NCBI RefSeq assembly: GCF_011297335.1
Contig: NZ_JAAOTJ010000007.1
Span: 186,001 to 250,000 of the forward strand
DNA: 64,000 nt
From: Catellatospora methionotrophica
GTDB lineage: Bacteria; Actinomycetota; Actinomycetes; Mycobacteriales; Micromonosporaceae
Direction: 5' to 3'
Shown in pieces: positions 1 through 64,000 of the stretch. Made by a program: the position numbers and the translations under genes. The notes under the pieces are model-generated. The model ran no database searches. It was given only the letters and a program-made list of their open reading frames with translations, and was not told the DNA's origin. The number at the start of each line of letters is the position of its first letter. Within the stretch, counting starts at the first letter, position 1.

Positions 1-2
1 CG

Positions 3-428
3 ATGATGCTCGCTGACATGGGATTTCCCCGGATGCCGTCGCGGGTGCTGATGACCATGATGAGCGCCGAGGACACCTCGCTCACTGCCGGTGACCTCGC
101 GGAGCGGCTGGGAGTCAGCGCGGCCGCGATCTCCGGCGCGGTCCGCTACCTGATGCAGATGGGCTTCGTCGTACGCGAGCCCGCCCCCGGCTCGCGCCGC
201 GACCGCTACCGCCTCCCCGACCAGCCCTGGTACGGCGTGACCACGGCCAAACGCGGCTTCTACGGGCAGTTCTCCGACGAGGCCGACGTGGTGATCGAAG
301 CCGCGGGCGGCGCGGCGACGCTGGCCGGCGAGCGCATGGTCGACATGCGCGACTTCTTCCGCTTCGTGGAGGAGCGGGTCGGCGGCGCGATGCAGCGCTG
401 GCAGGAACAGCGTCCACCGCGTTCCTGA
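3..428 (+). CDS. MarR/GbsR-family transcriptional regulator (5' end probably outside window)
   Basis: This is a small winged-helix DNA-binding regulator. A helix-turn-helix is visible at about residues 30-60 (LAERLGVSAAAISGAVRYL), preceded by a GFPRMPSRV segment typical of GbsR-like MarR proteins, and followed by a basic wing. The C-terminal half (residues 80-130) is helical and would be the dimerisation arm. Family members usually carry 15-25 more residues before the GFPRMPSRV segment, and the first ATG lies two bases inside the window, so the true start is probably upstream and the protein is truncated here. Its ligand and targets cannot be told from the sequence. Such regulators commonly sit beside a transporter gene, which would lie outside the window. 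Confidence 0.75.
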   Translation: MMLADMGFPRMPSRVLMTMMSAEDTSLTAGDLAERLGVSAAAISGAVRYLMQMGFVVREPAPGSRRDRYRLPDQPWYGVTTAKRGFYGQFSDEADVVIEAAGGAATLAGERMVDMRDFFRFVEERVGGAMQRWQEQRPPRS

Positions 429-1103
429 CGTATCCGTTCTCCGGCCGCACCCGCCCCGGCGTGCCGGTCCACGATCGTTTGCCTTGGCCGAGCCGTGGCG
501 ACCGCGCGCCCACGATACGCGCGGATTCCGGGCAGATCCGACGACCTTGGTGCTGTGGCGGAGGGTTTCGTCGGGGAGGGGCCGACTTTCGGTCGCGCCC
601 GGCATGAATCGGGGGTGTTCACCCGTGTGAACGAGCGGGCTCGGCGCGGGTGGCGAGCCGTTCCCGGGCGGGCTCGTGCGGTCCGTTTCGGCGGCGGCTG
701 AGCCGCCGTTCAGTGTCGTCCAGCGCCCCTCCGGCACCCGGTGCCGACGATCCGGCCCGCAGTGGCGGCCCCGGACGATCTCGCACGGGTACACCGGCCC
801 GCCGCTCCCGCCGTCGTGATCAGACCCCACCTGACCTGCGGCGATCCGCCGACAGGCGGCCACGCGGCGCGTGCCGGGCGCAACTCTGACGCAGTGGCCG
901 TGTCGAGACCGTTATGAGACCGCGACTTTTTAAGACTTGCGCGGTAGAGGAGGGGGTGTTCTGGAGGGTAATGGCTAACTTCTGCTAGATCAAACAAAAG
1001 TTTCGCGGATTCTGCGAGAAGCTATGGACACGATTGTCGAAAGCTCGTAACCTGTGCGACACACCACATCGGTGGAGTCCTATCAGGTCGGAGGAACGAG
1101 CGG
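429..1103. other. Intergenic region, 675 bp, no convincing gene
   Basis: No reading frame here has both a start with a ribosome-binding site and a recognisable product. A short GC palindrome at 692-708 could help end transcription of the upstream regulator, but it lacks a T-tract. The last 150 bp are clearly AT-richer than the rest and hold the probable promoter and operator of the sugar cluster that starts at 1104. Confidence 0.5.
977..1002. promoter_or_regulatory. Candidate operator upstream of ROK regulator
   Basis: Two 8-base half-sites (AACTTCTG and CAAAAGTT) form an imperfect inverted repeat, 7 of 8 positions matching, around a 10-base AT-rich spacer. It lies about 100 bp before the ROK regulator start. 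ROK repressors often bind such palindromes in their own promoter region. The assignment is by position and symmetry only. Confidence 0.3.
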
Positions 1104-2291
1104 ATGAGCCTTGCGCGGACGCTCTGGGATCCGCTGCACGTCAGAGTGCTGCGGCTGCTGCGAGACGAGGGTGCGCTGTCACGCGCGGAACTCGCCGACC
1201 GGCTCGACATCCCGCGTCCCCGGCTGCTCGGCGAGCTCGACCGGCTGGTCGCCGGCGGTCACGTCGCCGAGGCGGGTCCGGCGGAGTCGCGCGGCGGTCG
1301 CCGCTCGACGCTGGTGGAGCTGAACCCGAGCATGCGCTTCGCCGGCGTCGACCTCGGCGCGACGTCCATCGACGTGGAGGTCACCAACGGGCGGCTGGAG
1401 CCGGTGGCGCACTACAGCGAGCCGGCCGACATCCGCAGCGGGCCGAAGGTCACCCTGCAGCGGGTCAACGAGCTGCTCGCCAAGGCCAAGGTGGAGGGCG
1501 CGTTCGCGCACCTCGACGGCATCGGCATCGGCGTGCCCGGCCCGGTCAGCTTCCGCGACGGCGTGCCCGTCTCCCCGCCGATAATGCCCGGCTGGGACCG
1601 CTTCCCGGTGCGCGAGCTGCTCACGCGGGAACATGGCTGCCCGGCGGTGGTGGACAACGACGTGAACATCATGGCGGTGGGCGAGCGCAACGCGGGCGTG
1701 GCGCACTCCGTCGACAACTTCCTCTTCGTGAAGATCGGCACCGGCATCGGCTGCGGCGTCTTCCTCGGCGGCGAGGTCTACCGGGGCACGGACGGCTGCG
1801 CGGGCGACATCGGCCACATCCAGGTCGACAGCCACGGGCCGGTCTGCACCTGCGGCAACGTCGGCTGCCTGGAGGCCGTGTTCAGCGGCGCCGCGCTGGC
1901 CCGCGAGGCCACCGCCGCGGCCCGCTCGGGCACCTCGCCCGCGCTGGCCGACCGGCTGGCGACCAACGGTGTGGTCACCGCGCTGGACGTCGCCGTCGCC
2001 GCGGTCGAGGGCGACGTGGCCTGCGTGCAGCTGATCCGCGACGGCGGCCGCCGCATCGGCACCGTGCTGGCCGGTCTGGTCAGCTTCGTGAACCCTTCGA
2101 TGATCGTCATCGGCGGCGGGCTGGCCCAGCTGGGCCACATCATGCTCGCCGAGATCCGCAGTGTGGTGTATCGGCGCTCGCTGCCGCTGGCCACCGGCAA
2201 CCTGCCGCTGGTGCTGTCCGAGCTGGGTCCCCGCGCCGGTGTGGCCGGTGCCGCGGTGCTGGCCAGCGAGATCGCCTTCGAGCAGGCCTGA
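1104..2291 (+). CDS. ROK-family transcriptional regulator of the sugar cluster
   Basis: ROK proteins of this type combine an N-terminal winged helix (here about residues 10-70) with a sugar-kinase-like domain that senses a sugar. The kinase-like part starts with GVDLGATSIDVEV (phosphate-binding loop) and contains GIGVPGPV, DNDVNIMAVGE and GTGIGCGVFLGG. The ROK zinc motif follows, with GHIQ and a CTCGNVGCLE cluster at about residues 240-260. The start is supported by GGAGG at 1090-1094. The gene stands directly ahead of a ribose-type ABC importer in the same direction, so it most likely controls that cluster, probably as a repressor released by the imported sugar. Whether the domain still phosphorylates sugar is not decidable from sequence. 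Confidence 0.88.
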   Translation: MSLARTLWDPLHVRVLRLLRDEGALSRAELADRLDIPRPRLLGELDRLVAGGHVAEAGPAESRGGRRSTLVELNPSMRFAGVDLGATSIDVEVTNGRLEPVAHYSEPADIRSGPKVTLQRVNELLAKAKVEGAFAHLDGIGIGVPGPVSFRDGVPVSPPIMPGWDRFPVRELLTREHGCPAVVDNDVNIMAVGERNAGVAHSVDNFLFVKIGTGIGCGVFLGGEVYRGTDGCAGDIGHIQVDSHGPVCTCGNVGCLEAVFSGAALAREATAAARSGTSPALADRLATNGVVTALDVAVAAVEGDVACVQLIRDGGRRIGTVLAGLVSFVNPSMIVIGGGLAQLGHIMLAEIRSVVYRRSLPLATGNLPLVLSELGPRAGVAGAAVLASEIAFEQA

Positions 2292-2316
2292 GCCTGAGAT
2301 GAGCGTGGAGTCGAGC

Positions 2317-3867
2317 ATGAGCGAGCAGGCGGAGCGGGGCGGCGACGTCGTCCTGAAACTGTCCGGTGTGGTCAAGACCTTCCCTGGCGTACGCGCCCTC
2401 GACGGTGTCGAGCTGGAGGTGCGCGCGGGTGAGGTGCACTGCCTGCTGGGGCAGAACGGCGCCGGCAAGTCGACGCTGATCAAGGTGCTGGCCGGCGTGC
2501 ACCGCCCGGACTCCGGCGACGTGCAGTGGCTGGGCGAGCAGGTCTCGTTCAGCGGCCCGCAGGCCGCGATGAAGGCCGGCATCGCCACCATCTACCAGGA
2601 GCTCGACCTCGTCGACGAGCTGTCGGTGGCGGAGAACATCTACCTCGGCCACGAGCCGCGCAGCCTCGGCTTCGTGCACAAGGGGCAGGCCGCGCGCCAG
2701 GCCCGGGAGCTGTTGGGCCGCCTCGGCCACGGCGAGATCCCGGCGCACCGGCTGGTCAGGTCGCTGCCCGCCGCGGGCAAGCAGATCGTCAGCATGGCGC
2801 GGGCGCTGTCGCACTCGGCCAAGCTGATCATCATGGACGAGCCCAGCGCGGTGCTGGCGCACGACGAGGTCGGCAACCTGTTCCGGATCATCCGGGAGCT
2901 CACCGCGCAGGGCATCGCCGTGGTGTACATCTCGCACCGGCTGGAGGAGATCCGCGAGATCGGTGACCGGGTCACCGTGCTCAAGGACGGCCGCACCTCG
3001 GCGGTCAACCTGCCGGCCCGCACCACCCCGACCCGTGACCTGGTCAGCCGGATGACCGGCCGCTCCATCGAGTACGTCTTCCCCCCGCGCCCGGACACCG
3101 CGCCCGGCGAGAAGCTGCTGGAGGTGCGCGGGCTGGGCCGGTCCGGCGAGTTCACCGGCATCGACCTGGACGTGCACGCGGGCGAGATCGTCGGCATCGC
3201 GGGCCTGGTCGGCTCGGGCCGGTCGGAGGTGCTGGAGACGGTGTTCGGCGCACGCCAGGCCGAGGCCGGCACGGTGGTCATGGACGGCCGCGCCCTTCCG
3301 CCCGGCAATGTCGCCGCCGCGGTGCGGGCGGGCCTGGGCATGGCCCCGGAGGAGCGCAAGAGCCAGGCGCTGCTGCTGGGCCAGCCGATCTACCGCAACA
3401 TGACGCTGACCAACTTCAGCTCGTACGCCACGGCCGGGTTCACCGACGCGGGCAAGGAGCAGGCGGAGGCGAGCCGCGTCGCGGACACGCTGGAGCTGCG
3501 GCCCCGCGACGTGCGCCGGGCCGTGCGCACCCTGTCGGGCGGCAACCAGCAGAAGGTGGTCGTCGGCCGGTGGCTGCTGGGCCGCACCCGGCTGCTGCTG
3601 CTCGACGAGCCGACCCGGGGCGTGGACGTGGGCGCACGGGCGGAGCTCTACCAGGTGATCCGCGACCTCGCCGCGAACGGCGTCGGGGTGCTGCTGGTCT
3701 CCAGTGAGGTGCCGGAGGTGCTCGGGCTGTCCGACCGGGTGCTGGTCATGCGCGAGGGACGGGTGGTGCGCACCGCGCCCGCGACCGACCTCAGCGAAGA
3801 GGACGTACTCGATCTGGTGATGGCGGGATCGCTGACCGCCGCGACGACTGAAGAGGTGGCCGCGTGA
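2317..3867 (+). CDS. Sugar ABC transporter, duplicated ATP-binding protein (RbsA/MglA type)
   Basis: This is the energising subunit of a CUT2-type monosaccharide importer, with two fused nucleotide-binding domains at the inner membrane face. The first has Walker A GQNGAGKST, Q-loop YQEL and Walker B IIMDEPS, but a degenerate signature (SLPAAGKQ). The second has a degenerate Walker A (GLVGSGRSE), a full LSGGNQQK signature and Walker B LLLLDEPT. This asymmetry is normal for RbsA/MglA proteins, where one composite site hydrolyses ATP. I chose the ATG at 2317 because GGAG lies six bases upstream; an in-frame ATG at 2299 has no clear ribosome-binding site. The stop overlaps the permease start by four bases, so the two are translationally coupled. 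Confidence 0.92.
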   Translation: MSEQAERGGDVVLKLSGVVKTFPGVRALDGVELEVRAGEVHCLLGQNGAGKSTLIKVLAGVHRPDSGDVQWLGEQVSFSGPQAAMKAGIATIYQELDLVDELSVAENIYLGHEPRSLGFVHKGQAARQARELLGRLGHGEIPAHRLVRSLPAAGKQIVSMARALSHSAKLIIMDEPSAVLAHDEVGNLFRIIRELTAQGIAVVYISHRLEEIREIGDRVTVLKDGRTSAVNLPARTTPTRDLVSRMTGRSIEYVFPPRPDTAPGEKLLEVRGLGRSGEFTGIDLDVHAGEIVGIAGLVGSGRSEVLETVFGARQAEAGTVVMDGRALPPGNVAAAVRAGLGMAPEERKSQALLLGQPIYRNMTLTNFSSYATAGFTDAGKEQAEASRVADTLELRPRDVRRAVRTLSGGNQQKVVVGRWLLGRTRLLLLDEPTRGVDVGARAELYQVIRDLAANGVGVLLVSSEVPEVLGLSDRVLVMREGRVVRTAPATDLSEEDVLDLVMAGSLTAATTEEVAA

Positions 3868-4955
3868 GCGTGTCCAGTGAACAGAAGGTGGATAACGGGG
3901 CGGTGGGCCACGCGCCTCACCCGGCCCCGGCCGCCCAGAAGACGAGCTGGTGGAAGGACGAGGCGCAGGAGTCGACGCGCCGCAACCTCGGCCTGGTCGG
4001 GGTGCTGCTGGCGCTGTTCGCGATCGGCGCGTTCATCCGGCCGGATCTCTACAGCGACGCCGACTGGGTCGTCAACAACATCATGGTCATCCTGACCCAG
4101 GCGGCCGCGATCGGCGTCATCACCGTCGGCATGACCTTCGTGATCATCGGTGGCGGCATCGACCTGTCCGTCGGGGCGCTGATCGCGCTGTCGGGGGTGT
4201 GGGCCACCACGCTCGCCACGCAGAGCTTCGGCCCGGTCGGCATGATCTTCACCGCGGTCGCGGTCGGCATCGGCGCGGGCCTGGTCAACGGCGCGCTCGT
4301 CGCGTACGGCAAGCTGGTGCCCTTCATCGCCACCCTGGCCATGCTGGTCGCGGCGCGCGGTCTGGCCGCGCAGATCTCCGGCAAGCAGACCCAGATCTCC
4401 ACCGACACGTTCATCAACAGCCTCGCCACCACCCGCCCGCTGGGCATCCCGATGCTGGTCATCATCCTGCTGGTGGTCGCCGGGCTCGGCTGGGTGCTGC
4501 TCAACCGCACCACCTTCGGCCGGCGCACCGTCGCCATCGGCGGCAACCCCGAGGCGGCCCGGCTGGCCGGCATCAACGTCCGCGGCCACACCATGCTGCT
4601 GTACGCCCTGTCGGGTCTGTGCTGCGGCATCGCCGCCATCATGCTCACCTCGCTCGCCACCTCGTCCCAGGCGGCCGCGGCCGAACTCTACGAACTCGAC
4701 GCGATCGCCGCGGCGATCATCGGCGGCACGCTGCTCTCCGGCGGCCGCGGCACCATCGTCGGCTCGCTGTTCGGCGTGATCGTGTTCTCCGCGATCACCA
4801 ACCTGTTCGCCATCGCCAACCTGCCCACCGAGGTCCAGAACATGGTCAAGGGCGCGATCATCGTGGTCGCGGTCCTTCTCCAGCAGGTGCGGTTCTCGTC
4901 CATCACGCAGTTCGCCCGAAGGCACGGTCTCACTCGGGCGAAACCGCAGACCTGA
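3864..4955 (+). CDS. Sugar ABC transporter permease (RbsC type)
   Basis: This polytopic inner-membrane protein is the translocation pore of the CUT2 importer. A hydrophilic N-terminus of about 45 residues is followed by roughly nine or ten hydrophobic segments. It carries the conserved GITVGMTFVII-like region (here GVITVGMTFVIIGGGIDLSV) and the IIGGTLLSGGRGT loop that contacts the ATPase. The GTG start overlaps the ATPase stop in a GTGA junction. It works with the preceding ATPase and the following binding protein; the substrate cannot be read from the permease alone. Confidence 0.92.
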   Translation: MSVSSEQKVDNGAVGHAPHPAPAAQKTSWWKDEAQESTRRNLGLVGVLLALFAIGAFIRPDLYSDADWVVNNIMVILTQAAAIGVITVGMTFVIIGGGIDLSVGALIALSGVWATTLATQSFGPVGMIFTAVAVGIGAGLVNGALVAYGKLVPFIATLAMLVAARGLAAQISGKQTQISTDTFINSLATTRPLGIPMLVIILLVVAGLGWVLLNRTTFGRRTVAIGGNPEAARLAGINVRGHTMLLYALSGLCCGIAAIMLTSLATSSQAAAAELYELDAIAAAIIGGTLLSGGRGTIVGSLFGVIVFSAITNLFAIANLPTEVQNMVKGAIIVVAVLLQQVRFSSITQFARRHGLTRAKPQT

Positions 4956-5093
4956 CCGCCCGCGGCGCCGGGCAGCCCGCCCGGCCCGCAACCGCACAGG
5001 TTCCATCACCGCACAGCCCGCTCCACCTGGGGTGACCGTCGAACGCGACGGCCGCCAGGCCGAATGCACCCTCGCGACGACCAGGAGGTCGTG

Positions 5094-6149
5094 ATGACCA
5101 ACCCGATTCCGGACACGTCCCGCCGCCGGCTCCTCTTCGGCGGCACGGCGATCGCCGCCGGCGCCCTGCTTACCGCCTGCACCAGCAACGAGCAGACGCC
5201 GACCCCGACGCAGACCAAGGGCGCCGACACCGAAAACCCGAACACCGCCGCCGGCAAGGCGGTCACGATCGGCTTCTCCGCCCCGGCCGCCGACCACGGC
5301 TGGATCGCGGCGATCACCAACAACGCCAAGGCGCAGGCCGGGGCGTACAAGGACGTCACGTTCAAGCAGGTCGAGGCGGGCAAGGACGCCGCCGCCCAGC
5401 GTGCCGCGCTGGACACCCTGATCGCCGAGAAGCCCGACGTGATCGTGCTGCTGCCGCACGACGGCAAGGAGCTCAACGCGTTCGGCCTCAAGGCGATGGA
5501 GGCGGGCATCCCGGTCGTGAACCTGGACCGTGCCTTCCCCGACGCGCTGGCCTACCGCCTGCAGATCAAGGGCGACAACTACGGCATGGGCGTGGCCGCC
5601 GGCCACTACATCGGCAAGACGCTCAAGGCCAAGAACGTGGCCAGCCCGATCATCGGCGAGATCGCCGGCATGGACGAGCTGGAGCTGACCCAGGAGCGCA
5701 GCGCGGGCTTCAAGGCCGCGCTGGCCACCTACGGCTTCACCGTGGCCAACCGTCGCGCCGCGCGCTTCACCGCCGACAGCGGCCAGAAGGAGGCCCAGAA
5801 CCTCCTGCAGGCGCTGCCGAAGATGGACGCGCTGTGGAACCACGACGACGACCAGGGCATCGGCGTGCTGGCCGCGATCACGGCGGCCAACCGTTCCGAG
5901 TTCTTCATGGTCGGCGGCGCCGGCTCGAAGAAGGCGATCGAGGACATCGCCGCCGACAAGACCGTGCTCAAGGCGACGGTCACCTACAGCCCGTCCATGG
6001 CGTCGTCGGCGATCTCGCTGGCCCGCCTGATCGCCCAGGGCCGTGGCATGTCGGACCTGGTCGAGCTGCAGGTGCCCAAGGAGGTCATCCTGGCTTCTGA
6101 GACGATCACGAAAGAGAACGCGAGCACGTACCTCAAGCTCGGTTTCTAA
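5094..6149 (+). CDS. Sugar ABC transporter substrate-binding lipoprotein
   Basis: This is a periplasmic-binding-protein type I receptor (ribose/galactose-binding fold) anchored outside the membrane. The N-terminus has a twin-arginine stretch (SRRRLLFGG) and a lipobox ending LLTAC at about residue 24, so it is probably a Tat-exported lipoprotein. The mature domain begins near VTIGFSAPAADHGW, typical of RbsB-like proteins, and contains a KPDVIVLLP strand and a GDNYGMG hinge region. The ATG at 5094 is favoured by AGGAGG at 5083-5088. It sits 138 bp after the permease. The natural ligand is a monosaccharide or inositol-like compound by family, not shown directly. Confidence 0.9.
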   Translation: MTNPIPDTSRRRLLFGGTAIAAGALLTACTSNEQTPTPTQTKGADTENPNTAAGKAVTIGFSAPAADHGWIAAITNNAKAQAGAYKDVTFKQVEAGKDAAAQRAALDTLIAEKPDVIVLLPHDGKELNAFGLKAMEAGIPVVNLDRAFPDALAYRLQIKGDNYGMGVAAGHYIGKTLKAKNVASPIIGEIAGMDELELTQERSAGFKAALATYGFTVANRRAARFTADSGQKEAQNLLQALPKMDALWNHDDDQGIGVLAAITAANRSEFFMVGGAGSKKAIEDIAADKTVLKATVTYSPSMASSAISLARLIAQGRGMSDLVELQVPKEVILASETITKENASTYLKLGF

Positions 6150-6202
6150 GCCCGACATGGTTCGCCCGCACCAGCGGGCTCGGTAACGGAGGAGCCCACC
6201 CC

Positions 6203-7408
6203 GTGTCCATAAACGACAATAAGGAACTGCGGGTCGGCATGGTCGGCTACGCGTTCATGGGCGCCGCGCACTCACAGGCGTGGCGCACCGTGAACCGCGC
6301 GTTCGACCTGCCCCTGCGGGTCCGGATGGCGGCGGTCTGCGGCCGTGACGAGGCCAAGGTGTCCGAGGCGGCCGACAAGCTCGGCTGGGACGGCTACGTC
6401 ACGGACTGGCGGGAACTGATCGCCCGGGACGACATCGACGTGATCGACGTCTGCACGCCCGGCGACAGCCACGCCGAGATCACCATCGCCGCCCTCGCCG
6501 CGGGCAAGCACGTCATGTGCGAGAAACCGCTGGCGAACTCCGTGGCGGAGGCTCGGGCGATGGTCGATGCCGCAGCCGCGGCGCGGGAGTCGGGTATTCG
6601 TACGCTGTGCGGGTTCAACTACCGGCGCGTGCCGGCGGCGGCGCTGATGCGTCAGATGGTCGCCGCCGGCAGGCTCGGGGTGATCCGCCACGTGCGTGCC
6701 GTGTATCTCCAGGACTGGATCACCGATCCGGAGTTCCCGCTGGTCTGGAGGCTCCAGCAGGAGCGTGCCGGGTCCGGGGCGCTCGGCGACATCGGTGCGC
6801 ACATCATCGACCTGACCCAGTACGTCACGGGGCAGCGCATCACCGGCGTGAGCGCGCTGACCGAGACGTTCATCAAGGAGCGGCCGATCCCGGCCGAGGC
6901 GAGCGGTCTCGCGGCCACCGGCAACGGCCAGGCCGTCGGCCAGGTGACCGTCGACGACGCCGCGCTGTTCACGGCGCGGCTGTCCGGCGGGGCCATCGCC
7001 ACGTACGAGGCCAGCCGCTTCGCTCTGGGCCGCAAGAACGGCCTGCGGATCGAGATCAACGGTTCGCTGGGCTCGCTCGTGTTCGACCTGGAGCGCCTCA
7101 ACGAGCTGGAGTTCTACGACGGCACCAAGCCGTCCGCCGAGCAGGGCTTCAACCGGATCCTGGTGACCGAGCCCGAGCACCCGTACCTGGCGGCCTGGTG
7201 GCCGCCGGGCCACATCATCGGGTACGAGCATTCCTTCACCCACCAGATGCGCGACTTCGTGCAGGCCGTGGCGGAGGGCGTCGACCCTCACCCCTCCTTC
7301 GAGGAGGCCCTCGGCGTGCAGCTCGTGCTCGAAGCGGTGCAGAGCTCCGCCGCGTCCGGGTCCGCCTGGACGCAGGTGGCGCAGCCCACCGTCCCGGTCG
7401 CGGCCTGA
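6203..7408 (+). CDS. Gfo/Idh/MocA-family NAD(P)-dependent oxidoreductase
   Basis: The N-terminal Rossmann domain (residues 8-130) holds a dinucleotide-binding start (VGMVGYAFMGAAHSQAW) and the family hallmark EKP motif in MCEKPLANS. The C-terminal alpha/beta domain contains GALGDIGAHIIDL, whose aspartate and histidine are the usual catalytic and substrate residues. Such enzymes oxidise or reduce sugars and inositols at one hydroxyl. The position after a sugar importer and before a TIM-barrel isomerase supports a shared catabolic route for the imported compound. The GTG start has a good GGAGG about ten bases upstream. The exact substrate is unknown. Confidence 0.9.
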   Translation: MSINDNKELRVGMVGYAFMGAAHSQAWRTVNRAFDLPLRVRMAAVCGRDEAKVSEAADKLGWDGYVTDWRELIARDDIDVIDVCTPGDSHAEITIAALAAGKHVMCEKPLANSVAEARAMVDAAAAARESGIRTLCGFNYRRVPAAALMRQMVAAGRLGVIRHVRAVYLQDWITDPEFPLVWRLQQERAGSGALGDIGAHIIDLTQYVTGQRITGVSALTETFIKERPIPAEASGLAATGNGQAVGQVTVDDAALFTARLSGGAIATYEASRFALGRKNGLRIEINGSLGSLVFDLERLNELEFYDGTKPSAEQGFNRILVTEPEHPYLAAWWPPGHIIGYEHSFTHQMRDFVQAVAEGVDPHPSFEEALGVQLVLEAVQSSAASGSAWTQVAQPTVPVAA

Positions 7409-7429
7409 CCGCGCCGGCACCGAACGTGG

Positions 7430-7462
7430 GAGGGCCGGCCGGACGCCGACCGACCGGCCCTC
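7430..7462 (+). terminator. Intercistronic hairpin between oxidoreductase and isomerase genes
   Basis: A 9-bp perfect GC stem (7430-7438 with 7454-7462) lies between two co-directional genes. It may attenuate transcription or stabilise mRNA ends. There is no T-tract. Confidence 0.35.
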
Positions 7463-7524
7463 TCGCCCAACGACCCGGCGTGACCCGCCGCACTGGCTAA
7501 CCGCACAGATCGGAGAGCGAACAC

Positions 7525-8529
7525 ATGCCCCGACCCATCACCCTGTTCACCGGCCAGTGGGCGGACCTTCCCTTCGAGGAGGTCTGCCGGCTGGCGTCCG
7601 AGTGGGGCTACGACGGCCTGGAGATCGCCTGCTGGGGCGACCACTTCGAGGTCGACAAGGCGCTGTCGGACGAGACCTACATCCCGCGCAAGCGCGCCCA
7701 GCTGGAGAAGTACGGGCTGAGCGTCTACGCGATCTCCAACCACCTGGTCGGGCAGGCCGTCTGCGACAACCCGATCGACGAGCGCCACAAGGGCATCCTG
7801 CCCGCCCGCATCTGGGGCGACGGCGAGCCCGAGGGCGTACGCCAGCGCGCCGCCGCCGAGATGGCCGACACCGCCCGCGCCGCCGCCAAGCTCGGGGTGA
7901 ATGTGGTCGTCGGCTTCACCGGCTCGCCGATCTGGCACTTCGTGGCCATGTTCCCGCCGGTGCCGCAGTCGATGATCGACGCAGGTTACGAGGAGTTCGC
8001 CCGCCGCTGGCACCCGATCCTCGACGTGTACGACGAGGTCGGCGTGCGGTTCGCGCACGAGGTGCACCCGAGCGAGATCGCGTACGACTACCACACCACC
8101 CGCCGCACCCTGGACGCGCTGGGCAACCGGCCCGCGTTCGGGCTGAACTGGGACCCGTCGCACATGGTGTGGCAGGGCTGCGACCCGGTGAACTTCATCC
8201 TCGACTTCGCCGAGCGCATCTACCACGTGGACTGCAAGGACACGAAGGTGCGCATGGGCGACGGCCGCCGCGGCATCCTGTCGTCCCACCTGCCCTGGGC
8301 GGACCTGCGCCGGGGCTGGGACTTCGTGTCCACCGGCCACGGCGACGTGCCGTGGGAGGACTGCTTCCGCGCCCTGAACTCGATCGGCTACGACGGCCCG
8401 ATCTCGATCGAGTGGGAGGACGCCGGCATGGACCGCCTCGTCGGTGCTCCCCAGGCGCTGGAGTTCGTCCGCGGCCTGCTCTTCGACCCGCCCACCGCCT
8501 CGTTCGACGCGGCTTTCAGCTCGGACTGA
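7525..8529 (+). CDS. Sugar phosphate isomerase/epimerase family protein (xylose-isomerase-like TIM barrel)
   Basis: The sequence reads as an AP-endonuclease-2/xylose-isomerase-like TIM barrel. It starts with [16 protein letters not shown] and [13 protein letters not shown] and contains the metal-binding strands [36 protein letters not shown] and [10 protein letters not shown]. The glutamate, aspartate and histidine residues in those strands are the usual divalent-metal ligands. Enzymes of this family isomerise, epimerise or dehydrate sugars and inositol derivatives. It is the last gene of the cluster that starts with the ROK regulator, and ends just before a strong bidirectional terminator. 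Substrate not determined. Confidence 0.88.
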
Positions 8530-8660
8530 CCCTCAGCCAGCCCCCGCCGGCCGCTGCTCCCACGTGACGGCCGGCGGGCCTGTCTCTCCACCGGCCTCGG
8601 CTCGAGAGCCTCGTCGCGTACGGGATCGCCCGCGCGCACTACGCCGTGCTGTGGAAAGCA

Positions 8661-8723
8661 TGATCGCTGCCTGCGGTCAGAACCTGCGGTGTGACCCGAG
8701 GTTCTGACCGCAGACAGCGATCA
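8661..8723. terminator. Bidirectional terminator, member of a palindromic repeat family
   Basis: A 25-bp stem with one mismatch (8661-8685 with 8699-8723) closes a 13-base loop, midway between convergent genes. Its arm sequence (TGATCGCTG followed by CTGCGGTCAGAAC) recurs in a second palindrome at 22,750, so it is both a terminator by position and part of a repeat family. Confidence 0.75.
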
Positions 8724-8740
8724 ATGGTTACCGGCGGTCG

Positions 8741-9520
8741 CTAGCAGCGGGGGACGCCGGGGATGAAGCCGTCGTAGCCGGTGTAGACGTAGGCGTCGGA
8801 GATGAAACGGCCCGAGCCGATGCGGTCCCAGATGTTGCTGGTGCCGTACGTGCCGGTGACCGTGGTGCCGGTCGTCTGGCACTGGATGGCGACGGTCGCG
8901 CCGTCGCTGACGGTGCCGACCGAGGAGTAGCTCGTGCCGGGGCCCGAGCGCACGGTCAGCGCCGTGCCCGCGGTGTTCACGGTGCCCTGCGCCGCGCCGC
9001 CGCCGCAGCCGTTGTCGCTGGTGTAGTTCTTGGTGCCCCAGTAGAGCGCGGTCGCGCCGTTGAACTTGATCTGGATGGCGGAGCCGCCGGAGCGCTGCTC
9101 GTAGTGCAGGTGGGGGCCGGTCGAGCCGCCGGTGGTGCCGACGTACCCGATCACGGTGCCGTACTTGACGGTCTGGCCCACGGACACGTTGAACGCGTTC
9201 AGGTGCGCGTAGTAGGTGGTGTAACCGCTGCCGTGGTTGATCCGGACGTACTTGCCGTAGCTGGTGTCACCGAGGTTGGTGACCACGTCGACCGTGCCGG
9301 GCGCGCTGGCCACGACCGGGTCGCCCTGGTCGTCGGTGCGGTTGAAGTCGATGGCGTTGGCGGGGCTGTGGTTGGTGCGGGTCTGGCCCGACCACACCTG
9401 GTTGCAGGGGAACGGGACCTTGAAGGTGGGGGCCGCCATCGCGGGCGAGGCCTCGACCAGGACGGCCGCGCCGATGGCGACGGTGGCCACGGCCAGCCCC
9501 AGGATGCGCTTGAGGTGCAC
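8741..9520 (-). CDS. Secreted M23-family peptidase with C-terminal SH3-like domain
   Basis: This is a cell-wall endopeptidase exported across the membrane. The signal peptide is clear (HLKRILGLAVATVAIGAAVL, cleavage after SPAMA). The LytM/M23 domain shows the zinc ligands: a histidine and aspartate in HSPANAIDF, and the HLH motif in GPHLHYEQ. A run of about 60 residues after the catalytic domain (TALTVRSGPGTSYSSVGTVS) is a bacterial SH3-like wall-binding repeat. The GTG at 9520 is preceded by an AAAGGA ribosome site and directly begins the signal peptide. It is tandem with a second M23 gene on the same strand and faces a SARP regulator further upstream. Confidence 0.9.
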   Translation of the reverse strand: MHLKRILGLAVATVAIGAAVLVEASPAMAAPTFKVPFPCNQVWSGQTRTNHSPANAIDFNRTDDQGDPVVASAPGTVDVVTNLGDTSYGKYVRINHGSGYTTYYAHLNAFNVSVGQTVKYGTVIGYVGTTGGSTGPHLHYEQRSGGSAIQIKFNGATALYWGTKNYTSDNGCGGGAAQGTVNTAGTALTVRSGPGTSYSSVGTVSDGATVAIQCQTTGTTVTGTYGTSNIWDRIGSGRFISDAYVYTGYDGFIPGVPRC

Positions 9521-9555
9521 GGGGGTGTTCCTTTCGGTGACGTGAGGGGGAAGGG

Positions 9556-10428
9556 TCAGGCGCAGTGTTCGAAACCGGAGGTGTAGCTGGTGCCGCCCGC
9601 GCTGCCGCCCCACTTGACGCAGTCCGGTGCGGTACGGATCACCGGCCCGGCGTAGTAGGAGTAGCTGCCCGAGTCTGTTGTTCTGCCGGCCCCCTGCGGT
9701 TCCAGGAACGCGCTGGTGGCGGTGGGGGTGCCGACGCTGGTCATCTTCAGGGTGATGACGCAGTTCTGGCCGGTGGAACCTTTCCACAGCAGGTTGGCGG
9801 TGCCCGCCGAGGCCAGCTTCACCGAGTCGATGATCTGGAACCCGCTGCCGCACTCGGCCGCCGGGTCGTACGACGTGGCGCAGTTGTTGCTGGTCACGTT
9901 GGCCGAGCCGTAGCCGAAGGTGCTGCCGTTGAAGACGGCCTTGATGATGTGCGACTGCGACCGGTCCGGGTAGCGCACCTCGTAGTGCAGGTGCGGTGAG
10001 ATGCCGTTGCCCGGCTTGCTGGTGTTGCCGACCGAGCCGATGGCCTGGCCCCGCAGCACCGACTGGCCCGCGGTGACGGCGCGGGTGTCCAGGTGGGCGT
10101 AATAGGTGTAGTAACCGCCGCCGTGGTTGATGACGACGAGGTTGCCGTAGCCGTTGACTGAGCCCTGGTGGGCGGAGACGTCGACGGTGCCCGCGGCGGC
10201 CGCGACCACGGTGTCCCCGAGGTCGGCGGTGGCGGTGGAGCCGCGGTTGAAGTCGATCTCCCAGGAGACGTGGGCGCTGCTGTTGCTGCTGTTGCCGTTC
10301 CACGTCTGGCCGCAGGGGAAGGGCAGCTGGAACGCGGGCGCGGCGTGGGCCGGGCTGCCGAGCAGGACCGAGCCCGCCAGGCCGATTATCAGCGCGGCCG
10401 CGCCGGAGAGCAGCCGAAGTGGTCGCAT
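9556..10428 (-). CDS. Secreted M23-family peptidase, different C-terminal domain
   Basis: A signal peptide (MRPLRLLSGAAALIIGLAGS, cleavage near SPAHA) precedes an M23 domain with histidine-rich region SSAHVSWEIDFN, the segment YYTYYAHLD and the HLH motif in SPHLHYEV. It is clearly a paralogue of the next gene in the catalytic half, but its last 100 residues are not SH3-like; they form a cysteine-containing beta-rich domain of unknown role ending EHCA. The ATG at 10428 has a GAAGGGAAA site upstream. Together with its neighbour it would remodel peptidoglycan outside the cell. The upstream region is shared with a divergent SARP gene, which could regulate it. Confidence 0.88.
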   Translation of the reverse strand: MRPLRLLSGAAALIIGLAGSVLLGSPAHAAPAFQLPFPCGQTWNGNSSNSSAHVSWEIDFNRGSTATADLGDTVVAAAAGTVDVSAHQGSVNGYGNLVVINHGGGYYTYYAHLDTRAVTAGQSVLRGQAIGSVGNTSKPGNGISPHLHYEVRYPDRSQSHIIKAVFNGSTFGYGSANVTSNNCATSYDPAAECGSGFQIIDSVKLASAGTANLLWKGSTGQNCVITLKMTSVGTPTATSAFLEPQGAGRTTDSGSYSYYAGPVIRTAPDCVKWGGSAGGTSYTSGFEHCA

Positions 10429-10615
10429 GTGGACGTTTCCCTTCCGTGGGGTGGTGGAACAGGAAGCCCGTGACTGCGCGGGGTGACCACAGCGTCGCGA
10501 CAAGCCCTCCAACGTTTCTCCAGAACCACTACAGCCGTTCAGCTCAGTGCTCTGGTCCGATCAGCCGAGCACGCGTAGGCTCAGGCGATCGATCACGGAT
10601 CGTGTGGGTGGGGAC

Positions 10616-12646
10616 GTGTCGGACCGGCTGAAAGTGCGCATCCTGGGCTCCTTCGAGTTGACCCTGGGCGGCGCCGACGCACCCGTGGGCGGTGTGAAGC
10701 CGCGTCAGCTCCTGGCCACCCTGGCGCTCAACCATGGCCGCACGGTGTCGGTGGATCAGCTGATCGAGGTGCTGTGGGGGCAGGACCCGCCCCGCTCCGC
10801 GCTGGCCAACGTGCAGACGTACGTCAGCGCGCTGCGCACCCGGCTGGGTGAGGACCGGCTGCGCCGCCAGGCGCCCGGCTACCGGCTGGAACTCGACAGC
10901 GCCGAGCTGGACGTGCTGCGCTTCGAGGAACTGGCCCGCGAGGGCGACCCGGACAGCCTCGACGCGGCCCTGGGCCTGTGGCGCGGCGAGCCGGTGGAGA
11001 ACCTGCCCGCGTCGCCGCTGTGGCGCGCGGAGATCGACCGGCTGGTGGAGCGCCGCCGGGGAGTCCGGCAGACCCGGGCCCGGCTGCGCATCGAGGCCGG
11101 GCAGCCCGCGGCGGCCGTCGACGAGCTGCGGCGGCTGGTCGCCGAGGAGCCGCTGCGCGAGGAGGCGTGGTCACTGCTGGTGACCGCGTTGCGCGACGCG
11201 GGACACCGGGCCGAGGCCCTTTCGGCGTACGCCACCGCGCGCCGCACGCTCACCGAGGAGCTGGGCGTGGAACCGGGCGAGCCGCTGCGCCGCCTGCACC
11301 GCACGCTGCTGGTCGAGCAGGAGGGTCCGGCGCTGCCGGGCACCCGGCTGGACGGCGCGGCCGCGCTGGTGCTGCGTGGCCTGGCCCGCCTCGGCATCAC
11401 GGCCACCCCGGGCTGGGTGCCCGCCGCGCTGCTGGACCGGCCGGACGCGACGGAGGTGCTCGACGCGCTCGACCGGGCCCGGCTGCTGCGCCCCTCCGGC
11501 ACCGACGACCTGAACCAGCCGCGTTACGGGCTGCCGGTGCTGGTCGGCCTGCTCGCCCCGGACCTGCCGGGCGAGGCGATCGGCGCGGCCCTGACCCGCG
11601 TGCTCGGCGGATACCTGGCCCTGGCCGAACGCGCCGCCGCGGGGCTGCCGCCGCAGGTGTTCGGCCCGGGGGTCACCGTCGCCGCGCGCTGGCCGGTGCC
11701 CGGCGCGGCCGAGCTGGCCCGCGATCCGGTGCGCTGGTTCGCGGCCGAACGGGAGGCGCTGCTCGGCGCGGTCGAGGCCGCCGCCGCCAACGGGCTGTCC
11801 GATCTGGCCTGGGAGCTGGCCCATGCCATGGTCGCCTGGTGCGACATGGGCGGGCACACCGCCGAGTGGGAGCAGACGCACCGGGTCGCGCTGGCGGCGT
11901 GCCGGGCGCAGGGCAACCTGCTCGGCGAGGCGGTGACCCTGCGCGGGCTGGGCCAGCTGCACCTGTACCGGGACCACTACGAGGAGGCCTCGGAGGCGTT
12001 CAGCCGGGCCCGGCTGCTGTTCGCGCGGCTGGGCAACCTGTGCGGGCAGGCCGCGGCGCTGGCCGGGCTCGGCACCGGGCACCGCATCCGGGGCGAGCAC
12101 GACGAGGCGCTGGACTGCTACCGGCAGGCACTGGAGGCGTACCGGCTGCTCGGGCATCGGCACGGGGAGGCGTACGCACGCGGTGCGCTGGGCATGGTGT
12201 GGCTGGCCAAGGGCGACCTCGCCGAGGCGTACCGCGACTTCACGGCCGGGCTGGCCATCGCCGAGCTGATCGGCGACGCGCACCGGGCCGCGCTGCTGAC
12301 CCGCCAGCTCGGTCTGGTCCGGCTGCGCAGCGGGGAGCCCGCGCACGCGCGAGCGGACCTGATCGCCGCGCTGGACCGGTTCGCGGTGCTCGGCGACGCG
12401 CACTGCGAGGCGTACTGCCTGACCGACCTGGCGGCGCTGGAGGCCCCCGAGGTCGCGGTGCAGCGGCTCACCCAGGCGCTGGAGATCTTCGAGCGGATCG
12501 GTGACCGCCGTGCCCAGGCGCAGACCGCGCGCCGCCTCGGCGAACTGCACCGCGGCGACGAGCGCTTCGGCCTGTCCGACGCCTACCTGGCCGAGGCCCG
12601 CCGCCTGCAGTCCACCGTGGAGATGTCCCGCCTCACCCCGTCGTGA
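10616..12646 (+). CDS. SARP-type regulator: winged helix, BTAD and TPR repeats, no NTPase
   Basis: The N-terminal OmpR-like winged helix (about residues 5-95, ILGSFELTLGG and KPRQLLATLALNHGR) is followed by a bacterial transcriptional activator domain (about 100-245, ending ELGVEPGEPLRRLH). Many large SARPs then have an NB-ARC ATPase; here the middle segment (about 250-420) has no P-loop, only what looks like a leftover winged-helix part. The C-terminus (420-670) is a run of TPR repeats. I prefer the GTG at 10616, with GGTGGGG upstream and immediately before the conserved start. It is divergent from two M23 peptidase genes. Targets unknown. Confidence 0.85.
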   Translation: MSDRLKVRILGSFELTLGGADAPVGGVKPRQLLATLALNHGRTVSVDQLIEVLWGQDPPRSALANVQTYVSALRTRLGEDRLRRQAPGYRLELDSAELDVLRFEELAREGDPDSLDAALGLWRGEPVENLPASPLWRAEIDRLVERRRGVRQTRARLRIEAGQPAAAVDELRRLVAEEPLREEAWSLLVTALRDAGHRAEALSAYATARRTLTEELGVEPGEPLRRLHRTLLVEQEGPALPGTRLDGAAALVLRGLARLGITATPGWVPAALLDRPDATEVLDALDRARLLRPSGTDDLNQPRYGLPVLVGLLAPDLPGEAIGAALTRVLGGYLALAERAAAGLPPQVFGPGVTVAARWPVPGAAELARDPVRWFAAEREALLGAVEAAAANGLSDLAWELAHAMVAWCDMGGHTAEWEQTHRVALAACRAQGNLLGEAVTLRGLGQLHLYRDHYEEASEAFSRARLLFARLGNLCGQAAALAGLGTGHRIRGEHDEALDCYRQALEAYRLLGHRHGEAYARGALGMVWLAKGDLAEAYRDFTAGLAIAELIGDAHRAALLTRQLGLVRLRSGEPAHARADLIAALDRFAVLGDAHCEAYCLTDLAALEAPEVAVQRLTQALEIFERIGDRRAQAQTARRLGELHRGDERFGLSDAYLAEARRLQSTVEMSRLTPS

Positions 12647-12683
12647 GACCCCTGCGCGCGGACGGATGCTGACCTGAGCGGGT

Positions 12684-13667
12684 TCACCGGCCGCGGAAGG
12701 TCCTGCGGTACGACGACGGCGAGGTGCGCATGCATCGGCTGAAGTGGTGCCGGAAGGTTGCCGGTGAGTCGAAACCCACGGCGGCGGCGACCTGCTCAAC
12801 GGGGGAGTCGGAGGTCTCCAGCAGGGGCAGGCTCGCCGCCACCCGCTGGTCGATGAGCCAGCGGATCGGGCTGGTGCCGGTGTGCCGGGCGAAGTGCCGC
12901 AGGAAGCTGCGCGGCGACATGCGCGCGTGCGCGGCCAGCAGGTTCACCGTCAGCGGTTCGGTCAGGTGGTCCAGGGCCCAGGCCATGGCACGGGCCACGC
13001 CGTCGTCGTCGACCACGTCGCGTACGGGCAGCTCGATGAACTGGGCCTGGCCGCCGTCGCGGTGCGGCGGTAGCACTAGCCGCCGGGCGACGGTGTTGGC
13101 GATCCGTGCCCCGTGGTCGCGGCGCACCAGGTGCAGGCACAGGTCCAGCCCCGCGGCGCTGCCCGCGCTGGTGATCACCTGCCCGCTGTCGACGTAGAGC
13201 ACGTCGGGGGTGACCTCGACCAGCGGGTGGCGCTCGCGCAGCAGCGGGGCGTACTTCCAGTGCGTGGTGGCCGCGCGGCCGTCCAGCAGGCCCGCCGCGG
13301 CCAGCGCGAACGCGCCGGAGCAGATGGACACCATGCGCGCGCCCCGCGCGGCGGCCGTACGCAGCGCGCCGACCAGGGCGGGGGAGACCTCGGCGCATAC
13401 GTCGGCCACCCCGGGCACGATCACCGTGTCGGCGGCGGCCAGCACGTCCAGGCCGTGCCGGGCGGTGATCGAGAAGCCGCCGACGGTCGGCATCGGCTCC
13501 GTGGTCTCGGCGCAGACGTCGAGGTCGTACCAGGCGACGTCGAGTTCGGGGCGGGGCAGGCCGAACACCTCCACGACGCAGCCCAGCTCGAACGGGGCCA
13601 TCCCGGCGAAGGCGAGCACCGCGATCCGGTGCCGGGCGCGGGTCTCCAGTGTCACGGGCGTACCCAT
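12684..13667 (-). CDS. GlxA/FtrA-type regulator: DJ-1/PfpI domain plus AraC helix-turn-helix
   Basis: Residues 10-190 form a DJ-1/PfpI-like fold, with the nucleophile-elbow segment MVSICSGAFALAAAGLL and GSAAGLDLCLHL. Residues 220-325 are an AraC-family DNA-binding domain with two helix-turn-helix units (LAAHARMSPRSFLRHF and VAAAVGFDSPATFRHHFS). Proteins of this build are transcription activators, not enzymes. It is transcribed away from a rhodanese gene 95 bp off, the arrangement common for FtrA-type activators and their target. The inducer is unknown. Confidence 0.88.
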   Translation of the reverse strand: MGTPVTLETRARHRIAVLAFAGMAPFELGCVVEVFGLPRPELDVAWYDLDVCAETTEPMPTVGGFSITARHGLDVLAAADTVIVPGVADVCAEVSPALVGALRTAAARGARMVSICSGAFALAAAGLLDGRAATTHWKYAPLLRERHPLVEVTPDVLYVDSGQVITSAGSAAGLDLCLHLVRRDHGARIANTVARRLVLPPHRDGGQAQFIELPVRDVVDDDGVARAMAWALDHLTEPLTVNLLAAHARMSPRSFLRHFARHTGTSPIRWLIDQRVAASLPLLETSDSPVEQVAAAVGFDSPATFRHHFSRCMRTSPSSYRRTFRGR

Positions 13668-13762
13668 GGCGAGATCTTAGCGGACAGCGGCGTTCACGCC
13701 ACTTCTGGCCGTCCGCCCTGGTCGACAGGATGGAACCACTGGCCGACCCGAAGGAGCCGCAC

Positions 13763-14236
13763 ATGTCCACCGCCGTCCTCTCCGCAGTGCTCAGCACGCC
13801 TCCGGCCGTCGCCGACGTCGCCGCCGCCCACTTCGCAGCCCGCCTGTCGTTCGAGGCTGACGTGTCCGACGTACACGCCGACCTGGCCTCGGGCGCGCCC
13901 GGATTCGTGCTGGTGGACTCGCGCTCGCTGGAGGCGTGGGAGCAGGGCCACCTGCCGGGCGCGGTGCACCTGCCCACGGCGGAGATCGCCGCGCGCGCCG
14001 CCGAGGTCGTCCCGGCGGGCAGTGTCGTGGTCACCTACTGCTGGGGGCCGGGCTGCAACGGCGCGACCAGGGCCGCGCTGGCCTTCGCACGCCTCGGCTA
14101 CCAGGTCAAGGAGATGCTCGGCGGGTACGAGTACTGGGTGCGCGAGGGCTTCGACACGCAGACCTTCCTCGGCCTCCGAAAGAACGACGTCGACCCGCTG
14201 ACGGCCCCCGCGAACGGTGCGGCCTGCGCCTGCTGA
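13763..14236 (+). CDS. Rhodanese-like domain protein
   Basis: This is a single-domain sulfurtransferase fold of 157 residues. The active-site cysteine is in the loop TYCWGPGCNGATRA, with an unusually long loop compared with the CRxGxR of thiosulfate sulfurtransferases. FVLVDSRSLEAWEQGHLPGA is the typical N-terminal rhodanese motif. The ATG at 13763 is preceded by AAGGAG. It ends with a CAC cysteine pair, which might take part in sulfur transfer. It is divergent from the GlxA/FtrA-type regulator, which probably activates it. Its physiological donor and acceptor are unknown. Confidence 0.85.
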   Translation: MSTAVLSAVLSTPPAVADVAAAHFAARLSFEADVSDVHADLASGAPGFVLVDSRSLEAWEQGHLPGAVHLPTAEIAARAAEVVPAGSVVVTYCWGPGCNGATRAALAFARLGYQVKEMLGGYEYWVREGFDTQTFLGLRKNDVDPLTAPANGAACAC

Positions 14237-14340
14237 CCGCAGGGATCGATACCGGTGAGGATCGGCCATTGACGACACGCCGGGCCTATGTGGGGCCGCT
14301 GTTGTGGATGTGCCACTAGATGTAGTGTGAGCGCATCGCT

Positions 14341-14540
14341 GGTTCACCCCTCCGGTCCCCCCATGGGACCGGGTCGAGGGGTGCGCGCGAGCCGCCGCAG
14401 GGCGGCCCGCGCAGAGGGAATCCGGTGCGATTCCGGAGCTGCCCCGCAGCGGTGAGTGGGAACGAAAACCGTCCCGCGCCCTCCTGGGAGGGATGCGGAC
14501 AGCACTGGGCCGGTCCGGCCTGGGAAGCGACGGTCTAGGG
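14341..14540 (+). promoter_or_regulatory. Cobalamin (B12) riboswitch upstream of nrdA
   Basis: The leader contains the conserved AdoCbl aptamer pieces: GGGAATCCGGTGCGATTCC at 14416-14434, GCTGCCCCGC shortly after, and the B12-box-like AGCACTGGGCCGGTCC at 14501-14516 followed by TGGGAAG. Such riboswitches turn gene expression off when adenosylcobalamin is plentiful. About 300 nt of leader follow before nrdA, including a stem near 14761-14803 (TGGTCCA with TGGACCA) that could be the expression platform. The streptomycete class Ia nrdAB operon is known to be controlled this way. Confidence 0.85.
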
Positions 14541-14851
14541 GGTCGACAGCGGCACGGGACCACCGTGCGGCCCGGCCGTGCCCACGAGCCCGAAGACCTG
14601 CCAGCGTGCGTGCCGCGGACGGTTCCGCGACACGCCCCGCTCCACCCGCGCCATGCCCGACCTGCCGATCTACGGCGGACCGGGCCCGGTTCCGTGCGGG
14701 CGCCCTCGCGCCCGCCGGAGCCTCCGGCGTGGGCAGGGACGGGACACCGGGCCGCGCGGGATGGTCCACGGTGGACGGCACGTCTCCTGGACCATCAGGG
14801 CGGCTGCTGTTCGCGTGCCCTCCCGCGCTTCGACGAGGGGGAGCGCACGCT

Positions 14852-17332
14852 TTGACCAGCACCACCTTCCGCAACACCGCCACGACCGGCGACGCCGGTG
14901 CGCAGGCCGCAGCGGGCCAGCCGCTGCCCACGCAGACGCTGGCGACCCAGCTCGCCGCCGCCGCGCAGGGGCTGCCCGACGTGGACCACCGCCAGGTGCT
15001 CGACCCGGTGACGGCGGGCGTCTGGCCCGGTGCGACCGAGGCCGACCTGCGGCTGCGCGCCATCGAGACGGCCGCCGCCCTGGTCGCGCAGGAGCCGTCG
15101 TACAGCCGCCTGGCGGCACGGCTGCTCACGGTGCACATCGCCGCCGAGGCGGCCACCCAGGGCGTGACCGGCTTCCCGAGTTCCGTGCGCACCGCGCACG
15201 CCGCCGGGCTGCTGGCCGACGACCTGGCCGCGTTCGTCGCCGCGCACGCCGCCGAGCTGGGGGAGCTCGTCGACCCGGCCGCCGACGAGCGCTTCGAATA
15301 CTTCGGACTGCGCACCGTGTACGACCGCTACCTGCTGCGGCACCCGGTGACCCGCAAGGTGCTGGAGACACCCCAGGACTTCCTGCTGCGGGTGGCCTGC
15401 GGCCTGATGGGGGAGACCGGTGACGCGGGCACGGCCGGTCGGCGGCTGCCCGGCAGCACCGCCGAGGTCGCCCGGCTGTACGCGATCCTCAGCCGCCTGG
15501 CCTACCTGCCCAGCTCGCCGACGCTGTTCAACGCCGGTGCCCGCCGCCCGCAGCTGAGCAGCTGCTTCCTGCTGGACTCGCCGCGCGACGAGCTGGAGTC
15601 GATCTACGAGCGCTACGGGCAGATCGCCCGGCTGTCCAAGTACGCCGGGGGCATCGGGGTGGCGTGGAGCCGGATCCGCTCGCGGGGGTCGCTGATCCGC
15701 GGCACCAACGGGCTGTCCAACGGCATCGTGCCCTGGCTGCGCACCCTCGACGCCAGCGTCGCCGCGGTCAACCAGGGCGGCCGCCGCAAGGGCGCGGCCT
15801 GCGTCTACCTGGAGACCTGGCACGCCGACCTGGACGAGTTCCTGCAGCTGCGCGACTCGACCGGCGAGGAGAGCCGCCGCACCCACAACCTGCACCTGGC
15901 CAACTGGGTGCCCGACGAGTTCATGCGCCGGGTCGAGGCCGACGCGAGCTGGTCGCTGTTCGACCCGAAGGACACCCCCGAGCTCGTCGACCTGTGGGGT
16001 GACGCGTTCGACACGGCCTACCGGGCCGCGGAGGCCGCCGGGCGCGCGGTGCGCACGGTCAACGCCCGTGAGCTGTACGGCCGCATGATGCGCACCCTGG
16101 CGCAGACCGGCAACGGCTGGATGACGTTCAAGGACGCCGCCAACCGCGCCTGCAACCAGACCGCGGTCCCCGGCAACACCGTGCACCTGTCCAACCTGTG
16201 CACCGAGATCCTGGAGGTGACCAGCGACGGCGAGACCGCGGTGTGCAACCTCGGCTCGGTCAACCTGGCCGCCCACCTCGGCGCCGACGGCGTCGACTGG
16301 GACGCGCTGCGCGACACGGTGCGCGTCGCGGTACGCGTGCTCGACCGCACCATCGACCTGTCCTACTACCCGACCGGGGAGGCGGCCGGGGCCAACAACC
16401 GCTGGCGGCCGATCGGCCTGGGCGTGATGGGCCTGGCCGACGTGTTCTTCGCGCTGCGGCTGGACTTCGACTCGCCCGAGGCGCTGGCCCTGTCCACCCG
16501 CATCGCCGAGGAGATCGCGCTCGCCGCGTACGACACCAGCGCCGACCTGGCCGCCGAGCTGGGCACCCATCCGTCGTACGCCGACACCCGCGCCGCCCGT
16601 GGTGTGCTGCACCCCGACCACTATCCGGACGCGGTCCGCACCCGCCCCTGGGCGTGGGACGAGCTGGCCGCCAAGGTGGCCCGCACCGGCCTGCGCAACT
16701 CGCTGCTCATCGCGATCGCGCCCACGGCCACCATCGCCTCGATCGCCGGCAGCGCCGAGTGCATCGAGCCTCCCGTCGCCAACGTCTTCAAGCGCGAAAC
16801 CCTGTCCGGCGAGTTCCTGCAGGTGAACCGTTACCTGGTAGACGAACTCAAGGCCCACGGACTGTGGACCGCCGCCCTGCGCGAGGCCATCCTCGCCGCC
16901 GAGGGCTCCGTCGCGAACATCGCCGAGGTCCCCGCCGACCTGCGCAAGCGCTTCCGCACCGCCTGGGAGCTCCCGCAGCGCGCCCTCATCGACCTCGCTG
17001 CCGCCCGCACCCCCTTCATCGACCAGTCCCAGTCCCTGAACCTCTTCATGGCCTCGCCCGACATCGGCAAGCTCTCCTCGATGTACGCCTACGCCTGGAG
17101 GAAGGGCCTGAAGACCACCTACTACCTCCGCTCCCGGCCCGCCACCGCCATCGCCCAGACCACGGTGAGGAAGGGCACCTTCCCATCGGCTTCCGTGGAG
17201 GAAGGGCACCTTCCCCACGGCGCACCCGGCGGCGCGGCGCCGGGCGGCCTGCCCGGTCAGCCGCTGCGGCAGGCGTCCGGCCTGATCAACCTGAACCTGG
17301 AAAACCCTGAGATCTGCGAGGCCTGCCAGTGA
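14852..17332 (+). CDS. nrdA: Class Ia ribonucleotide reductase, large (alpha) subunit
   Basis: NrdA reduces ribonucleoside diphosphates to deoxynucleotides with the radical-generating NrdB. Visible landmarks are the first redox cysteine in SSCFLLDS, the active site NLCTE (asparagine, cysteine, glutamate), the second redox cysteine in AVCNLGSVNL, the radical-transfer tyrosine pair in TTYYLRSRPA, and a C-terminal CEAC pair that passes electrons from thioredoxin. An N-terminal segment of about 180 residues precedes the catalytic barrel. The TTG start at 14852 is chosen for the GAGGGGGAG site upstream. A glycine- and proline-rich insertion between the barrel and the C-terminal tail carries two DNA palindromes. 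A four-base overlap couples it to nrdB. Confidence 0.9.
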   Translation: MTSTTFRNTATTGDAGAQAAAGQPLPTQTLATQLAAAAQGLPDVDHRQVLDPVTAGVWPGATEADLRLRAIETAAALVAQEPSYSRLAARLLTVHIAAEAATQGVTGFPSSVRTAHAAGLLADDLAAFVAAHAAELGELVDPAADERFEYFGLRTVYDRYLLRHPVTRKVLETPQDFLLRVACGLMGETGDAGTAGRRLPGSTAEVARLYAILSRLAYLPSSPTLFNAGARRPQLSSCFLLDSPRDELESIYERYGQIARLSKYAGGIGVAWSRIRSRGSLIRGTNGLSNGIVPWLRTLDASVAAVNQGGRRKGAACVYLETWHADLDEFLQLRDSTGEESRRTHNLHLANWVPDEFMRRVEADASWSLFDPKDTPELVDLWGDAFDTAYRAAEAAGRAVRTVNARELYGRMMRTLAQTGNGWMTFKDAANRACNQTAVPGNTVHLSNLCTEILEVTSDGETAVCNLGSVNLAAHLGADGVDWDALRDTVRVAVRVLDRTIDLSYYPTGEAAGANNRWRPIGLGVMGLADVFFALRLDFDSPEALALSTRIAEEIALAAYDTSADLAAELGTHPSYADTRAARGVLHPDHYPDAVRTRPWAWDELAAKVARTGLRNSLLIAIAPTATIASIAGSAECIEPPVANVFKRETLSGEFLQVNRYLVDELKAHGLWTAALREAILAAEGSVANIAEVPADLRKRFRTAWELPQRALIDLAAARTPFIDQSQSLNLFMASPDIGKLSSMYAYAWRKGLKTTYYLRSRPATAIAQTTVRKGTFPSASVEEGHLPHGAPGGAAPGGLPGQPLRQASGLINLNLENPEICEACQ
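17167..17215 (+). repeat. Two palindromic direct repeats inserted inside nrdA
   Basis: The 18-mer GAGGAAGGGCACCTTCCC occurs at 17167-17184 and again at 17198-17215. Each copy is itself nearly palindromic (GGAAGG..CCTTCC). Because the copies are 31 bp apart they are read in different frames, giving VRKGTFPS and VEEGHLPH, so the likeness is at DNA and not protein level. Confidence 0.85.
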
Positions 17333-18345
17333 CGACCGACGCCAAGAAGATGCTGCTGGACCCGGGCCTCGACCTGACCCTGCGGCCGATGCGCTACCCG
17401 GACTTCTACGAGCGCTACCGGGCCGCGATCCGCAACACCTGGACCGTCGAGGAGGTCGACCTCGGCAACGACCTGCCCGACCTGGCCACCCTCAGCGCGG
17501 GCGAGCGGCACCTGGTCAACCGGCTGGTGGCGTTCTTCGCCACCGGCGACACCATCGTGGCCAACAACCTGGTGCTGAACCTGTACCGGCACATCAACGC
17601 CCCCGAGGCCCGGCTCTACCTGAGCCGCCAGCTGTTCGAGGAGGCGGTGCACGTCCAGTTCTACCTGACCCTGCTGGACACGTACCTGCCCGACGACCAC
17701 GAGCGGGCGCAGGCGTTCGCGGCGGTCGAGAACATCCCGTCGATCGCCCGCAAGGCCCGGTTCTGCTTCGAGTGGATCGACTCGGTGTTCGACGTGCCCG
17801 AACTGACCACCGCCGACGACCGGCGGCGTTTCCTGCTCAACCTGATCTGCTTCGCGGCCTGCATCGAGGGCCTGTTCTTCTACGGCGCCTTCGCGTACGT
17901 CTACTGGCTGCGCTCGCGCGGCCTGCTGGACGGGCTGGCCGCGGGCACGAACTGGGTGTTCCGCGACGAGTCGATGCACATGGACTTCGCCTTCGCGGTC
18001 GTCGACACGGTGCGGGCCGAGGAGCCCGAGCTGTTCGACGACGAGCTGGGCAAGTCCGTCACGCGGATGATGGAGGACGCGGTCGACGCCGAACTGGCAT
18101 TCGCCGAGGACCTGTGCGGCGCGGGGCTGCCCGGCATGACCCTGCCCGACATGCGCGAGTATCTGCAGTACGTCGCCGACCAGCGGCTCGCCCGGCTCGG
18201 CCTGCCGGCCCGGTTCGGCTCGCGCAACCCGTTCCCGTTCATGGCCCTGCAGGACGTGCAGGAGCTGGCGAACTTCTTCGAGCGCCGGGTCACCGCCTAC
18301 CAGGTGGCCGTCACCGGCACGGTCAGCCTCGACGAGGACTTCTGA
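17329..18345 (+). CDS. nrdB: Class Ia ribonucleotide reductase, small (beta) subunit
   Basis: NrdB holds the di-iron tyrosyl radical cofactor that starts catalysis in NrdA. The ferritin-like helices carry the metal ligands: aspartate in FFATGDTIV, glutamate and histidine in FEEAVHVQFY (the tyrosine there is the likely radical site), glutamate in CIEGLFF, and glutamate and histidine in RDESMHMDF. The length of 338 residues is normal. The C-terminus ending SLDEDF is the acidic tail that docks onto NrdA. The start lies in a GTGA overlap with nrdA, so both are under the upstream cobalamin riboswitch. No nrdS-like regulator follows. Confidence 0.92.
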   Translation: MTTDAKKMLLDPGLDLTLRPMRYPDFYERYRAAIRNTWTVEEVDLGNDLPDLATLSAGERHLVNRLVAFFATGDTIVANNLVLNLYRHINAPEARLYLSRQLFEEAVHVQFYLTLLDTYLPDDHERAQAFAAVENIPSIARKARFCFEWIDSVFDVPELTTADDRRRFLLNLICFAACIEGLFFYGAFAYVYWLRSRGLLDGLAAGTNWVFRDESMHMDFAFAVVDTVRAEEPELFDDELGKSVTRMMEDAVDAELAFAEDLCGAGLPGMTLPDMREYLQYVADQRLARLGLPARFGSRNPFPFMALQDVQELANFFERRVTAYQVAVTGTVSLDEDF

Positions 18346-18348
18346 GCC

Positions 18349-19071
18349 TCAGCTCTCGGCAAGGATCGCGCTGAAGCGCTTCTCGGCGAGGTCGAACTGG
18401 GCGAAGATGTGCGCCTTGACCTCGCCGAGAAGCGGCGTGTCCGGCCGGGCCACCAGTTCCCGCAGCAGCGGGACCAGGGGCTGGTACTTGGTGGCGGCGC
18501 GCAGCACCTTCGGGCCGATGGTGTGGATGACGCCGACCCCGTTGTCGGTGAAGTCCGAGACCTTGATGATCCGCGCCCACGGGTCGACGTCCAGCGACTC
18601 CACGACGTGCTCGCGATACTGCTCGTCCTTGTCGCGGTCGAGGTCGTACTCCGGGTTGGTGACCGCGTTGACCAGCTGCGCGACGCGGGGGCCGAACCGG
18701 TCGGCGAGCACGGCGAGGGCTTCGTCGCGCGGCGGGGGACCGCCCCGGTGGGGGCGGCCGACGAGGCCCCACGGCTGGTCCTCGACAGCGTCGTGCAGCA
18801 GGGCGGCGACCAGCACGTCCCGGTCGGTGACCCGGTAGTACGTGATGATCCGGATGGTGACGCGCAGCAGGTGGTTGAGGTACGGCTCGCGCACCCGCCG
18901 CTGCTCGGCGTGCAGCCCGGCGGCCAGCACCAGCGCCTCGGTGAGGACGGCCTGGTCGGATTCGGGCAGTCGCTGGATCTCCAGGGCGAACCGGTCACGC
19001 AGACCCTGCTCGCCCAGCACCTCCGTGATGGCGTGCAGGGGCATGGTCATGAGGTAAGCCGGGTTGTCCAT
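18349..19071 (-). CDS. HD-domain hydrolase, RelA/SpoT hydrolase-like, no synthetase domain
   Basis: The 240-residue protein resembles the hydrolase half of RelA/SpoT enzymes: HAEQRRVREPYLNHLLRV corresponds to the first metal-binding histidine region, ALLHDAVED is the HD pair, and IIKVSDFTDN corresponds to the later aspartate motif. Nothing resembling the alarmone synthetase or the regulatory TGS and ACT domains follows, so if it acts on (p)ppGpp it would be a stand-alone hydrolase; other nucleotides are possible. It is convergent with nrdB, its stop only four bases away. The ATG at 19071 is the first in frame. Confidence 0.75.
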   Translation of the reverse strand: MDNPAYLMTMPLHAITEVLGEQGLRDRFALEIQRLPESDQAVLTEALVLAAGLHAEQRRVREPYLNHLLRVTIRIITYYRVTDRDVLVAALLHDAVEDQPWGLVGRPHRGGPPPRDEALAVLADRFGPRVAQLVNAVTNPEYDLDRDKDEQYREHVVESLDVDPWARIIKVSDFTDNGVGVIHTIGPKVLRAATKYQPLVPLLRELVARPDTPLLGEVKAHIFAQFDLAEKRFSAILAES

Positions 19072-19189
19072 GCCGCCGTTTATATCGGATCAACGCCGCC
19101 CGCGCGCTCCCTCTTATATGGACGACGATGAACACCGTCCCCGATGTCGGTCTTGCGACACGGGGACGGTGGCTGTCGGGCGTGCGCGG

Positions 19190-20086
19190 TCAGCGGGGGA
19201 TCTTCGTGCGGTTGCGGTCGGCCAGTGCCCTGGCCAGGCTGAACGGCGGATTCACCGGCGCCCGCTGCGGCTCGGCACTTCCTCGCGGGCCGGGGATGAC
19301 CGACGCGGGGACCTGCGCGCGGTGGCGCACCCGGGTCGCCTCGACCCCGTCGAACTCCTCCTGGGTCATCGCCTGCAGGGCGTTGAACGTCACCCCGATC
19401 AGGCACAGCGCCGACAGCAGCACGATCGGCACGATGAGCACGAACGGGCTGAGCCCGGAGACCTGGCCGGTGCCGTCGGTGTCCAGGGTGACCCGGATGG
19501 CGGCCATGCCGGTGTAGTGCATGCCGCACACGGCCAGGCCCATCACCGCCGCCGCGCCCACGATGGCACGCATGCTGGAGACGGTGACGGTGAACCACAG
19601 CGCGACGGTCGCGGCGACCACGGCGATCAGCACGGACGCGGCGACCATGCCGAGGTCATAGCTGACGTGCCCGGCGACGCGCATCGCGGCCATGCCGCTG
19701 TAGTGCATCGCGACCACGCCGAGCCCGGTGAAGCCGCCGCCCGCCACGATCCGGGTCGCGGACCGGCGGCCCTGGCCCACGATGAACAACCCGATGCCGA
19801 CGGTGACGATCGCCAGGGCCAGGCTGATGAACGTGACGACCGGGTCGTAGCGGACCGGGCTGTGCGGCACGTCGAAACCGATGATCGCCATGAAGTGCAT
19901 GAGCCAGATGCCGGTGCCGCCGATGGACAGCGCGGCGATGACCAGCCAGCGGGCCCGGCGCCCGGTAGTGGGGGCGCGGCGGGCGCGGGCCGTGCAGACC
20001 AGACCGAGCAGCGAGCCGATGAAGGCCATCAGGTACGCCGTCACCGGGTTGAACCAGCCGTATGCGAAATGGTGCACTTCTGCCAT
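19190..20086 (-). CDS. MHYT-domain integral membrane sensor protein
   Basis: Seven hydrophobic segments carry repeated methionine-histidine motifs: WLMHFMAIIGF, VAMHYSGMAAMR and GMHYTGMAAIR. MHYT proteins are proposed to bind metal, perhaps copper, and sense a gas such as oxygen or nitric oxide at the membrane. Unlike many homologues it has no GGDEF, EAL or kinase output domain; the last 70 residues are a short cytoplasmic tail. The ATG at 20086 has GGAGG seven bases upstream and starts right before the first membrane segment. No partner gene is evident nearby. Confidence 0.85.
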   Translation of the reverse strand: MAEVHHFAYGWFNPVTAYLMAFIGSLLGLVCTARARRAPTTGRRARWLVIAALSIGGTGIWLMHFMAIIGFDVPHSPVRYDPVVTFISLALAIVTVGIGLFIVGQGRRSATRIVAGGGFTGLGVVAMHYSGMAAMRVAGHVSYDLGMVAASVLIAVVAATVALWFTVTVSSMRAIVGAAAVMGLAVCGMHYTGMAAIRVTLDTDGTGQVSGLSPFVLIVPIVLLSALCLIGVTFNALQAMTQEEFDGVEATRVRHRAQVPASVIPGPRGSAEPQRAPVNPPFSLARALADRNRTKIPR

Positions 20087-20209
20087 GTGAGGGCCTCCGA
20101 GCGTTGAGGAGGATGCCATTGGCACACGAATGTTGAGCGCGCAATCGCACAGTGTGTCCGTGCCCGCACTGTCGATCACCGCTGGCGCGCGCCGGGTAGC
20201 GTCAGCGGC

Positions 20210-20845
20210 ATGGCAGGCACGAGTGCGTCGGTGGTCGCCCTGGTCGGCATCGACGGCTCGGGCAAGACCACACAGGCGGTACGGCTGGCCGCGGCGCTGT
20301 GCGCGGCCGGGGTCACGGCCCGCTACGGCCGCAACGCGGGCGGCCGGCGGTTCCTGGGCCGGGTCGCCCGCAGGTTCGGCCGCGAGGACGCCGTGTCCCT
20401 GCTGGGCCGTCGTGGCCTGCTCACCATCGAGGCGGTGCTGCGCTGGCTCGCCATCGCCCGGTCACTGGTCAGCGCGCGGTTGACCGGCGCGACCGCGGTG
20501 ATGGACCGCTACACCCCTTGCCAGCTGGTCAGCATTCGGGCACATCAGGGCGGCAACTGGCTGACGCGGACGGTACGCGCGGCGTATGCCCCTTTCCCCC
20601 GTCCGGCTGTCATCATCTTTCTCGACGTCCCGCCCGAGGTGGCATATCACCGGGTGGAGCACCGCGGCGAGGACCACGAGGACATCGAATATCTGAACGC
20701 GAGCTACGCCGCCTATAAAGACGTACTGTCGGATGCGGTACACGTCGACGGCACCGGTGATCCGGACGCGGTCGCGCGGGCGGTCTGGGCGGTCGTCTGG
20801 CCAGTCGTTAAACGTGGTTTGGCAGTTGACGCCGGGCTGTCATGA
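20210..20845 (+). CDS. Thymidylate-kinase-like P-loop nucleotide kinase
   Basis: The N-terminus has a phosphate-binding loop (LVGIDGSGKTTQAVRLA) typical of dTMP kinase, and TAVMDRYTPCQLVS corresponds to the DRY region that contacts the nucleotide phosphate. PAVIIFLDVPPEVAYHR followed by an arginine-rich HRGEDHE stretch fits the lid. At 211 residues it is normal in size. The match is to the superfamily; the substrate could be dTMP or another small phosphate acceptor. It stands alone, followed 15 bases later by an RpiR regulator gene. Confidence 0.75.
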   Translation: MAGTSASVVALVGIDGSGKTTQAVRLAAALCAAGVTARYGRNAGGRRFLGRVARRFGREDAVSLLGRRGLLTIEAVLRWLAIARSLVSARLTGATAVMDRYTPCQLVSIRAHQGGNWLTRTVRAAYAPFPRPAVIIFLDVPPEVAYHRVEHRGEDHEDIEYLNASYAAYKDVLSDAVHVDGTGDPDAVARAVWAVVWPVVKRGLAVDAGLS

Positions 20846-20860
20846 AAGTAAGTTTCAAAC

Positions 20861-21805
20861 GTGGCGAAGAAGACGAAAGTTTCCGAGGAGAATGACGGCG
20901 CGCGCGCCGGTCAGGAACCGGCCGGGCTGATAGTTCAGATCAACGGTCTGCTGCCCGCGCTCTCCCCGGCCGAACAGCGCGTGGCACGGCTCGTGCTCGC
21001 CGATCCGGCCGCCTCGGCCCGCCGCACCATCACCGACCTGTCCGCCGCCGCGGAGACCTCCGAGGCGACGGTCATCCGCTTCTGCCGGTCCATCGGCATG
21101 TCGGGCTACCCGCAGCTGCGCATCCGGCTCGCCGCCGAGGCCGCGCGCCGGGTCGAGCCGACCGACTCCCGGGTGGTCGGCGGGGACATCCCGCCCGGCG
21201 CCGACATGGCGCAGATCATCGCCACCATCGCCTTCAACGACGCCCGCGCGGTCGAGGAGACAGCCGAGCAGCTCGACCCCGAGGTCTGCGACAAGATCGT
21301 GGACGCGCTGGTGAAGGCGTCCCGGGTCGAGGTCTTCGGCGCGGGCGCGAGCGGCTTCGTCGCCGCCGACTTCCAGGCCAAGCTGCACCGCATAGGCCGC
21401 GTGGCGTACTACTGGCCCGACCTGCACACCTCGCTCACCTCGGCGGCCCTGCTCGGCCCCGGTGACGTGGCGCTGGGCATCTCGCACACCGGCACCACCG
21501 CCGACACCATCGACGTGCTGGAGCGGGCCAAGGCCGCGGGCGCGGTGACCGTGGCGCTGACCAACTTCCCCCGCTCGCCGATCTGCGACGTCGCCGACTT
21601 CGTGCTGACGACCGCGGCCCGCGAGACCACGTACCGGTCGGGCGCGATGGCCAGCCGCCTGGCCCAGCTCACGGTGGTGGACTGCCTGTTCGTGGGGGTG
21701 GCCGCACGCACCCGCACCAGGGCCCGCAAGGCGCTCGAGGTCACCGCCGAAGCGGTGCGCGGACGACGCCTCGGCACCACGCGCCGCCGGTCCGGCGATG
21801 CCTGA
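20861..21805 (+). CDS. MurR/RpiR-family regulator of N-acetylmuramate recycling
   Basis: An N-terminal helix-turn-helix of the RpiR type (LSPAEQRVARLVLADP and SEATVIRFCRSIGMSGYPQL) is joined to a C-terminal SIS sugar-phosphate-binding domain (VEVFGAGASGFVAADFQAKL, GISHTGTTADTIDVL). The gene overlaps murQ by eight bases, so it most likely senses N-acetylmuramic acid 6-phosphate and controls murQ. The GTG start lies 15 bases after the preceding kinase gene. Whether it represses or activates cannot be told here. Confidence 0.88.
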   Translation: MAKKTKVSEENDGARAGQEPAGLIVQINGLLPALSPAEQRVARLVLADPAASARRTITDLSAAAETSEATVIRFCRSIGMSGYPQLRIRLAAEAARRVEPTDSRVVGGDIPPGADMAQIIATIAFNDARAVEETAEQLDPEVCDKIVDALVKASRVEVFGAGASGFVAADFQAKLHRIGRVAYYWPDLHTSLTSAALLGPGDVALGISHTGTTADTIDVLERAKAAGAVTVALTNFPRSPICDVADFVLTTAARETTYRSGAMASRLAQLTVVDCLFVGVAARTRTRARKALEVTAEAVRGRRLGTTRRRSGDA

Positions 21806-22724
21806 GCTGCCCACCAGCGCGCTCCCGGTCCGTGTCGACGCACCGACGGAGCGGCGCTACGCCCCCAGCACCGATCTCGACCTGCTCGACACCCGCCAGA
21901 TCCTGCGCGTGATCAACGAGGCCGACCGCACGGTCGCCGAGGCCGTCGGCGCGGTGCTCGACCCGCTGGCCGTGGTGGTCGAGGACGCCGTGGCGGCCCT
22001 GCAGCGGGGCAACCGCGTGCACTACGTCGGCGCGGGCACCTCCGGCCGGCTGGGCGTGCTCGACGCGGCCGAGCTGCCGCCGACCTTCAACGCTCCGCCG
22101 AGCTGGTTCTGCGCCCACATCGCCGGTGGCCCCGGCGCGCTGCTGGCCGCGGTCGAGGACGCCGAGGACGACGTGGAGGGCGGGGCCGAGGAACTCGCCC
22201 GGTGCGCCCGCACCGGAGACGTGGTCGTAGGCATCGCCGCCAGTGGCCGCACGCCGTACGTGCTCGGCGCGCTGCGCGCGGCCGGGGAGCTGGGCTGCCG
22301 GACCGCACTGATCGCCGCCAACCCCGATGCCGACGCGGCGGCCTGGGTGGACGTGTTCATCGGCGTCGACACCGGCCCCGAGGTGATCACCGGCTCGACC
22401 CGGATGAAAGCCGCCACGGCTCAGAAGCTGCTGCTCAACGCGTTCTCCAGCGCGGTCATGGTGCGCCTGGGACGGGTGTTCTCCAACTTCATGATCGACA
22501 TGGTGCCGACCAACGCGAAACTGCGCGGCCGCATGCTCAACATTCTCGTCGAGGCGACCGGCCACGACGAAGAGGACTGCCGCCGCACGCTGGACGCCGC
22601 CGGTGGCGACCTGCGCGCCGCCCTGGTCGCGCTGCTCGCCGGCCGCGAGGTCGCCGCCGCTCGGGGAGCCCTGGCCGGTCACGGCAACCGCGTTCGCGAC
22701 GCCGTAGCCTCCCTCACCGAATAA
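21798..22724 (+). CDS. murQ: N-acetylmuramic acid 6-phosphate etherase
   Basis: MurQ cleaves the lactyl ether of MurNAc-6-phosphate to give GlcNAc-6-phosphate and D-lactate in peptidoglycan recycling. The SIS-fold signatures are plain: TERRYAPSTDLDLLDT at the N-terminus, HYVGAGTSGRLGVLDAAELPPTF (catalytic glutamate region), GDVVVGIAASGRTPYVLGAL, and the second active-site helix around ITGSTRMKAATAQKLLLN. At 308 residues it is normal. It overlaps the regulator gene and is followed by a palindromic repeat. Confidence 0.95.
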   Translation: MPELPTSALPVRVDAPTERRYAPSTDLDLLDTRQILRVINEADRTVAEAVGAVLDPLAVVVEDAVAALQRGNRVHYVGAGTSGRLGVLDAAELPPTFNAPPSWFCAHIAGGPGALLAAVEDAEDDVEGGAEELARCARTGDVVVGIAASGRTPYVLGALRAAGELGCRTALIAANPDADAAAWVDVFIGVDTGPEVITGSTRMKAATAQKLLLNAFSSAVMVRLGRVFSNFMIDMVPTNAKLRGRMLNILVEATGHDEEDCRRTLDAAGGDLRAALVALLAGREVAAARGALAGHGNRVRDAVASLTE

Positions 22725-22749
22725 CCTGCGACCGCGTCTTCACCGCTTT

Positions 22750-22808
22750 ATCGCTGTTTCGTGTCAGAACGTGTGATCTGACCGGCGTTCTCGACCGTAA
22801 ACAGCGAT
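22750..22808. repeat. Palindromic repeat after murQ, same family as at 8661
   Basis: An imperfect stem pairs 22751-22771 with 22786-22807. The arm TCGCTGTTTACGGTCGAGAAC (read on the minus strand) closely matches the palindrome at 8661 (consensus TGATCGCTGT then CGGTCAGAAC). It probably ends murQ transcription. Confidence 0.65.
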
Positions 22809-22810
22809 CA

Positions 22811-23209
22811 AGGCGCTTATGCGGCGATGGGGTGATCCCCATTGGCGGGTTCTTCGTGGCCGAATGGGTGTGCTTTTCACTCCGTGGGGTATGTGCGTCC
22901 TGCGTTCGGGTGGGCTGGGTGTGGAACCGTGCAATAGCGCGCGGGCCCGGACGTCACAAGAAATGGCGACGCAGGTCACAGCGTTGTAGTGAGGTGGATC
23001 GCTGTACCCTGGGCAGCTCCGTGGTGTCATAAATAGGGCATTGCGGACCGGTTGGCTCGCTCCCAGCGAGTCGGTAAGTCGGTATCAGCGAGTTCACAGC
23101 TTTTCGTGACAGTTTCGATGGGCAACGCGGAATCATCTCCGGGCGTCATCTGTTGTGAAGGTGTCAGTACCGCAAGGCCCTGCGGCGATTACGTGGGAGG
23201 GACCCGAAC
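22811..23209 (+). other. Leader region of sigma factor gene
   Basis: No gene is seen in these 400 bp. Just before the coding region lies a small hairpin (GGCTCGCTCCCAGCGAG near 23052-23068) and a GGGAGGGAC ribosome-binding site at 23195-23203. Promoter elements cannot be placed with confidence. Confidence 0.4.
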
Positions 23210-24151
23210 GTGGAGAACATGACCATGCTGCGCACCGACCAGGTGGCTGAGGAGCGAGACCTCGTCGGTGTATATCTGCACGAGATCTCGCGTACTCCGC
23301 TGCTGGACGCGGCGCAGGAGGTCGACCTCTCGAAGGCGATCGAGGCAGGACTATATGCTGAGCATCTGCTGGAGGCCGACAAGCTCAAGCGCGGGCTGAA
23401 GCGCGACGAGCTGGAGAAGCTGGTTGCCGACGGCAGCCACGCCAAGGACCTGTTCATTCGTGCGAACCTGCGCCTGGTGGTGTCCATCGCGCGCCGTTAC
23501 GTGCGCTCGGGCATGCCCATGCTGGACCTGATCCAGGAGGGCAACACCGGCCTGGTCCGGGCCGTCGAGAAGTTCGACTACGTGAAGGGCTACAAGTTCT
23601 CCACGTACGCGACCTGGTGGATCCGGCAGGCGATCAGCCGTGCCATCGCCCAGCAGGAGCGCACCGTGCGGCTGCCCGTCCACCTGGTGGAGGACGTCAA
23701 CCGGATGCGCAACGTGACCCGCCAGCTCACCCGTGAGCTGGGCAGCGACCCGGAGCCGGACCAGATCGCGGCCGCGCTCGGCGTCACCGTCGAGCGGGTG
23801 ACCGAACTGATCCGCTGGTCGCAGGACACCGTCTCGCTCGACACGCCCGTGGGCGACGACGGCGACACCAACCTGGGTGACCTGGTCGCCGACCGTGACA
23901 CGCCCAGCCCGGAGGAGATCGTCCTCTCGGCGCTGGAGCGCCAGCGGATCGAGGGCCTGCTCAACCACCTCGACGACCGTTCCGCCGGCATCATGCGCGC
24001 GCGGTACGGCCTGGAGGACGGTCGCGAGCACTCGCTGACCGAGGTGGCGTCGCGGTTCTCCCTGTCTCGCGAGCGCATCCGCCAGCTGGAGATCCAGGCG
24101 CTGGGCCGGCTGCGCGAACTGGCCCGCGCGGAGGGCCTGCAGTCCGTCTGA
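23210..24151 (+). CDS. RNA polymerase sigma-70 family factor, group 2 (HrdD-like)
   Basis: The protein holds regions 1.2 to 4.2 of a primary-like sigma factor but lacks the long N-terminal 1.1 region. Region 1.2 is DLVGVYLHEISRTPLLDAA. Region 2 contains ANLRLVVSIARRYVRSGMPM and the polymerase- and -10-binding segment YKFSTYATWWIRQAISRAI. Region 3 is LTRELGSDPEPDQIAAAL, and region 4.2 ends with FSLSRERIRQLEIQALGRLR for -35 recognition. With 313 residues it fits non-essential group 2 factors of actinomycetes. The GTG start has a strong ribosome site. Confidence 0.92.
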   Translation: MENMTMLRTDQVAEERDLVGVYLHEISRTPLLDAAQEVDLSKAIEAGLYAEHLLEADKLKRGLKRDELEKLVADGSHAKDLFIRANLRLVVSIARRYVRSGMPMLDLIQEGNTGLVRAVEKFDYVKGYKFSTYATWWIRQAISRAIAQQERTVRLPVHLVEDVNRMRNVTRQLTRELGSDPEPDQIAAALGVTVERVTELIRWSQDTVSLDTPVGDDGDTNLGDLVADRDTPSPEEIVLSALERQRIEGLLNHLDDRSAGIMRARYGLEDGREHSLTEVASRFSLSRERIRQLEIQALGRLRELARAEGLQSV

Positions 24152-24176
24152 CCCGACCTTCCTCCCCGACTGACGA

Positions 24177-24210
24177 AGAAGCCCTCTCCCGGAACCGGGA
24201 GAGGGCTTCT
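24177..24210. terminator. Bidirectional intrinsic terminator
   Basis: Perfect 16-base arms (24177-24192 and 24195-24210) form a GC stem with a TTCTT run on one side and AAGAA on the other, between the convergent sigma factor and NlpC/P60 genes. Confidence 0.9.
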
Positions 24211-24227
24211 TGCCGTGGTCGATCGGG

Positions 24228-25208
24228 TTACACGCGCACCCGGCCGTAGCCGTAGGGGGACATCATGTTGACGCTGGCGACCTTAACGACCTCACCGGTG
24301 GTGGGCGCGTGGATCACCTTGCCGCTGCCGACGTAGATCGCCACGTGCCCCAGTCCCGAGTAGAAGACCAGGTCGCCCGGTAGTAACTGGGATCGGCTGA
24401 TATGGGTCGTCTCGCGCCACTGCGTGGCCGCCTGGTGGTAGAGGCCCACGCCTGCGGCTTTCCATGCGGCCATGGTCAGGCCCGAGCAGTCGTACCCGCC
24501 CGGCCCGTCGGCGCCCCACACGTACGGCTTGCCGAGCTGCTTGTACGCGAACGACACCGCGATACCGGCCTTGCCCTTGTACTTGGGGATGCTGCCGGTG
24601 TAGGTGGACGACTTCTCGTCGAGCAGTCCGGCCTTGCGCCGCAGTTCCTTGAGCGCGGCCAGGTCGCGTTCGATGCCCTTGCGCTGGGTCTCGACCACCG
24701 TGAACCGGGTGGTCTGCTCCTGCAGCCGGGCGTCGAGCGCCGCCTTGACCTCGAACCGGTCGCCGGCTGCCCGGCGCGCCTCGTCGATCTGCGACCGCTG
24801 GCTCGTCGCGAGCTGGTCCAGGGAACTGAGCCGGGCCAGCAGCTTGCCGTCGCCGGACGAGTCCAGCAGCGCGTTCCAGCCGCTGAACGACCCGGTGCGG
24901 TACGCGGTCGCGGCGATCCGGGCGACGTTGCCCTTGGCCTGGTCGGCCTTGACCTCCAGCGGGCCCAGCTCCACCTGGAGCGCGGCGGCCTCGGCGCGGG
25001 TCTGCTTGAGCTGCGCGTTGAGCTTGTTGTACTGCTCGACGACCTTCTCCAGCTGGTCGGATTTCTCCGAGATCTGCTTGCGGAGTTCGGCGGCGCTGGG
25101 CGCGGCGTGCGCGGGAGAGCCGGTCGCGAGAAGTCCGATGATCAGTGCACCGGCGGGGGCTAACAGGCGCGCCGCGGCGCGCCAGCCCCTGCCATGGGGG
25201 GATGACAA
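24228..25208 (-). CDS. Secreted NlpC/P60 peptidoglycan hydrolase with coiled-coil N-terminus
   Basis: A signal peptide (RLLAPAGALIIGLLATGSPA, cleaved after SPAHA) is followed by a long coiled coil (about residues 35-200, rich in LEKVVEQYNKLNAQL-like heptads) and a C-terminal NlpC/P60 domain. The catalytic cysteine is in GGYDCSGLTMAAW and the histidine in GLGHVAIYVGSG. It resembles RipA-type endopeptidases that cut peptide crosslinks outside the cell, with the coiled coil likely controlling activity. The TTG start at 25208 is inferred because the in-phase signal peptide begins there. A c-di-AMP riboswitch precedes it. Confidence 0.9.
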   Translation of the reverse strand: MSSPHGRGWRAAARLLAPAGALIIGLLATGSPAHAAPSAAELRKQISEKSDQLEKVVEQYNKLNAQLKQTRAEAAALQVELGPLEVKADQAKGNVARIAATAYRTGSFSGWNALLDSSGDGKLLARLSSLDQLATSQRSQIDEARRAAGDRFEVKAALDARLQEQTTRFTVVETQRKGIERDLAALKELRRKAGLLDEKSSTYTGSIPKYKGKAGIAVSFAYKQLGKPYVWGADGPGGYDCSGLTMAAWKAAGVGLYHQAATQWRETTHISRSQLLPGDLVFYSGLGHVAIYVGSGKVIHAPTTGEVVKVASVNMMSPYGYGRVRV

Positions 25209-25219
25209 GGTATGAGTGG

Positions 25220-25350
25220 CCCTTCTCCGCAGCCGCCTACCGAGTTAGCTGACGGGTTCGGGCGAAGGGCGCCCTACTGCGATCACGGAGCGTGATCGCT
25301 GATTCACCCCGATAACCTGGGTCCCCGGTTCGCCCACCCGCGAGGGGTAT
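25220..25350 (-). promoter_or_regulatory. Cyclic di-AMP riboswitch (ydaO-yuaA motif)
   Basis: Read on the minus strand, the leader carries the ydaO pieces in order: GGGCGAACCGGGGAC (25335-25321), GGGGTGAATC (25310-25301), a variable perfect hairpin (25279-25299), then CGAACCCGTCAGCTAAC (25260-25244) and CGGAGAAGG (25229-25221). These match the actinomycete form found ahead of wall hydrolase genes. It normally shuts off expression when c-di-AMP binds, tying wall cleavage to osmotic state. The gene starts about a dozen bases downstream. Confidence 0.88.
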
Positions 25351-25801
25351 TGATCATCGTGATCGGAGGGCGATTCGGCGGCGCTGGTCCGGTGCCGCCC
25401 GGGGGTGGGCGGCGGACGACCGGCCAGTACCGGCCACGGTAGTCCCGAGATCCGGCAAGCCCAAGTGCGTAATGGGCGATGTGCCCGAGCTGGTCCCGAC
25501 TTGTGGAAAAAGTTCTGTCACATCAGGTGAGCCTGAACGAGGCCTAGGTTCGGGGAACGTGCCAATCTGACAGGTGGCTGATGGGGAGCCTTCACAACGA
25601 TTGCTGTCTCGGTCACACTGAGGTCACGAGGCAGCCGAGAGTTCACCTGTGGACAGTTCCAGAGACGGCTCGCCATACGCGAAAGACCGACACCCGGCGG
25701 CCACCGGATGTCGGTCCACAGCTCCACCACATGCCAGGCGTCGCCACCTCCGCGGGCACCACCATCAGCCGGGCCCGCGATCAAGCAGTTGGGAGACTTC
25801 C
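25351..25801. other. Divergent intergenic region, no gene supported
   Basis: This is the space between the riboswitch-led NlpC/P60 gene and the next plus-strand gene. It should hold promoters for both. Short open frames here have no supporting features. Confidence 0.4.
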
Positions 25802-26350
25802 ATGGAGCCTACACGGGCGCCGGAACGGCCACCAGAACAAGCGATCGTGACCATCCGCCCCGGGCTGCACATCTCGTCGACATGTTTCCAGGTCGGCGGG
25901 CGTCACTTCACGCTCAGCGCCATCGGCAACGTCCACACCCGACAGGCGGGGCACGACCCGCTGACCCGTCGCGCCGGAGCGATGGCCGTCGTGGGCCTGG
26001 TCCTGCTCGGAGCGTTCGCGCCGCTGCTGAAGCCGACCGGCATCGTCGCCGCCGTCGCCGTGCTCAGCGGTCTGGCCGTGGCCACCCTGGTCAGCGCGCG
26101 GCGGCGGCCACGGCGGCTGGAACTGTGGGCCGACTACCACGGTCACCCCACCCAGCTGTTCGTCAGCGACGACTGGTGGCTGTTCCACGCGGTGGAGCGC
26201 TACCTGCGCCGCGGCCTCGCCGAGACGCGGCTCGGCCACCGGACGCTGCCGCGCCCCCGCCCGAGCCGGGGGGTGCCGCACCCCTCGAACATGCACCCCT
26301 CCCGGCTGACCTCCGGCGGAAGCCGGGCTGGCTGGGAACGCGCCGCCTGA
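25802..26350 (+). CDS. DUF6232-like small membrane protein
   Basis: A 182-residue protein beginning with a beta-rich segment (ITV-like VTIRPGLHISSTCFQVGGRH and FTLSAIGNVHT), then two membrane helices (AVVGLVLLGAFAPLL and IVAAVAVLSGLAVATL), then a strand-rich cytoplasmic segment (LELWADYHGHPTQLFVSDDW). This layout matches DUF6232 proteins of actinomycetes, whose function is unknown. The ATG at 25802 has GGGAG six bases upstream. No obvious operon partner. Confidence 0.65.
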   Translation: MEPTRAPERPPEQAIVTIRPGLHISSTCFQVGGRHFTLSAIGNVHTRQAGHDPLTRRAGAMAVVGLVLLGAFAPLLKPTGIVAAVAVLSGLAVATLVSARRRPRRLELWADYHGHPTQLFVSDDWWLFHAVERYLRRGLAETRLGHRTLPRPRPSRGVPHPSNMHPSRLTSGGSRAGWERAA

Positions 26351-26416
26351 CCCGGCGGCCGCACCACGACGAGGCGTCGCCGCTCACCACGGCGACGCCC
26401 GGTCATGGACGCGCGT

Positions 26417-27151
26417 TCACTCCGTCCTGATGACCGTGAACGCCTCGGCCAGGCGGCCGGGCAGGCCCAGCGACTCCGCCAGCCCGCCCAGCCGCTCACG
26501 CAGCATCACGTCGAGGTCGGGCAGGTGAGCCGTCTGCGAGACGTGCCCCCGCAGCGCGGCGAGCTTGCGGTCGAAGACATCGGTCACGTCCACCGCATGG
26601 TCGGGGTCGGGTCCGCCCGAGTACCAGATCTCGCGCACGGTCCACGCGGCCAGGCCGGCCGCAGCCAGCTCGGGGTGCGCGAACGGGTTGCGGGCGTCCG
26701 GGTAGACGGCGCAGGTCACCGCCTCACCCACGGCCAGGTGGTCGGGATGGCTCGGCCCTGCGATGCGGTCCCACCGGCGCAGCGGGGCACTGGTCAGGAT
26801 GCGGTCGGGCCGGGCCCGCCGGATCGCCGCGACGAGGTCCTTGCGCAGGGCCAGGCTCGGCGTGACCGAGCCGTCGGCATACCCCTCCAGGAAGTCGACC
26901 CGCTCGACCCCGACGGCGGCCGCGGCGGCCCGCTGCTCGGCCTCGCGCAGACCCGGCATCTCGTGCCGCGGGGTCTCGTCGAACCCGCCCGCGTCACCCC
27001 GGGTGACCAGCAGGTACGACACCTCCAGGCCCTCGTCCACCCAGCGGGCCACGGTGCCCGCCGCGCCGAAGTCGACGTCGTCGGGGTGGGCGAACACGCA
27101 CAGCACCCGCTGTACGTCCTGGCAGGGGGTGGCGGAGGCAGGGAAGCTCAT
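26417..27151 (-). CDS. PIG-L family deacetylase
   Basis: The N-terminus has the hallmark AHPDD motif (CVFAHPDDVDFG), and PSHPDHLAVGEAV supplies the third zinc ligand, as in MshB and related N-acetylglucosaminyl deacetylases. RGDAGG and EAEQRAAAAAVGV are also typical. It would remove an acetyl group from an N-acetylglucosamine-type substrate such as a mycothiol-related compound. I start it at the ATG at 27151; another in-frame ATG lies at 27163 and neither has a good ribosome site. It is downstream of an XRE regulator on the same strand by 46 bases, so co-transcription is likely. Confidence 0.85.
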   Translation of the reverse strand: MSFPASATPCQDVQRVLCVFAHPDDVDFGAAGTVARWVDEGLEVSYLLVTRGDAGGFDETPRHEMPGLREAEQRAAAAAVGVERVDFLEGYADGSVTPSLALRKDLVAAIRRARPDRILTSAPLRRWDRIAGPSHPDHLAVGEAVTCAVYPDARNPFAHPELAAAGLAAWTVREIWYSGGPDPDHAVDVTDVFDRKLAALRGHVSQTAHLPDLDVMLRERLGGLAESLGLPGRLAEAFTVIRTE

Positions 27152-27197
27152 GCCGCCGAGCATATGCCGCACGCTGCGGCGGAACTCCGCACAGTGA

Positions 27198-28094
27198 TCA
27201 ACGCAGCTCGCCGGCGACCTTCGCGATGTACGCCAGCGAGTCGGCCTCGCTGAACGCCGCTTCCGTGAGGCGGCTGAACGCCTCCAGGTACGGCGCGGCG
27301 ACCTCGCCACGTTCGAGGAACTGCCCACGGTCGCTGGGCATCGCGAGGGCGTTGCTCATCTCCAGGTAGACCACGACATCGCTGGTGCTGTCGAACGGAA
27401 AGCCCATCAGCACGAAGGTAGGCTCCAGCGTGTAGACGCCCGCGCTGAACGGCAGCACCTGAAGGCAGATGTTGGGCCGAGTGCCCAGCGCGACCAGGTG
27501 AAGCAGCTGCTCACGCTGCACCTGCACGCCGCCCGTGATCCGACGCAGGGTCGCCTCCTCCAGCACCACGCGCACCCGGGGCGGGTCGACCCGCCCCAGC
27601 ACGTGCTCCTGGCGGCGCATCCGGATGGTGACGAACTCCTCCTCCTGCCGCGTCAGCGCCCAGTCCGGCTCCAGGGTGCGGATCACCGCGCGGGCGTAGG
27701 ACTCGGTCTGGAGCAGGCCCGGGATGAGCATCGAGTTGTAGAAGGACAGCTCGGACGCGCCGTCCTCCAGGCCGATGAACATGGCGAAACGCGGTGGCAG
27801 GTCGACGTGCTCAGTCCACCACGACCGCTGACGGGACGCCCGGACCAGCGTCTCCATCTCCGAAACCTCGGACGCGTCGTTCACCCCGTAGAGCTGTAGC
27901 AGTGCCCGCACGTCTGTCACGGTCATCCGCACCGCGCCGTTCTCGATTCGAATGATCTTTGAGAGCGACCATTCGAGTTCGTTGGCGACCTGTTCCTGGG
28001 TGTAATCGGAACTCTCACGAGCCGAGCGCAGAGCGTGGCGCAACCGGAGGCGGGCGACTGTCGGACTCTGTCCGCCGCTCACGTTGATCTCCAC
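27198..28094 (-). CDS. XRE-family regulator with DUF5753 domain
   Basis: Residues 15-75 form a helix-turn-helix (YTQEQVANELEWSLSKIIRIE). Residues 100-285 match the DUF5753 domain common in actinomycetes, with ELSFYNSMLIPGLLQTESYA and LPFSAGVYTLEPTFVLMGF. Such proteins normally pair with a small DUF397 protein; here two DUF397 genes lie just upstream, transcribed in the opposite direction. Related pairs influence development and antibiotic production in Streptomyces. The GTG start overlaps a GGAGGG stretch. Confidence 0.88.
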   Translation of the reverse strand: MEINVSGGQSPTVARLRLRHALRSARESSDYTQEQVANELEWSLSKIIRIENGAVRMTVTDVRALLQLYGVNDASEVSEMETLVRASRQRSWWTEHVDLPPRFAMFIGLEDGASELSFYNSMLIPGLLQTESYARAVIRTLEPDWALTRQEEEFVTIRMRRQEHVLGRVDPPRVRVVLEEATLRRITGGVQVQREQLLHLVALGTRPNICLQVLPFSAGVYTLEPTFVLMGFPFDSTSDVVVYLEMSNALAMPSDRGQFLERGEVAAPYLEAFSRLTEAAFSEADSLAYIAKVAGELR

Positions 28095-28261
28095 CCTCCG
28101 CTGGTCGCCTGCGACGCATCGCAGTCTTGTTGCGACACGCCAGGTGGCTACTTGCGACAGTTCCTTTCGGCGAGTTTACTTGTACGGTGCTGTGCCTGCC
28201 AGCACCTGATATGCCATGCGCGGGCATCGATCGGATCTTGAAAAGATAATCGGGAGTCTTG

Positions 28262-28456
28262 GTGACGTCTGTGCTGCATGCCGTGTGGAAGAAGAGCCGC
28301 CGGTGCGAATCCGGGCACTGTGTGGAGATCGCGGATCTCGCCGTCGCGGTCGGTATCCGCGATTCGGTCACGCCACAGCAGCATTTGATCATCTCGCCGG
28401 AGTCGTTCCGCGTTTTCGTGGACGGCGTCAAGTCAGGCGAGTTCGACCGGGTCTGA
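28262..28456 (+). CDS. DUF397 domain protein
   Basis: A 64-residue protein with the DUF397 pattern: VWKKSRRCESGHCVEIADL, then an aspartate-serine pair in IRDSVTP, then LIISPESFRVFVDGVKSGEF. DUF397 proteins act with XRE/DUF5753 regulators, possibly as an antagonist. I start at GTG 28262, with GGGAG six bases upstream. It is divergent from the XRE gene and ends before a strong terminator. Confidence 0.8.
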   Translation: MTSVLHAVWKKSRRCESGHCVEIADLAVAVGIRDSVTPQQHLIISPESFRVFVDGVKSGEFDRV

Positions 28457-28475
28457 AGCTTCCGCCCCGTGAGTG

Positions 28476-28510
28476 AAAGGCACGTCGCCGTATTCTCGCG
28501 ACGTGCCTTT
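28476..28510 (+). terminator. Intrinsic terminator after first DUF397 gene
   Basis: Perfect 13-bp arms (AAAGGCACGTCGC and its complement) close a 9-base loop and end in TTT. Confidence 0.85.
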
Positions 28511-28654
28511 GCCGACTCCGGGGGACCACCTCCGTGATTCATCCCGGCGGCACCGCCGCGCTGCGGCTCACCGGCATCACCGGCTATATCCTGCTCGAGC
28601 CTCTTGTGTCACAGTGGTGGACGGGGATCCGGATGCGAGGCATGAGGCGGTGCC

Positions 28655-28852
28655 ATGTCCGAGAAAGAGACCGGCCGAAGGTGGGTGACCGCTCAGGCGT
28701 GTGAGTCCGCGCACTGCGTCGAAGTGTGCTTCGACGGGCCGAGTGTGCTGGTGCGCAACTCACAGGAACCTGACGGCCCCTGGCTGACGTTCGACCGCGA
28801 GGAGTGGCGTGTCTTCTGCGCCGCAGTCGCCACCGGAGAGTTCCGCGACTGA
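28655..28852 (+). CDS. Second DUF397 domain protein
   Basis: A 65-residue paralogue of the gene at 28262 with ACESAHCVEVCFDG, VLVRNSQEPDG and LTFDREEWRVFCAAVATGEF. The usual arginine-aspartate-serine is replaced by RNS. It has its own ATG and lies 144 bases after the terminator, so it is a separate transcription unit. Its stop is only a few bases from the stop of the convergent kinase gene. Confidence 0.8.
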   Translation: MSEKETGRRWVTAQACESAHCVEVCFDGPSVLVRNSQEPDGPWLTFDREEWRVFCAAVATGEFRD

Positions 28853-28859
28853 CCAGCGA

Positions 28860-29627
28860 TCAGTGCATGGCGTTGCCGACGATGGTCCACAGTCGCAGTG
28901 ACGCCTCCCGGGCGCTGGGCCGCGCCGTGGAGTTCTTGTCCATGCAGGCGCGGCACAGGTCGGAGACGGCCTGTGGCAGGCCACGCACGGCCAGCACCGG
29001 CGTGGGTGCCAGGTGGCGCAGCGCGGTGGGACCGTGCGGGCTGCGGTGGGCCCCGGCATACGGCGACTTGCCGGTCAACGACTGGTAGAGCAGCGCGCCG
29101 AGCGCGTACACGTCGTCGGAGGGGTTGGCGAACTGCGGCATGCCGGTGCTGACGATGAGCTCGGCCAGGCCGAAGTCGACGACCTTCGGCCCGGTCGTGG
29201 TGATCATGACGTTGCCCGGGGTCAGGTCGCGGTGCACGACGCCGCGCCGGTGCGCCACCGCGAGCACGTCGGCGGCCGTCGCCGCGATCCGCACCGCGCC
29301 GGTCCACGGCAGCGGCCCGTCCAGCAGCACGCTGGTCAGGGCCTCGCCCTTGAGCAGTTCCAGGGCCAGGTAGCCGATGTCGCGCCCGTCGGGGCCGGTC
29401 TCCACGCCGACGTCGAGCACCTTGGGCACGTGCGGGTGGCGCAGCCGGTCGGTCATCGCGGCCTCGTGCCGGATCAGGCCGGAATAGCGGTCGTCGACCA
29501 CCTTCACCGCGAGCCGGCGGCCGGCCGTGGCGTCGACGGCCTGGTACACAGTGGATACTCCGCCGCGCGCCAGAGGCCTGGTCAGCACGTACCGCCCTGC
29601 CAGCGCCGTACCGATCGGAACTTCCAC
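28860..29627 (-). CDS. Hanks-type serine/threonine protein kinase, soluble
   Basis: The kinase fold is complete: glycine-rich loop LARGGVSTVYQA, lysine in RLAVKVV, catalytic loop GVVHRDLTPGNVM (aspartate is the base), DFG in KVVDFGLAE and the activation-segment region DDVYALGALLYQSLTGKSP. The protein of 255 residues stops right after the catalytic domain; there is no membrane segment or PASTA region, unlike PknB. RDL followed by threonine and proline in place of KPxN is slightly unusual. It belongs to a cluster with DUF397 and XRE proteins, though targets are not evident. Confidence 0.88.
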   Translation of the reverse strand: MEVPIGTALAGRYVLTRPLARGGVSTVYQAVDATAGRRLAVKVVDDRYSGLIRHEAAMTDRLRHPHVPKVLDVGVETGPDGRDIGYLALELLKGEALTSVLLDGPLPWTGAVRIAATAADVLAVAHRRGVVHRDLTPGNVMITTTGPKVVDFGLAELIVSTGMPQFANPSDDVYALGALLYQSLTGKSPYAGAHRSPHGPTALRHLAPTPVLAVRGLPQAVSDLCRACMDKNSTARPSAREASLRLWTIVGNAMH

Positions 29628-29693
29628 GGGCGGGATTCTTCCGCAATCAACTGCACAAAGCCATTGGACGTACTTGAAATCTTCGCTAAATGA

Positions 29694-30305
29694 TTATCTG
29701 TCCACGCAGCTTCCCCACAGGCCACGGCGCTGTGCGCGGGCCTGCTCGACGGCGTCGTGCAGGTCGGCCTGATGCGCCAGGTTCGGCCGGATCGCCAGCT
29801 CACGCACGGCTCCGCGCGCGGCCAGCTCGCCGTTGACGAAGCGCCCGCCGTCGGTCCACGCGTAGACCAGGTGGCGGCCGTACGGGTCGAGCTGCTGTCT
29901 GTCGGGTAACAGCCACAGTCGTGCCCCGCTCGGGGCCAGCCCCTTCAGCTCGTCGCGCGCCGTCTCGGACCAGCACTGTGGACTGCCGTCGGCACCGTGC
30001 GATTCGGGTGCGTCGATGCCGAGCAGCCGTAGCTGTACGGGCGCGGTGACGTCGATCACCGCACCCGGCTGCTCGGCCGTGACCTGCAGCGAGTCGCCGT
30101 CGAGCACGAAGTCGACGCGCACCGGCTGCGCCCCGGCGGGCGGCCCTGTGGGCCGGATGGACGGGCTGCTCGCGACCACCGGCGTCCCCGCCGGCCGCCC
30201 GTGGGCGTACCAGAGCCACCCACCCGCCGCCAGCACCAGCACGACCAGCCAGAACAACGTCGCCCGCAACTCCCGCCGCCGCCCGTTTCGCCCCCTACGC
30301 ACCAC
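29694..30305 (-). CDS. Membrane-anchored thermonuclease (SNase) family protein
   Basis: One N-terminal membrane segment (LFWLVVLVLAAGGWLWYA) is followed by a staphylococcal-nuclease-like domain at about residues 60-200. The calcium and catalytic residues appear in VLDGDSLQV, RLLGIDAPE and the DPYGRHLVYAW strand. It should cut DNA or RNA at or outside the membrane. The ATG at 30305 follows a run of basic residues. It is divergent from ohr. Confidence 0.8.
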   Translation of the reverse strand: MVRRGRNGRRRELRATLFWLVVLVLAAGGWLWYAHGRPAGTPVVASSPSIRPTGPPAGAQPVRVDFVLDGDSLQVTAEQPGAVIDVTAPVQLRLLGIDAPESHGADGSPQCWSETARDELKGLAPSGARLWLLPDRQQLDPYGRHLVYAWTDGGRFVNGELAARGAVRELAIRPNLAHQADLHDAVEQARAQRRGLWGSCVDR

Positions 30306-30370
30306 TTGCCCATCCTCGCACCACCTCCATCCCTCACCACCGCGCTCCGGAGAGTGAGATGTGTCGCGGG

Positions 30371-30397
30371 CGGTTTAGTTGTGCGCAATCTAAACCG
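30371..30397. promoter_or_regulatory. Probable OhrR operator
   Basis: A palindrome with perfect 8-bp arms (CGGTTTAG and CTAAACCG) surrounds TTGTGCGCAAT, itself symmetric. It ends 16 bases before the ohr start, where an OhrR repressor would be expected to bind and block transcription until oxidised by organic peroxide. Confidence 0.7.
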
Positions 30398-30413
30398 TCG
30401 TTAGGGTCGGGGT

Positions 30414-30827
30414 ATGACTCCTCTTTACACGGCTGTGGCTACGGCCAGCGGCGATGGACGTGACGGCACGGTGCGCAGCTCGGACGGGCTGCTGGAGGCG
30501 GCCGTGGCGACGCCCGTCGAGCTGGGCGGCGCGGGCGGGGCCACCAACCCGGAGCAACTGTTCGCGGCGGGGTACGCGGCGTGCTTCCACTCCGCGTTGC
30601 GGCTGGTCGCGCGGCGGGGCAAGGCCGACGTCGACGGGTCCGAGGTGACCGCGCACGTCGGGCTCGGCCGCGAGGGCGCCGGGTTCGGCCTGTCCGTGAC
30701 GCTGGAGGTCGCCCTGCCGGGCGTGCCCGCCGACACGGCGCGCCAGCTCGTCGACACCGCGCACCAGTTCTGCCCGTACTCGAACGCGACCCGTGGCAAC
30801 ATCGACGTCCAGCTCGTGCTTCGCTGA
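30414..30827 (+). CDS. ohr: Organic hydroperoxide reductase
   Basis: Ohr reduces organic hydroperoxides using a pair of cysteines. The two catalytic cysteines are in YAACFHSALR and HQFCPYSNATRG, the exact positions expected in the OsmC/Ohr fold. The N-terminal LYTAVATASGDGRDGTVRS and ATNPEQLFAAGYAACF are canonical. It has 137 residues. The gene is followed immediately by its probable regulator ohrR and preceded by a palindromic operator. Confidence 0.95.
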   Translation: MTPLYTAVATASGDGRDGTVRSSDGLLEAAVATPVELGGAGGATNPEQLFAAGYAACFHSALRLVARRGKADVDGSEVTAHVGLGREGAGFGLSVTLEVALPGVPADTARQLVDTAHQFCPYSNATRGNIDVQLVLR

Positions 30828-30831
30828 GACC

Positions 30832-31302
30832 ATGACCCGCGCCGACCGCCCGGACCCCGGTGACCTGGACCTGACCAAGCAGGTCTGCTTCGCGCTGTAC
30901 GCGGCCAGCCGCGCGCTGACCGCGGTCTACCGGCCCGTCCTGGAACGGCTCGGCCTGACCTATCCACAGTATCTGGTGATGCTGGTGCTCTGGGAGCGCG
31001 GGCAGACCTCGGTCAAGGCGCTGGGCGAGTCCCTACAGCTCGACTCGGGCACGCTGTCGCCGCTGCTCAAGCGGCTGGAAGCGGCCGGTCTGGTGGACCG
31101 GGCCCGCGACCCGCGCGACGAGCGCTCCGTGGTGGTCAGCCTCACCGCCGCCGGGGACGGCCTGCGTGACCAGGCCACCGGCATCCCGCGGGCCATCGCC
31201 GAGGCGACCGGCGTGCCCGCTTCCGAACTCACCTATCTGCGCGACACGCTGCGCAAGATCACTGAGGCGGCCACGGCCGCCCCGGACAAGGAGACGACGT
31301 GA
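30832..31302 (+). CDS. ohrR: Organic-hydroperoxide-sensing MarR repressor
   Basis: The winged-helix MarR domain has the single reactive cysteine near its N-terminus in QVCFALYAASRAL, with the tyrosines of LTYPQYLVML that contact it in OhrR proteins. The DNA-recognition helix is LDSGTLSPLLKRLEAAGLV and the wing is RDPRDERSVVVSLT. Oxidation of the cysteine releases it from DNA. The ATG at 30832 follows the ohr stop by four bases. A third gene, an oxidoreductase, overlaps its end. Confidence 0.92.
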   Translation: MTRADRPDPGDLDLTKQVCFALYAASRALTAVYRPVLERLGLTYPQYLVMLVLWERGQTSVKALGESLQLDSGTLSPLLKRLEAAGLVDRARDPRDERSVVVSLTAAGDGLRDQATGIPRAIAEATGVPASELTYLRDTLRKITEAATAAPDKETT

Positions 31303-32291
31303 CCGTCGGACGTGAGATCCACCTGGCTTCCCGGCCCGTGGGCGTGCCCACCCCGGACAACTTCCGCCTGGTCGAGGTGGACGTTCCGGAACCCGCCGAA
31401 GGCCAGGTCAAGGTACGCAACCTGGTGATGTCGGTGGACCCGTACATGCGCGGGCGGATGAACGACGTCAAGTCGTACGTGCCGCCGTTCGCCCTGGACG
31501 CGGTGCTCGACGGCGGGGCCGTCGGCGAGGTCGTCGCGTCGCGCTCGGTCGACCTGAAGCCCGGCGACCTGGTGCTGCACGGCTACGGCTGGCGGGAGTG
31601 GGCCGTCGACGACGCCCGGCGCTTCCGCAAGATCGAGCCGGTCGCCCCGCCGAGCGCGTTCCTCGGCGTGCTCGGCATGCCCGGCCTCACCGCGTACGTC
31701 GGGCTGCTCGACATCGCCGCGATGAAGCCCGGCGACACCGTGTTCGTGTCCGGCGCGGCCGGTGCGGTCGGCAGCCTGGTCGGCCAGCTCGCCCGGCTCA
31801 AGGGCGCGGCCCGCGTGATCGGCAGCGCGGGCAGCGCGGCGAAGGTCGCCCACCTCACCGGCGACCTCGGCTTCGACGCCGCGTTCAACTACCGCGACGG
31901 CGACGTGTCCGGTCAGCTCAAGCAGGCCGCGCCGGACGGGATCGACGTGTACTTCGACAATGTCGGCGGCGACCACCTGACCGCCGCCATCGCCAGGGCG
32001 AAGCCGTTCGCCCGGTTCGCGCTGTGCGGGGCGATCTCGGCGTACAACGAGCCGGTGCCGGGGCCGGACAACATGGCGCTGCTCATCGGCAAGCGGCTCA
32101 CCATGCGCGGGTTCATCGTCACCGACCACAACGACCGCATGGCCGACCTGATCCGCGAGGTCGGCGCCTGGTACGCCGCCGGTGAGATCAAGGCCGAGGA
32201 GACCGTGGTCGAAGGCCTGGAGAACGCGCCGGAGGCGTTCGGCGGCCTGCTGACGGGCGCGAACACCGGCAAGATGGTGGTCAGGCTGTAG
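31299..32291 (+). CDS. NADP-dependent zinc-free MDR oxidoreductase
   Basis: The medium-chain dehydrogenase fold is plain: MSVDPYMRGRM near the N-terminus is the double-bond-reductase signature, and the dinucleotide-binding loop is VSGAAGAVGSLVGQLA. No zinc-binding cysteines are present. Enzymes of this class (prostaglandin-reductase or curcumin-reductase type) reduce the double bond of enones and aldehydes formed by lipid peroxidation, which suits its place in an ohr-ohrR operon. A GTGA overlap couples it to ohrR. Confidence 0.9.
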   Translation: MTVGREIHLASRPVGVPTPDNFRLVEVDVPEPAEGQVKVRNLVMSVDPYMRGRMNDVKSYVPPFALDAVLDGGAVGEVVASRSVDLKPGDLVLHGYGWREWAVDDARRFRKIEPVAPPSAFLGVLGMPGLTAYVGLLDIAAMKPGDTVFVSGAAGAVGSLVGQLARLKGAARVIGSAGSAAKVAHLTGDLGFDAAFNYRDGDVSGQLKQAAPDGIDVYFDNVGGDHLTAAIARAKPFARFALCGAISAYNEPVPGPDNMALLIGKRLTMRGFIVTDHNDRMADLIREVGAWYAAGEIKAEETVVEGLENAPEAFGGLLTGANTGKMVVRL

Positions 32292-32346
32292 CACGGTGGT
32301 CGTCACGGGGCATCGCGGAGCGTAACCGGTCACCTAGGATGCCCCG

Positions 32347-33285
32347 GTGACGATCATCAGTCGACCGGCGCCCTCCGCGCTGGCGCACGCCGCGGCCTTT
32401 CCCGAGGTCGCCGACGTGCGGTCGTGGTGTCGTCAGGGCGACTGGGCCGCGCTGTCCGGCCACTTCGCACGGTTGCCGACCGTCGACGACGCCTACTTCA
32501 CGGCCCGGATCGTCGGCGACCAGCCGGAGGCGGACACGTTCCTGCCGGACGTCGCGCAGGCGTCGCCGACGGACCCGCTGCCCAGGGTGCTGCTCGCCGC
32601 ACGCGCGATCGGGCTGGCCTGGCAGGCCCGCACCGGGGCGCGGGACGTCAGCCGGGACCGCCTCGACCGGATGCACGCGCACCTGCGCCGCGGTGAGCAG
32701 CTGCTGATCGACGTCACCGCGCGCGACCCCGCCGACGGCGTCGCCTGGGCGCTGCGCCTGACCAACGCGCGCGGCCTGGAACTCGGCCAGGCCGAGGCCC
32801 GGCGGCGCTACGACCGGCTGGCCAGGCACCACCCGCACATGCACGGCGCACAGGCGCAGCTCCTGCAGCAGCTGTGCCCGAAATGGGGCGGCAGCTGGGC
32901 GGCCGCGTTCGCGTTCGCGCGTACGGCCGCCGCGGACGCGCCCGAGGGCGGCCTGCACGCCGGGCTGCTCGCCCAGGCCCACGTCGAGCGCTGGCGCGAG
33001 CTGCGCGGCGGCGAGCAGGCGGCCTACTTCCGCCGCCCCGACGTGGTCGCCGAACTCGCCGACGCCGCCGCCCGGTCCGTGCTGCACCCGTCGTACCGGC
33101 CGGTCTACGGCTGGGTGACCACGCACAACCTGTTCGCGGCGGCCTTCAGCCTCGCCGGGGAGCACCGCCGGGCTCGCGTCCACTTCGACGCCCTCGGCGA
33201 CCTGGCCGACCGTTTCCCCTGGGCCTACCTCGGCGACCCCGCCGAGCAGTTCGCCCGGCACCGCGCCCGCGCGCGGAAGGGCTGA
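32347..33285 (+). CDS. DUF4034-like helical protein
   Basis: A 312-residue soluble helical protein. The segment KWGGSWAAAFAFARTAA and the preceding HMHGAQAQLLQQLCP resemble the conserved core of DUF4034 proteins, which have TPR-like helices and no known enzymatic role. No signal peptide or membrane segment is visible. It is followed three bases later by an M16-like peptidase in the same direction, so the two are likely co-expressed. Confidence 0.6.
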   Translation: MTIISRPAPSALAHAAAFPEVADVRSWCRQGDWAALSGHFARLPTVDDAYFTARIVGDQPEADTFLPDVAQASPTDPLPRVLLAARAIGLAWQARTGARDVSRDRLDRMHAHLRRGEQLLIDVTARDPADGVAWALRLTNARGLELGQAEARRRYDRLARHHPHMHGAQAQLLQQLCPKWGGSWAAAFAFARTAAADAPEGGLHAGLLAQAHVERWRELRGGEQAAYFRRPDVVAELADAAARSVLHPSYRPVYGWVTTHNLFAAAFSLAGEHRRARVHFDALGDLADRFPWAYLGDPAEQFARHRARARKG

Positions 33286-33288
33286 CCG

Positions 33289-34968
33289 GTGATCGAGCTG
33301 ACCGAGGTCGACGGTGTGCCCACCCTGGTCGCGCCGTCGTCCGGGCAGACCGCGGCCGGGCTGATGTTCCGGGTCGGCCAGGCCGACGAGACGCTGTCCC
33401 GGCACGGCCTCACGCACCTGGTCGAGCACCTGGCGCTGCACGACAGCGGGCTGTCGGACTACCACTACAACGGCGAGACCGCGTCCGTCTACACCCACTT
33501 CCACCTGCGCGGCTCCGAGTCCGATGTGGTCGGCTACCTCGACAAGGTGTGCGCCGGGCTCGCCGCGCTGCCGATGCACCGGCTGGAGATCGAGAAGGAG
33601 ATCCTGCGCACCGAGAGCCGCAGCCGCGGCGGCACCACCACCCTGCCCGTGCGGCGATACGGCGCGCGAGGCTACGGCCTGCCCGGCTACCCCGAGTGGG
33701 GCCTGTCCCGGCTGGGCCCCGACGACCTGCGGCAGTGGGTCGAGGACTACTTCACCCGCGACAACGCCGTGCTGTGGATCGCGGGGCGCGGCGTCCCGGC
33801 CGGCCTGCGGCTGCCACTGCGGTCGGGCGTACGCCGAGTCGTGCCCCCGCCCACCGCCGTGTTGCCGAGCACCCCCGCCTGGTTCGCCGGCGACGACACC
33901 AGCGTGGTCTTCAGCGCGGTGGTCCGCCGCAGCACCGCCGCCAGCGTGCACTCCGGCGTGCTCGAACGGGAACTGTTCCGCGACCTGCGCCAGGAGGGCG
34001 GCTACTCCTACACCGCCACCTCCTCGTACGACCCGCGCGGCGACGGCTACGCCACGATCACGGCGTACGCCGACGCGCTGCCGGAGAAGCAGGGAGCCGT
34101 GCTGGGCGGTTTCGTCGACGTGCTCGCCCGGATGCGCCACGGTGCCGTCGACCCGCGCAGCGTCGCCGCCGTACGCACCAAGGCCCTGGACAAGCTGAAC
34201 CACCCGGAGATCGAAGCGGCCCGCCTGCCCGGACACGCCCTCAACCTGCTCACCGGCCAGCGTCACCTGACCGTGGACGAACTGCGGGCCGAGCTGTCGG
34301 CGGTCACCGCCGAGCAGGTGCACGCCGTCGCCGTCGAAGCCGCCGACACCGGACTGCTGCAGACACCCCACCGCACCACGGCCGACTGGGCCGGTTTCGC
34401 CGCCGCGCCGACATCGTCGGCGCACGAGGCGGACGGCCGCCGGTATGCCCACCGCGACGACGCGGACGTCGCGCTCGTGATCGGGCCGCAGGCGGCCGGC
34501 ATCGTGCGCCCCGGCTCGCGCGCCACGGTCCGCTACGACGCCTGCGCGGCCATGCTGACCTGGCCCGACGGTGCCCGCCGCCTCATCGGCGACGACGGCA
34601 TCGTGCTGCACCTCGAACCCGCCCTGTGGGCCGTGCCGCAGGCCGAACTGGCCGCGCTCGACGCCGCCGTCGACCCTGACCGCCACCTGCCGATGCCACT
34701 GCGCGGCCCTGGTGCGATCCCCAGGCCCGCCGCCGGACGCCCCAGCGCCGCGGCCTCCCGTGGCGGCGCTGCGAACGCCGGTGAGGTCATCGCGATCGTG
34801 CTGCTCACGCTGGTCGCCGTGGCACTGGGCGTCTTCGGCGTGGCGCAGGCCGTCGCCGCGATCCGGACCGGGGGCACGCCGCTCGACCTGACACTGCTCG
34901 GCTTCGCGGCGGTGGGCACCGCGCTGTTCGCGACCCCCGTGGTGCTGCTGCGGCGGCGACGCCGCTGA
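33289..34968 (+). CDS. M16-family (insulinase-like) peptidase with C-terminal membrane segments
   Basis: The inverted zinc-binding motif HxxEH is present as THLVEHLAL at about residues 42-47, with a candidate downstream glutamate in EIEKEILRTE. The second M16 domain spans about 200-370 and includes the arginine-tyrosine-like ELFRDLRQEGGYSYTATSSY. After a basic, alanine-rich linker the last 80 residues form two membrane helices (VIAIVLLTLVAVALGVFGVA and LTLLGFAAVGTALFATPVVL). The catalytic part would be cytoplasmic, as no signal peptide is seen. The fusion to a C-terminal anchor is unusual for the family. Confidence 0.8.
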   Translation: MIELTEVDGVPTLVAPSSGQTAAGLMFRVGQADETLSRHGLTHLVEHLALHDSGLSDYHYNGETASVYTHFHLRGSESDVVGYLDKVCAGLAALPMHRLEIEKEILRTESRSRGGTTTLPVRRYGARGYGLPGYPEWGLSRLGPDDLRQWVEDYFTRDNAVLWIAGRGVPAGLRLPLRSGVRRVVPPPTAVLPSTPAWFAGDDTSVVFSAVVRRSTAASVHSGVLERELFRDLRQEGGYSYTATSSYDPRGDGYATITAYADALPEKQGAVLGGFVDVLARMRHGAVDPRSVAAVRTKALDKLNHPEIEAARLPGHALNLLTGQRHLTVDELRAELSAVTAEQVHAVAVEAADTGLLQTPHRTTADWAGFAAAPTSSAHEADGRRYAHRDDADVALVIGPQAAGIVRPGSRATVRYDACAAMLTWPDGARRLIGDDGIVLHLEPALWAVPQAELAALDAAVDPDRHLPMPLRGPGAIPRPAAGRPSAAASRGGAANAGEVIAIVLLTLVAVALGVFGVAQAVAAIRTGGTPLDLTLLGFAAVGTALFATPVVLLRRRRR

Positions 34969-34970
34969 CA

Positions 34971-35007
34971 CGACGCCGCCCGGGACACGCGGTCCCGGGC
35001 GGCGTCG
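34971..35007. terminator. Bidirectional terminator
   Basis: Perfect 16-bp GC arms (34971-34986 with 34992-35007) close a 5-base loop between convergent genes. Confidence 0.85.
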
Positions 35008-35012
35008 GCGGT

Positions 35013-35867
35013 TCAGCCCTTGAGCTTGCCCGTACGGGCCGGATCGAACGTGGCGATGCAGGTCACCGCCCGGTCCCCACCCGCCCAGCTCTCCGACGTC
35101 GGGTAGAGGTAGTAGGTGTCCACGGCCGGATCGTCCACAGCCTTGGGGGCGTACGACTTCAGCAGGTCCGCGCAGCGCGGGTCGGCCTTCTTCTCGATCG
35201 CCTCGATGCCCGGGAACGTCGACTCGGTCAGCTTGAACTCCGCGTACACCTCGCCGTCGTGCAGCTCGGTGCACGGCACTACCGGCAGCTCCTCGATCTC
35301 GTCCTCGGTGCTGAGATCGTTGAGGCAGTCGCCGATGCGCAGCGAGTGCACCGACGTGTCGTCGCCGCCGGTGGTGTCGGTCGTGTCCGCGTTCGCCCCG
35401 GCGATGACCGCGATCGCGACCCCGGCGCAGATGGCCAGCGTCCACAGCGAACTGAGCACGATGCCCGCGATGGCCATGCCCCGGCCGTTCTGGTTGCGCT
35501 TCTTGATCTGCGACAGCGCCACGAAGCCGAAGATGAAGCCGAACAGGATGCCGCCCAGCACGCCGAAGATCAGCGAGGCGATGGCGAAGCCGTTCGTGCC
35601 GGACGGCGGCGGGGGCCCCTGCTGGTAGGGGACGCCGTAACCGCCCGGGGGCGTCTGCTGCGGGGGAGCGCTGTAGGGCTGGCTCGCGGCGTACTGCGGG
35701 CCGGTGCCGTACTGCTGCTGGCCCGTGCCGTACTGGGGGGCCGAGCCGTAGGGCGCGTACGGGTCGGCCGGCGGGCCGGACTGCGGCGCGCCCGGGGGCG
35801 GCGGGACCTGCGGGTACGGCTGCTGCCCGTAGGGCGGCGGGGTCGAATCAGGAGAGGGGTAGTTCAC
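35013..35867 (-). CDS. DUF4190/septum-formation-domain membrane protein
   Basis: The first 90 residues are a proline-, glycine-, tyrosine- and glutamine-rich cytoplasmic tail with repeated QYGTG-like units. Two membrane helices follow in the DUF4190 style (ASLIFGVLGGILFGFIFGFV and IAGIVLSSLWTLAICAGVAI, joined by a basic SQIKKRNQNGRGMA loop). The outer domain has cysteine pairs (GDCLNDL, VVPCTELHDGEVYAEF) matching the septum-formation domain of actinomycetes. Its role at the septum is a family inference. Confidence 0.8.
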   Translation of the reverse strand: MNYPSPDSTPPPYGQQPYPQVPPPPGAPQSGPPADPYAPYGSAPQYGTGQQQYGTGPQYAASQPYSAPPQQTPPGGYGVPYQQGPPPPSGTNGFAIASLIFGVLGGILFGFIFGFVALSQIKKRNQNGRGMAIAGIVLSSLWTLAICAGVAIAVIAGANADTTDTTGGDDTSVHSLRIGDCLNDLSTEDEIEELPVVPCTELHDGEVYAEFKLTESTFPGIEAIEKKADPRCADLLKSYAPKAVDDPAVDTYYLYPTSESWAGGDRAVTCIATFDPARTGKLKG

Positions 35868-36129
35868 CGCCGGAAGCTACCACCACGGGCCGACGGGCCG
35901 CGTGCTCGTTCTCGCCTGGCTGGACGGGTGGGCAGGCACAACGGGTCCCGGCGGCCGCCGCGACAACTGGGAAGGGCTGGTACGCGCAGGCGATTCCCAA
36001 GGCTGAGACTGGTTACCAAGCGTGGCTCAAGTACAGGAGAGATGTGATGCGGAGGGAGTCGTCAATCGCTGCACTTGATGACGACAGTTCGGGCGTGGTC
36101 TCATCGAGAAGCCGAACCGAGGAACGCAT

Positions 36130-36360
36130 ATGCCTGTCGCCAAAGCGGACTACCGCAGGATCGCTGATGCGATCACCGAGAAGATCAAGAGTGGTGAGCT
36201 GTCGCCGGGGGCGAAGCTGCCCAGCACCGCTCAGCTTGCCGACCAGTACGACGTCAGCCCGGCGACTGTGTACCGGGCGGTCTCCTTGCTGCATGACCGT
36301 GACCTGGTCATCGGGCATCCAGGCAAGGGCGTGTTCGTAGCTGGGGAACCGCAGGCCTGA
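36130..36360 (+). CDS. Short GntR-family DNA-binding protein
   Basis: This 76-residue protein is little more than a GntR winged helix: YRRIADAITEKIKSGELSPG, KLPSTAQLADQYDVSPATVY, and the wing GHPGKGVFV. It has no effector-binding domain. Such short GntR proteins are common in actinomycete chromosomes and mobile elements. The ATG at 36130 has AGGAA upstream. It lies just ahead of a tRNA gene on the other strand. Confidence 0.85.
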   Translation: MPVAKADYRRIADAITEKIKSGELSPGAKLPSTAQLADQYDVSPATVYRAVSLLHDRDLVIGHPGKGVFVAGEPQA

Positions 36361-36436
36361 CGGACCTTCGCGGACTCGACCCGGACCTCCGGTCTTACGG
36401 AGGTCTCTGTCCCGTCTAGATGTCGTCTGGTAAGTG

Positions 36437-36513
36437 TGGTGCGCCCGGCAGGACTCGAACCTGCGACCTGAGGATTAGAAGGCCCCTGCTCTATCCAGCT
36501 GAGCTACGAGCGC
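36437..36513 (-). tRNA. tRNA-Arg (anticodon UCU)
   Basis: Read on the minus strand, a 77-nt cloverleaf including the encoded CCA is seen: acceptor GCGCTCG paired with CGGGCGC (one G-U), D-arm AGCTCAGCTGGATAGAGC, anticodon loop CTTCTAA (anticodon TCT), T-loop GGTTCGAGTCC. The 3' CCA is genomically encoded. The gene is intact and is not an insertion site here. Confidence 0.95.
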
Positions 36514-36638
36514 GCGATTGAAGGCTACCGTGCGAGACGTCCGCCGTGATCGGCTACCCGGCGGAAGTTGACCACGATCCTAGGGCAGCGACACGCCGCC
36601 GAACAGTGACTTAAGTTCATGATCGACCGGCTGGGTGG

Positions 36639-37583
36639 TCAGGGGAGCTGGGCGCTGAGCCAGTGGGCGGACTCGGTGAAGAAGCGGTCGCGGGCGGGCT
36701 GGCGGGACAGGGTGAGGTCGTGTTTGCCGCCCTCGATGCGGGCGACGGTGACGTTGCGGCCGAGGGCGGGGGCCCAGCGCACGATGTGGTCCACGTTGAG
36801 CACGGCGTCGGTCTCGTGCGCCTGTTCCGACCAGGCGCGCTGGCGGTATGACGCCGTCGAGCAGCCGACGAACACCGGCACCTGCAGACCCAGCCCGGCG
36901 TGCAGGCGGCGCTGGCCGCTGCGGATCGCCTTGAGCCAGGCGACCCGGACCGGGAAGCCGCTCACCGGCTTCCAGTCGATGCGGTAGTCCCACTCGCCGT
37001 CGTGGTCGCGGTGCAGGCTGCGGCCGTACAGGCCGGGCAGCTTCAGCGGAATCACCCGGTACGGCGCGCGCTGGGCCAGTGAGCCGACCGCCGACACCGC
37101 CGGGCGGCGCATGATCCACGGCGCGTTGATGTCGAAGAACGGGCTGTTGAGCAGCAGTCCGTCGACGAGCCCGGCCCCGGCGCGGGCGTGCGCCCACAGC
37201 GCGGAGATCAGGCCTCCGGTGGAGTGCGCGGCGACCACCATCGTGTCGTGGCCGTCCTCCTCGCGGATGATCCGCGCCGCCTCGTCCAGCTCGGGGAAGT
37301 ACTCGTCCATGCTGCGGGTGAAGTTGGGCGTCTGGTGCGCCAGCAGGCTGCGGCCGTACTTGCGCAGATCGAGGGCGTAGAAGTCGTAGCCGCGTGCGAC
37401 GAAGAAGTCGGCCAGGTGGGTCTGGAAGAAGTAGTCGGTGAATCCGTGCAGGTAGAGCACCGCGCGCCGGGTGGGTTCGGGCGCGCGCCGGATGACCAGG
37501 GTGGCCACGACCCGGCCCTGGTCGTCGTCGGGGAGTTCGATGACCCGCTGCAGGTACGGCTCGCCCAGGATGTCGGTCTGCAC
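36639..37583 (-). CDS. Alpha/beta hydrolase (serine lipase/lysophospholipase-like)
   Basis: A 314-residue alpha/beta hydrolase. The oxyanion region is AVLYLHGFTDYFFQ, the nucleophile elbow is VVAAHSTGGLISALW (serine in HSTGG), and the catalytic histidine is in IEGGKHDLTLS. It resembles monoglyceride-lipase-type hydrolases with a cap. No signal peptide. The GTG at 37583 reads directly into the start of the fold. It is divergent from the disrupted ssb gene. Confidence 0.82.
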   Translation of the reverse strand: MQTDILGEPYLQRVIELPDDDQGRVVATLVIRRAPEPTRRAVLYLHGFTDYFFQTHLADFFVARGYDFYALDLRKYGRSLLAHQTPNFTRSMDEYFPELDEAARIIREEDGHDTMVVAAHSTGGLISALWAHARAGAGLVDGLLLNSPFFDINAPWIMRRPAVSAVGSLAQRAPYRVIPLKLPGLYGRSLHRDHDGEWDYRIDWKPVSGFPVRVAWLKAIRSGQRRLHAGLGLQVPVFVGCSTASYRQRAWSEQAHETDAVLNVDHIVRWAPALGRNVTVARIEGGKHDLTLSRQPARDRFFTESAHWLSAQLP

Positions 37584-37752
37584 GGGCCTATGTTACCGCG
37601 AAGTAGGTGCCGGGCCATAACAGATCAACTCCATGATCAGGCCGTTATCCCCAAGTGGGACGCCGTCCACAGCGCGCGCGACGGGGCGATGGTGTGCGGC
37701 GGTGGTTGCGGCGCACTCTCAGTGGCATCGCAGGCCGAGAGGAGAAAAGACA

Positions 37753-37781
37753 GTGTTCGACACGAACATCACGATCGTCGG
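37753..37781 (+). pseudogene. ssb: 5' fragment of ssb, cut by element insertion
   Basis: A GTG start with an upstream GGAG (37741-37744) opens a frame reading MFDTNITIVG, the canonical N-terminus of a single-stranded DNA-binding protein. After the 12-bp core at 37770-37781 the sequence departs into the mobile element and stops within 20 codons. The remaining 209 codons lie at 62,678-63,307 in the same frame. Joining the two gives a 215-residue SSB. Confidence 0.88.
37770..37781 (+). other. attL: left attachment core
   Basis: The 12-mer CACGATCGTCGG is identical to the copy at 62,677-62,688. It sits inside codons 6-9 of ssb. ACGATCGT is self-complementary, as often seen in serine-recombinase crossover sites. 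Confidence 0.85.
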
Positions 37782-37952
37782 TTGCTCCAAAGCGCACACC
37801 GGTGATTGCAGGTCAGGTGCTACGCCAGCGGCATGACCATGGTTCATCGACCGAGGCTGCCAGCCGAAGGCAGGAACGAGCCAACCGCAAACCGCCCATA
37901 CGGCCTGGCCCGCGAGACGTTGGCGCTAGCCGGGCCTCGCGGGCCAACCTCC

Positions 37953-37981
37953 CCTGCCTAGGTGCCACGTACCTAGGCAGG
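37953..37981. repeat. Perfect hairpin near left end of element
   Basis: 11-bp perfect arms (CCTGCCTAGGT and complement) around a 7-base loop, about 170 bp inside attL. Role unknown: terminator or protein-binding site. The surrounding 37,782-38,229 contains no convincing gene. Confidence 0.6.
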
Positions 37982-38229
37982 ACCACACTAAGCACTTCCA
38001 TGGAAGCTGCTGAACTTACCGCTTACGCATGCCTGTCAGAACAGATGCACCAATCCCAAGCGCTGAGGAAATGGCGCATCCGGGTTGACGCCTTCTCGGT
38101 AGCCACCTTAAGGCGCAGTAAATACTCGTCCGTGAACGCGACCGCCGGACGAGATAATGTTAGGCATTCGAATATAGATGATGGGAATGTCTACATGCGA
38201 CCAAGCACTCGAAAAGGCGATCTAATTGT

Positions 38230-38658
38230 CTACCAGGTTGCAGAAACACCCTGACACAACGAAAATGCGTTGACCCAAATGCCAGAGCTAGTACTGTACC
38301 TTTCAGTCGTGTGCCGCATGTAGTGCGCCTGGTTTGCATAGGGAGTTGTCGTGTCTATGTAATGCCAGGTATTGTCGACCGCCTTGCGAGGAGCTGTGTA
38401 GATGACGGATGCGCCACTTGTCCTCATCAGCGTCAGCTTGAATGCCGTTCCATCGGCACCCGTACAGGCTGTTCCGCCGATACGAACACTTGACCTCGTC
38501 GGTATGAAGTCGTAGCTTGCGCGGTAGGTAGCCTCCGAAGGCCAGTTTTGGGACCAAGCCTGGGCAGCGGGCGCGGCGGATGCCACTGACAGAGCTGCAA
38601 TTCCCCCGATGATGACGACGCGCCGCAAGGCACGCTGAAGCATGTGCTTGGCTTTCAT
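38230..38658 (-). CDS. Secreted protein of unknown function, paralogue of the gene at 39137
   Basis: A 142-residue protein with a signal peptide (ALRRVVIIGGIAALSVASAA, cleavage after AQA) and a mature part of about 105 residues. It shares with the divergent gene at 39137 the pattern W-x-ATYRAS-x-D-x-IP, then GTAC-TGAD, LMRTS, a tryptophan-histidine near WHYI, and a C-terminal CQGV. Two conserved cysteines could form a disulfide. ATG 38658 has GAGGA directly upstream. I do not recognise the family. It is element cargo with lower GC than the host. Confidence 0.75.
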   Translation of the reverse strand: MKAKHMLQRALRRVVIIGGIAALSVASAAPAAQAWSQNWPSEATYRASYDFIPTRSSVRIGGTACTGADGTAFKLTLMRTSGASVIYTAPRKAVDNTWHYIDTTTPYANQAHYMRHTTERYSTSSGIWVNAFSLCQGVSATW

Positions 38659-39136
38659 TCTTCCTCCCCGCGTTCGGGATGGCCGGCAAGCCATCCCTCC
38701 AAGTAGGCACTTGCTCAAAGCGTTCACACACTTACATATTTACTGATGTGAGTCAACGCACGCGGTGTTTCCCTGGCAGTACTGCCTGCCTGCCAGCCCG
38801 ACGTCGCCGTAAGCCGGGCGCGTTTGGGGCGGAAAGCAGCTGCGCGATCGGGTCCGCAGCTGCTCACGTGGCCACACTGCACATCGACGATCATCACATT
38901 CTTAGTAGAAGTGGGCACCGTTGCACAAGTTGCCCGACGCCCAATGCTTCGGCATCGGCCCGCTATCCAGCAGGAACGGCCAAGGCGCCATCTACGTATC
39001 TCAATTCATGAAAAAACACATTGACACCTCCCGCTTGCTCTGCAATTCTGGCCAAGCTTCGAAGCGATCAACTGCAATGCCAAACCTGCGGCTGCATCGA
39101 TCGCGATGCGTCGCACCTGTCAGAGGGGAGACAAGC
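38659..39136. other. Divergent promoter region between secreted paralogues
   Basis: These 478 bp separate two divergent genes and are AT-richer than the chromosome. No further gene is supported. Promoters for both presumably lie here. Confidence 0.4.
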
Positions 39137-39541
39137 GTGCTGCGAACATTGATTCGAGCGACACTAGTGGCTGGAATTCTGGCCGCTTCAGCAGTAACGG
39201 TCCAATCGCCAGCAGCGGCCTTCTACCAAACCTGGAGCACCAGTGCCAGCTATCGCGCGAGCGGCGATTGGCTACCAGCCAATCCAACAGTGACGCCTTA
39301 TGGAAAAGCCTGCTCCGGTGGAGATGCGTACCTTTTCAACATTTCGATCTTGAGGACGAGCAATAGCGGGATCATCTGGAATAGCAGCAATGCTTGGGCG
39401 GATGGACAGTGGTGGCACTGGAACCCAGTTGGAGTCCAGATCGGAACAAGTTACTACTTCCGCTGGCGCGGCCTGAACGCTTCGGGCAACACATACTACG
39501 GAGCCCCCTGCCAGGGCGTGCAGGCGTCGGTCACGGTGTAA
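39137..39541 (+). CDS. Secreted protein of unknown function, paralogue of the gene at 38230
   Basis: A 134-residue protein: signal peptide (LIRATLVAGILAASAVTVQS, cleavage after AAA) then a tryptophan- and serine-rich mature domain of about 105 residues. Shared with its divergent neighbour are W-x-ASYRAS-x-D-x-LP, GKACSGGDAYLF, ILRTS, WHW and a C-terminal PCQGVQASV. The start GTG 39137 has GGGGAG eight bases before it. The mature domain looks like a small beta-sandwich, but that is only impression. Function unknown. Confidence 0.75.
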   Translation: MLRTLIRATLVAGILAASAVTVQSPAAAFYQTWSTSASYRASGDWLPANPTVTPYGKACSGGDAYLFNISILRTSNSGIIWNSSNAWADGQWWHWNPVGVQIGTSYYFRWRGLNASGNTYYGAPCQGVQASVTV

Positions 39542-39650
39542 TCCGGCGGGCCACAGTTCCGCCCGGCAGCTACGGCGTCAGGCTGTCGAGGCACTCCATC
39601 CGCCAGTAGCCGAACCTTTTGATGCCGTCTAGTTAAACGGATTGGCGACA

Positions 39651-39681
39651 GGTGGCGGCCACCCTCCCGGGGGCCGCCACC
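39651..39681 (+). terminator. Hairpin after secreted paralogue gene
   Basis: 10-bp perfect arms (GGTGGCGGCC and complement) with an 11-base loop lie between the secreted-protein gene and the next gene. Confidence 0.6.
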
Positions 39682-39704
39682 CTATCATCTTGTGGGGGGA
39701 GCGT

Positions 39705-41432
39705 ATGGGCTTAAGTAGCACTAAGGCCAGCGTAGCTGCAGGCATTATCTGGGCCACAGCTATAGGCATTGTAACCGTCTATGCCTTCGCCGCGCTGCGT
39801 CGGCCACCATCAGATACGTTCGCCGACCTGGCGGTTTACTATGGTTCAGTCCGCACGCTAATCGATGATGGCTCCCTCTACATTTTCGCCGCGCAAAATG
39901 GCGATCCGTTCACCTACCCTCCATTCGCTGGCCTTGTGCTCTCGCCCCTAGGTTTGATCACTGAAAGTACGGCCGGATGGCTTTGGTTTATCGGTACAGT
40001 ATCGCTAATTGTCATACTTTCAGTAGCGATTGGGTCGAAAATAAGGGGCAGGAACTCTGAGGCCGCTCCGTGGTGGACGCCTGCTGTCGCAGTAGTTCTC
40101 TTCGTTTCGGCGCCGATGTCGAGCAACATCCGCTTTGGGCAAATCTCTTGGGTCCTTGTGGCTCTGGTCCTGATCGACGCACTAAAGATCGTTCCGGCGC
40201 GCCATAGAGGTATTGCTACAGGAGTAGCATCCGCCCTAAAGCTCACACCATTGATATTTATTCCCTATTATTGGCTATCGGGACAGCGACGCACGGCATT
40301 TATGAGTCTCGCTACTTTTGCGGGTTGCACCGGAGTTGCCTGGCTTTTGCTGCCGAGCGACTCGAGCTATTTTTGGTTCGAACTACTATCGGCAACGGAC
40401 CGGATCGGCGACCTTTCGAATGGTGGCAATCAGTCGATTAATGGTATGCTCTTGCGACTTGGGATAAATGGAGTCGAGAAGTTTGTGATCCTAATCCTAT
40501 TGTCTGCCGCCATACTCGCACTTGGTCTCTGGCGAGGAGTGCGAGCGTCGCGTAATGAGCATCTTGTCGTGGGAGCAAGCGTCATAGGAGCAACTGCAAT
40601 TGCCATTTCGCCTGTATCCTGGACTCATCACCAGGTCTGGCTCGTATTTGCCGCTGCCGCTTCGTTCGATCGGCGGTGGACGACCTATCTGTGGCGGACC
40701 ATCGCGCTAGTGATCATGATTGTGCCCCTAGGAACCATAACCGCGAAGGCGTTCCCTGCAGCGGCGCAGCTAGGCGGTAACGCACGTGGCCTGCTGGCAC
40801 TAGCCGTTGCCGGTCTTCTTCCGTTTACCGAAATCGCGAAGATCGGCACTACTCTTGTCCAGAGTCATTCAATTTTAAGGTTCAATATCCCATCTCAATC
40901 AACCGATAAGGGCGCGGGTTCTAAAATTATGAAAATGGCGATACCCTGTCTAGCGGCAACATTACTTCTCGGCGGGTGCGGCAACACAACACCGGAAGTG
41001 CTGCGCCCAAGTGGCCAACAGCTGGTTATGACGCTCTCATCGGGTGAAATTGATGGAGTTAAGTGGCAGGTTGAAGTCGTGAGGATAGGTGTTCAGAGCT
41101 GCACTCAGTCTGTTGTTCATTATCAAATAATGGGGAATGACTGCGAAGTTGGGCTGAAGATGGCGGAGGTGCCAGTTAATATTGCGGTCGAAGGAAACGC
41201 CAAGATCTTATTTGTCCGAGGCGTTGTCGGATCGCAGGTTGCCCGGATTATCTCTGTCACGCAGAGTCGACCCAGCGGAGAGCCGGTCAAGATTTCCACG
41301 GTGGACGGTGTTCGGTACTTTGGATACGCCGTCAAGCCAAGCGATGCTGTCGACCTGGTCGGTTACGATGCGACGGGTCAGATGGTCTATTCTGGAGCCT
41401 CGAAGATTCTGTCGACGCGGGATGATCGATAG
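39705..41432 (+). CDS. GT87-type membrane glycosyltransferase fused to a lipoprotein-like domain
   Basis: Residues 1-400 are a polytopic membrane protein with about ten hydrophobic helices. They resemble the DUF2029/GT87 polyprenol-phosphate mannosyltransferases: an early aspartate in TFADLAVYYGS, then DPFTYPPFAGLVLSP, FGQISWVLVALVL, GVASALKLTPLIFIPYYW and ISPVSWTHHQVWL. Near residue 410 a second export signal appears (MKMAIPCLAATLLLGGCGN) with a lipobox LLGGC, followed by a 150-residue soluble domain of unknown type. The two parts are in one frame without a stop, which is unusual. ATG 39705 has GGGGGGA upstream. It is cargo in the mobile element. Confidence 0.75.
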   Translation: MGLSSTKASVAAGIIWATAIGIVTVYAFAALRRPPSDTFADLAVYYGSVRTLIDDGSLYIFAAQNGDPFTYPPFAGLVLSPLGLITESTAGWLWFIGTVSLIVILSVAIGSKIRGRNSEAAPWWTPAVAVVLFVSAPMSSNIRFGQISWVLVALVLIDALKIVPARHRGIATGVASALKLTPLIFIPYYWLSGQRRTAFMSLATFAGCTGVAWLLLPSDSSYFWFELLSATDRIGDLSNGGNQSINGMLLRLGINGVEKFVILILLSAAILALGLWRGVRASRNEHLVVGASVIGATAIAISPVSWTHHQVWLVFAAAASFDRRWTTYLWRTIALVIMIVPLGTITAKAFPAAAQLGGNARGLLALAVAGLLPFTEIAKIGTTLVQSHSILRFNIPSQSTDKGAGSKIMKMAIPCLAATLLLGGCGNTTPEVLRPSGQQLVMTLSSGEIDGVKWQVEVVRIGVQSCTQSVVHYQIMGNDCEVGLKMAEVPVNIAVEGNAKILFVRGVVGSQVARIISVTQSRPSGEPVKISTVDGVRYFGYAVKPSDAVDLVGYDATGQMVYSGASKILSTRDDR

Positions 41433-41518
41433 TAGTCGAGAACGAAGTAACTACTTCTTAGGTCAATCGTCCTGCTCATTCACAGTGTTGCCGGGCTTGT
41501 TTTGTGCGGGCGTCGGGC

Positions 41519-41817
41519 CTATTCGATGACGACCAGGCCGGAGGTTCGCCGGCGCGGATGGCAAGCAGGCGTGCGGCACCGGTCGTCATCGCCCGGGTGC
41601 GGTGCGGTACGGGTCGGTGGGGCCGCATCAACCCACTGACAGGTAAAGCACCGGCACGCCTGCCGGTCATGCAGGATACCGTCGACCTTGGCTTTCTGGC
41701 AGGCGGCGCAGTCCGCGACGGGCCGTTGGATCGGCGGTAGCAGGAACACTGGCCAGCCGTTGGGGGCTGGCGTAGCAGTTGCCGACGGGTGAGCCGCCGG
41801 GGGCGGACCTTCAGGGT
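41519..41817 (-). pseudogene. Decayed N-terminal fragment of bifunctional DNA primase/polymerase gene
   Basis: On the minus strand the DNA lines up with the start of the intact prim-pol gene at 58593. It contains NGWPVFLL and KRP-like QRPVA, a CAACQKAK zinc-finger half, HDRQACRCFTCQ, and LLAIRAGEP and SGLVVIE. The last two lie in different frames, so at least one frameshift has occurred, and a stop follows directly after VVIE. Only about 100 codons remain. This shows that a second replication module once lay here in opposite orientation. Confidence 0.8.
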
Positions 41818-41888
41818 TTTGGCCATCGGCCAGTTACTCACCCTGCACAGGACAGCGGTAATGGCGCTCGCCCCGTATCCTGCGAATC

Positions 41889-42071
41889 GTGAAGGTTGAC
41901 TGGAGCGGAGCGGTAGGCCTCAGTGGCATCGTCGGAGGTTTGATACTGTTCGCAATCACCAACGACGGCAGTCAGGTTCCGGACGATGCATCGGCGGTAG
42001 CAGCGTTCCTGGTAATTGGCGGCGCGCTGCTCCTGATTGAGGCTGCAATCAGGCACAAGAAGTCCGACTGA
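41889..42071 (+). CDS. Small membrane protein, homologue of the one beside the intact prim-pol gene
   Basis: A 60-residue protein with two hydrophobic stretches (LSGIVGGLILFAI and VAAFLVIGGALLLIE) and a basic tail AAIRHKKSD. The tail and second helix match the 62-residue protein at 58339 (GYLMRIEDAIRQNKAQ). In both places the gene is divergent from a prim-pol gene, here a decayed one. It might still be functional. Function unknown. Confidence 0.55.
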   Translation: MKVDWSGAVGLSGIVGGLILFAITNDGSQVPDDASAVAAFLVIGGALLLIEAAIRHKKSD

Positions 42072-42334
42072 TACTGGCACCTGCGTAGATCGTGCGAGGG
42101 TCCGTCATGTTCGGTGAGCGCGTGGGTCACGTGGTCCGGACGATGCCCGCCGGTTGGCACCCTTGCCGGTCGTGGGGTCGGGTGCCGACCCTTGGACAGT
42201 GCCGACGCCGTGGGGCTTGAGCGCCGCAGCGACCTGCTCGGCACCCCCATCCGCTGTACTCGTCCGGGCGCAGGTGGGCGAGCCGGTCGGCCTGACCTCC
42301 GACCACGCCTTCGGCTCGGTCGCCGGGGGTACGG

Positions 42335-42484
42335 TCAGATGCCTTCGAGCAAGGTGTCTTTGGGCTTGGCGGCCGTGTGCTGGCCGACCGCTTTGCCGGT
42401 CAGGATGCCCGCGGCCACGCGCAGCGCATGTGCCCGGTCGGTGATGGGCTCCGCGGTCGGGCCGTCGATGTAGTACGTGCGCAC
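42335..42484 (-). CDS. Possible small protein or 3' gene remnant (49 aa)
   Basis: From a GTG at 42484 this reads RTYYIDGPTAEPITDRAHAL, then a helical segment and a stop, with host-like high third-position GC. No ribosome-binding site precedes it and an in-frame stop lies seven codons upstream, so it may be a broken remnant. Family not recognised. Confidence 0.3.
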   Translation of the reverse strand: MRTYYIDGPTAEPITDRAHALRVAAGILTGKAVGQHTAAKPKDTLLEGI

Positions 42485-42493
42485 GATCGTCGG
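42482..42493 (+). other. Internal exact copy of the attachment core
   Basis: CACGATCGTCGG is present here exactly as at both element ends. It lies at the right edge of the decayed stretch. It could be a relic att site of an earlier, abutting element or a chance match. Confidence 0.4.
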
Positions 42494-42926
42494 ACGCTGT
42501 AACTACCCCCCCAGACCCGCCAGCGTGGCCAGAATCCGGCGTACAGGCCGCCTCGTCCGTCGTCCTCATGGTCAAGCGATCAGCATGCCCTTTGGGCTTA
42601 TGTTCCGCTTAGCGTTGTCAGGCAATACCGGTCGTCGTTGGTCGCCGCTTGACGGCCTGGCAACGGCCGGAGGCAGGCTCGACGGCCTGGAGGCGGCCTG
42701 ACGTCGGCCTTCAAACTACGGGCCACTGGCGGCTCGGTCAGCAGGCGTTTATGCCGAGCTTCACGGCCTGACGAGGGGCAAGCACGGCTTGGTACGGGCA
42801 ACGGCGTTGCTGTACAGCACCACAGCAGGCGGGATCTGTCCGGTGGGCGACTGAAATTCCGCTTGTGAGGCGATCTAAGTCGCGAGATTCTGACAGCTCC
42901 ATCCAACATTCGGCTAGGACCCCACA

Positions 42927-44228
42927 ATGACCACCTTTAGCGATGGCTTCGCCCACTTCCTCCCACCGTCGAGGTCGCGCCAAACCACGGCCATGTCCGA
43001 GGGTCTTGTCGTAGTGGACGCGAACGTTCTTCTTGATGCCTATAGGTACACGAGTAATGCTCGAAATGAGCTGTTCGCCGCACTGAGGAGCCTTGGCGAT
43101 CGGTTATGGGTGCCACATCAGGTGGCCCTAGAGTTCCATCGCAACCGATCGAAGGTAATGGTCGGTTACGACGACTCATACAATGATCTACTAAAAGCAT
43201 TGGCAGATTTTCGTAAGAAGCACGACGACGAGTTCGTCAAGCACGTTCGCGAATTCGCCAATCGTGTTGCACTTACCGGTGACCATCAACGTTCGCTGCT
43301 TGGCGAGTTCGCCAAAGCCTTCGATGTCCTACATGAGAAGATAAATGACTTAAGGGCACAGCACGGCATTTCCGACCGTTTTATCACCGACGACCCCGTA
43401 TTGCGAGAGCTTCAGGCGCTTCTGGACGGGAAGACAGGCGGACCGCTTTCAGCCGAGGAGGAGCAGGCGGCGCGCGAAGAAGCGACCCAGCGAATAGAGT
43501 CAGAAAAGCCCCCTGGCTTCAAAGACGCAGGTAAGGACGATCCGTGTGGCGACTACTTGCTCTGGCATCAGAGCCTCAAAGAGGCGAAGCTACGCCAGAA
43601 GCCTCTCCTGTTCGTCACCCGTGATAGCAAAAGCGACTGGTTCTTGACGTTGAAAGGTCGCACGATATCCGCCTTACCGGATCTGGTTAAAGAGGCCTAC
43701 GACATCGCAGGCGTGGATTTCGTGGCAATGGCGACGCGCTCATTCCTCATTTATGCGCAATCGATCCTTAAAACACAAGTCAGTGAATCGACGCTAAAGC
43801 AATCGGACGCCATTAGGCAATCGTTGTCACATAGCAAAAAGAAGCATTTCTTCATCAGCGAAGAACTTGGCGATCAACTATTGGCGCAAGCGCTACAAGA
43901 TCGCGCGCTCTCGAGCGAGCGTCTAGACCGCATTAACCGTGCGATCCAGTTAAATTCTGGTAACCCGAAGATGGAGGCGGAGCTCAAGACTGCCTCGCGT
44001 GTTGCTGGGCGAGTACAGGTGCAGCTCGATCTCAATGATCTATTTATTTCGACATTGCGCGGTGCGAGTAAGATGCGCGGCACCCTCAGGCTGGAGATGT
44101 CAGACTGGCTGCCTGACGAGATTGCGCGTCGGCAAGCGCGCATAGTGCAACAAGAGGATGATCCGTCTTCGGAGCCCAAATCATCAATTAATGGCGTAGT
44201 CGACCAGGAGCCCCCTCTCGTCGACTAA
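42927..44228 (+). CDS. PIN-like nuclease domain protein
   Basis: The N-terminal half resembles the PIN_8-type nuclease domain: first acidic site in VVVDANVLLDAYRY, a glutamate in WVPHQVALEFHRNRS, and later DPCGDYLLWHQSLKEA and LFVTRDSKSDWF, which supply the remaining metal-binding aspartates. The middle has a charged helical insertion. The C-terminal 150 residues are helical and unassigned. PIN_8 proteins are often found among phage-defence genes. The gene has lower GC than its surroundings, fitting cargo. Next on the same strand is an OLD-type ATPase, 675 bp away. Confidence 0.75.
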   Translation: MTTFSDGFAHFLPPSRSRQTTAMSEGLVVVDANVLLDAYRYTSNARNELFAALRSLGDRLWVPHQVALEFHRNRSKVMVGYDDSYNDLLKALADFRKKHDDEFVKHVREFANRVALTGDHQRSLLGEFAKAFDVLHEKINDLRAQHGISDRFITDDPVLRELQALLDGKTGGPLSAEEEQAAREEATQRIESEKPPGFKDAGKDDPCGDYLLWHQSLKEAKLRQKPLLFVTRDSKSDWFLTLKGRTISALPDLVKEAYDIAGVDFVAMATRSFLIYAQSILKTQVSESTLKQSDAIRQSLSHSKKKHFFISEELGDQLLAQALQDRALSSERLDRINRAIQLNSGNPKMEAELKTASRVAGRVQVQLDLNDLFISTLRGASKMRGTLRLEMSDWLPDEIARRQARIVQQEDDPSSEPKSSINGVVDQEPPLVD

Positions 44229-44289
44229 GCGGCTTGCCGCCCGGAGCAACATCCCTAGCCTCGTCTGCCGTCGGCCCGCACTCCGTGGT

Positions 44290-44360
44290 CATGATTCCCC
44301 GACCTGGTCAAGGTGGAGCACTCCCCGACTGAACGACCTTGACCAAGTCGGGGAATCATG
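44290..44360. repeat. Long inverted repeat downstream of PIN-like gene
   Basis: 24-base arms (44290-44313 with 44337-44360) match at all but one position, with a 23-base loop. It probably ends transcription of the PIN-like gene, though it is longer than most terminators. Confidence 0.7.
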
Positions 44361-44395
44361 AAGGCTTTGCCCGGGTCGATGGTGGGCGGGGTGCG

Positions 44396-44645
44396 ACTCC
44401 CCGGAGCCCGAAGTTGGGGGTTTGACCTTGACCTTGAAGACATCAGGTGGCACGGATGCGACGGCGGCGGGAGCTGCGGTCAGATGATCCGTCTGATGTG
44501 CGAAACGGATCATAAACTAAATAAATGATCTTCGTCTGGCTGATCACCCTGTCGACAAAAATCATTTTCATTGGCTGAGCGGCCGCGTCTTTATCACCGG
44601 CGTTCCTGGTGCTCATCGCCGTCGGCCAGGTCGTCAACGTTGACC
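44396..44645 (+). repeat. Direct repeat A flanking OLD-type gene
   Basis: About 250 bp imperfectly repeated at 46,846-47,098 in the same orientation. Shared blocks include CTCCCCGGAGCC, CCTTGAAGACATCA, GTGGCACGGAT, GCTGCGGTCAG, GCTGAGCGG and GTCAACGT. By eye roughly three quarters of positions agree. It contains a 9-bp inverted repeat (ATGATCCGT and complement). Confidence 0.75.
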
Positions 44646-44682
44646 CCCCTGCAAGGCCAGGTCGACCCCCCTGCAAGGCCAG
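44642..44682 (+). repeat. Short tandem repeat
   Basis: The 19-mer GACCCCCCTGCAAGGCCAG is found twice with a 22-bp period, right at the end of direct repeat A. Confidence 0.8.
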
Positions 44683-44903
44683 TACGTAGCAATCTGCTTA
44701 ATGAACGTGCCGCCTACTTGAACAAGTGATCATCAACGATCGCCGTTCGGGTTCGACCGTTCGGCTAACTAAAATCGCCTAAGGTGCATTAATTTAATGA
44801 TCATGTGAGGTAAAGATCGTTTGCTCGCCTCGCTGGTCACTGATCGACTAAAGTGCTGTCTTCGTCGGTGCACATCAAAGCTACGGTGACAGGACCCAGA
44901 AGT

Positions 44904-46814
44904 ATGCGCCTAACTAAGGTTCACGTACATGGCTTTCGTCGTCTCGTAGACACCTCGGTAAATGTCGACGCAAAGCTCATAGCTTTCTTGGGTCCCAATG
45001 AAGCAGGCAAGACGTCATTTCTTGAAGCTCTTACGACCATTGCCGACCCCTCTGAAATAGCGGACTCTGACCTACCTCGCCAATTGGCGGGACGTCCGCG
45101 ATCTCCGAAAGTTCTTACAGTCACTTTCATTTTGGACTCAAAAGATCGCGAACTGCTCAGACAAGCATTCCTCGCACCGGAACCCGGCACGCGAATCAGT
45201 TACACGAAGATTGTCTCGGGCAAGAGAACTTTAAGTTCGGTGCCAACAATTCAGCGCGATTTCGCTGCTTTGGCCGAGATGTTTGAACTAATCATGATTG
45301 AAGTGCGCTCATGGGAACGAGACCGACCGGAGCAGGTTGCCCACCTGCATGACGTGCTTCGCCGTCTAAACAGCGTATTGGCTCCACTTCGCCACGGCGC
45401 TGAGCCTGAGCGCGCTAGGCTAGGCGAGCTGAGTCTAGATGACTTGATTCAGCGCGAAAATAAGATTGCGGAGCAGCTTAAGTCCTTGGCTGCTTATCGT
45501 CGGTTGCGGTCCGTCTTGGGCAAGTCGGTCTTCGATACATACCGTGACATCCTGTCCCAACGGGAACCCAGCTTCGAACTACTCAATTCCAGCACAAGCG
45601 TACTTAAGACAGAATACAACCTCGATAAGTATAGTGATGCAGATCTGCCCGTTGCCCTAGCAAATGTGCTCTCCATCGGCGGGCTGTCAGTCACCAGACT
45701 GAGGCGAACTGCTAAAGCCGGCGACATTACCACGATGCACACGATGCTCAAGAACGCCAATAAGAAGCTTCGTGAAGTTTTTGAGCCTACGTGGAGGCAG
45801 TCGAACCTAACGCTTCGCCTTGAGGTAAGCGGGAGTAGAGTTCTTGTTCTAGTTGATGAGCTTCATGAAGATGGTAGCCGGACTGCTATCGAGGAACGTA
45901 GCGCTGGACTTAGAACGTATTTTTCAATGGCTACGCAACTGTTGGCAAAGCGCGCAAAGGAAGATTCCAGTGACTCTCCTCAAACTATCCTTCTGATAGA
46001 CGAGGCCGAAAGCCATCTCCATTACGATGCTCAGGCCGACCTTGTGAGTATCTTGGCAAAGCAACAATTTGCGCAGCAGGTACTTTACACAACTCATTCA
46101 CCTGGCTGCTTGCCCTCAGATCTCGGTACCGGAGTGCGGTTCGTCATTCCTTCCGCAGACGACCCGCGGTCAAGTGAGCTTCGTAACCACTTTTGGGGAT
46201 CCACATCTGTCGGTTTTTCTCCGTTGTTAGTGGCTATGGGGGCCGGTGCTGCTGCGTTCTCCTCATGCAGACGCGCGGTTCTTGCCGAAGGGGCGACCGA
46301 CATGCTTTTACTACCCACATTGATTCGACGTGCACTTGACGCTGATAGTTTGCCATACCAGGTTGCTCCCGGACTTTCCAGCCTCGGAAGAAGTGGTCTC
46401 GGCTTGAAGGAGTTGGCCGCCCAAGTCGCATATCTAGTGGATGGGGACCAGGGCGGTGAAGCATTGCAAAAGCTTCTCATCGAGCGAAGCGTAGACCCTG
46501 CATCCATTGTGGCGCTCCCCAAGGGTAGCGCCGTAGAGGACCTCATAGACCCACGTTTTTACGTTTCGGCAGCCGAGACTGTCATTCGAGAAACCGTTGG
46601 CAGTGAAGTCAAATTGGAAGTCAATTTCGACGATGACGGGATGATCGTCGACAAGGTCAAGCTAGCCTGTGAGCGTCTTGGCTTGCCGATACCAGGCAAA
46701 GTCGCTGTGGCCTGCTCGATACTCAACAGTAGTAATCGAGTGGAGCTTGCAACTGAAGCGAAGGCCGTCCTTGCCGACATTCATAAGAAGTTTTGCGTCG
46801 TTCTTGATTGTTAA
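44904..46814 (+). CDS. OLD-family ATPase with TOPRIM nuclease domain
   Basis: An SMC-like ABC ATPase is joined to a TOPRIM domain. Walker A is LGPNEAGKTSFLEAL at about residue 25 and the D-loop/Walker B region is TILLIDEAESHLHYDAQ, followed by YTTHSPGCLP. The TOPRIM domain begins AVLAEGATDMLLLPTL (catalytic glutamate) and contains YLVDGDQGGEAL (acidic pair). OLD proteins act as nucleases, and class 2 members pair with a helicase in Gabija defence; no UvrD-like helicase is present here. ATG 44904 has AGGAC upstream; a GTG at 44853 is possible. The gene is flanked by long direct repeats. Confidence 0.88.
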   Translation: MRLTKVHVHGFRRLVDTSVNVDAKLIAFLGPNEAGKTSFLEALTTIADPSEIADSDLPRQLAGRPRSPKVLTVTFILDSKDRELLRQAFLAPEPGTRISYTKIVSGKRTLSSVPTIQRDFAALAEMFELIMIEVRSWERDRPEQVAHLHDVLRRLNSVLAPLRHGAEPERARLGELSLDDLIQRENKIAEQLKSLAAYRRLRSVLGKSVFDTYRDILSQREPSFELLNSSTSVLKTEYNLDKYSDADLPVALANVLSIGGLSVTRLRRTAKAGDITTMHTMLKNANKKLREVFEPTWRQSNLTLRLEVSGSRVLVLVDELHEDGSRTAIEERSAGLRTYFSMATQLLAKRAKEDSSDSPQTILLIDEAESHLHYDAQADLVSILAKQQFAQQVLYTTHSPGCLPSDLGTGVRFVIPSADDPRSSELRNHFWGSTSVGFSPLLVAMGAGAAAFSSCRRAVLAEGATDMLLLPTLIRRALDADSLPYQVAPGLSSLGRSGLGLKELAAQVAYLVDGDQGGEALQKLLIERSVDPASIVALPKGSAVEDLIDPRFYVSAAETVIRETVGSEVKLEVNFDDDGMIVDKVKLACERLGLPIPGKVAVACSILNSSNRVELATEAKAVLADIHKKFCVVLDC

Positions 46815-46845
46815 CACGTGATCAAAGTTGACCATTACGTGCCTC

Positions 46846-47098
46846 AACTCCCCGGAGCCGAGGTTGAGGGGTTGACTTTAACCTTGAAGACATCAAGTGG
46901 CACGGATCGACGGCGGCAGGAGTTGCGGTCAGTTAGTCTGTCTGACGTGCGAAACCTAGATCATAAAATCAATTAGTTGGTCATTATCCAGGTGATCAAC
47001 CCTATTGACAAAGATCATTTCCGGCGGCTGAGCGGTTACCGTCTGATCACCAACGTCCTCGGGGCTCGTCGGCGTCGGCCTGATCGTCAACGTCTGAC
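46846..47098 (+). repeat. Direct repeat B flanking OLD-type gene
   Basis: Second copy of the 250-bp repeat at 44,396, in the same orientation, starting 30 bp after the OLD-type gene stop. It has diverged more in its middle section; the 9-bp inverted repeat of copy A is degraded. Confidence 0.75.
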
Positions 47099-47326
47099 TG
47101 CGTCTCCACCGCATCTGATCAAGCGTTGACCTTCGGTAACTAATGCTGCGGCTTGTTCGATCCATGCATTGAGGTGCCGGTGCCGTCATCTGTCGTGCTG
47201 GCCGGGCTCGGGCGCGCGGGCCGGAGGCATTAGCGCCGCCCGGTAAGTCCGGCCAGGCGCGGCCCGCTTGCGGGCCGCCTTGACGGTCGCATGGAAGGTT
47301 TCGTTGGTGTAGTTGGCACGCGGCAT
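47087..47326 (-). pseudogene. Small basic protein gene interrupted by a stop codon
   Basis: From an ATG at 47326 the frame reads MPRANYTNETFHATVKAARK and continues to a TGA after 46 residues; the same frame then goes on as HLNAWIEQAAALVTEGQRL to a second stop at 47087. The high third-position GC of both halves suggests one 78-codon gene with a nonsense change, though the 46-residue product could itself be real. Family not recognised. Confidence 0.35.
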
Positions 47327-47442
47327 TCGTCGTGATCGCGGGCATAATCACAGTTTGGTGAGTAAGGCGCTTGGTGCTGAGCCGAACAGCGATCGTGGTC
47401 AACCTTAGACATCCCCTCTAGCCTTCGGGTGTCCCGGCCGGA

Positions 47443-47537
47443 GGGGGGTACCCGTACCAGCCGTACCAGCCGTACCACGGCAGGTCAGGGGCGGTACGGG
47501 ATCTTGACTGGTACGGCTTGATCCGTACCACGGACAT
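47443..47537 (-). repeat. Left copy of 95-bp inverted repeat with GGTACGGCT iterons
   Basis: On the minus strand this segment matches 60,645-60,740 with only a few differences, including three tandem 9-base units of GGTACGGCT type, a GGTACGG-AT-CAAGCCGTACC palindrome and the block CAAGATCCCGTACCGCCCC. A separate perfect palindrome (CCGTACCACG, 8-base spacer, CGTGGTACGG) at 47523-47550 overlaps its end and lies 50 bp before the Xis-like gene. It is intergenic here. An origin, a transfer-recognition site or an operator are all possible. Confidence 0.85.
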
Positions 47538-47597
47538 GTACGTGGTACGGCCTGACGATCTGTCGCGAGGCCGCAGTGCCTAGGGCAGAATGGCCCC

Positions 47598-47834
47598 GTG
47601 ACGACGCAGCCCGATCAAGCAGCAGAATGGTGGACCACCAGCGATGTGGCAGCCTACCTGGGCGTGCGCGTTGGGACCATCAGCGCCTACCGCGCCCGTA
47701 GCCAGATGCCCGAGCCTGACATGACTGTGGGCCGCACACACATGTGGCGACCGGCCCGCATCGTGACCTGGCACGAATCGCGCCCGCGCCCCGGTGTGGG
47801 CGGACGCCCAACGTCGAGTGACAGCGAGGCATAG
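47598..47834 (+). CDS. Small helix-turn-helix protein, excisionase-like
   Basis: A 78-residue protein with an HTH_17/MerR-like fold: WWTTSDVAAYLGVRVGTISA, a recognition helix YRARSQMP, then a wing HMWRPARIVTWHESRPRPG. Similar proteins serve as excisionases or small regulators in AICEs. It lies far from the integrase, so a regulatory role is as likely as excision. GTG start; it is directly followed by the NUDIX gene. Confidence 0.75.
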   Translation: MTTQPDQAAEWWTTSDVAAYLGVRVGTISAYRARSQMPEPDMTVGRTHMWRPARIVTWHESRPRPGVGGRPTSSDSEA

Positions 47835-47836
47835 GG

Positions 47837-48433
47837 GTGGCAATGAACGCTGAACAGGGCACGGATACCCGCTGGATCGTGCATGGGAGCCGGAACGTCT
47901 ACCGGAGCGAGTGGATCCGGCTGAACATGACGGACGTCGAACTGCCGGACGGCCAGCGCTTCGAGCACCACACTGTCTGGATGCCAGCAGCAGCGATGAC
48001 CGCTCTGCTGAATGACGAGGAGACCCACGTGCTGCTCATGTGGCGTCACCGGTTCGTCCCCGACCTGTGGAACTGGGAACTGCCCGGAGGCCTTATCGAC
48101 CAGGGCGAGGAGCCCGCCGTGGCAGCTGCGCGGGAGATCGAGGAGGAGACCGGGTACCGGCCTCGCTCGCTGGAGCACCTGGTGACCTTTGAGCCGATGA
48201 TCGGCATGGTGAACTGCCCCCATCACGTTTATCTCGGTCGAGGTGCGGAGCAGGTAGGCGAGCCAACCGAGACCACCGAGATGGAACGTATGCAGTGGAT
48301 GCCGCTGACCGAGGTGCCAGCACTGATCCGGGCTGGCCAGGTCAGCAACTCGGGCACACTGGTTGCCCTACTGCATGTACTCGCGATGAGCGGACCGGGC
48401 GCTGCCTACGGCGATACCGACCGCGTCAACTGA
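47837..48433 (+). CDS. NUDIX hydrolase of the element regulatory module
   Basis: The NUDIX box is complete: G-x5-E-x7-REUxEExGU in GLIDQGEEP and AAAREIEEETGYRP. The rest is a typical beta-sandwich of 198 residues. NUDIX enzymes cut nucleoside diphosphate derivatives; in AICEs a NUDIX gene often sits beside a regulator and is thought to help control element maintenance, but the substrate is unknown. The gene is convergent with and overlaps the regulator gene by eight bases. Confidence 0.9.
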   Translation: MAMNAEQGTDTRWIVHGSRNVYRSEWIRLNMTDVELPDGQRFEHHTVWMPAAAMTALLNDEETHVLLMWRHRFVPDLWNWELPGGLIDQGEEPAVAAAREIEEETGYRPRSLEHLVTFEPMIGMVNCPHHVYLGRGAEQVGEPTETTEMERMQWMPLTEVPALIRAGQVSNSGTLVALLHVLAMSGPGAAYGDTDRVN

Positions 48434-49550
48434 GCCCGCTGCTGAGCAGGCGGGCGATGCGTTGCTTCTGCCGGACTGATGATGTCCGGTTGGCCAGCGC
48501 CTGCGCCTTGCCTGCCTGCTCGCGAGCCTCCTGGTGATCGCCTCGAACAGAGTAGGCCAACGCGAGGTCGGCGTGGAGACCTGCCGCTGCTCTCGCAAAC
48601 GTCGAATCGAGTCCCGCCAGCGATTCTGTGAGGTCCTCGACTGCTTCGGTCGCTCCCAGCCGAGCAAGGCAGTGGCCGCGCCAGCGGCCGAGGTGCGTGC
48701 TGTCGAGCACGATGTACGGCAGCTCCGCCCGGGCCGGGCTGGGTGGCAACAGCCGCTCCGCCTCGTCGAGCGCAGCCCGTGAGGCCGAAGCTTCCCCCAG
48801 CGCCGCCAAAGACTCCGCCTCGGCAGCCCAGAGCCAAGACCGCATCAACTCAGGAATCGCTGTGCCGGCCGACTCGCGGGCGTACTTCATGAGGTGCGCG
48901 GCCTCCTCGGCTCGGTCGGCATCGAGCAGGGCATATGCCTGCTGCGCGGTTACGTGGGCCAAGATCGCGAGGTCACCCGACTCTCGTGCAGCGTTCTTCG
49001 CAGTCTCGTGGTGCTTCCACGCCTTTGCCGCGTCTCCGAGGTCCAGAGCCTGCCAGCCTGCCAGCGCCGCCGCTTCCGCTGCGGTTGCGCCGAGCGCCGT
49101 CCTAAGCGGGCCAGGCAGGCTATGGCAGAGCAGGTCACCCAGCTGTGCCAGATGCTGCTCCGACTGCTTCAACAGGTGAACTGCACCTAGCCTGCGGTCC
49201 AGGACTCGGAGCATCTCGGTCTGCTGCTCCAGCAGCAGAATCAGCCCTGAATCGACAGTGGCCGCGCTCTGGAGCCTGTCGAGTAGCTCCGGCTCGGTGT
49301 GAGATTCGCGTGCTTCGGCAGTCGACTTGCCCGATGCAAAGTCGGCTCCGAATACAGCTCCCATCAACCCTGCATAGAAGGCCGAGAACCCACGGCGGCC
49401 AGTAGCCCACTCCCTGATCATCCGGCGCAGGCTGGCGTCCGCCGGTAGTTCGTCGTGACTCTCCCTCGCTACCCGCCGTAGCTCGTGAATCAGACGAGCG
49501 CGTGACCAGCCGCGCGACCTACACAGATCATTGATCTCCGTTGCGTGCAT
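48426..49550 (-). CDS. XRE-like regulator with TPR-type C-terminus
   Basis: A 374-residue protein. The N-terminal 75 residues look like a helix-turn-helix (LCRSRGWSRARLIHELRRVA and a later WATGRRGFS). The rest is made of helical repeats of TPR type (AGWQALDLGDAAKAWKHHE, ALLDADRAEEAAHLMKYARE, ALGEASASRAALDEAERLL). Such proteins are the usual master regulators of streptomycete-type conjugative elements and could bind a signal or a partner peptide. The ATG at 49550 has GGGGGAC upstream. It lies divergent from the transfer-module operon. Confidence 0.8.
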   Translation of the reverse strand: MHATEINDLCRSRGWSRARLIHELRRVARESHDELPADASLRRMIREWATGRRGFSAFYAGLMGAVFGADFASGKSTAEARESHTEPELLDRLQSAATVDSGLILLLEQQTEMLRVLDRRLGAVHLLKQSEQHLAQLGDLLCHSLPGPLRTALGATAAEAAALAGWQALDLGDAAKAWKHHETAKNAARESGDLAILAHVTAQQAYALLDADRAEEAAHLMKYARESAGTAIPELMRSWLWAAEAESLAALGEASASRAALDEAERLLPPSPARAELPYIVLDSTHLGRWRGHCLARLGATEAVEDLTESLAGLDSTFARAAAGLHADLALAYSVRGDHQEAREQAGKAQALANRTSSVRQKQRIARLLSSGLS

Positions 49551-50095
49551 CCGTCCCCCTTGGTGGATCAACATGCCCAACCATCGGGACTTTGGCAAAC
49601 CCAATGCGTCCGCATAGGAGTCCTCTCCCGTCCCCACGAGTCCTCTGTGGGCAGCCACCTTCGCGGGCGAAGCTGGACACAGCACCGAGAACCAACGGCG
49701 ACGACCGTACCGGCGTCGGACGACACGACATGTTGCGAAGTACAGACTGAGTATGTACTCTCAGATGCGGGCCCAGTAGATCCCAGGGAAGGCGGCGTAG
49801 CCGCGCATGCCCATGGCTGCTGTTGACCGCTTGATCATTGAGAACTTCATAGCGATCTTTTGGGTCGTCGCCTCCCGGAAAAGGCGACCAGCACGGCACA
49901 GGGCCGTGCATCGACGCGGGGCGGCCTGGAACGTGCCAGGCCGCCCCGTATCGCAAACCACCTCGCGCGCTTGCGGCGTGCGGACAGCCTCCACGGATCT
50001 GGGACATGCGCCCAGCTGTCGCGGTGGCCGCCTTGGTGGCGACCAACGGCCCCACCCATCCGGGCGGGGCCGTCCTTCTTGAGCAGGGAGTATTC
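49551..50095. other. Regulatory region between regulator gene and transfer operon
   Basis: This 545-bp divergent region has no supported gene. It has a 12-bp perfect hairpin at 49918-49947 (GGGGCGGCCTGG with complement, 6-base loop). A second GC stem (ACGGCCCC with GGGGCCGT near 50045-50073), followed by CCTTCTT, comes just before the first gene. Both look like terminators or attenuators in the operon leader. A GAGTA-TG-TACTC palindrome at 49751-49762 is a possible operator. Confidence 0.55.
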
Positions 50096-50905
50096 GTGAT
50101 CGAGACCTTCCAGGCCGCGTCGCTGCACCTGGCCAACCTGGCAAACTCTGTCGTCGACGTGGACGACACCCTGTCGCCCGGCACGGCCGTGGTGAGCGTG
50201 ATCGGGTCCGCTGAGTCCGAGCGGGCTGTCACGGTCGGCGTTGACGGCGGTGTGCTGTACGTGGCCGGGCCGGAAAGCGGAACCGTCATCGCCGCTGGCG
50301 GTGGAGTGAACATCGTGTCCGGTAACGCCCGCGTCGGGACCATGGTCGGCCAGGTCAGCGGCGGCATGGTCCAGATCGGTGGCAGCGGGATCGTGATCTC
50401 GGGCGGGTCCGGTGAGGTCATCGTCAACGGCCGTCGGATCAACCTCGACGACATGCCGCAGGCCCCGGCTCCGGCCCGCGTGCGGGTCACGGTCCGGACC
50501 GGTACGCCGGTCACGATCGCCGACACCACGATCGGGTCCTACCGCGTCGGGTCGACCCATGGCCCGCTGCGGGTCACGGGGTCGGCCACGACGGTGGAGG
50601 CGGGCAGCGTTGGCGCGACCCGCATCCGTGTGCAGGGCACCGGGAACGTCCACATCACTGAGGTCACCGGCCCCCGGCTGTCGGTGAGCGTGTCCGGCAC
50701 GGGCTGCGTCGTCATCGATGGCGGCCAGGTCGACGACATGGCCGCGCGGGTGTCTGGAACCGGAAACCTGGGGTTCGGCGGCATCGTTGACGGTCCGGCC
50801 GAGCTGGAGGTGTCCGGCGTGGGCCACATCGCCGTCAACCGTGTCACCGGCTCGGTCGACCGGCACACCTCCGGCCTCGGCCGCATCACCATCCACCAGT
50901 GCTGA
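50096..50905 (+). CDS. Beta-helix-like protein with DUF2807-type repeats
   Basis: A 269-residue protein made almost wholly of short beta-strand repeats with glycine-rich turns, for example GTGNVHITEVTGPRLSVSV, SGTGNLGFGGIV and SGVGHIAVNRVTG, as in DUF2807 (head GIN) domains. There is no signal peptide or membrane segment, so it would stay in the cytoplasm unless exported another way. GTG 50096 has GGAG upstream. It is the first gene of the transfer-module operon. Function unknown. Confidence 0.7.
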   Translation: MIETFQAASLHLANLANSVVDVDDTLSPGTAVVSVIGSAESERAVTVGVDGGVLYVAGPESGTVIAAGGGVNIVSGNARVGTMVGQVSGGMVQIGGSGIVISGGSGEVIVNGRRINLDDMPQAPAPARVRVTVRTGTPVTIADTTIGSYRVGSTHGPLRVTGSATTVEAGSVGATRIRVQGTGNVHITEVTGPRLSVSVSGTGCVVIDGGQVDDMAARVSGTGNLGFGGIVDGPAELEVSGVGHIAVNRVTGSVDRHTSGLGRITIHQC

Positions 50906-50939
50906 CCAGCGCCGACCGCTGGTCAGCAGCACAACAAGC

Positions 50940-50970
50940 GGCCCCGACCGGATGCGACCCGGTCGGGGCC
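50940..50970 (+). terminator. Terminator or attenuator inside transfer operon
   Basis: 12-bp perfect GC arms (GGCCCCGACCGG and complement), 7-base loop, then TTT. It lies between co-directional genes, so partial read-through is expected. Confidence 0.8.
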
Positions 50971-50999
50971 TTTCGCACCCATCCCTGAGAGGAATCACG

Positions 51000-51404
51000 A
51001 TGCCTACCAAGGTTATCGCTGCGGCACCGGCCGATGAGCCGGGCGCTGCCTGGCTGACCCACACCAACCCCCTCGCGCCGGTGGCCGCGCGTCACTGCGC
51101 GGGCCACATCCACGACCTGGCCGACCTGCTCGGCGGCATCGCCTGCGAGGACGCGTGGGCGAAGGCCCTGACCGCTGATCTGTTGGTCGCGTTGGAGTTC
51201 GACCTGCCGCTGATCCTGGAGGCCGACCCGACCTACATCGACGAGGTCGCGGTGGCGCGGGCGATGCGCGGTGAGGACCTGGAGCTGACCGAGCTGGAGC
51301 GCGCCGAGGTCCGCCGACGGCTGGCCGAGGTCCGGACCCACCGCAACCGCGTGCGGTTCACATGCTCGCGCGCTGCGGCTGCCCGCCGTGAGGCGGCGCG
51401 GTGA
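51000..51404 (+). CDS. Conserved small element protein, unknown function (134 aa)
   Basis: A soluble, mostly helical protein. AARHCAGHIHDLADLLGGIA and a long charged C-terminal helix (ELTELERAEVRRRLAEVRTH) are the main features. The ATG has GAGAGGAA upstream. Its stop overlaps the next start by four bases. No known domain recognised. Confidence 0.7.
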   Translation: MPTKVIAAAPADEPGAAWLTHTNPLAPVAARHCAGHIHDLADLLGGIACEDAWAKALTADLLVALEFDLPLILEADPTYIDEVAVARAMRGEDLELTELERAEVRRRLAEVRTHRNRVRFTCSRAAAARREAAR

Positions 51405-51697
51405 CCGCCCAGCTCGACCTGTTCACCGGTCAGCAGGTCGCTCCGCCACCTCCCGCGCCGCCGCCGCAGGTTCGCCGCGCGCCTGTTCCGCTGGGGCCGG
51501 GCGAGGTCCGCTACCGGCCGTTTGGTGGCCAGCGTGACTGCGATGACTGCTGGAGCGCCCAGGCCGCTGCGGTGAGGACCGGCAAGCCGGTACCGATCCG
51601 CCGCCACGCGAACACCATCCGCGAAACCAGCAGCGGCAAGGCCCACCTGTGCGGGCCGCACAAGGTCGACCGGCAGGCCGCCGAGGCCGCGCGATGA
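51401..51697 (+). CDS. Small cysteine/histidine protein (98 aa)
   Basis: After a proline-rich N-terminus it has DCDDCWSAQAAAVRTGKPVP, RRHANTI and HLCGPHKVDR. The CxxC, histidine and CxxH residues suggest a zinc-binding site. It may bind DNA or a partner protein. Four-base overlaps on both sides place it in a tight translational chain. Not recognised. Confidence 0.65.
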   Translation: MTAQLDLFTGQQVAPPPPAPPPQVRRAPVPLGPGEVRYRPFGGQRDCDDCWSAQAAAVRTGKPVPIRRHANTIRETSSGKAHLCGPHKVDRQAAEAAR

Positions 51698-51885
51698 CCG
51701 CGCAGCACGGGCCGGTGGTCCTGGTCCTGACCGGCGCACGCCATGACGTGGCCGCCCTGCTGTACCTGCTGGAGCAGGTCAGCGCCCTAAGCGACGTATC
51801 TGAACCGATGCCGTCGGGTGCCTACGACGTGCGCGTGAGCGCGACCGTCACCCGACGCCACCCCTTGACTGGAGGCCCCAAATGA
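51694..51885 (+). CDS. Small protein of unknown function (63 aa)
   Basis: Short alpha/beta protein beginning TAQHGPVVLVLTGARHDVAA. It overlaps both neighbours by four bases (ATGA at each junction), which supports that it is translated. No family recognised. Confidence 0.6.
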   Translation: MTAQHGPVVLVLTGARHDVAALLYLLEQVSALSDVSEPMPSGAYDVRVSATVTRRHPLTGGPK

Positions 51886-53066
51886 CCGCACCGACCAGCT
51901 CTTTCCCGACCCCTGTCGCCGACCTGGTCGACGACTTCCACAAGTGGTCCGCCGAACTGGACGGGACCCCGTCGGCCCGCGCCACGATGCGCCGCTTCCG
52001 GATCGGCACCGACAAGGCCAAGGCGCTGTTGTCGACGCTGACCGACGCGCCCGCCGAGCTGTCCGCCACCGTGGCCGAGCCGGTCACCGACGCGGCCCCG
52101 GACGCGCCGCCCGCGCCGGTGGCACCGGTCGTGTCGGTGCTACCGCAGGTGCCCGACGGGCCGATCACGGCCTTGGACGAGCCGCTGTACCGGGTGGACG
52201 TGGAAGCGCCACCGAAGATCGGCCCGGTTGCGGCCGAGCCGATCCCGGTCGTCGCGCCGCCACGGACCGAGCGGGTGGCCGCCGAGCGCACTCAGGCGCA
52301 CGAGGTCGCCGCCAAGCTCGACGCGCAGCGTGCGTTGCTGAGCGCACAGCGCGGTGACCTGCTGGCCCGCAAGGCGCTGGAGGCCGAGCACCGCATCGCG
52401 ATGGATGACGTGCGGGAGCAGGCGCGCGCCGCTGAGCGGGCGCGCCGTGACCGGGCACGTGACGCGGTTGAGGCGGATGCGCTGGGTGCGCTGTACCGGC
52501 GTGCTCAGCGTTCGGGGACCAGGGCGCGGCTGCGGTCGCAGATCCAGCAGTCGGCCGAGATGCGGGCGCTGCGCGTGGCGCGGGTCCGCTCGGCGACCCT
52601 GGCCGCTGGGATTCCGCTGCTGATGGCGTTCGCGGCCTGGTCGACGACCGGCGTGCAGGCCGGTGTCGTGCGGCTGCTCGACCTGGAGTCCGGGTCGGCG
52701 GGCTGGTGGGCGGCGTGGGCGATGGAACCCGCGCTCATCGCGATCGTCGGTCTGATCATCATCGGTCGGGCGATGCTGCGCTCAGCCGGAGGCAACACCG
52801 ACGGATCGGCTACGGCCATCGAGTGGGCTGCGCTGAGTACATCGCTGGTGCTGAACATGATCGGTGCGGGCGACCCGACGGCCAGCAGCGCCGAGCAGTT
52901 CGGGTCGATGCTGGCCCACTGTGTTGGCCCGATCGGCTGCGCGACCGTGGCTTTCCTGATCGGTCTGTTCGACGGCTACGTCGCCAAGGCCCGCCCGGAC
53001 CAGGGCGCTCCGCGCCTGGTCGACATGAACCTCGATCTTGCATCCATCACCCGCTCCCGCGACTGA
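51882..53066 (+). CDS. Membrane protein with coiled coil, Spd-like
   Basis: A 394-residue protein. An N-terminal soluble part with a small helical domain (RFRIGTDKAKALLSTLT) and a proline-rich linker leads to a long arginine-rich coiled coil (about residues 145-235). Four hydrophobic segments follow, beginning with TLAAGIPLLMAFAAW and PALIAIVGLIIIGRAML. The layout is like the spread (Spd) proteins that move actinomycete elements between hyphal compartments, but sequence proof is lacking. Confidence 0.65.
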   Translation: MTAPTSSFPTPVADLVDDFHKWSAELDGTPSARATMRRFRIGTDKAKALLSTLTDAPAELSATVAEPVTDAAPDAPPAPVAPVVSVLPQVPDGPITALDEPLYRVDVEAPPKIGPVAAEPIPVVAPPRTERVAAERTQAHEVAAKLDAQRALLSAQRGDLLARKALEAEHRIAMDDVREQARAAERARRDRARDAVEADALGALYRRAQRSGTRARLRSQIQQSAEMRALRVARVRSATLAAGIPLLMAFAAWSTTGVQAGVVRLLDLESGSAGWWAAWAMEPALIAIVGLIIIGRAMLRSAGGNTDGSATAIEWAALSTSLVLNMIGAGDPTASSAEQFGSMLAHCVGPIGCATVAFLIGLFDGYVAKARPDQGAPRLVDMNLDLASITRSRD

Positions 53067-53078
53067 CTGGAGGTTGAC

Positions 53079-53501
53079 GTGCCTACTCTCACCATCACTC
53101 GCGGCCTGCCCGGTTCGGGCAAGTCGACCTGGGCCAAGGCCCAGCCCGGTCTGCGGGTCAACCGCGATGACCAGCGGCGGATGCTGTTCGGGGACGCATT
53201 TCCCCACGGCGACAGGATCGCCGAGGACCTGATCACGGAGATCAACGTGTTCGCGATCAGCCGGGTGCTGATGGCTGGCCGTGACGTGATCTGCGACGAC
53301 ACCAACCTGCCTGACGCGGTCGTGGCCATGCTCACCAGGACCGCGACCAGATACGGGGCCGCTCACGTCGTGGTCGATTTCCGGGACGTGCCGGTGGCGG
53401 TGTGCCTGGACCGCGACGCGGCCCGGCCCCAGGCCGAGCAGGTCGGGCGTGAGGTGATCCTCGGGATGGCCGAGCGCTGGCTCACCAGGGGTGACCGATG
53501 A
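53079..53501 (+). CDS. AAA_33-type P-loop kinase (polynucleotide-kinase-like)
   Basis: A 140-residue P-loop protein: Walker A in RGLPGSGKSTWAKAQ, then RVNRDDQRRMLFG and VICDDTNL, which match the catalytic aspartate and DT region of T4 polynucleotide-kinase-like enzymes. C-terminal lid residues CLDRDAARP are also seen. It could phosphorylate nucleic-acid 5' ends or another small substrate. Placement in the transfer operon suggests a part in DNA processing or repair during transfer, which is unproven. Confidence 0.75.
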   Translation: MPTLTITRGLPGSGKSTWAKAQPGLRVNRDDQRRMLFGDAFPHGDRIAEDLITEINVFAISRVLMAGRDVICDDTNLPDAVVAMLTRTATRYGAAHVVVDFRDVPVAVCLDRDAARPQAEQVGREVILGMAERWLTRGDR

Positions 53502-53785
53502 GCGATCACCCTGACGACACCCACCCGGACATGCGCCCTGATGACGCCTTGTCGGACCAGCTCAAGGCGCTGGCGATGTGGGTCGGTGACGTCCTGGCCG
53601 ACGAGCACGCGTGCCGCCAGTACGCGCTGGAGCGGGCAGGTGACTACCTGCTGTGGCTGGCCTACCGGGCAGAGCAGGTGACCCAGCAGCACCGGATGGC
53701 GCTGCTGCCCGTCGACCCGGCCGTGCTGAACGCGGCACCGTCCGGGCTGGGCGAGGTCGCGATGCCGGGGTTCCCGCGCCGCTGA
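53498..53785 (+). CDS. Small helical protein of unknown function (95 aa)
   Basis: An acidic N-terminus (HPDDTHPDMRPDDAL) followed by two helices. Its ATG overlaps the kinase stop by four bases. No family recognised. It ends at the start of the first structured intergenic repeat. Confidence 0.6.
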   Translation: MSDHPDDTHPDMRPDDALSDQLKALAMWVGDVLADEHACRQYALERAGDYLLWLAYRAEQVTQQHRMALLPVDPAVLNAAPSGLGEVAMPGFPRR

Positions 53786-53874
53786 CCGGCCGCCACCGTC
53801 CCGGCCAGGGCTCACCCCCTGGCCGGGAGCGGTGGCCGCCAGATCGGCGGACCGGCACCACCACCCCGAAGGAG
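53783..53874 (+). repeat. Structured intergenic repeat, copy 1
   Basis: Outer arms CGGCCGCCACCG and CGGTGGCCG enclose an inner GC hairpin (CCCGGCCAGGG with complement). The tail CCAGATCGGCG, ACCGGCACCACCACC and GAAGGAG leads into the ribosome site of the next gene. Related copies are at 54013 and 54551. Confidence 0.75.
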
Positions 53875-53881
53875 AGCCCTC

Positions 53882-54010
53882 GTGGCCGACAACACCGACG
53901 CCCAGCTCCGCGAGATCGCCGAGCAGGCCAAGCGTGACGGCGACGCCCGAAAGGCCGACGTCGCTGAGCAGATGCGCCGCAACATCGCCGCCAACACCAG
54001 CAAGAAGTAG
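53882..54010 (+). CDS. Small charged protein (42 aa)
   Basis: A GTG start preceded by GAAGGAG opens a 42-residue frame, MADNTDAQLREIAEQAKRDG and on to a lysine-lysine end. It is one amphipathic helix with high charge. The strong ribosome site, host-like codon use and position between two structured repeats support that it is a real gene. No family recognised. Confidence 0.6.
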   Translation: MADNTDAQLREIAEQAKRDGDARKADVAEQMRRNIAANTSKK

Positions 54011-54012
54011 CC

Positions 54013-54103
54013 CACCGGCCACCACCGTGCCGACCAGGCCGACCAGGTCTGGTCGGTGCGGTGGCCGCCAGATCGGCGACCGGCACCACCACCTCGAAGG
54101 AGC
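54013..54103 (+). repeat. Structured intergenic repeat, copy 2 (leader of element ssb)
   Basis: Outer arms CGGCCACCACCG and CGGTGGCCG, inner stem CCGACCAG with CTGGTCGG, and the shared tail CCAGATCGGCGACCGGCACC then GAAGGAG. It forms the immediate leader of the element SSB gene. Confidence 0.8.
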
Positions 54104-54107
54104 CCCC

Positions 54108-54548
54108 GTGGCTAACGAGACCGTGTTGACCCTGGTCGGCAACCTCACCGCGGACCCCGAGCTGAGGTTCACCCCGACCGGCGCGGCGCTGTGCCGGTTC
54201 AGTGTTGCCAGCACGCCCCGCCAGTTCGACAAGGGCACGGGCGCATGGACCGACGGCGCGCCGCTGTACATGAACTGCACCGTGTGGCGAGACATGGCCG
54301 AGAACGTCGCCAACAGCCTGGTCAAGGGCTCGCGCGTCGTGGTCACCGGCCGGTTGAAGCTCAACCAGTGGACGACCCCGGAGGGCGACAAGCGCCAGGG
54401 CTTCCAGCTCGACGTTGACGACGTCGGTGCGTCGCTGCGCTACGCGACTGCCCAGGTCAAGAAGCTGACCCGCTCGGCGGGCCAACCGCCGGCGGTTGGC
54501 GAGGACGCCTGGGCCAGCGACAACGGCGGTGACGAGCCGCCGTTCTGA
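54108..54548 (+). CDS. ssb: Element-encoded single-stranded DNA-binding protein
   Basis: A 146-residue SSB with an OB fold (TVLTLVGNLTADPELRFTPT, FSVASTPRQFD, GSRVVVTGRLKLNQW) and an acidic C-terminal tail ending DEPPF, the form that recruits partner proteins. It would coat the element's single strands during replication or after transfer. Notably the element splits a different, chromosomal SSB-like gene. GTG 54108 has GAAGGAG upstream. Confidence 0.93.
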   Translation: MANETVLTLVGNLTADPELRFTPTGAALCRFSVASTPRQFDKGTGAWTDGAPLYMNCTVWRDMAENVANSLVKGSRVVVTGRLKLNQWTTPEGDKRQGFQLDVDDVGASLRYATAQVKKLTRSAGQPPAVGEDAWASDNGGDEPPF

Positions 54549-54550
54549 TC

Positions 54551-54620
54551 CGACCGGCCACCACCGTGCCGACCAGGCCGACCAGGTCTGGCCGGTGCGG
54601 TGGCCGCCAGCTCGGCGACC
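54551..54620 (+). repeat. Structured intergenic repeat, copy 3
   Basis: Nearly the same as copy 2 over its first 65 bases (CGGCCACCACCGTGCCGACC, then GCGGTGGCCGCCAGCTCGGC) but lacks the GAAGGAG tail directly after; the next gene starts about 70 bp later. Confidence 0.75.
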
Positions 54621-54691
54621 CACGCGGGACACGGCCCGCCCTGCCAAGAACCGGCCGTGTCCCTACCCCTCACAGAAGGAGCGAACCCAGT

Positions 54692-55150
54692 ATGACCAGC
54701 AACGTAGCCGCGTTCGCAGCGGCATTCGCGGCGCTGTACGCCGCGCACCAGGTCGCCGACCATTGGGTGCAGACCCAGCACCAGGCCGACCACAAGGGCC
54801 AGCCCGGACACCAGGGCCGGATCGCTTGCCTGACGCACGTGCTCACCTACACCCTGACCGGCCTTATCGCCCTGGTCGCTGTCGCGGCCGTGACCGGCCT
54901 ACCGCTGCACTCGGTGCCGGTTGGCATCGGTCTGACCATCTCGGCCGTGACCCACTACATCGCCGACCGGCGCACACCGCTGCGGCGCATTGCTGACGCC
55001 CTGGGCTCCGGCGTGTTCTACCGCCTGGGCGCGCCCCGGCCCGGCCGCGACGACAACCCCTCGTTGGGCACCGGCGCGTACGCCCTGGACCAGTCCTGGC
55101 ACGTGTTCTTCCTGTTCGTGGCCGCGCTGGTCATCGGCGGTGGCGCATGA
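54692..55150 (+). CDS. DUF3307-like membrane protein
   Basis: A 152-residue protein with three or four hydrophobic helices. AAHQVADHWVQTQHQADHKG is the DUF3307 signature (histidine, aspartate, glutamine-threonine), repeated in pattern by THYIADRRTP and LDQSWHVFFLFV. Proteins of this family are found in conjugative elements, with unknown role. The ATG has AAGGAG upstream. It overlaps the next gene. Confidence 0.8.
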   Translation: MTSNVAAFAAAFAALYAAHQVADHWVQTQHQADHKGQPGHQGRIACLTHVLTYTLTGLIALVAVAAVTGLPLHSVPVGIGLTISAVTHYIADRRTPLRRIADALGSGVFYRLGAPRPGRDDNPSLGTGAYALDQSWHVFFLFVAALVIGGGA

Positions 55151-55395
55151 GCCGCTTCTGTGACGACTGCTCGGCGCTGCGCGCCGAGCTCACCCGCATG
55201 GAACGCGAATTGCGCCGCCTTCAGCAGGCAGAGGCGTGGCTGCGGGAGCGGTTCACCGGCCTGATCACGGCCGTGGTCGCCATCCACGAACTCATCCGGT
55301 CCGAGGTCGAACGGCCCACGATGGGCCGGGCCGTCCTGTTCCAGCAGGTCACACAGCGCATCGAAACCGCGATCCTCGACGCTGAACGGAGATAG
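55147..55395 (+). CDS. Small coiled-coil protein with CxxC (82 aa)
   Basis: It starts SRFCDDCSALRAELTRMERE: a CxxC pair followed by a coiled coil to about residue 60. The ATG lies in an ATGA overlap with the preceding gene and its stop is two bases before traB. No family recognised; could be a TraB accessory. Confidence 0.65.
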   Translation: MSRFCDDCSALRAELTRMERELRRLQQAEAWLRERFTGLITAVVAIHELIRSEVERPTMGRAVLFQQVTQRIETAILDAERR

Positions 55396-55397
55396 CC

Positions 55398-57473
55398 ATG
55401 GCCATCACCCCGATCATCTTCAACAGCAACGAAGACGACCCGACCCGCCCGGCCGCGCCCGACCAGCACGGCCCGGCCGATGCCGAGTCCTACACCGTGT
55501 ACCGGCCCGACCAGGGCGCGCCCGTCGACGCCCCGGAAGAGGCCGAGCTGACGCTGACGTGGGCGGACGCGACCAGCGGTGACGCCCGGCGCCGCGTGCC
55601 ACTGGTGCCCACGTGGATGCTGTCGGCTCACACCCGGCGCGCCACGGTTCGCGCCCTGGTCGACGACGCGGGCTACTACGCCGCGTTCCACGCCCTGCGC
55701 GCCCCCAAATACGGCGGGCGGGTCCTGCTCTACGCCCCGCGCGGGGCGTTCCGGCTGGCGCGGCGCGTGCTGCGCTGGGCCAGCGCCGAGGAGGGCAACT
55801 GGGGCTTGCGCCAGCACGCGGCCAGCAAGGCCGACGCCTACACCTGGCAGGCCCTCAACCGGACCAGGTCCAAGGAGTCCAAGCCCCGCTGGATGCTGCT
55901 GGGTGCTGCCAGCCTCGCCATGGGCGTGGGTGCGAAGGTGCTGGAGGTGTCCGGCGTCGTCCCGCCGATCGGCTGGTACGCCGCCGCTGTCGGCGCGGTC
56001 GCCGTCGCTGCCCAGGCGGGCAAGCCCGCCGACGCGCCGATCACCGACCGCGTGTCCGACGCCCCGAAGTTCGTCCGGCTCACCGCCGAGCAGGTCCGGG
56101 CAGCCCTCGTATCGCTGCGGCTGGCCGGGCTGACCGACGGCGGCCAGGTCGAGTTCCCCTCGCCGATCCACCGTGACGGCCCTGGCTGGCTGGCCAGGGT
56201 GAACCTGCCGCTGGGCATCGAGGCGGTCAAGGCCATCGAAAAGCGCGCCGCGCTGTCGTCGGCGCTGCGCCTGCCGGTCGACCAGGTCTGGCCGACCGCA
56301 GGCCCCGAGCACGCCGGACAGCTCGACCTGTGGGTCGGCTACCAGCCCGCCTCCAAGATGGGCACCCCCCGCTGGTCGCTGCTGGCCGACAACGCCGTCA
56401 CCAGCGTGTTCACCGAAGAGGAGTTCGGGTCGGACGAGCGTCAGCGGCCGGTCAAGACCAGCGGGTTCGCGCGCTCGTTCCTGCTCGGCGGGCAGCCCGG
56501 ATCGGGCAAGAGCTACGCCGCCCGCGCCCTGGGCTTGGTCTTCGCCCTCGATCCGACGGTGGAGTTCAAGATTGCCGAGTTCAAGGGCACCGGCGACTTC
56601 ATCGACTTCGAGCCGCTGTGCTCGACCTACGTCGTCGGTGTCGACGACGAGGCGATCCGCCAGGGCGCGGCGATCCTGACGTGGGCGCTGGGCGAGGCCG
56701 AGCGGCGCGGCAAGCGCATCCTTGCCGCCAAGCAGGCCGGACACGCCCCGGAGGGCAAGGTCACGCCCGAGCTGGCCCGTAAGAAGGGCAGCGGCCTGCA
56801 CCCGATCGTGATCCTCATCGACGAGGCGCACGAGCTGTTCGCCGCCGACAAGGACGCCGCCGACGCGGCAGAACGGCTGATCAAGCGGGCGAGGGCGCTG
56901 AACATCATCGTCATCCTGGCGACCCAGATACCGGACAAGAACAGCCTTCCGCCGAACATCACCCGGTGCGTGACCAACCGGTGGTGCCTGTCGGTGGCTG
57001 GCCAGGTCGAAAACGACATGATCCTGGGCACCGGCGCGTACAAGCGCGGGATCACCGGAACCGTGTACCGGCCCGTGGTCGACGCCGGATGGGGAGTCAT
57101 GACCGGAGGACCGGCCCCGACGTCGGTCCGGTCCCAGTACCCCACCCCCGACCAGGCCGCAGCGATCCTCGCCCGCGCCGTCGCGCTGCGCGGCGGACGA
57201 CGTCCGATCGGCACCGACCTGCCCGCCGCGCGGGACCTGGTCGCCGACCTGCACGACGTGTCGGCCGACAACGGCCAGCACTGGTCGGTCGCCGCCCCGG
57301 CGCTGACCGAGCGGTGGCCCAACGCCTACCCGACGCTGACCGCTGAGGCGCTGTCGGACATGGCGCGCGGACTCGGCGTGACGTCACAGGGAGTGAAGGT
57401 CGCCGGACGGGTCCTCAAGGGCTACCGGCGCGACGAACTGACCGCGATCCTCGCCCAGCGCGGGCAGAGCTAG
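55398..57473 (+). CDS. TraB/FtsK-like DNA translocase for conjugal transfer
   Basis: In actinomycete elements one FtsK/SpoIIIE-type ATPase moves double-stranded DNA to the recipient. Here a 150-residue N-terminal part leads to a membrane segment pair (WMLLGAASLAMGVGAKVLEV and WYAAAVGAVAVAAQ). The motor domain then has Walker A LLGGQPGSGKSYAARAL and Walker B VILIDEAHELF, with LATQIPDKNSLP as a downstream motif. The C-terminus carries a winged-helix-like end (SDMARGLGVTSQGVKVAGRV) for recognising repeats on the DNA. Length of 691 residues is normal. Candidate recognition repeats lie right after the gene. Confidence 0.9.
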   Translation: MAITPIIFNSNEDDPTRPAAPDQHGPADAESYTVYRPDQGAPVDAPEEAELTLTWADATSGDARRRVPLVPTWMLSAHTRRATVRALVDDAGYYAAFHALRAPKYGGRVLLYAPRGAFRLARRVLRWASAEEGNWGLRQHAASKADAYTWQALNRTRSKESKPRWMLLGAASLAMGVGAKVLEVSGVVPPIGWYAAAVGAVAVAAQAGKPADAPITDRVSDAPKFVRLTAEQVRAALVSLRLAGLTDGGQVEFPSPIHRDGPGWLARVNLPLGIEAVKAIEKRAALSSALRLPVDQVWPTAGPEHAGQLDLWVGYQPASKMGTPRWSLLADNAVTSVFTEEEFGSDERQRPVKTSGFARSFLLGGQPGSGKSYAARALGLVFALDPTVEFKIAEFKGTGDFIDFEPLCSTYVVGVDDEAIRQGAAILTWALGEAERRGKRILAAKQAGHAPEGKVTPELARKKGSGLHPIVILIDEAHELFAADKDAADAAERLIKRARALNIIVILATQIPDKNSLPPNITRCVTNRWCLSVAGQVENDMILGTGAYKRGITGTVYRPVVDAGWGVMTGGPAPTSVRSQYPTPDQAAAILARAVALRGGRRPIGTDLPAARDLVADLHDVSADNGQHWSVAAPALTERWPNAYPTLTAEALSDMARGLGVTSQGVKVAGRVLKGYRRDELTAILAQRGQS

Positions 57474-57475
57474 CC

Positions 57476-57588
57476 GGTAACGGCGGAGGTAACGGCACGG
57501 ACAGAGGTAACGCCTGCGTTACCCGTGCCGTTACCTCCCCAACCCGGCCCCTGCCTGCAACGACTCTGACCAGGTAACGGGTAACGCC
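57476..57588. repeat. GGTAAC-rich nested palindrome after traB (candidate clt or origin)
   Basis: GGTAAC or its complement is found at least seven times within about 110 bp. A 16-bp perfect inverted repeat (57485-57500 with 57523-57538) encloses a second, inner one (GGTAACGC and GCGTTACC at 57506-57523). The clt site of pSAM2-like elements is made of short repeats near tra and is bound by TraB, so this is a good candidate. Confidence 0.7.
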
Positions 57589-57629
57589 ATGCCCGAAACT
57601 GGCCCCGAAACCGCCCGTGGAGGCCTTCC

Positions 57630-57899
57630 GTGACACCCGAACTGATCGTTACCGCAACCCTCATAGCCGCAACGTTCATCTATGTCCTGCTGTGCTGGGT
57701 CCTGCCGTTCGGCAAGTGCCGGACCTGCTCCGGCCAGGGCCACCGACGCACCTGGCTTCTACGCAAAGTAACCGCCTGCCGCCGCTGCAAAGGCTCCGGA
57801 CTGAGGCTGCGGATCGGCCGACGCATCTACAACCAGGTAGCCGACGCCCACGCCCAGGCCGACGCCGCCGCAGCGACCAAGGACCGATACACCTCATGA
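57630..57899 (+). CDS. Membrane-anchored small zinc-ribbon protein (89 aa)
   Basis: One membrane helix (IVTATLIAATFIYVLLCWVL) is followed by two DnaJ-like CxxCxGxG half sites, CRTCSGQG and CRRCKGSG, that likely bind zinc. Start is GTG, with the ATGA overlap at its end coupling it to the next gene. Function unknown. Confidence 0.7.
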   Translation: MTPELIVTATLIAATFIYVLLCWVLPFGKCRTCSGQGHRRTWLLRKVTACRRCKGSGLRLRIGRRIYNQVADAHAQADAAAATKDRYTS

Positions 57900-58240
57900 A
57901 CGCCCGCGCGATCACCAGCGGGCGGCCCGCTCGCGCCCGGCGCGACGAAAGCGCCGGACACCCCGAGTGGTGCGAGGGCGGGCACCACTGCACCGCCTTC
58001 ACCATGCCCGACGGCGCACACCAGTCCCGCCCGGAAACCTGGCTGGTCGAGTACGGCCGCCTTGTCGGCACCCGACGCCGCGACCGGTCCGGCCGCGACC
58101 GGGTAGAGCTACGCGTCATGCTCGACCTGGCCGACGACGAGCACACCGCCCAGGCCCAAGCCCGCCACCTCATGGCGGTCACGCACCTGGTCATCGGGCG
58201 CGTGTTCGGCACCGACCAGCCGGCGGGGGTCCGGTCGTGA
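57896..58240 (+). CDS. Small element protein of unknown function (114 aa)
   Basis: The N-terminus has WCEGGHHCTAFTMPDG with two cysteines and histidines, and the C-terminus is a helix LADDEHTAQAQARHLMAVTH. It may be a small zinc-binding protein. It overlaps the preceding gene by four bases. Family not recognised. Confidence 0.6.
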   Translation: MNARAITSGRPARARRDESAGHPEWCEGGHHCTAFTMPDGAHQSRPETWLVEYGRLVGTRRRDRSGRDRVELRVMLDLADDEHTAQAQARHLMAVTHLVIGRVFGTDQPAGVRS

Positions 58241-58338
58241 CAGGGCTTGAAAGGCCGCCTACGGCGACTGAACACCCGGTCACGGCTGTGCCGCGCCGCA
58301 ATTCGCCTGTGGAAGCAACGCCGGACCCGGAGCGAGCG

Positions 58339-58527
58339 CTACTGAGCTTTGTTCTGCCTGATCGCGTCCTCAATGCGCATCAGGTACCCGACGATCAACA
58401 CAACGCCCCCCGTGAGCAGGGCCTTCTCCCCGCCACCGAAGAAGCCGATGCCAAAAACGATCCATCCCGCCACGCGCAAAGCGCGAGGCCAAGACGCGTT
58501 CGGAAAAGTCTGAGTCGCGTAGTCCAC
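58339..58527 (-). CDS. Small membrane protein beside prim-pol gene (62 aa)
   Basis: Two hydrophobic stretches (ALRVAGWIVFGIGFF and LLTGGVVLIVGYLM) then a basic tail RIEDAIRQNKAQ. It is homologous to the 60-residue protein at 41889 and is in the same divergent position relative to a prim-pol gene. It could be a maintenance or immunity-type membrane protein, but that is a guess. Confidence 0.6.
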   Translation of the reverse strand: MDYATQTFPNASWPRALRVAGWIVFGIGFFGGGEKALLTGGVVLIVGYLMRIEDAIRQNKAQ

Positions 58528-58592
58528 AGGGGGCAGGATACGGATCTAGCACTATCGCCAACACCTCCGGCTGCGCTGCGAAGTGACCGGCG

Positions 58593-59519
58593 ATGACCGT
58601 GGACCCTGAAAGGCCGCCTACGGCGGCTCACCCCTGGTTGGCGGCTGCGCTGCGCTACGCCACCAACGGCTGGCCAGTGTTCCTGCTCAGCCGGTCCAAA
58701 CGGCCCGTAGCTCTCTGCCGAACCTGTCACGCCGCCCGGCGCGACAAGACGCCGCACGACCCGCAGACGTGCGGCTGCCTGACCTGCCACGGGTTCTACG
58801 CGGCCAGCACCGACCCCGACCGCATCACGGCCATGTTCGCCGCCGTGCCGCGCGGGCTGCTGGCCATCCGGACCGGCGCGCCATCCGGCCTGGTCGTCAT
58901 CGACGTCGACCCCCGCCATGACGGACACATCACCCTGCGCGCCCTCATCAACCGCGGACTGACCCCACCCACCCGCTACGTACACACCGGGTCAGGCGGC
59001 CTGCACCTGTACTACGCCCACCCCGGCCGCCCGGTGCCGTGCGACCAGGCGCGGCGGCTCGGACCGGGCATCGACGTCAAAGCCGACGGCGGGTACGTGC
59101 TCGCCCCGCCCTCGCTCCACCCGGCCACCGGTCGCCCGTACCGCTGGGCCGACCAGGACGCGGCCGTGATGGATATGGCCCCCGCGCTAGTTGCGGCGTG
59201 CGTCGCCGAGCTGCGGCCCGCACCGGCCCGCCGCCCGGTCCCCGCGCTGCCCGCGCGCAGCGCGGGAGCCATATCCCACCCCGACCGGCTCATGGCCACG
59301 CTGGTCGACCGCATCCACCAGGCCCCCGACGGCCGCCGCCGCGTAACTCTCTACGGCTGCGCACGCGGCGCAGCGCTCATCGTCGCCACAGGCCACATGA
59401 CCAAAACCGACGCCTACGACCAGCTCGTGGCCGCGTGCGACGCCGCACGCTGGCCCTGGGCCAAGTCCACCCCCAACGCCATCCGAGACGGATTCGCCGC
59501 AGAAGGAGTGACACTATGA
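58593..59519 (+). CDS. Bifunctional DNA primase/polymerase (prim-pol) replication protein
   Basis: This 308-residue protein has the archaeo-eukaryotic prim-pol fold. A zinc-finger insertion is seen at residues 40-65 (CRTCHAARRDKTPHDPQTCG), the catalytic acidic pair is in LVVIDVDPRHDGH, and a later active-site segment is GIDVKADGGYVLAPPSLHP. Prim-pol proteins are one of the known AICE replicase types. It overlaps the next gene, a DUF3631 protein, by four bases, so both act together. A short copy of its start sequence occurs upstream at 58246-58271. Confidence 0.9.
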   Translation: MTVDPERPPTAAHPWLAAALRYATNGWPVFLLSRSKRPVALCRTCHAARRDKTPHDPQTCGCLTCHGFYAASTDPDRITAMFAAVPRGLLAIRTGAPSGLVVIDVDPRHDGHITLRALINRGLTPPTRYVHTGSGGLHLYYAHPGRPVPCDQARRLGPGIDVKADGGYVLAPPSLHPATGRPYRWADQDAAVMDMAPALVAACVAELRPAPARRPVPALPARSAGAISHPDRLMATLVDRIHQAPDGRRRVTLYGCARGAALIVATGHMTKTDAYDQLVAACDAARWPWAKSTPNAIRDGFAAEGVTL

Positions 59520-60769
59520 CCCGACCAGCCAAGCCACGCCCCACCATCGACGGTGCGGAATTGCTCGACCGGGTTCACGCGATGATCGTGCGCTACGTGA
59601 TCCTGCCCTGCCCGGAAGCCGCAGACGCGGTCACACTCTGGATCGCGGCGACGCACGCGCAGGATGCCTGGGCGTACGCGCCCCGGCTGGTCATTCGTGC
59701 CCCGGAGAAGCGCTGCGGAAAGTCTCGACTGCTAGACGTGGTCGAGGGCGCGAGCCACAACCCGCTCATGACCGTCAACGCAAGCCCTGCCGCCGTCTAC
59801 CGCTCCATTGGCGCAGGCAACGCGCTCACGCTGCTGGTAGACGAGGCAGACACCATTTTCGGTCCCAAGGCGGGCGAGAACGAAGACCTTCGCGGCCTGC
59901 TCAACGCAGGCCACCAGCGCGGACGCCCCGCCATCCGATACGACGCCAACACCCAGCGAGTGGAGACCATCGAGACATTCTGCATGGCAGCCCTCGCAGG
60001 CATCGGCCAGATGCCCGACACGATCGAAGACAGGGCCGTAGTCGTCAAGATGCGCCGCCGCGCTCCCGGCGAGACTGTTAAGCCCTGGCGGATCAAGCGC
60101 GACCGGCCCCAGATGCTTAAGCTGTCAGCCGAGCTATCGGCCTGGCTCACCCCACTCCTGCCCGAGCTGGAGAGCGCCGAGCCGGTCATGCCCCTGGAAG
60201 ACCGCGCCGCCGACACCTGGGAACCGCTGATCGTCATCGCAGACGCGGCCGGTGGAACCTGGCGCGAGCGCGCTCGCGCCGCCTCGCTGGTCCTCACGGG
60301 CGAGGCCGAGAAGAACGCCATCGCCTCAGACCGCGTGCGGCTGCTTACCGACTGCCGGACCGCGTTCGGCACCGATGAGGCACTGCCGACCGGGATGCTG
60401 ATCGACCGGCTCAAGGCCGACCAGGAGGCACCCTGGGCGCGCCACGACGGAACCGGTCTCACCCCGATCAAGCTCGCCGGACTGCTGCGGGAGTACGACA
60501 TCCGCTCCGACACGATCCGGTTCGAGCAACCGATCGGACAGGCCAAGGGCTACCGCGCGGGCGACTTCTGGGACTCCTGGAACCGCTACTGCCCGCCAAC
60601 CAGCGCGAACACTGCCGCCGCCGCGATTGGCGATGTCCCGACCGATGTCCCGTGGTACGGCTCAAGCCGTACCACTCAAGATCCCGTACCGCCCCTGACC
60701 GGCGATGGTACGGCTGGTACGGCTGGTACGGGTACCCCCCGCCACCTACGTCTCGCCAACCCCAGCTGA
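59516..60769 (+). CDS. DUF3631 ATPase-like replication partner
   Basis: A 417-residue protein. A P-loop is visible in APEKRCGKSRLLDVVEG and an acidic Walker B in LTLLVDEADTIFG, then arginine-finger-like EDRAVVVKMRRR. The DUF3631 domain spans about residues 200-380. Proteins like this pair with prim-pol as a helicase or loader. The last 45 residues are encoded by the 95-bp iteron repeat (GDGTAGTAGTGTP), so the C-terminus is low-complexity and may be dispensable. Confidence 0.85.
   Translation: MTRPAKPRPTIDGAELLDRVHAMIVRYVILPCPEAADAVTLWIAATHAQDAWAYAPRLVIRAPEKRCGKSRLLDVVEGASHNPLMTVNASPAAVYRSIGAGNALTLLVDEADTIFGPKAGENEDLRGLLNAGHQRGRPAIRYDANTQRVETIETFCMAALAGIGQMPDTIEDRAVVVKMRRRAPGETVKPWRIKRDRPQMLKLSAELSAWLTPLLPELESAEPVMPLEDRAADTWEPLIVIADAAGGTWRERARAASLVLTGEAEKNAIASDRVRLLTDCRTAFGTDEALPTGMLIDRLKADQEAPWARHDGTGLTPIKLAGLLREYDIRSDTIRFEQPIGQAKGYRAGDFWDSWNRYCPPTSANTAAAAIGDVPTDVPWYGSSRTTQDPVPPLTGDGTAGTAGTGTPRHLRLANPS
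60645..60740 (+). repeat. Right copy of 95-bp inverted repeat with GGTACGGCT iterons
   Basis: It holds three 9-base units beginning at 60707, 60716 and 60725, and the palindrome GGTACGGCTCAAGCCGTACC at 60654. It matches the left copy at 47,443 in opposite orientation. Here it is part of the DUF3631 coding region. Confidence 0.85.
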
Positions 60770-60882
60770 TTGCCAGCGCGCCCGTATCCCATTGCGGGCG
60801 CGCTTCTATCTCAACCTTCGGCGGCATGCGTGATCGCCCCCATTTTCCTGACCCAACCTTAGACACCCATGGAGGCACGATC

Positions 60883-61122
60883 ATGGCTCAGGTTCGCTCT
60901 CAGACGGCTAACTGCAAGCCGTCGATACGCCCGACCCCCCACAGTGCGATGCATTGCGCGGGCAGCCATGGTGGCGGCCCAATGGATCCCACTCGGCGAG
61001 ACGCTTTCCCTCTTCCGGCCAAGGCCGAGTGCTGGGCTGAGTTCTGGATTGTCGTAGCTAAGGCACACGCGGCGGCTCACCGGCGCGAACGTCTAGCGCG
61101 GGCAGCGGGGCGCACGGCATGA
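60883..61122 (+). CDS. Small element protein preceding integrase (79 aa)
   Basis: A mostly helical C-terminus (AECWAEFWIVVAKAHAAAHR) and an N-terminus with scattered cysteines and histidines. GGAGG precedes the ATG, and the stop overlaps the integrase start by four bases, so it is coupled to the integrase. It may be a recombination directionality factor by position only. Not recognised. Confidence 0.6.
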   Translation: MAQVRSQTANCKPSIRPTPHSAMHCAGSHGGGPMDPTRRDAFPLPAKAECWAEFWIVVAKAHAAAHRRERLARAAGRTA

Positions 61123-62573
61123 GTGTCAACAAGAAGGCAGTTGCCTACATCCGCGTTTCGGCCGTGATGGGCAGGGAGGAGCTGATCTCTCCAGAGCTGC
61201 AAATGTTTGAGATCGAAACATTCGCCAAGCGCCACGGCCTGGACATCGTGCGCCGCATTGAGGACATCGACCGATCCGGCCGCAGTTTCACCAAGCGGCG
61301 TATTGACGAAGTAATCGCAGGGATTGAAGCTTCTCAATGGAAGCATGTGATCCTTTGGAAATGGTCACGATGGGGGCGGAATCTCCAGCAATCGCTCCTA
61401 TACCTTGCAATCACCGAGCAGGCAGGAGGCGTGGTCCGAGCGGCGACAGAGGACTTTGACCCGACGACGAGCGTTGGCCGGTTCACGCGTGATCAGATGT
61501 TGCTCATCGCTGAGCTACAGAGCAACCAAATCGGTGATAGCTGGAAAGAGACACATGGCAAGCGCCGTCGCAACGGATTGCCGCACACCACACAGAAGAG
61601 GCTGGGCTATACATACAGCCGTGAGACTGGGTACAGAGTTCAAGAAAACGAAGCAGAGCTAGTGCGTGAGGCGTATAACCGGTACGTCTCCGGTAAGTCG
61701 CTAGCCTCACTGGCAGGCGAATGGAACGCCAGTGGGCTGCGGACGACGCAAGACAAACTATGGACCGACACCTCAATTCGGCTCATGCTTGACAATGGCT
61801 TCGCCGCTGGACTAATACGCGAACGGAGCGATACGCAATCCGGACGACGACCGGAACATTTCGACAAGTGGCGCAGGGGTGCTCATCAGCCCGTAATTTC
61901 CGAATATGTGTGGAAGGCATATCAGCGAAGGCGCGCCGAAATGGCGCGCCTACCCGTGCGACATCGACGAGCAACGCACGCATTTAGCGCCCTCCTCGTC
62001 TGCGGCTACGACGCGTGCGGCAGACCGATGATTGCCGTTAGATCGGGCCGCAAGAATTATCTCAACTGGAGTTGCAAGTACGCGCAAGATACCAAGGTTC
62101 ATCCGTCCAACCGAATCTCCAACGTTCGCCTTGAGTTGGTGGTCATGGAATGGATCGAGCGGGAATCTGTAGGCGGTGTAGATATTGACGAGGAGGCTGA
62201 GCGATTCGAGCGGGCCGAAGCATCGGTAATAGAGGTGAGCCGCCTCCGAGGAGAGCTATCTCGGCTAGCCGCGAAGCGCAAACGGCTGCTCGCGGCGTAC
62301 ACCGATGGGGTGGTAGATGAAGAGGACTACAAAGAGCAGCGAGAAGAGATCAAGCTTGCGATCGCTGCGACTTCGACTGAACTTGAGGCCGAGGAGGAGC
62401 GACTCGCCACGGAGGGGGCAGACCCCCTGCCTGCCTTCCGAACCATCCGCGACGAGTGGAAACGGTTCACCACCGAGGAACGGAACCACGCGCTCAGGGC
62501 CGTCCTGGCGCGCATCGTGATCCACCCCGGACCTTATGGCTCCGGAAAGGTTCAGCCGGTTTCTCGGTGGTGA
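61119..62573 (+). CDS. Large serine recombinase (element integrase)
   Basis: The N-terminal resolvase domain has the catalytic serine in AYIRVSAV, the arginine region RIEDIDRSGRSF and VILWKWSRWGRN. A recombinase domain follows (about 155-260, RRRNGLPHTTQKRLGYTYSR), then a zinc-ribbon-like segment (LVCGYDACGRP and NWSCKYAQD) with an embedded coiled coil (about 360-430, RGELSRLAAKRKRLLAAY). At 484 residues it is of phage-integrase type. It is the last gene before attR. Lower GC than the backbone. Confidence 0.93.
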   Translation: MSVNKKAVAYIRVSAVMGREELISPELQMFEIETFAKRHGLDIVRRIEDIDRSGRSFTKRRIDEVIAGIEASQWKHVILWKWSRWGRNLQQSLLYLAITEQAGGVVRAATEDFDPTTSVGRFTRDQMLLIAELQSNQIGDSWKETHGKRRRNGLPHTTQKRLGYTYSRETGYRVQENEAELVREAYNRYVSGKSLASLAGEWNASGLRTTQDKLWTDTSIRLMLDNGFAAGLIRERSDTQSGRRPEHFDKWRRGAHQPVISEYVWKAYQRRRAEMARLPVRHRRATHAFSALLVCGYDACGRPMIAVRSGRKNYLNWSCKYAQDTKVHPSNRISNVRLELVVMEWIERESVGGVDIDEEAERFERAEASVIEVSRLRGELSRLAAKRKRLLAAYTDGVVDEEDYKEQREEIKLAIAATSTELEAEEERLATEGADPLPAFRTIRDEWKRFTTEERNHALRAVLARIVIHPGPYGSGKVQPVSRW

Positions 62574-62578
62574 GTCGT

Positions 62579-62624
62579 CTTCGCCATGGGCGGGCATGTG
62601 CAACCATGCTCGCCCATGGCGAAG
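62579..62624 (+). terminator. Terminator after integrase gene
   Basis: 14-bp perfect arms (CTTCGCCATGGGCG and complement) with a further inner stem GCATG/CATGC. It lies 50 bp from attR and would shield ssb from integrase transcripts. Confidence 0.85.
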
Positions 62625-62656
62625 CCCCCCGATCATGCGTTGACCTGCGATTATGG

Positions 62657-63307
62657 GTGGGTATTTTAGGCCGTCCCACGATCGTCGGGAACGTGCTCAC
62701 CGCGCCGGAGTGGCGGCGCACCAGCCAGTCCGGGCAGCTCGTGGCCAACTTCAAGGTGGCCTCCACGGCCCGCCGGCTGGACCGGGCCAACAACCGCTGG
62801 GTCGACGGGAACAGCCTGCGCGTGCGCGTCAACTGCTGGCGGCGGCTCGCCGAGGGCGTGGCCAGTTCGGTGATGGTGGGCGATCCCGTGGTGGTCGTCG
62901 GCCGCCTCTACACCCGGGACTGGATCGACGAGGACGGCCAGCGCCGCGTGATGTACGAGCTGGAGGCGGCGGCGGTCGGCCACGACCTGTCCCGGGGCCG
63001 GGGCCGGTTCGCCCGGACCAAGCCGGGGACCTCGACCAGCGCGATCGAGGACGGCACCGGCGAGAGCCGGGTGGGCGACGAGCAGACCGAGCCCGCGCCC
63101 GACATGCGGATCGGCCCGGACCCGAACGACCCGCTGTTCGCCGACGACGACCCGGCCTTCGGCGGGGCGTTCGACCTCGACGCGATCGCGTCGCTGCGCG
63201 GCGGCGGCATGGGGGCCGAACTGGTCGCTGGTGAGCAGGACGCCGACGACGAGGAGGACGACGAGGACGAGGCGGCGGCACGCTCGCGCGTGCCGGTCGC
63301 GGCGTAG
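62657..63307 (+). pseudogene. ssb: 3' portion of split chromosomal ssb gene with possible element-supplied start
   Basis: From the core onwards this encodes all of an SSB except its first six residues: TIVGNVLTAPEWRRTSQSGQ, then the OB-fold strands, MVGDPVVVVGRLYTRDW and a long acidic tail that ends RSRVPVAA, without the DxxPF tip. An in-frame GTG at 62657 lies inside the element and would give MGILGRP ahead of TIVG, so a slightly altered protein could still be made. No clear ribosome site precedes it. In the uninserted state the start would be 37,753. Confidence 0.8.
62677..62688 (+). other. attR: right attachment core
   Basis: Identical 12-mer CACGATCGTCGG to attL at 37,770. The ssb reading frame resumes at ACG (62,678) and goes on with GTC GGG AAC, continuing the SSB sequence VGN. 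Confidence 0.85.
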
Positions 63308-63328
63308 CCCCCGGGAGGGGACGGGGGA

Positions 63329-63366
63329 GGGGCGACCGGTGGGCTTGCTGGGGAGCCGGTCGCCCC
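63329..63366 (+). terminator. Terminator after ssb
   Basis: 11-bp perfect GC arms (GGGGCGACCGG and complement) around a 16-base loop between ssb and cobQ. Confidence 0.65.
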
Positions 63367-63413
63367 GCTCCGGGCCTGGAATGCGGGCGACGGGGGTCCC
63401 CTAGGCTGGGTGC

Positions 63414-64000
63414 ATGAGCGGGATCTTGATCGCCGGCACCACCTCCGACGCCGGCAAGAGCGTGCTGACCGCCGGGGTGTGCCGCTGGCTGCACCGGCGC
63501 GGCGTGCGGGTGGCCCCGTTCAAGGCGCAGAACATGTCGAACAACTCGGCGGTCGTCGTCGACGCGCGGGGGCGCGGCGGTGAGATCGGGCGGGCCCATG
63601 CGCTGCAGGCCGTCGCCAGCGGGCAGGAGCCGCAGGTGCGGTTCAACCCGGTGCTGCTCAAGCCGGGCAGCGACCACACGAGCCAGGTCGTGCTGCTGGG
63701 ACAGGCGGTGGACACCATCGACGCGGCGAACTTCCGGCAGCTCAAGCCCGCCATGTCGGGCGCCGCGTTCGCCGCCTACGACGAACTGCTGGCCGAGTAC
63801 GACGTGGTGGTCTGCGAGGGTGCGGGCAGCCCGGCCGAGATCAATCTGCGGGACCACGACTACGTCAACATGGGGCTGGCCCGGCACGGGCGGATGCCCA
63901 CCATCGTGGTCGGCGACATCGATCGCGGCGGCGTCTTCGCGGCCATGTTCGGCACCGTCGCCCTGCTCGACGCCGAAGACCAGGCGCTGGTCGCCGGGTT
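63414..64000 (+). CDS. cobQ: Cobyric acid synthase, truncated by window end
   Basis: CobQ amidates side chains of adenosylcobyrinic acid diamide in B12 synthesis. The N-terminal DTBS-like domain is visible: [20 protein letters not shown] (P-loop), [46 protein letters not shown] and [13 protein letters not shown]. Only the first 195 codons are in the window. ATG 63414 is the natural start. It follows ssb by 106 bp with a terminator between. Confidence 0.95.

Follow-up and report, generated by a model that had tools for sequence, protein, structure and literature searches.

The closest described systems are actinomycete ICEs (AICEs), which combine Tra, RepAM/Prim-Pol, and Recombinase modules. 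In the portion of the AICE survey considered here, 19 of 144 elements carry serine recombinases, some of them inside protein genes, and a Nudix gene is often present (Ghinet et al., 2011; PMC3218068). Serine-integrase AICEs inside protein genes are already known. Integrases of the phiC31/Bxb1/A118 type possess Resolvase and Recombinase domains, an imperfect inverted-repeat attP, and a short common core. Large serine integrases usually have an asymmetric central dinucleotide that fixes orientation, but this is not a strict criterion. They integrate with Int alone and depend on a directionality factor for excision.

The window examined here is a stretch of 64,000 nucleotides from Catellatospora methionotrophica (contig NZ_JAAOTJ010000007.1). 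It contains an insert that is, as read from its gene content, an AICE-like element whose right end bears a large serine integrase. The following features were annotated:

37753..37781, forward strand: ssb 5' end through the left core, GTG start, nine codons; attL consists of this ssb half and an attP-type arm
37770..37781, forward strand: left core CACGATCGTCGG; putative crossover AT at 37774-37775, with the register taken from G354, where it is pinned
37782..42481, no strand assigned: passenger segment of 4.7 kb with short ORFs and without recognised integrase
39642-41432: GT87 glycosyltransferase in the passenger
41510-41812: inverted Prim-Pol remnant in the passenger
42482..42493, forward strand: third copy of the core, flanked on the right by an attP-like arm (PWM rank 4 of 127,926)
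42927..44228, forward strand: PIN_8-domain protein, cargo
44853..46814, forward strand: AAA ATPase protein that weakly matches the AriA/OLD/GajA type; candidate cargo for defence
47837..48433, forward strand: Nudix hydrolase
48426..49685, reverse strand: NsdA-family TPR-like regulatory protein
54108..54548, forward strand: element-borne SSB, GTG start, tail ending in DEPPF
55398..57473, forward strand: TraB/FtsK-like translocase, 34% identical to that of the G314 element
58593..59519, forward strand: Prim-Pol primase/polymerase (137.9 bits)
59516..60769, forward strand: DUF3631 replication protein (202.1 bits), RepAM-type as named in the AICE paper cited above
61119..62573, forward strand: large serine integrase of 484 aa with Resolvase, Recombinase, and weak Zn-ribbon domains
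62579..62624, forward strand: hairpin with a 20-bp stem directly after int, terminator or insulator candidate
62677..62688, forward strand: right core CACGATCGTCGG; attR consists of an attP-type arm and the ssb half
62678..63307, forward strand: ssb 3' part, open frame, Pfam SSB; the closest in-frame upstream start is GTG 62657

The two 12-bp cores that delimit the insert are 24,907 bp apart, and the left one sits within GTG TTC GAC ACG AAC ATC ACG ATC GTC GG. Fusion of the flanks at the core yields VFDTNITIVGNVLTAPEW..., which stays in frame through to the 63307 stop and encodes 215 residues. The fused 824 nt aligned with all nine intact relatives from the same genus at 78-90% identity, over 820-824 nt in seven of them and 781 nt in two, with 3-11 gap openings elsewhere and zero at the junction. 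The gene was contiguous in nine of ten same-genus relatives; the tenth, Catellatospora paridis (G010), is occupied as well. Exact copies of the core number 20 in the 8.39-Mb genome, including three within the window. The core sequence alone is not rare; the evidence lies in its placement at each end of the insert, in the ssb that is restored, and in the attP-like arms. In leave-one-out scans with the PWM, each of the four attP arms was second of 127,926 or 143,926 positions; for each window arm, the model still included its counterpart at the other end. These results agree with the original prediction of an element that ends at a shared 12-bp core, has a serine recombinase as the last gene before the right core, and splits an ssb whose halves rejoin in frame, whose empty site is contiguous in relatives, and whose 5' end serves the serine integrase as attB.

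Membership in the AICEs was assessed by a tyrosine or serine integrase (PF07508), a RepSA, RepAM (PF12307), or Prim-Pol (PF09250) replication module, and an FtsK/SpoIIIE-type Tra protein (PF01580). The integrase matched PF07508 with 57.5 bits (cut-off 21.1), and DUF3631 and Prim-Pol are encoded by adjacent genes. The translocase scored 21.7 bits against FtsK_SpoIIIE PF01580, under the cut-off of 24, and 25.2 bits against AAA, over the cut-off of 21.2. A Pfam scan of 19 element ORFs found neither a relaxase nor type IV secretion genes; to our knowledge, AICEs carry neither. AICEs move by conjugation as double-stranded DNA, and this element may do so too.

The window integrase also matched PF00239 (67.4 bits) and displays the Resolvase, Recombinase, and zinc-ribbon domains of large serine integrases, with the zinc ribbon (PF13408) at 24.9 bits, slightly under the cut-off of 25.3. 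The latter is atypical, because the protein has only three cysteines. Its best matches among solved structures were A118 integrase chains. The joined attP forms an imperfect inverted repeat with 15 of 25 symmetric positions, compared with 14-20 of 25 in five other attP sites (raw counts, without a shuffled control). At 1e-100, the integrase had matches in 8 of the 300 family genomes, one of them its own, and the sole close relative found was that of C. paridis (87% identity). In that organism, the integrase-bearing unit is nested within the ssb insert and is itself off the ssb core; because of this nesting, the ssb specificity of the window integrase rests on the window and the similar C. paridis arms. 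No ssb was located near the integrase in the six relatives with 40-49% identity; in G231, G080, and G128 it lies on the same contig, but far off. A wider spread was rejected, as only 1 of 394 class genomes matched at 1e-120, namely its own, and so was a recent phage origin: all 273 phage records were below 60% identity (27.2-34.5% among the 15 matches listed).

The original prediction of one 24.9-kb conjugative element holds for its ends. The insert between them, however, is probably composite, given the third att half-site at 42482: a 4.7-kb passenger would have accreted alongside a 20.2-kb AICE. The arm at 42482 agrees with the C. paridis attL arm at 23 of 42 outward positions, including GTCGGACGCTGTA, while random arm pairs have a mean of 11.9 (sd 3.1) and reach at least 22 matches in 0.16% of cases. 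Were the insert a single uniform element and the 42482 core a chance match, one could explain why this arm lacks the outer TCGCAGG block and agrees with the two arms of the window itself at no more than 16 and 17 of 42 positions, and the 20 exact cores in the genome (about 0.06 expected per 25 kb) could supply such a copy. Its PWM rank of 4, its agreement with the C. paridis arm, and a comparable multi-att array in C. paridis make a chance match rather doubtful. The near-symmetric arms of the outer insert in C. paridis offered no usable difference, and we therefore make no claim about its orientation.

The search for ssb in a second genus covered 160 genomes, of which 149 are among the matches listed and 11 fall outside them. 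Six of these 149 (G314, G322, G330, G339, G354, and G360) have an occupied gene, with the match beginning at residue 5-7; it begins at residue 1 in the remaining listed genomes. The integrase search of the same 160 genomes gave eight matches at 1e-100. In the six occupied genomes, the integrases are 68-100% identical and adjoin the ssb break in each. They form a single supported clade (99/99) in a tree of 18 integrases, which leaves out L041 (G231), where no integrase frame was recovered. This clade is about 25% identical to the window integrase and unrelated to it. With a second, unrelated clade in the same codons, the ssb site is a recurrent hotspot. The original prediction regarded an ssb attB as unusual; the site is no singleton. 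Neither the ssb target nor its reuse or the two orientations described below turned up in our literature searches.

In the G314 assembly, attL (contig C1), attR (C3), attP (C2), and the empty site (C4) are all present, and the common stretches of these junction contigs are 100% identical across 2,329-10,528 bases. Separately, C3 starts with the right part of the element once more, fused to the left part and minus 2.3 kb (int and attP); this may be a tandem copy, a deletion circle, or an assembly error. In G322, attL, attP, and attR are spread over two contigs and may represent a tandem or a collapsed free form.

The integrase adjoins the ssb 5' half in G314, G322, G339, G354, and L095, and the 3' half in G330 and G360. 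Judging from these assembled junctions, the second clade is inserted in both orientations. Since G330 and G360 are sisters in the integrase tree (100/99), the switch lies on one branch and may be a single event. The putative crossover dinucleotide is, in register, AT in the window, G010, G314, G339, G330, G360, L093, L094, and L095, GT in G322, and CT in G354; it is mostly palindromic rather than asymmetric. Insertion in both directions is what one would expect of a palindromic dinucleotide that does not fix orientation. The window attL and attR have all 12 core bp in common, and the crossover there would be at AT by register with G354. For Bxb1, orientation is reported to depend on the central dinucleotide; with the putative palindromic AT, orientation here would be free.

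The split gene is a non-canonical ssb paralogue. The genome encodes another SSB elsewhere (G000:C34), which has a DDEPPF tail, and one more is located on the element. The paralogue is conserved in the family, with matches in at least 262 of 300 genomes at 1e-35. It may be an SsbB orthologue, though not a clear one: chain 4dam, the presumed SsbB among the SsbA and SsbB chains, ranks below seven other chains. The idea that ssb targeting always goes with an element-borne SSB was rejected, since G322 has one and the G314 stretches searched have none. The search with the window SSB showed no SSB besides the split ssb in G330 (part), G339, G354, and G360.

We consider it likely that the serine integrase of an AICE-like element joined attP to an attB made up of codons 7-10 (Thr-Ile-Val-Gly) in this paralogue, that the gene is most likely silenced, and that the site is a recurrent hotspot. 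Strand exchange would occur at the palindromic AT that opens codon 8, and a second att-flanked passenger was probably accreted alongside the AICE. The insertion cuts the remainder of the gene off from its promoter, start, and first codons, so that a cell with the element in place most likely makes none of this SSB; excision would restore ssb.

The original prediction also suggested control or knock-down of a host SSB. If attR supplied a new start and promoter, an SSB with a replaced N-terminus would come under element control. All eight occupied alleles keep an open ssb 3' frame, and in-frame starts occur in the window (GTG 62657, which would yield MGILGRPTIVGN...), in G314 and G322 (TTG, 3-4 codons upstream), and in G339 (GTG, 13 codons upstream). 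This outcome is nevertheless unlikely: G330, G354, and G360 have a stop 1-3 codons upstream of ssb and no start, the closest in-frame start in G010 is 22 codons upstream, and no clear ribosome-binding site was recognized by eye in the window. The strong 20-bp hairpin after int would hinder read-through; C. paridis has a hairpin of different sequence in the same place. As three of eight alleles lack an upstream start, takeover was rejected as a general outcome, and a knock-out of the paralogue is the more probable result.

The mutL case of a Streptococcus pyogenes element is an example of 'active lysogeny'. Regulated excision in response to growth phase or stress could likewise toggle the ssb paralogue, and both the conservation of ssb and the co-occurrence of empty and occupied forms in the G314 assembly would fit. 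We regard such an adaptive switch as very unlikely: the site is occupied in only 6 of 149 listed genomes of the second genus and 2 of 11 of the window's genus, no sign of regulated excision or benefit was seen, and a conserved codon block is target enough.

More tentatively, the ssb start could be a convergent landing pad, with an AT crossover permitting either direction, codon variants acting as a host-compatibility code, and the element SSB as a possible directionality factor. If so, two unrelated serine-integrase lineages have evolved to cut the same Thr-Ile/Val-Val-Gly codons, and the Ile/Val/Leu codon changes (AT, GT, CT) are a code that the element's attP must match. An element SSB acting in this way would tie excision to the function that insertion removes; an SSB is named as directionality factor for phage TG1, as cited in PMC12924846. 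The matched natural att sites of two unrelated integrase clades in one codon block offer testable integration tools for Micromonosporaceae, and a natural setting in which to ask whether a wild serine integrase with a palindromic crossover dinucleotide can insert in both directions. The insertion would also provide a naturally occurring knock-out of an SSB paralogue, probably a reversible one.

In comparison with known systems, the window element shares with the AICEs of Ghinet et al. (2011; PMC3218068) the Tra, RepAM/Prim-Pol, and Recombinase modules and a Nudix gene. It differs in that the ssb 5' end is struck and the insert is probably composite, while no ssb target is named in the portion of that survey considered. 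The pneumococcal prophage group PPH085 (PMC8637289) has a serine integrase, as does the window element, but is a Firmicutes phage with a site at the boundary of the target gene and its neighbour; the relevant part of that report does not state start codons. In the sections considered of Durrant et al. (2022; PMC10083194), target genes are enriched for DNA competence, and the examples are magnesium chelatase/protease and prolyl isomerase genes, unlike the ssb here; 'ssb' and 'single-strand' are absent from the main text. Like the phiC31/Bxb1/A118-type integrases, the window integrase combines Resolvase and Recombinase domains with an imperfect inverted-repeat attP and a short common core. As here, Durrant et al. 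(2022), in the same sections, describe distant integrases that use one conserved coding site.

The first codons of the chromosomal ssb paralogue contain the left copy of the core CACGATCGTCGG (37770-37781), and a second copy lies at 62677-62688. Joining the flanks at the core yields VFDTNITIVGNVLTAPEWRRT..., a frame of 215 residues with its stop at 63307, in agreement with the original observation of a shared core at both ends and an ssb that rejoins in frame. The joined 824 nt share 78-90% identity with the genes of nine intact relatives (820-824 nt aligned in seven, 781 nt in two), and the junction is gap-free in these alignments. The core by itself is weak proof, since the 8,391,523-base genome contains 20 exact copies, three of them within the window; what fixes the insert ends is the restored gene together with the att arms, the attP-type flanks outward from the core. 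Relatives without the element had been predicted to possess a contiguous ssb here. Such a gene, starting with VFDT, was indeed present in nine of ten congeneric genomes (L005-L013), the exception being Catellatospora paridis (Micromonosporaceae; L004), whose ssb is interrupted at the same codon. An ssb match was found in at least 262 of 300 family genomes (1e-35).

The following genes were annotated in the window insert:

47837-48433, Nudix protein
48426-49685, NsdA-type regulator
54108-54548, element-borne SSB
55398-57473, FtsK/TraB-like protein
58593-59519, Prim-Pol
59516-60769, DUF3631 protein
61119-62573, large serine integrase (Int) with Resolvase and Recombinase domains and a weak Zn ribbon
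Cargo: PIN_8 protein, AAA ATPase with AriA/OLD/GajA-like matches, and GT87

The PIN_8 and AAA ATPase genes (42927-46814) form a low-GC pair and are candidate defence cargo. A tRNA-Ser(GCT) called by ARAGORN over the start of the TraB-like gene (55367-55457, minus strand) is probably spurious or a remnant. The insert has two copies (47426-47540, minus strand; 60646-60755, plus strand) and C. paridis three (contig G010:C16, about 132760, 146690, and 152990) of a structured repeat of about 95 bp, which is built of a hairpin TGGTACGGC..GCCGTACCA and three TGGTACGGC-like units. One of the C. paridis copies has every unit switched to GGGACGG, as would suit a protein-binding iteron or an origin of transfer or replication.

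The arms share the motif CGTsGG...CTAAA...CCACCC...TCGCAGG. Leave-one-out scans of 127,926 or 143,926 positions placed the omitted arm second in all four cases (window attL, window attR, and two arms from C. paridis), with the partner arm from the scanned sequence kept in the model. A third exact core is located at 42482, and its right-hand arm had PWM rank 4. This arm is identical to the C. paridis attL arm at 23 of 42 positions and to the C. paridis 158404 arm at 20 of 42 (random arm pairs: mean 11.9, sd 3.1; at least 22 positions in 0.16%), but to the window's own two arms at just 16 and 17. The stretch 41510-41812 is an inverted copy of the C. paridis Prim-Pol gene start (79% identity). 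The insert, originally described as one element, keeps its outer ends at the ssb cores, but given the third att half-site it is probably a composite of a 4.7-kb passenger and a 20.2-kb actinomycete integrating conjugative element (AICE). The C. paridis insert (125718-162778) contains att-like sites at 130839, 155584, and 158404, and its Int unit is inverted and nested. The exact insertion history is less secure because the 130839 arm, with a poor ungapped score, ranked 2235 and the attR arm ranked 11. An NB-ARC/TPR STAND-type protein (L036:6705-9350) is encoded between the 155584 and 158404 sites.

The same ssb codons are occupied in a second genus by elements of another integrase clade. Among the 149 of 160 genomes with listed ssb matches, six showed a match starting at residue 5-7, and the flanks of all six were fetched. 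Int adjoins the ssb 5' half in G314, G322, G339 (591-46265), and G354 (77501-129040), and the 3' half in G360 (83446-124966) and G330, where the opposite element end lies beyond the contig. Int matches at 1e-100 were found in eight of the 160 genomes; those of the six occupied genomes are 68-100% identical, while the remaining two (G288 and G310) show 52-55% identity, with ssb beginning at residue 1. Int likewise adjoins the ssb start in the IMG/VR provirus L095, and the viral loci L093 and L094 contain intact attP sites with ACGATCGT; four of seven viral loci are at 65-74% identity. In an 18-row tree, the six integrases group together (99/99), and among them G330 and G360 pair as sisters (100/99); the window Int belongs to a different clade and shares about 25% identity with the six. 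In each clade, some relatives showed no ssb in the vicinity of Int, so that ssb targeting most simply had two independent origins. Another large serine integrase of the window's genome (G000:C1:1613258-1614679; L075), at a different site, shares 47% identity with the ssb integrase of G314.

In G314, separate contigs carry attL (C1), attR (C3), the joined element ends, or attP (C2), and an intact ssb (C4; 10.9 kb). Common stretches are 100% identical over 2,329-10,528 bases. Coexistence of integrated and excised forms in the sequenced culture is the simplest reading. In contig C3 (1-10131; L054, L049), the right part of the element also occurs a second time, fused to the left part, and this duplicate misses the 2.3 kb bearing int and attP.

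In G354, attL and attR diverge either side of CT, the two bases that open ssb codon 8. The tracts common to attL and attR in G322 (GTGGT), G339 (ACGATC), and C. paridis (CACGAT) cover the same two positions, which read GT, AT, and AT, respectively. The entire core is common to attL and attR in the window, G314, and G360, where the register suggests an AT crossover. AT is its own complement. Ghosh and colleagues reportedly found in 2003 that orientation in serine integration is governed by the central dinucleotide. PMC3783163 likewise has this dinucleotide setting orientation, and AT sites should therefore permit either direction. AT is found in both elements whose Int adjoins the ssb 3' half (G330 and G360), and the GT and CT cases have the commoner direction. 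This fits the palindrome idea, but the switch represents a single tree branch.

An in-frame start upstream of the ssb remainder is present in the window's genome, C. paridis, G314, G322, and G339; none occurs in G330, G354, and G360, where a stop lies 1-3 codons upstream. The window int is followed by a hairpin with a 20-bp stem (-41.5 kcal/mol and z -6.6 for 62574-62640), and the C. paridis int by one of different sequence. Judged from sequence, insertion would normally silence this paralogue, which ends in VPVAA; another SSB, whose tail reads DDEPPF, is encoded on contig C34 of the window's genome.

Among the open-access papers and passages covered on the ssb target, serine-integrase AICEs, palindromic crossover and orientation, and SSB as directionality factor, none described an actinobacterial serine integrase with ssb codons as its attB. 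A 2025 paper, as cited in PMC12924846, describes an SSB as an excision cofactor of the phage TG1 integrase. The nearest case found was PPH085, which adjoins a pneumococcal ssb (PMC8637289). The window insert resembles AICEs in its modules, as these are defined in PMC3218068, with Prim-Pol adjoining DUF3631 and a serine recombinase.
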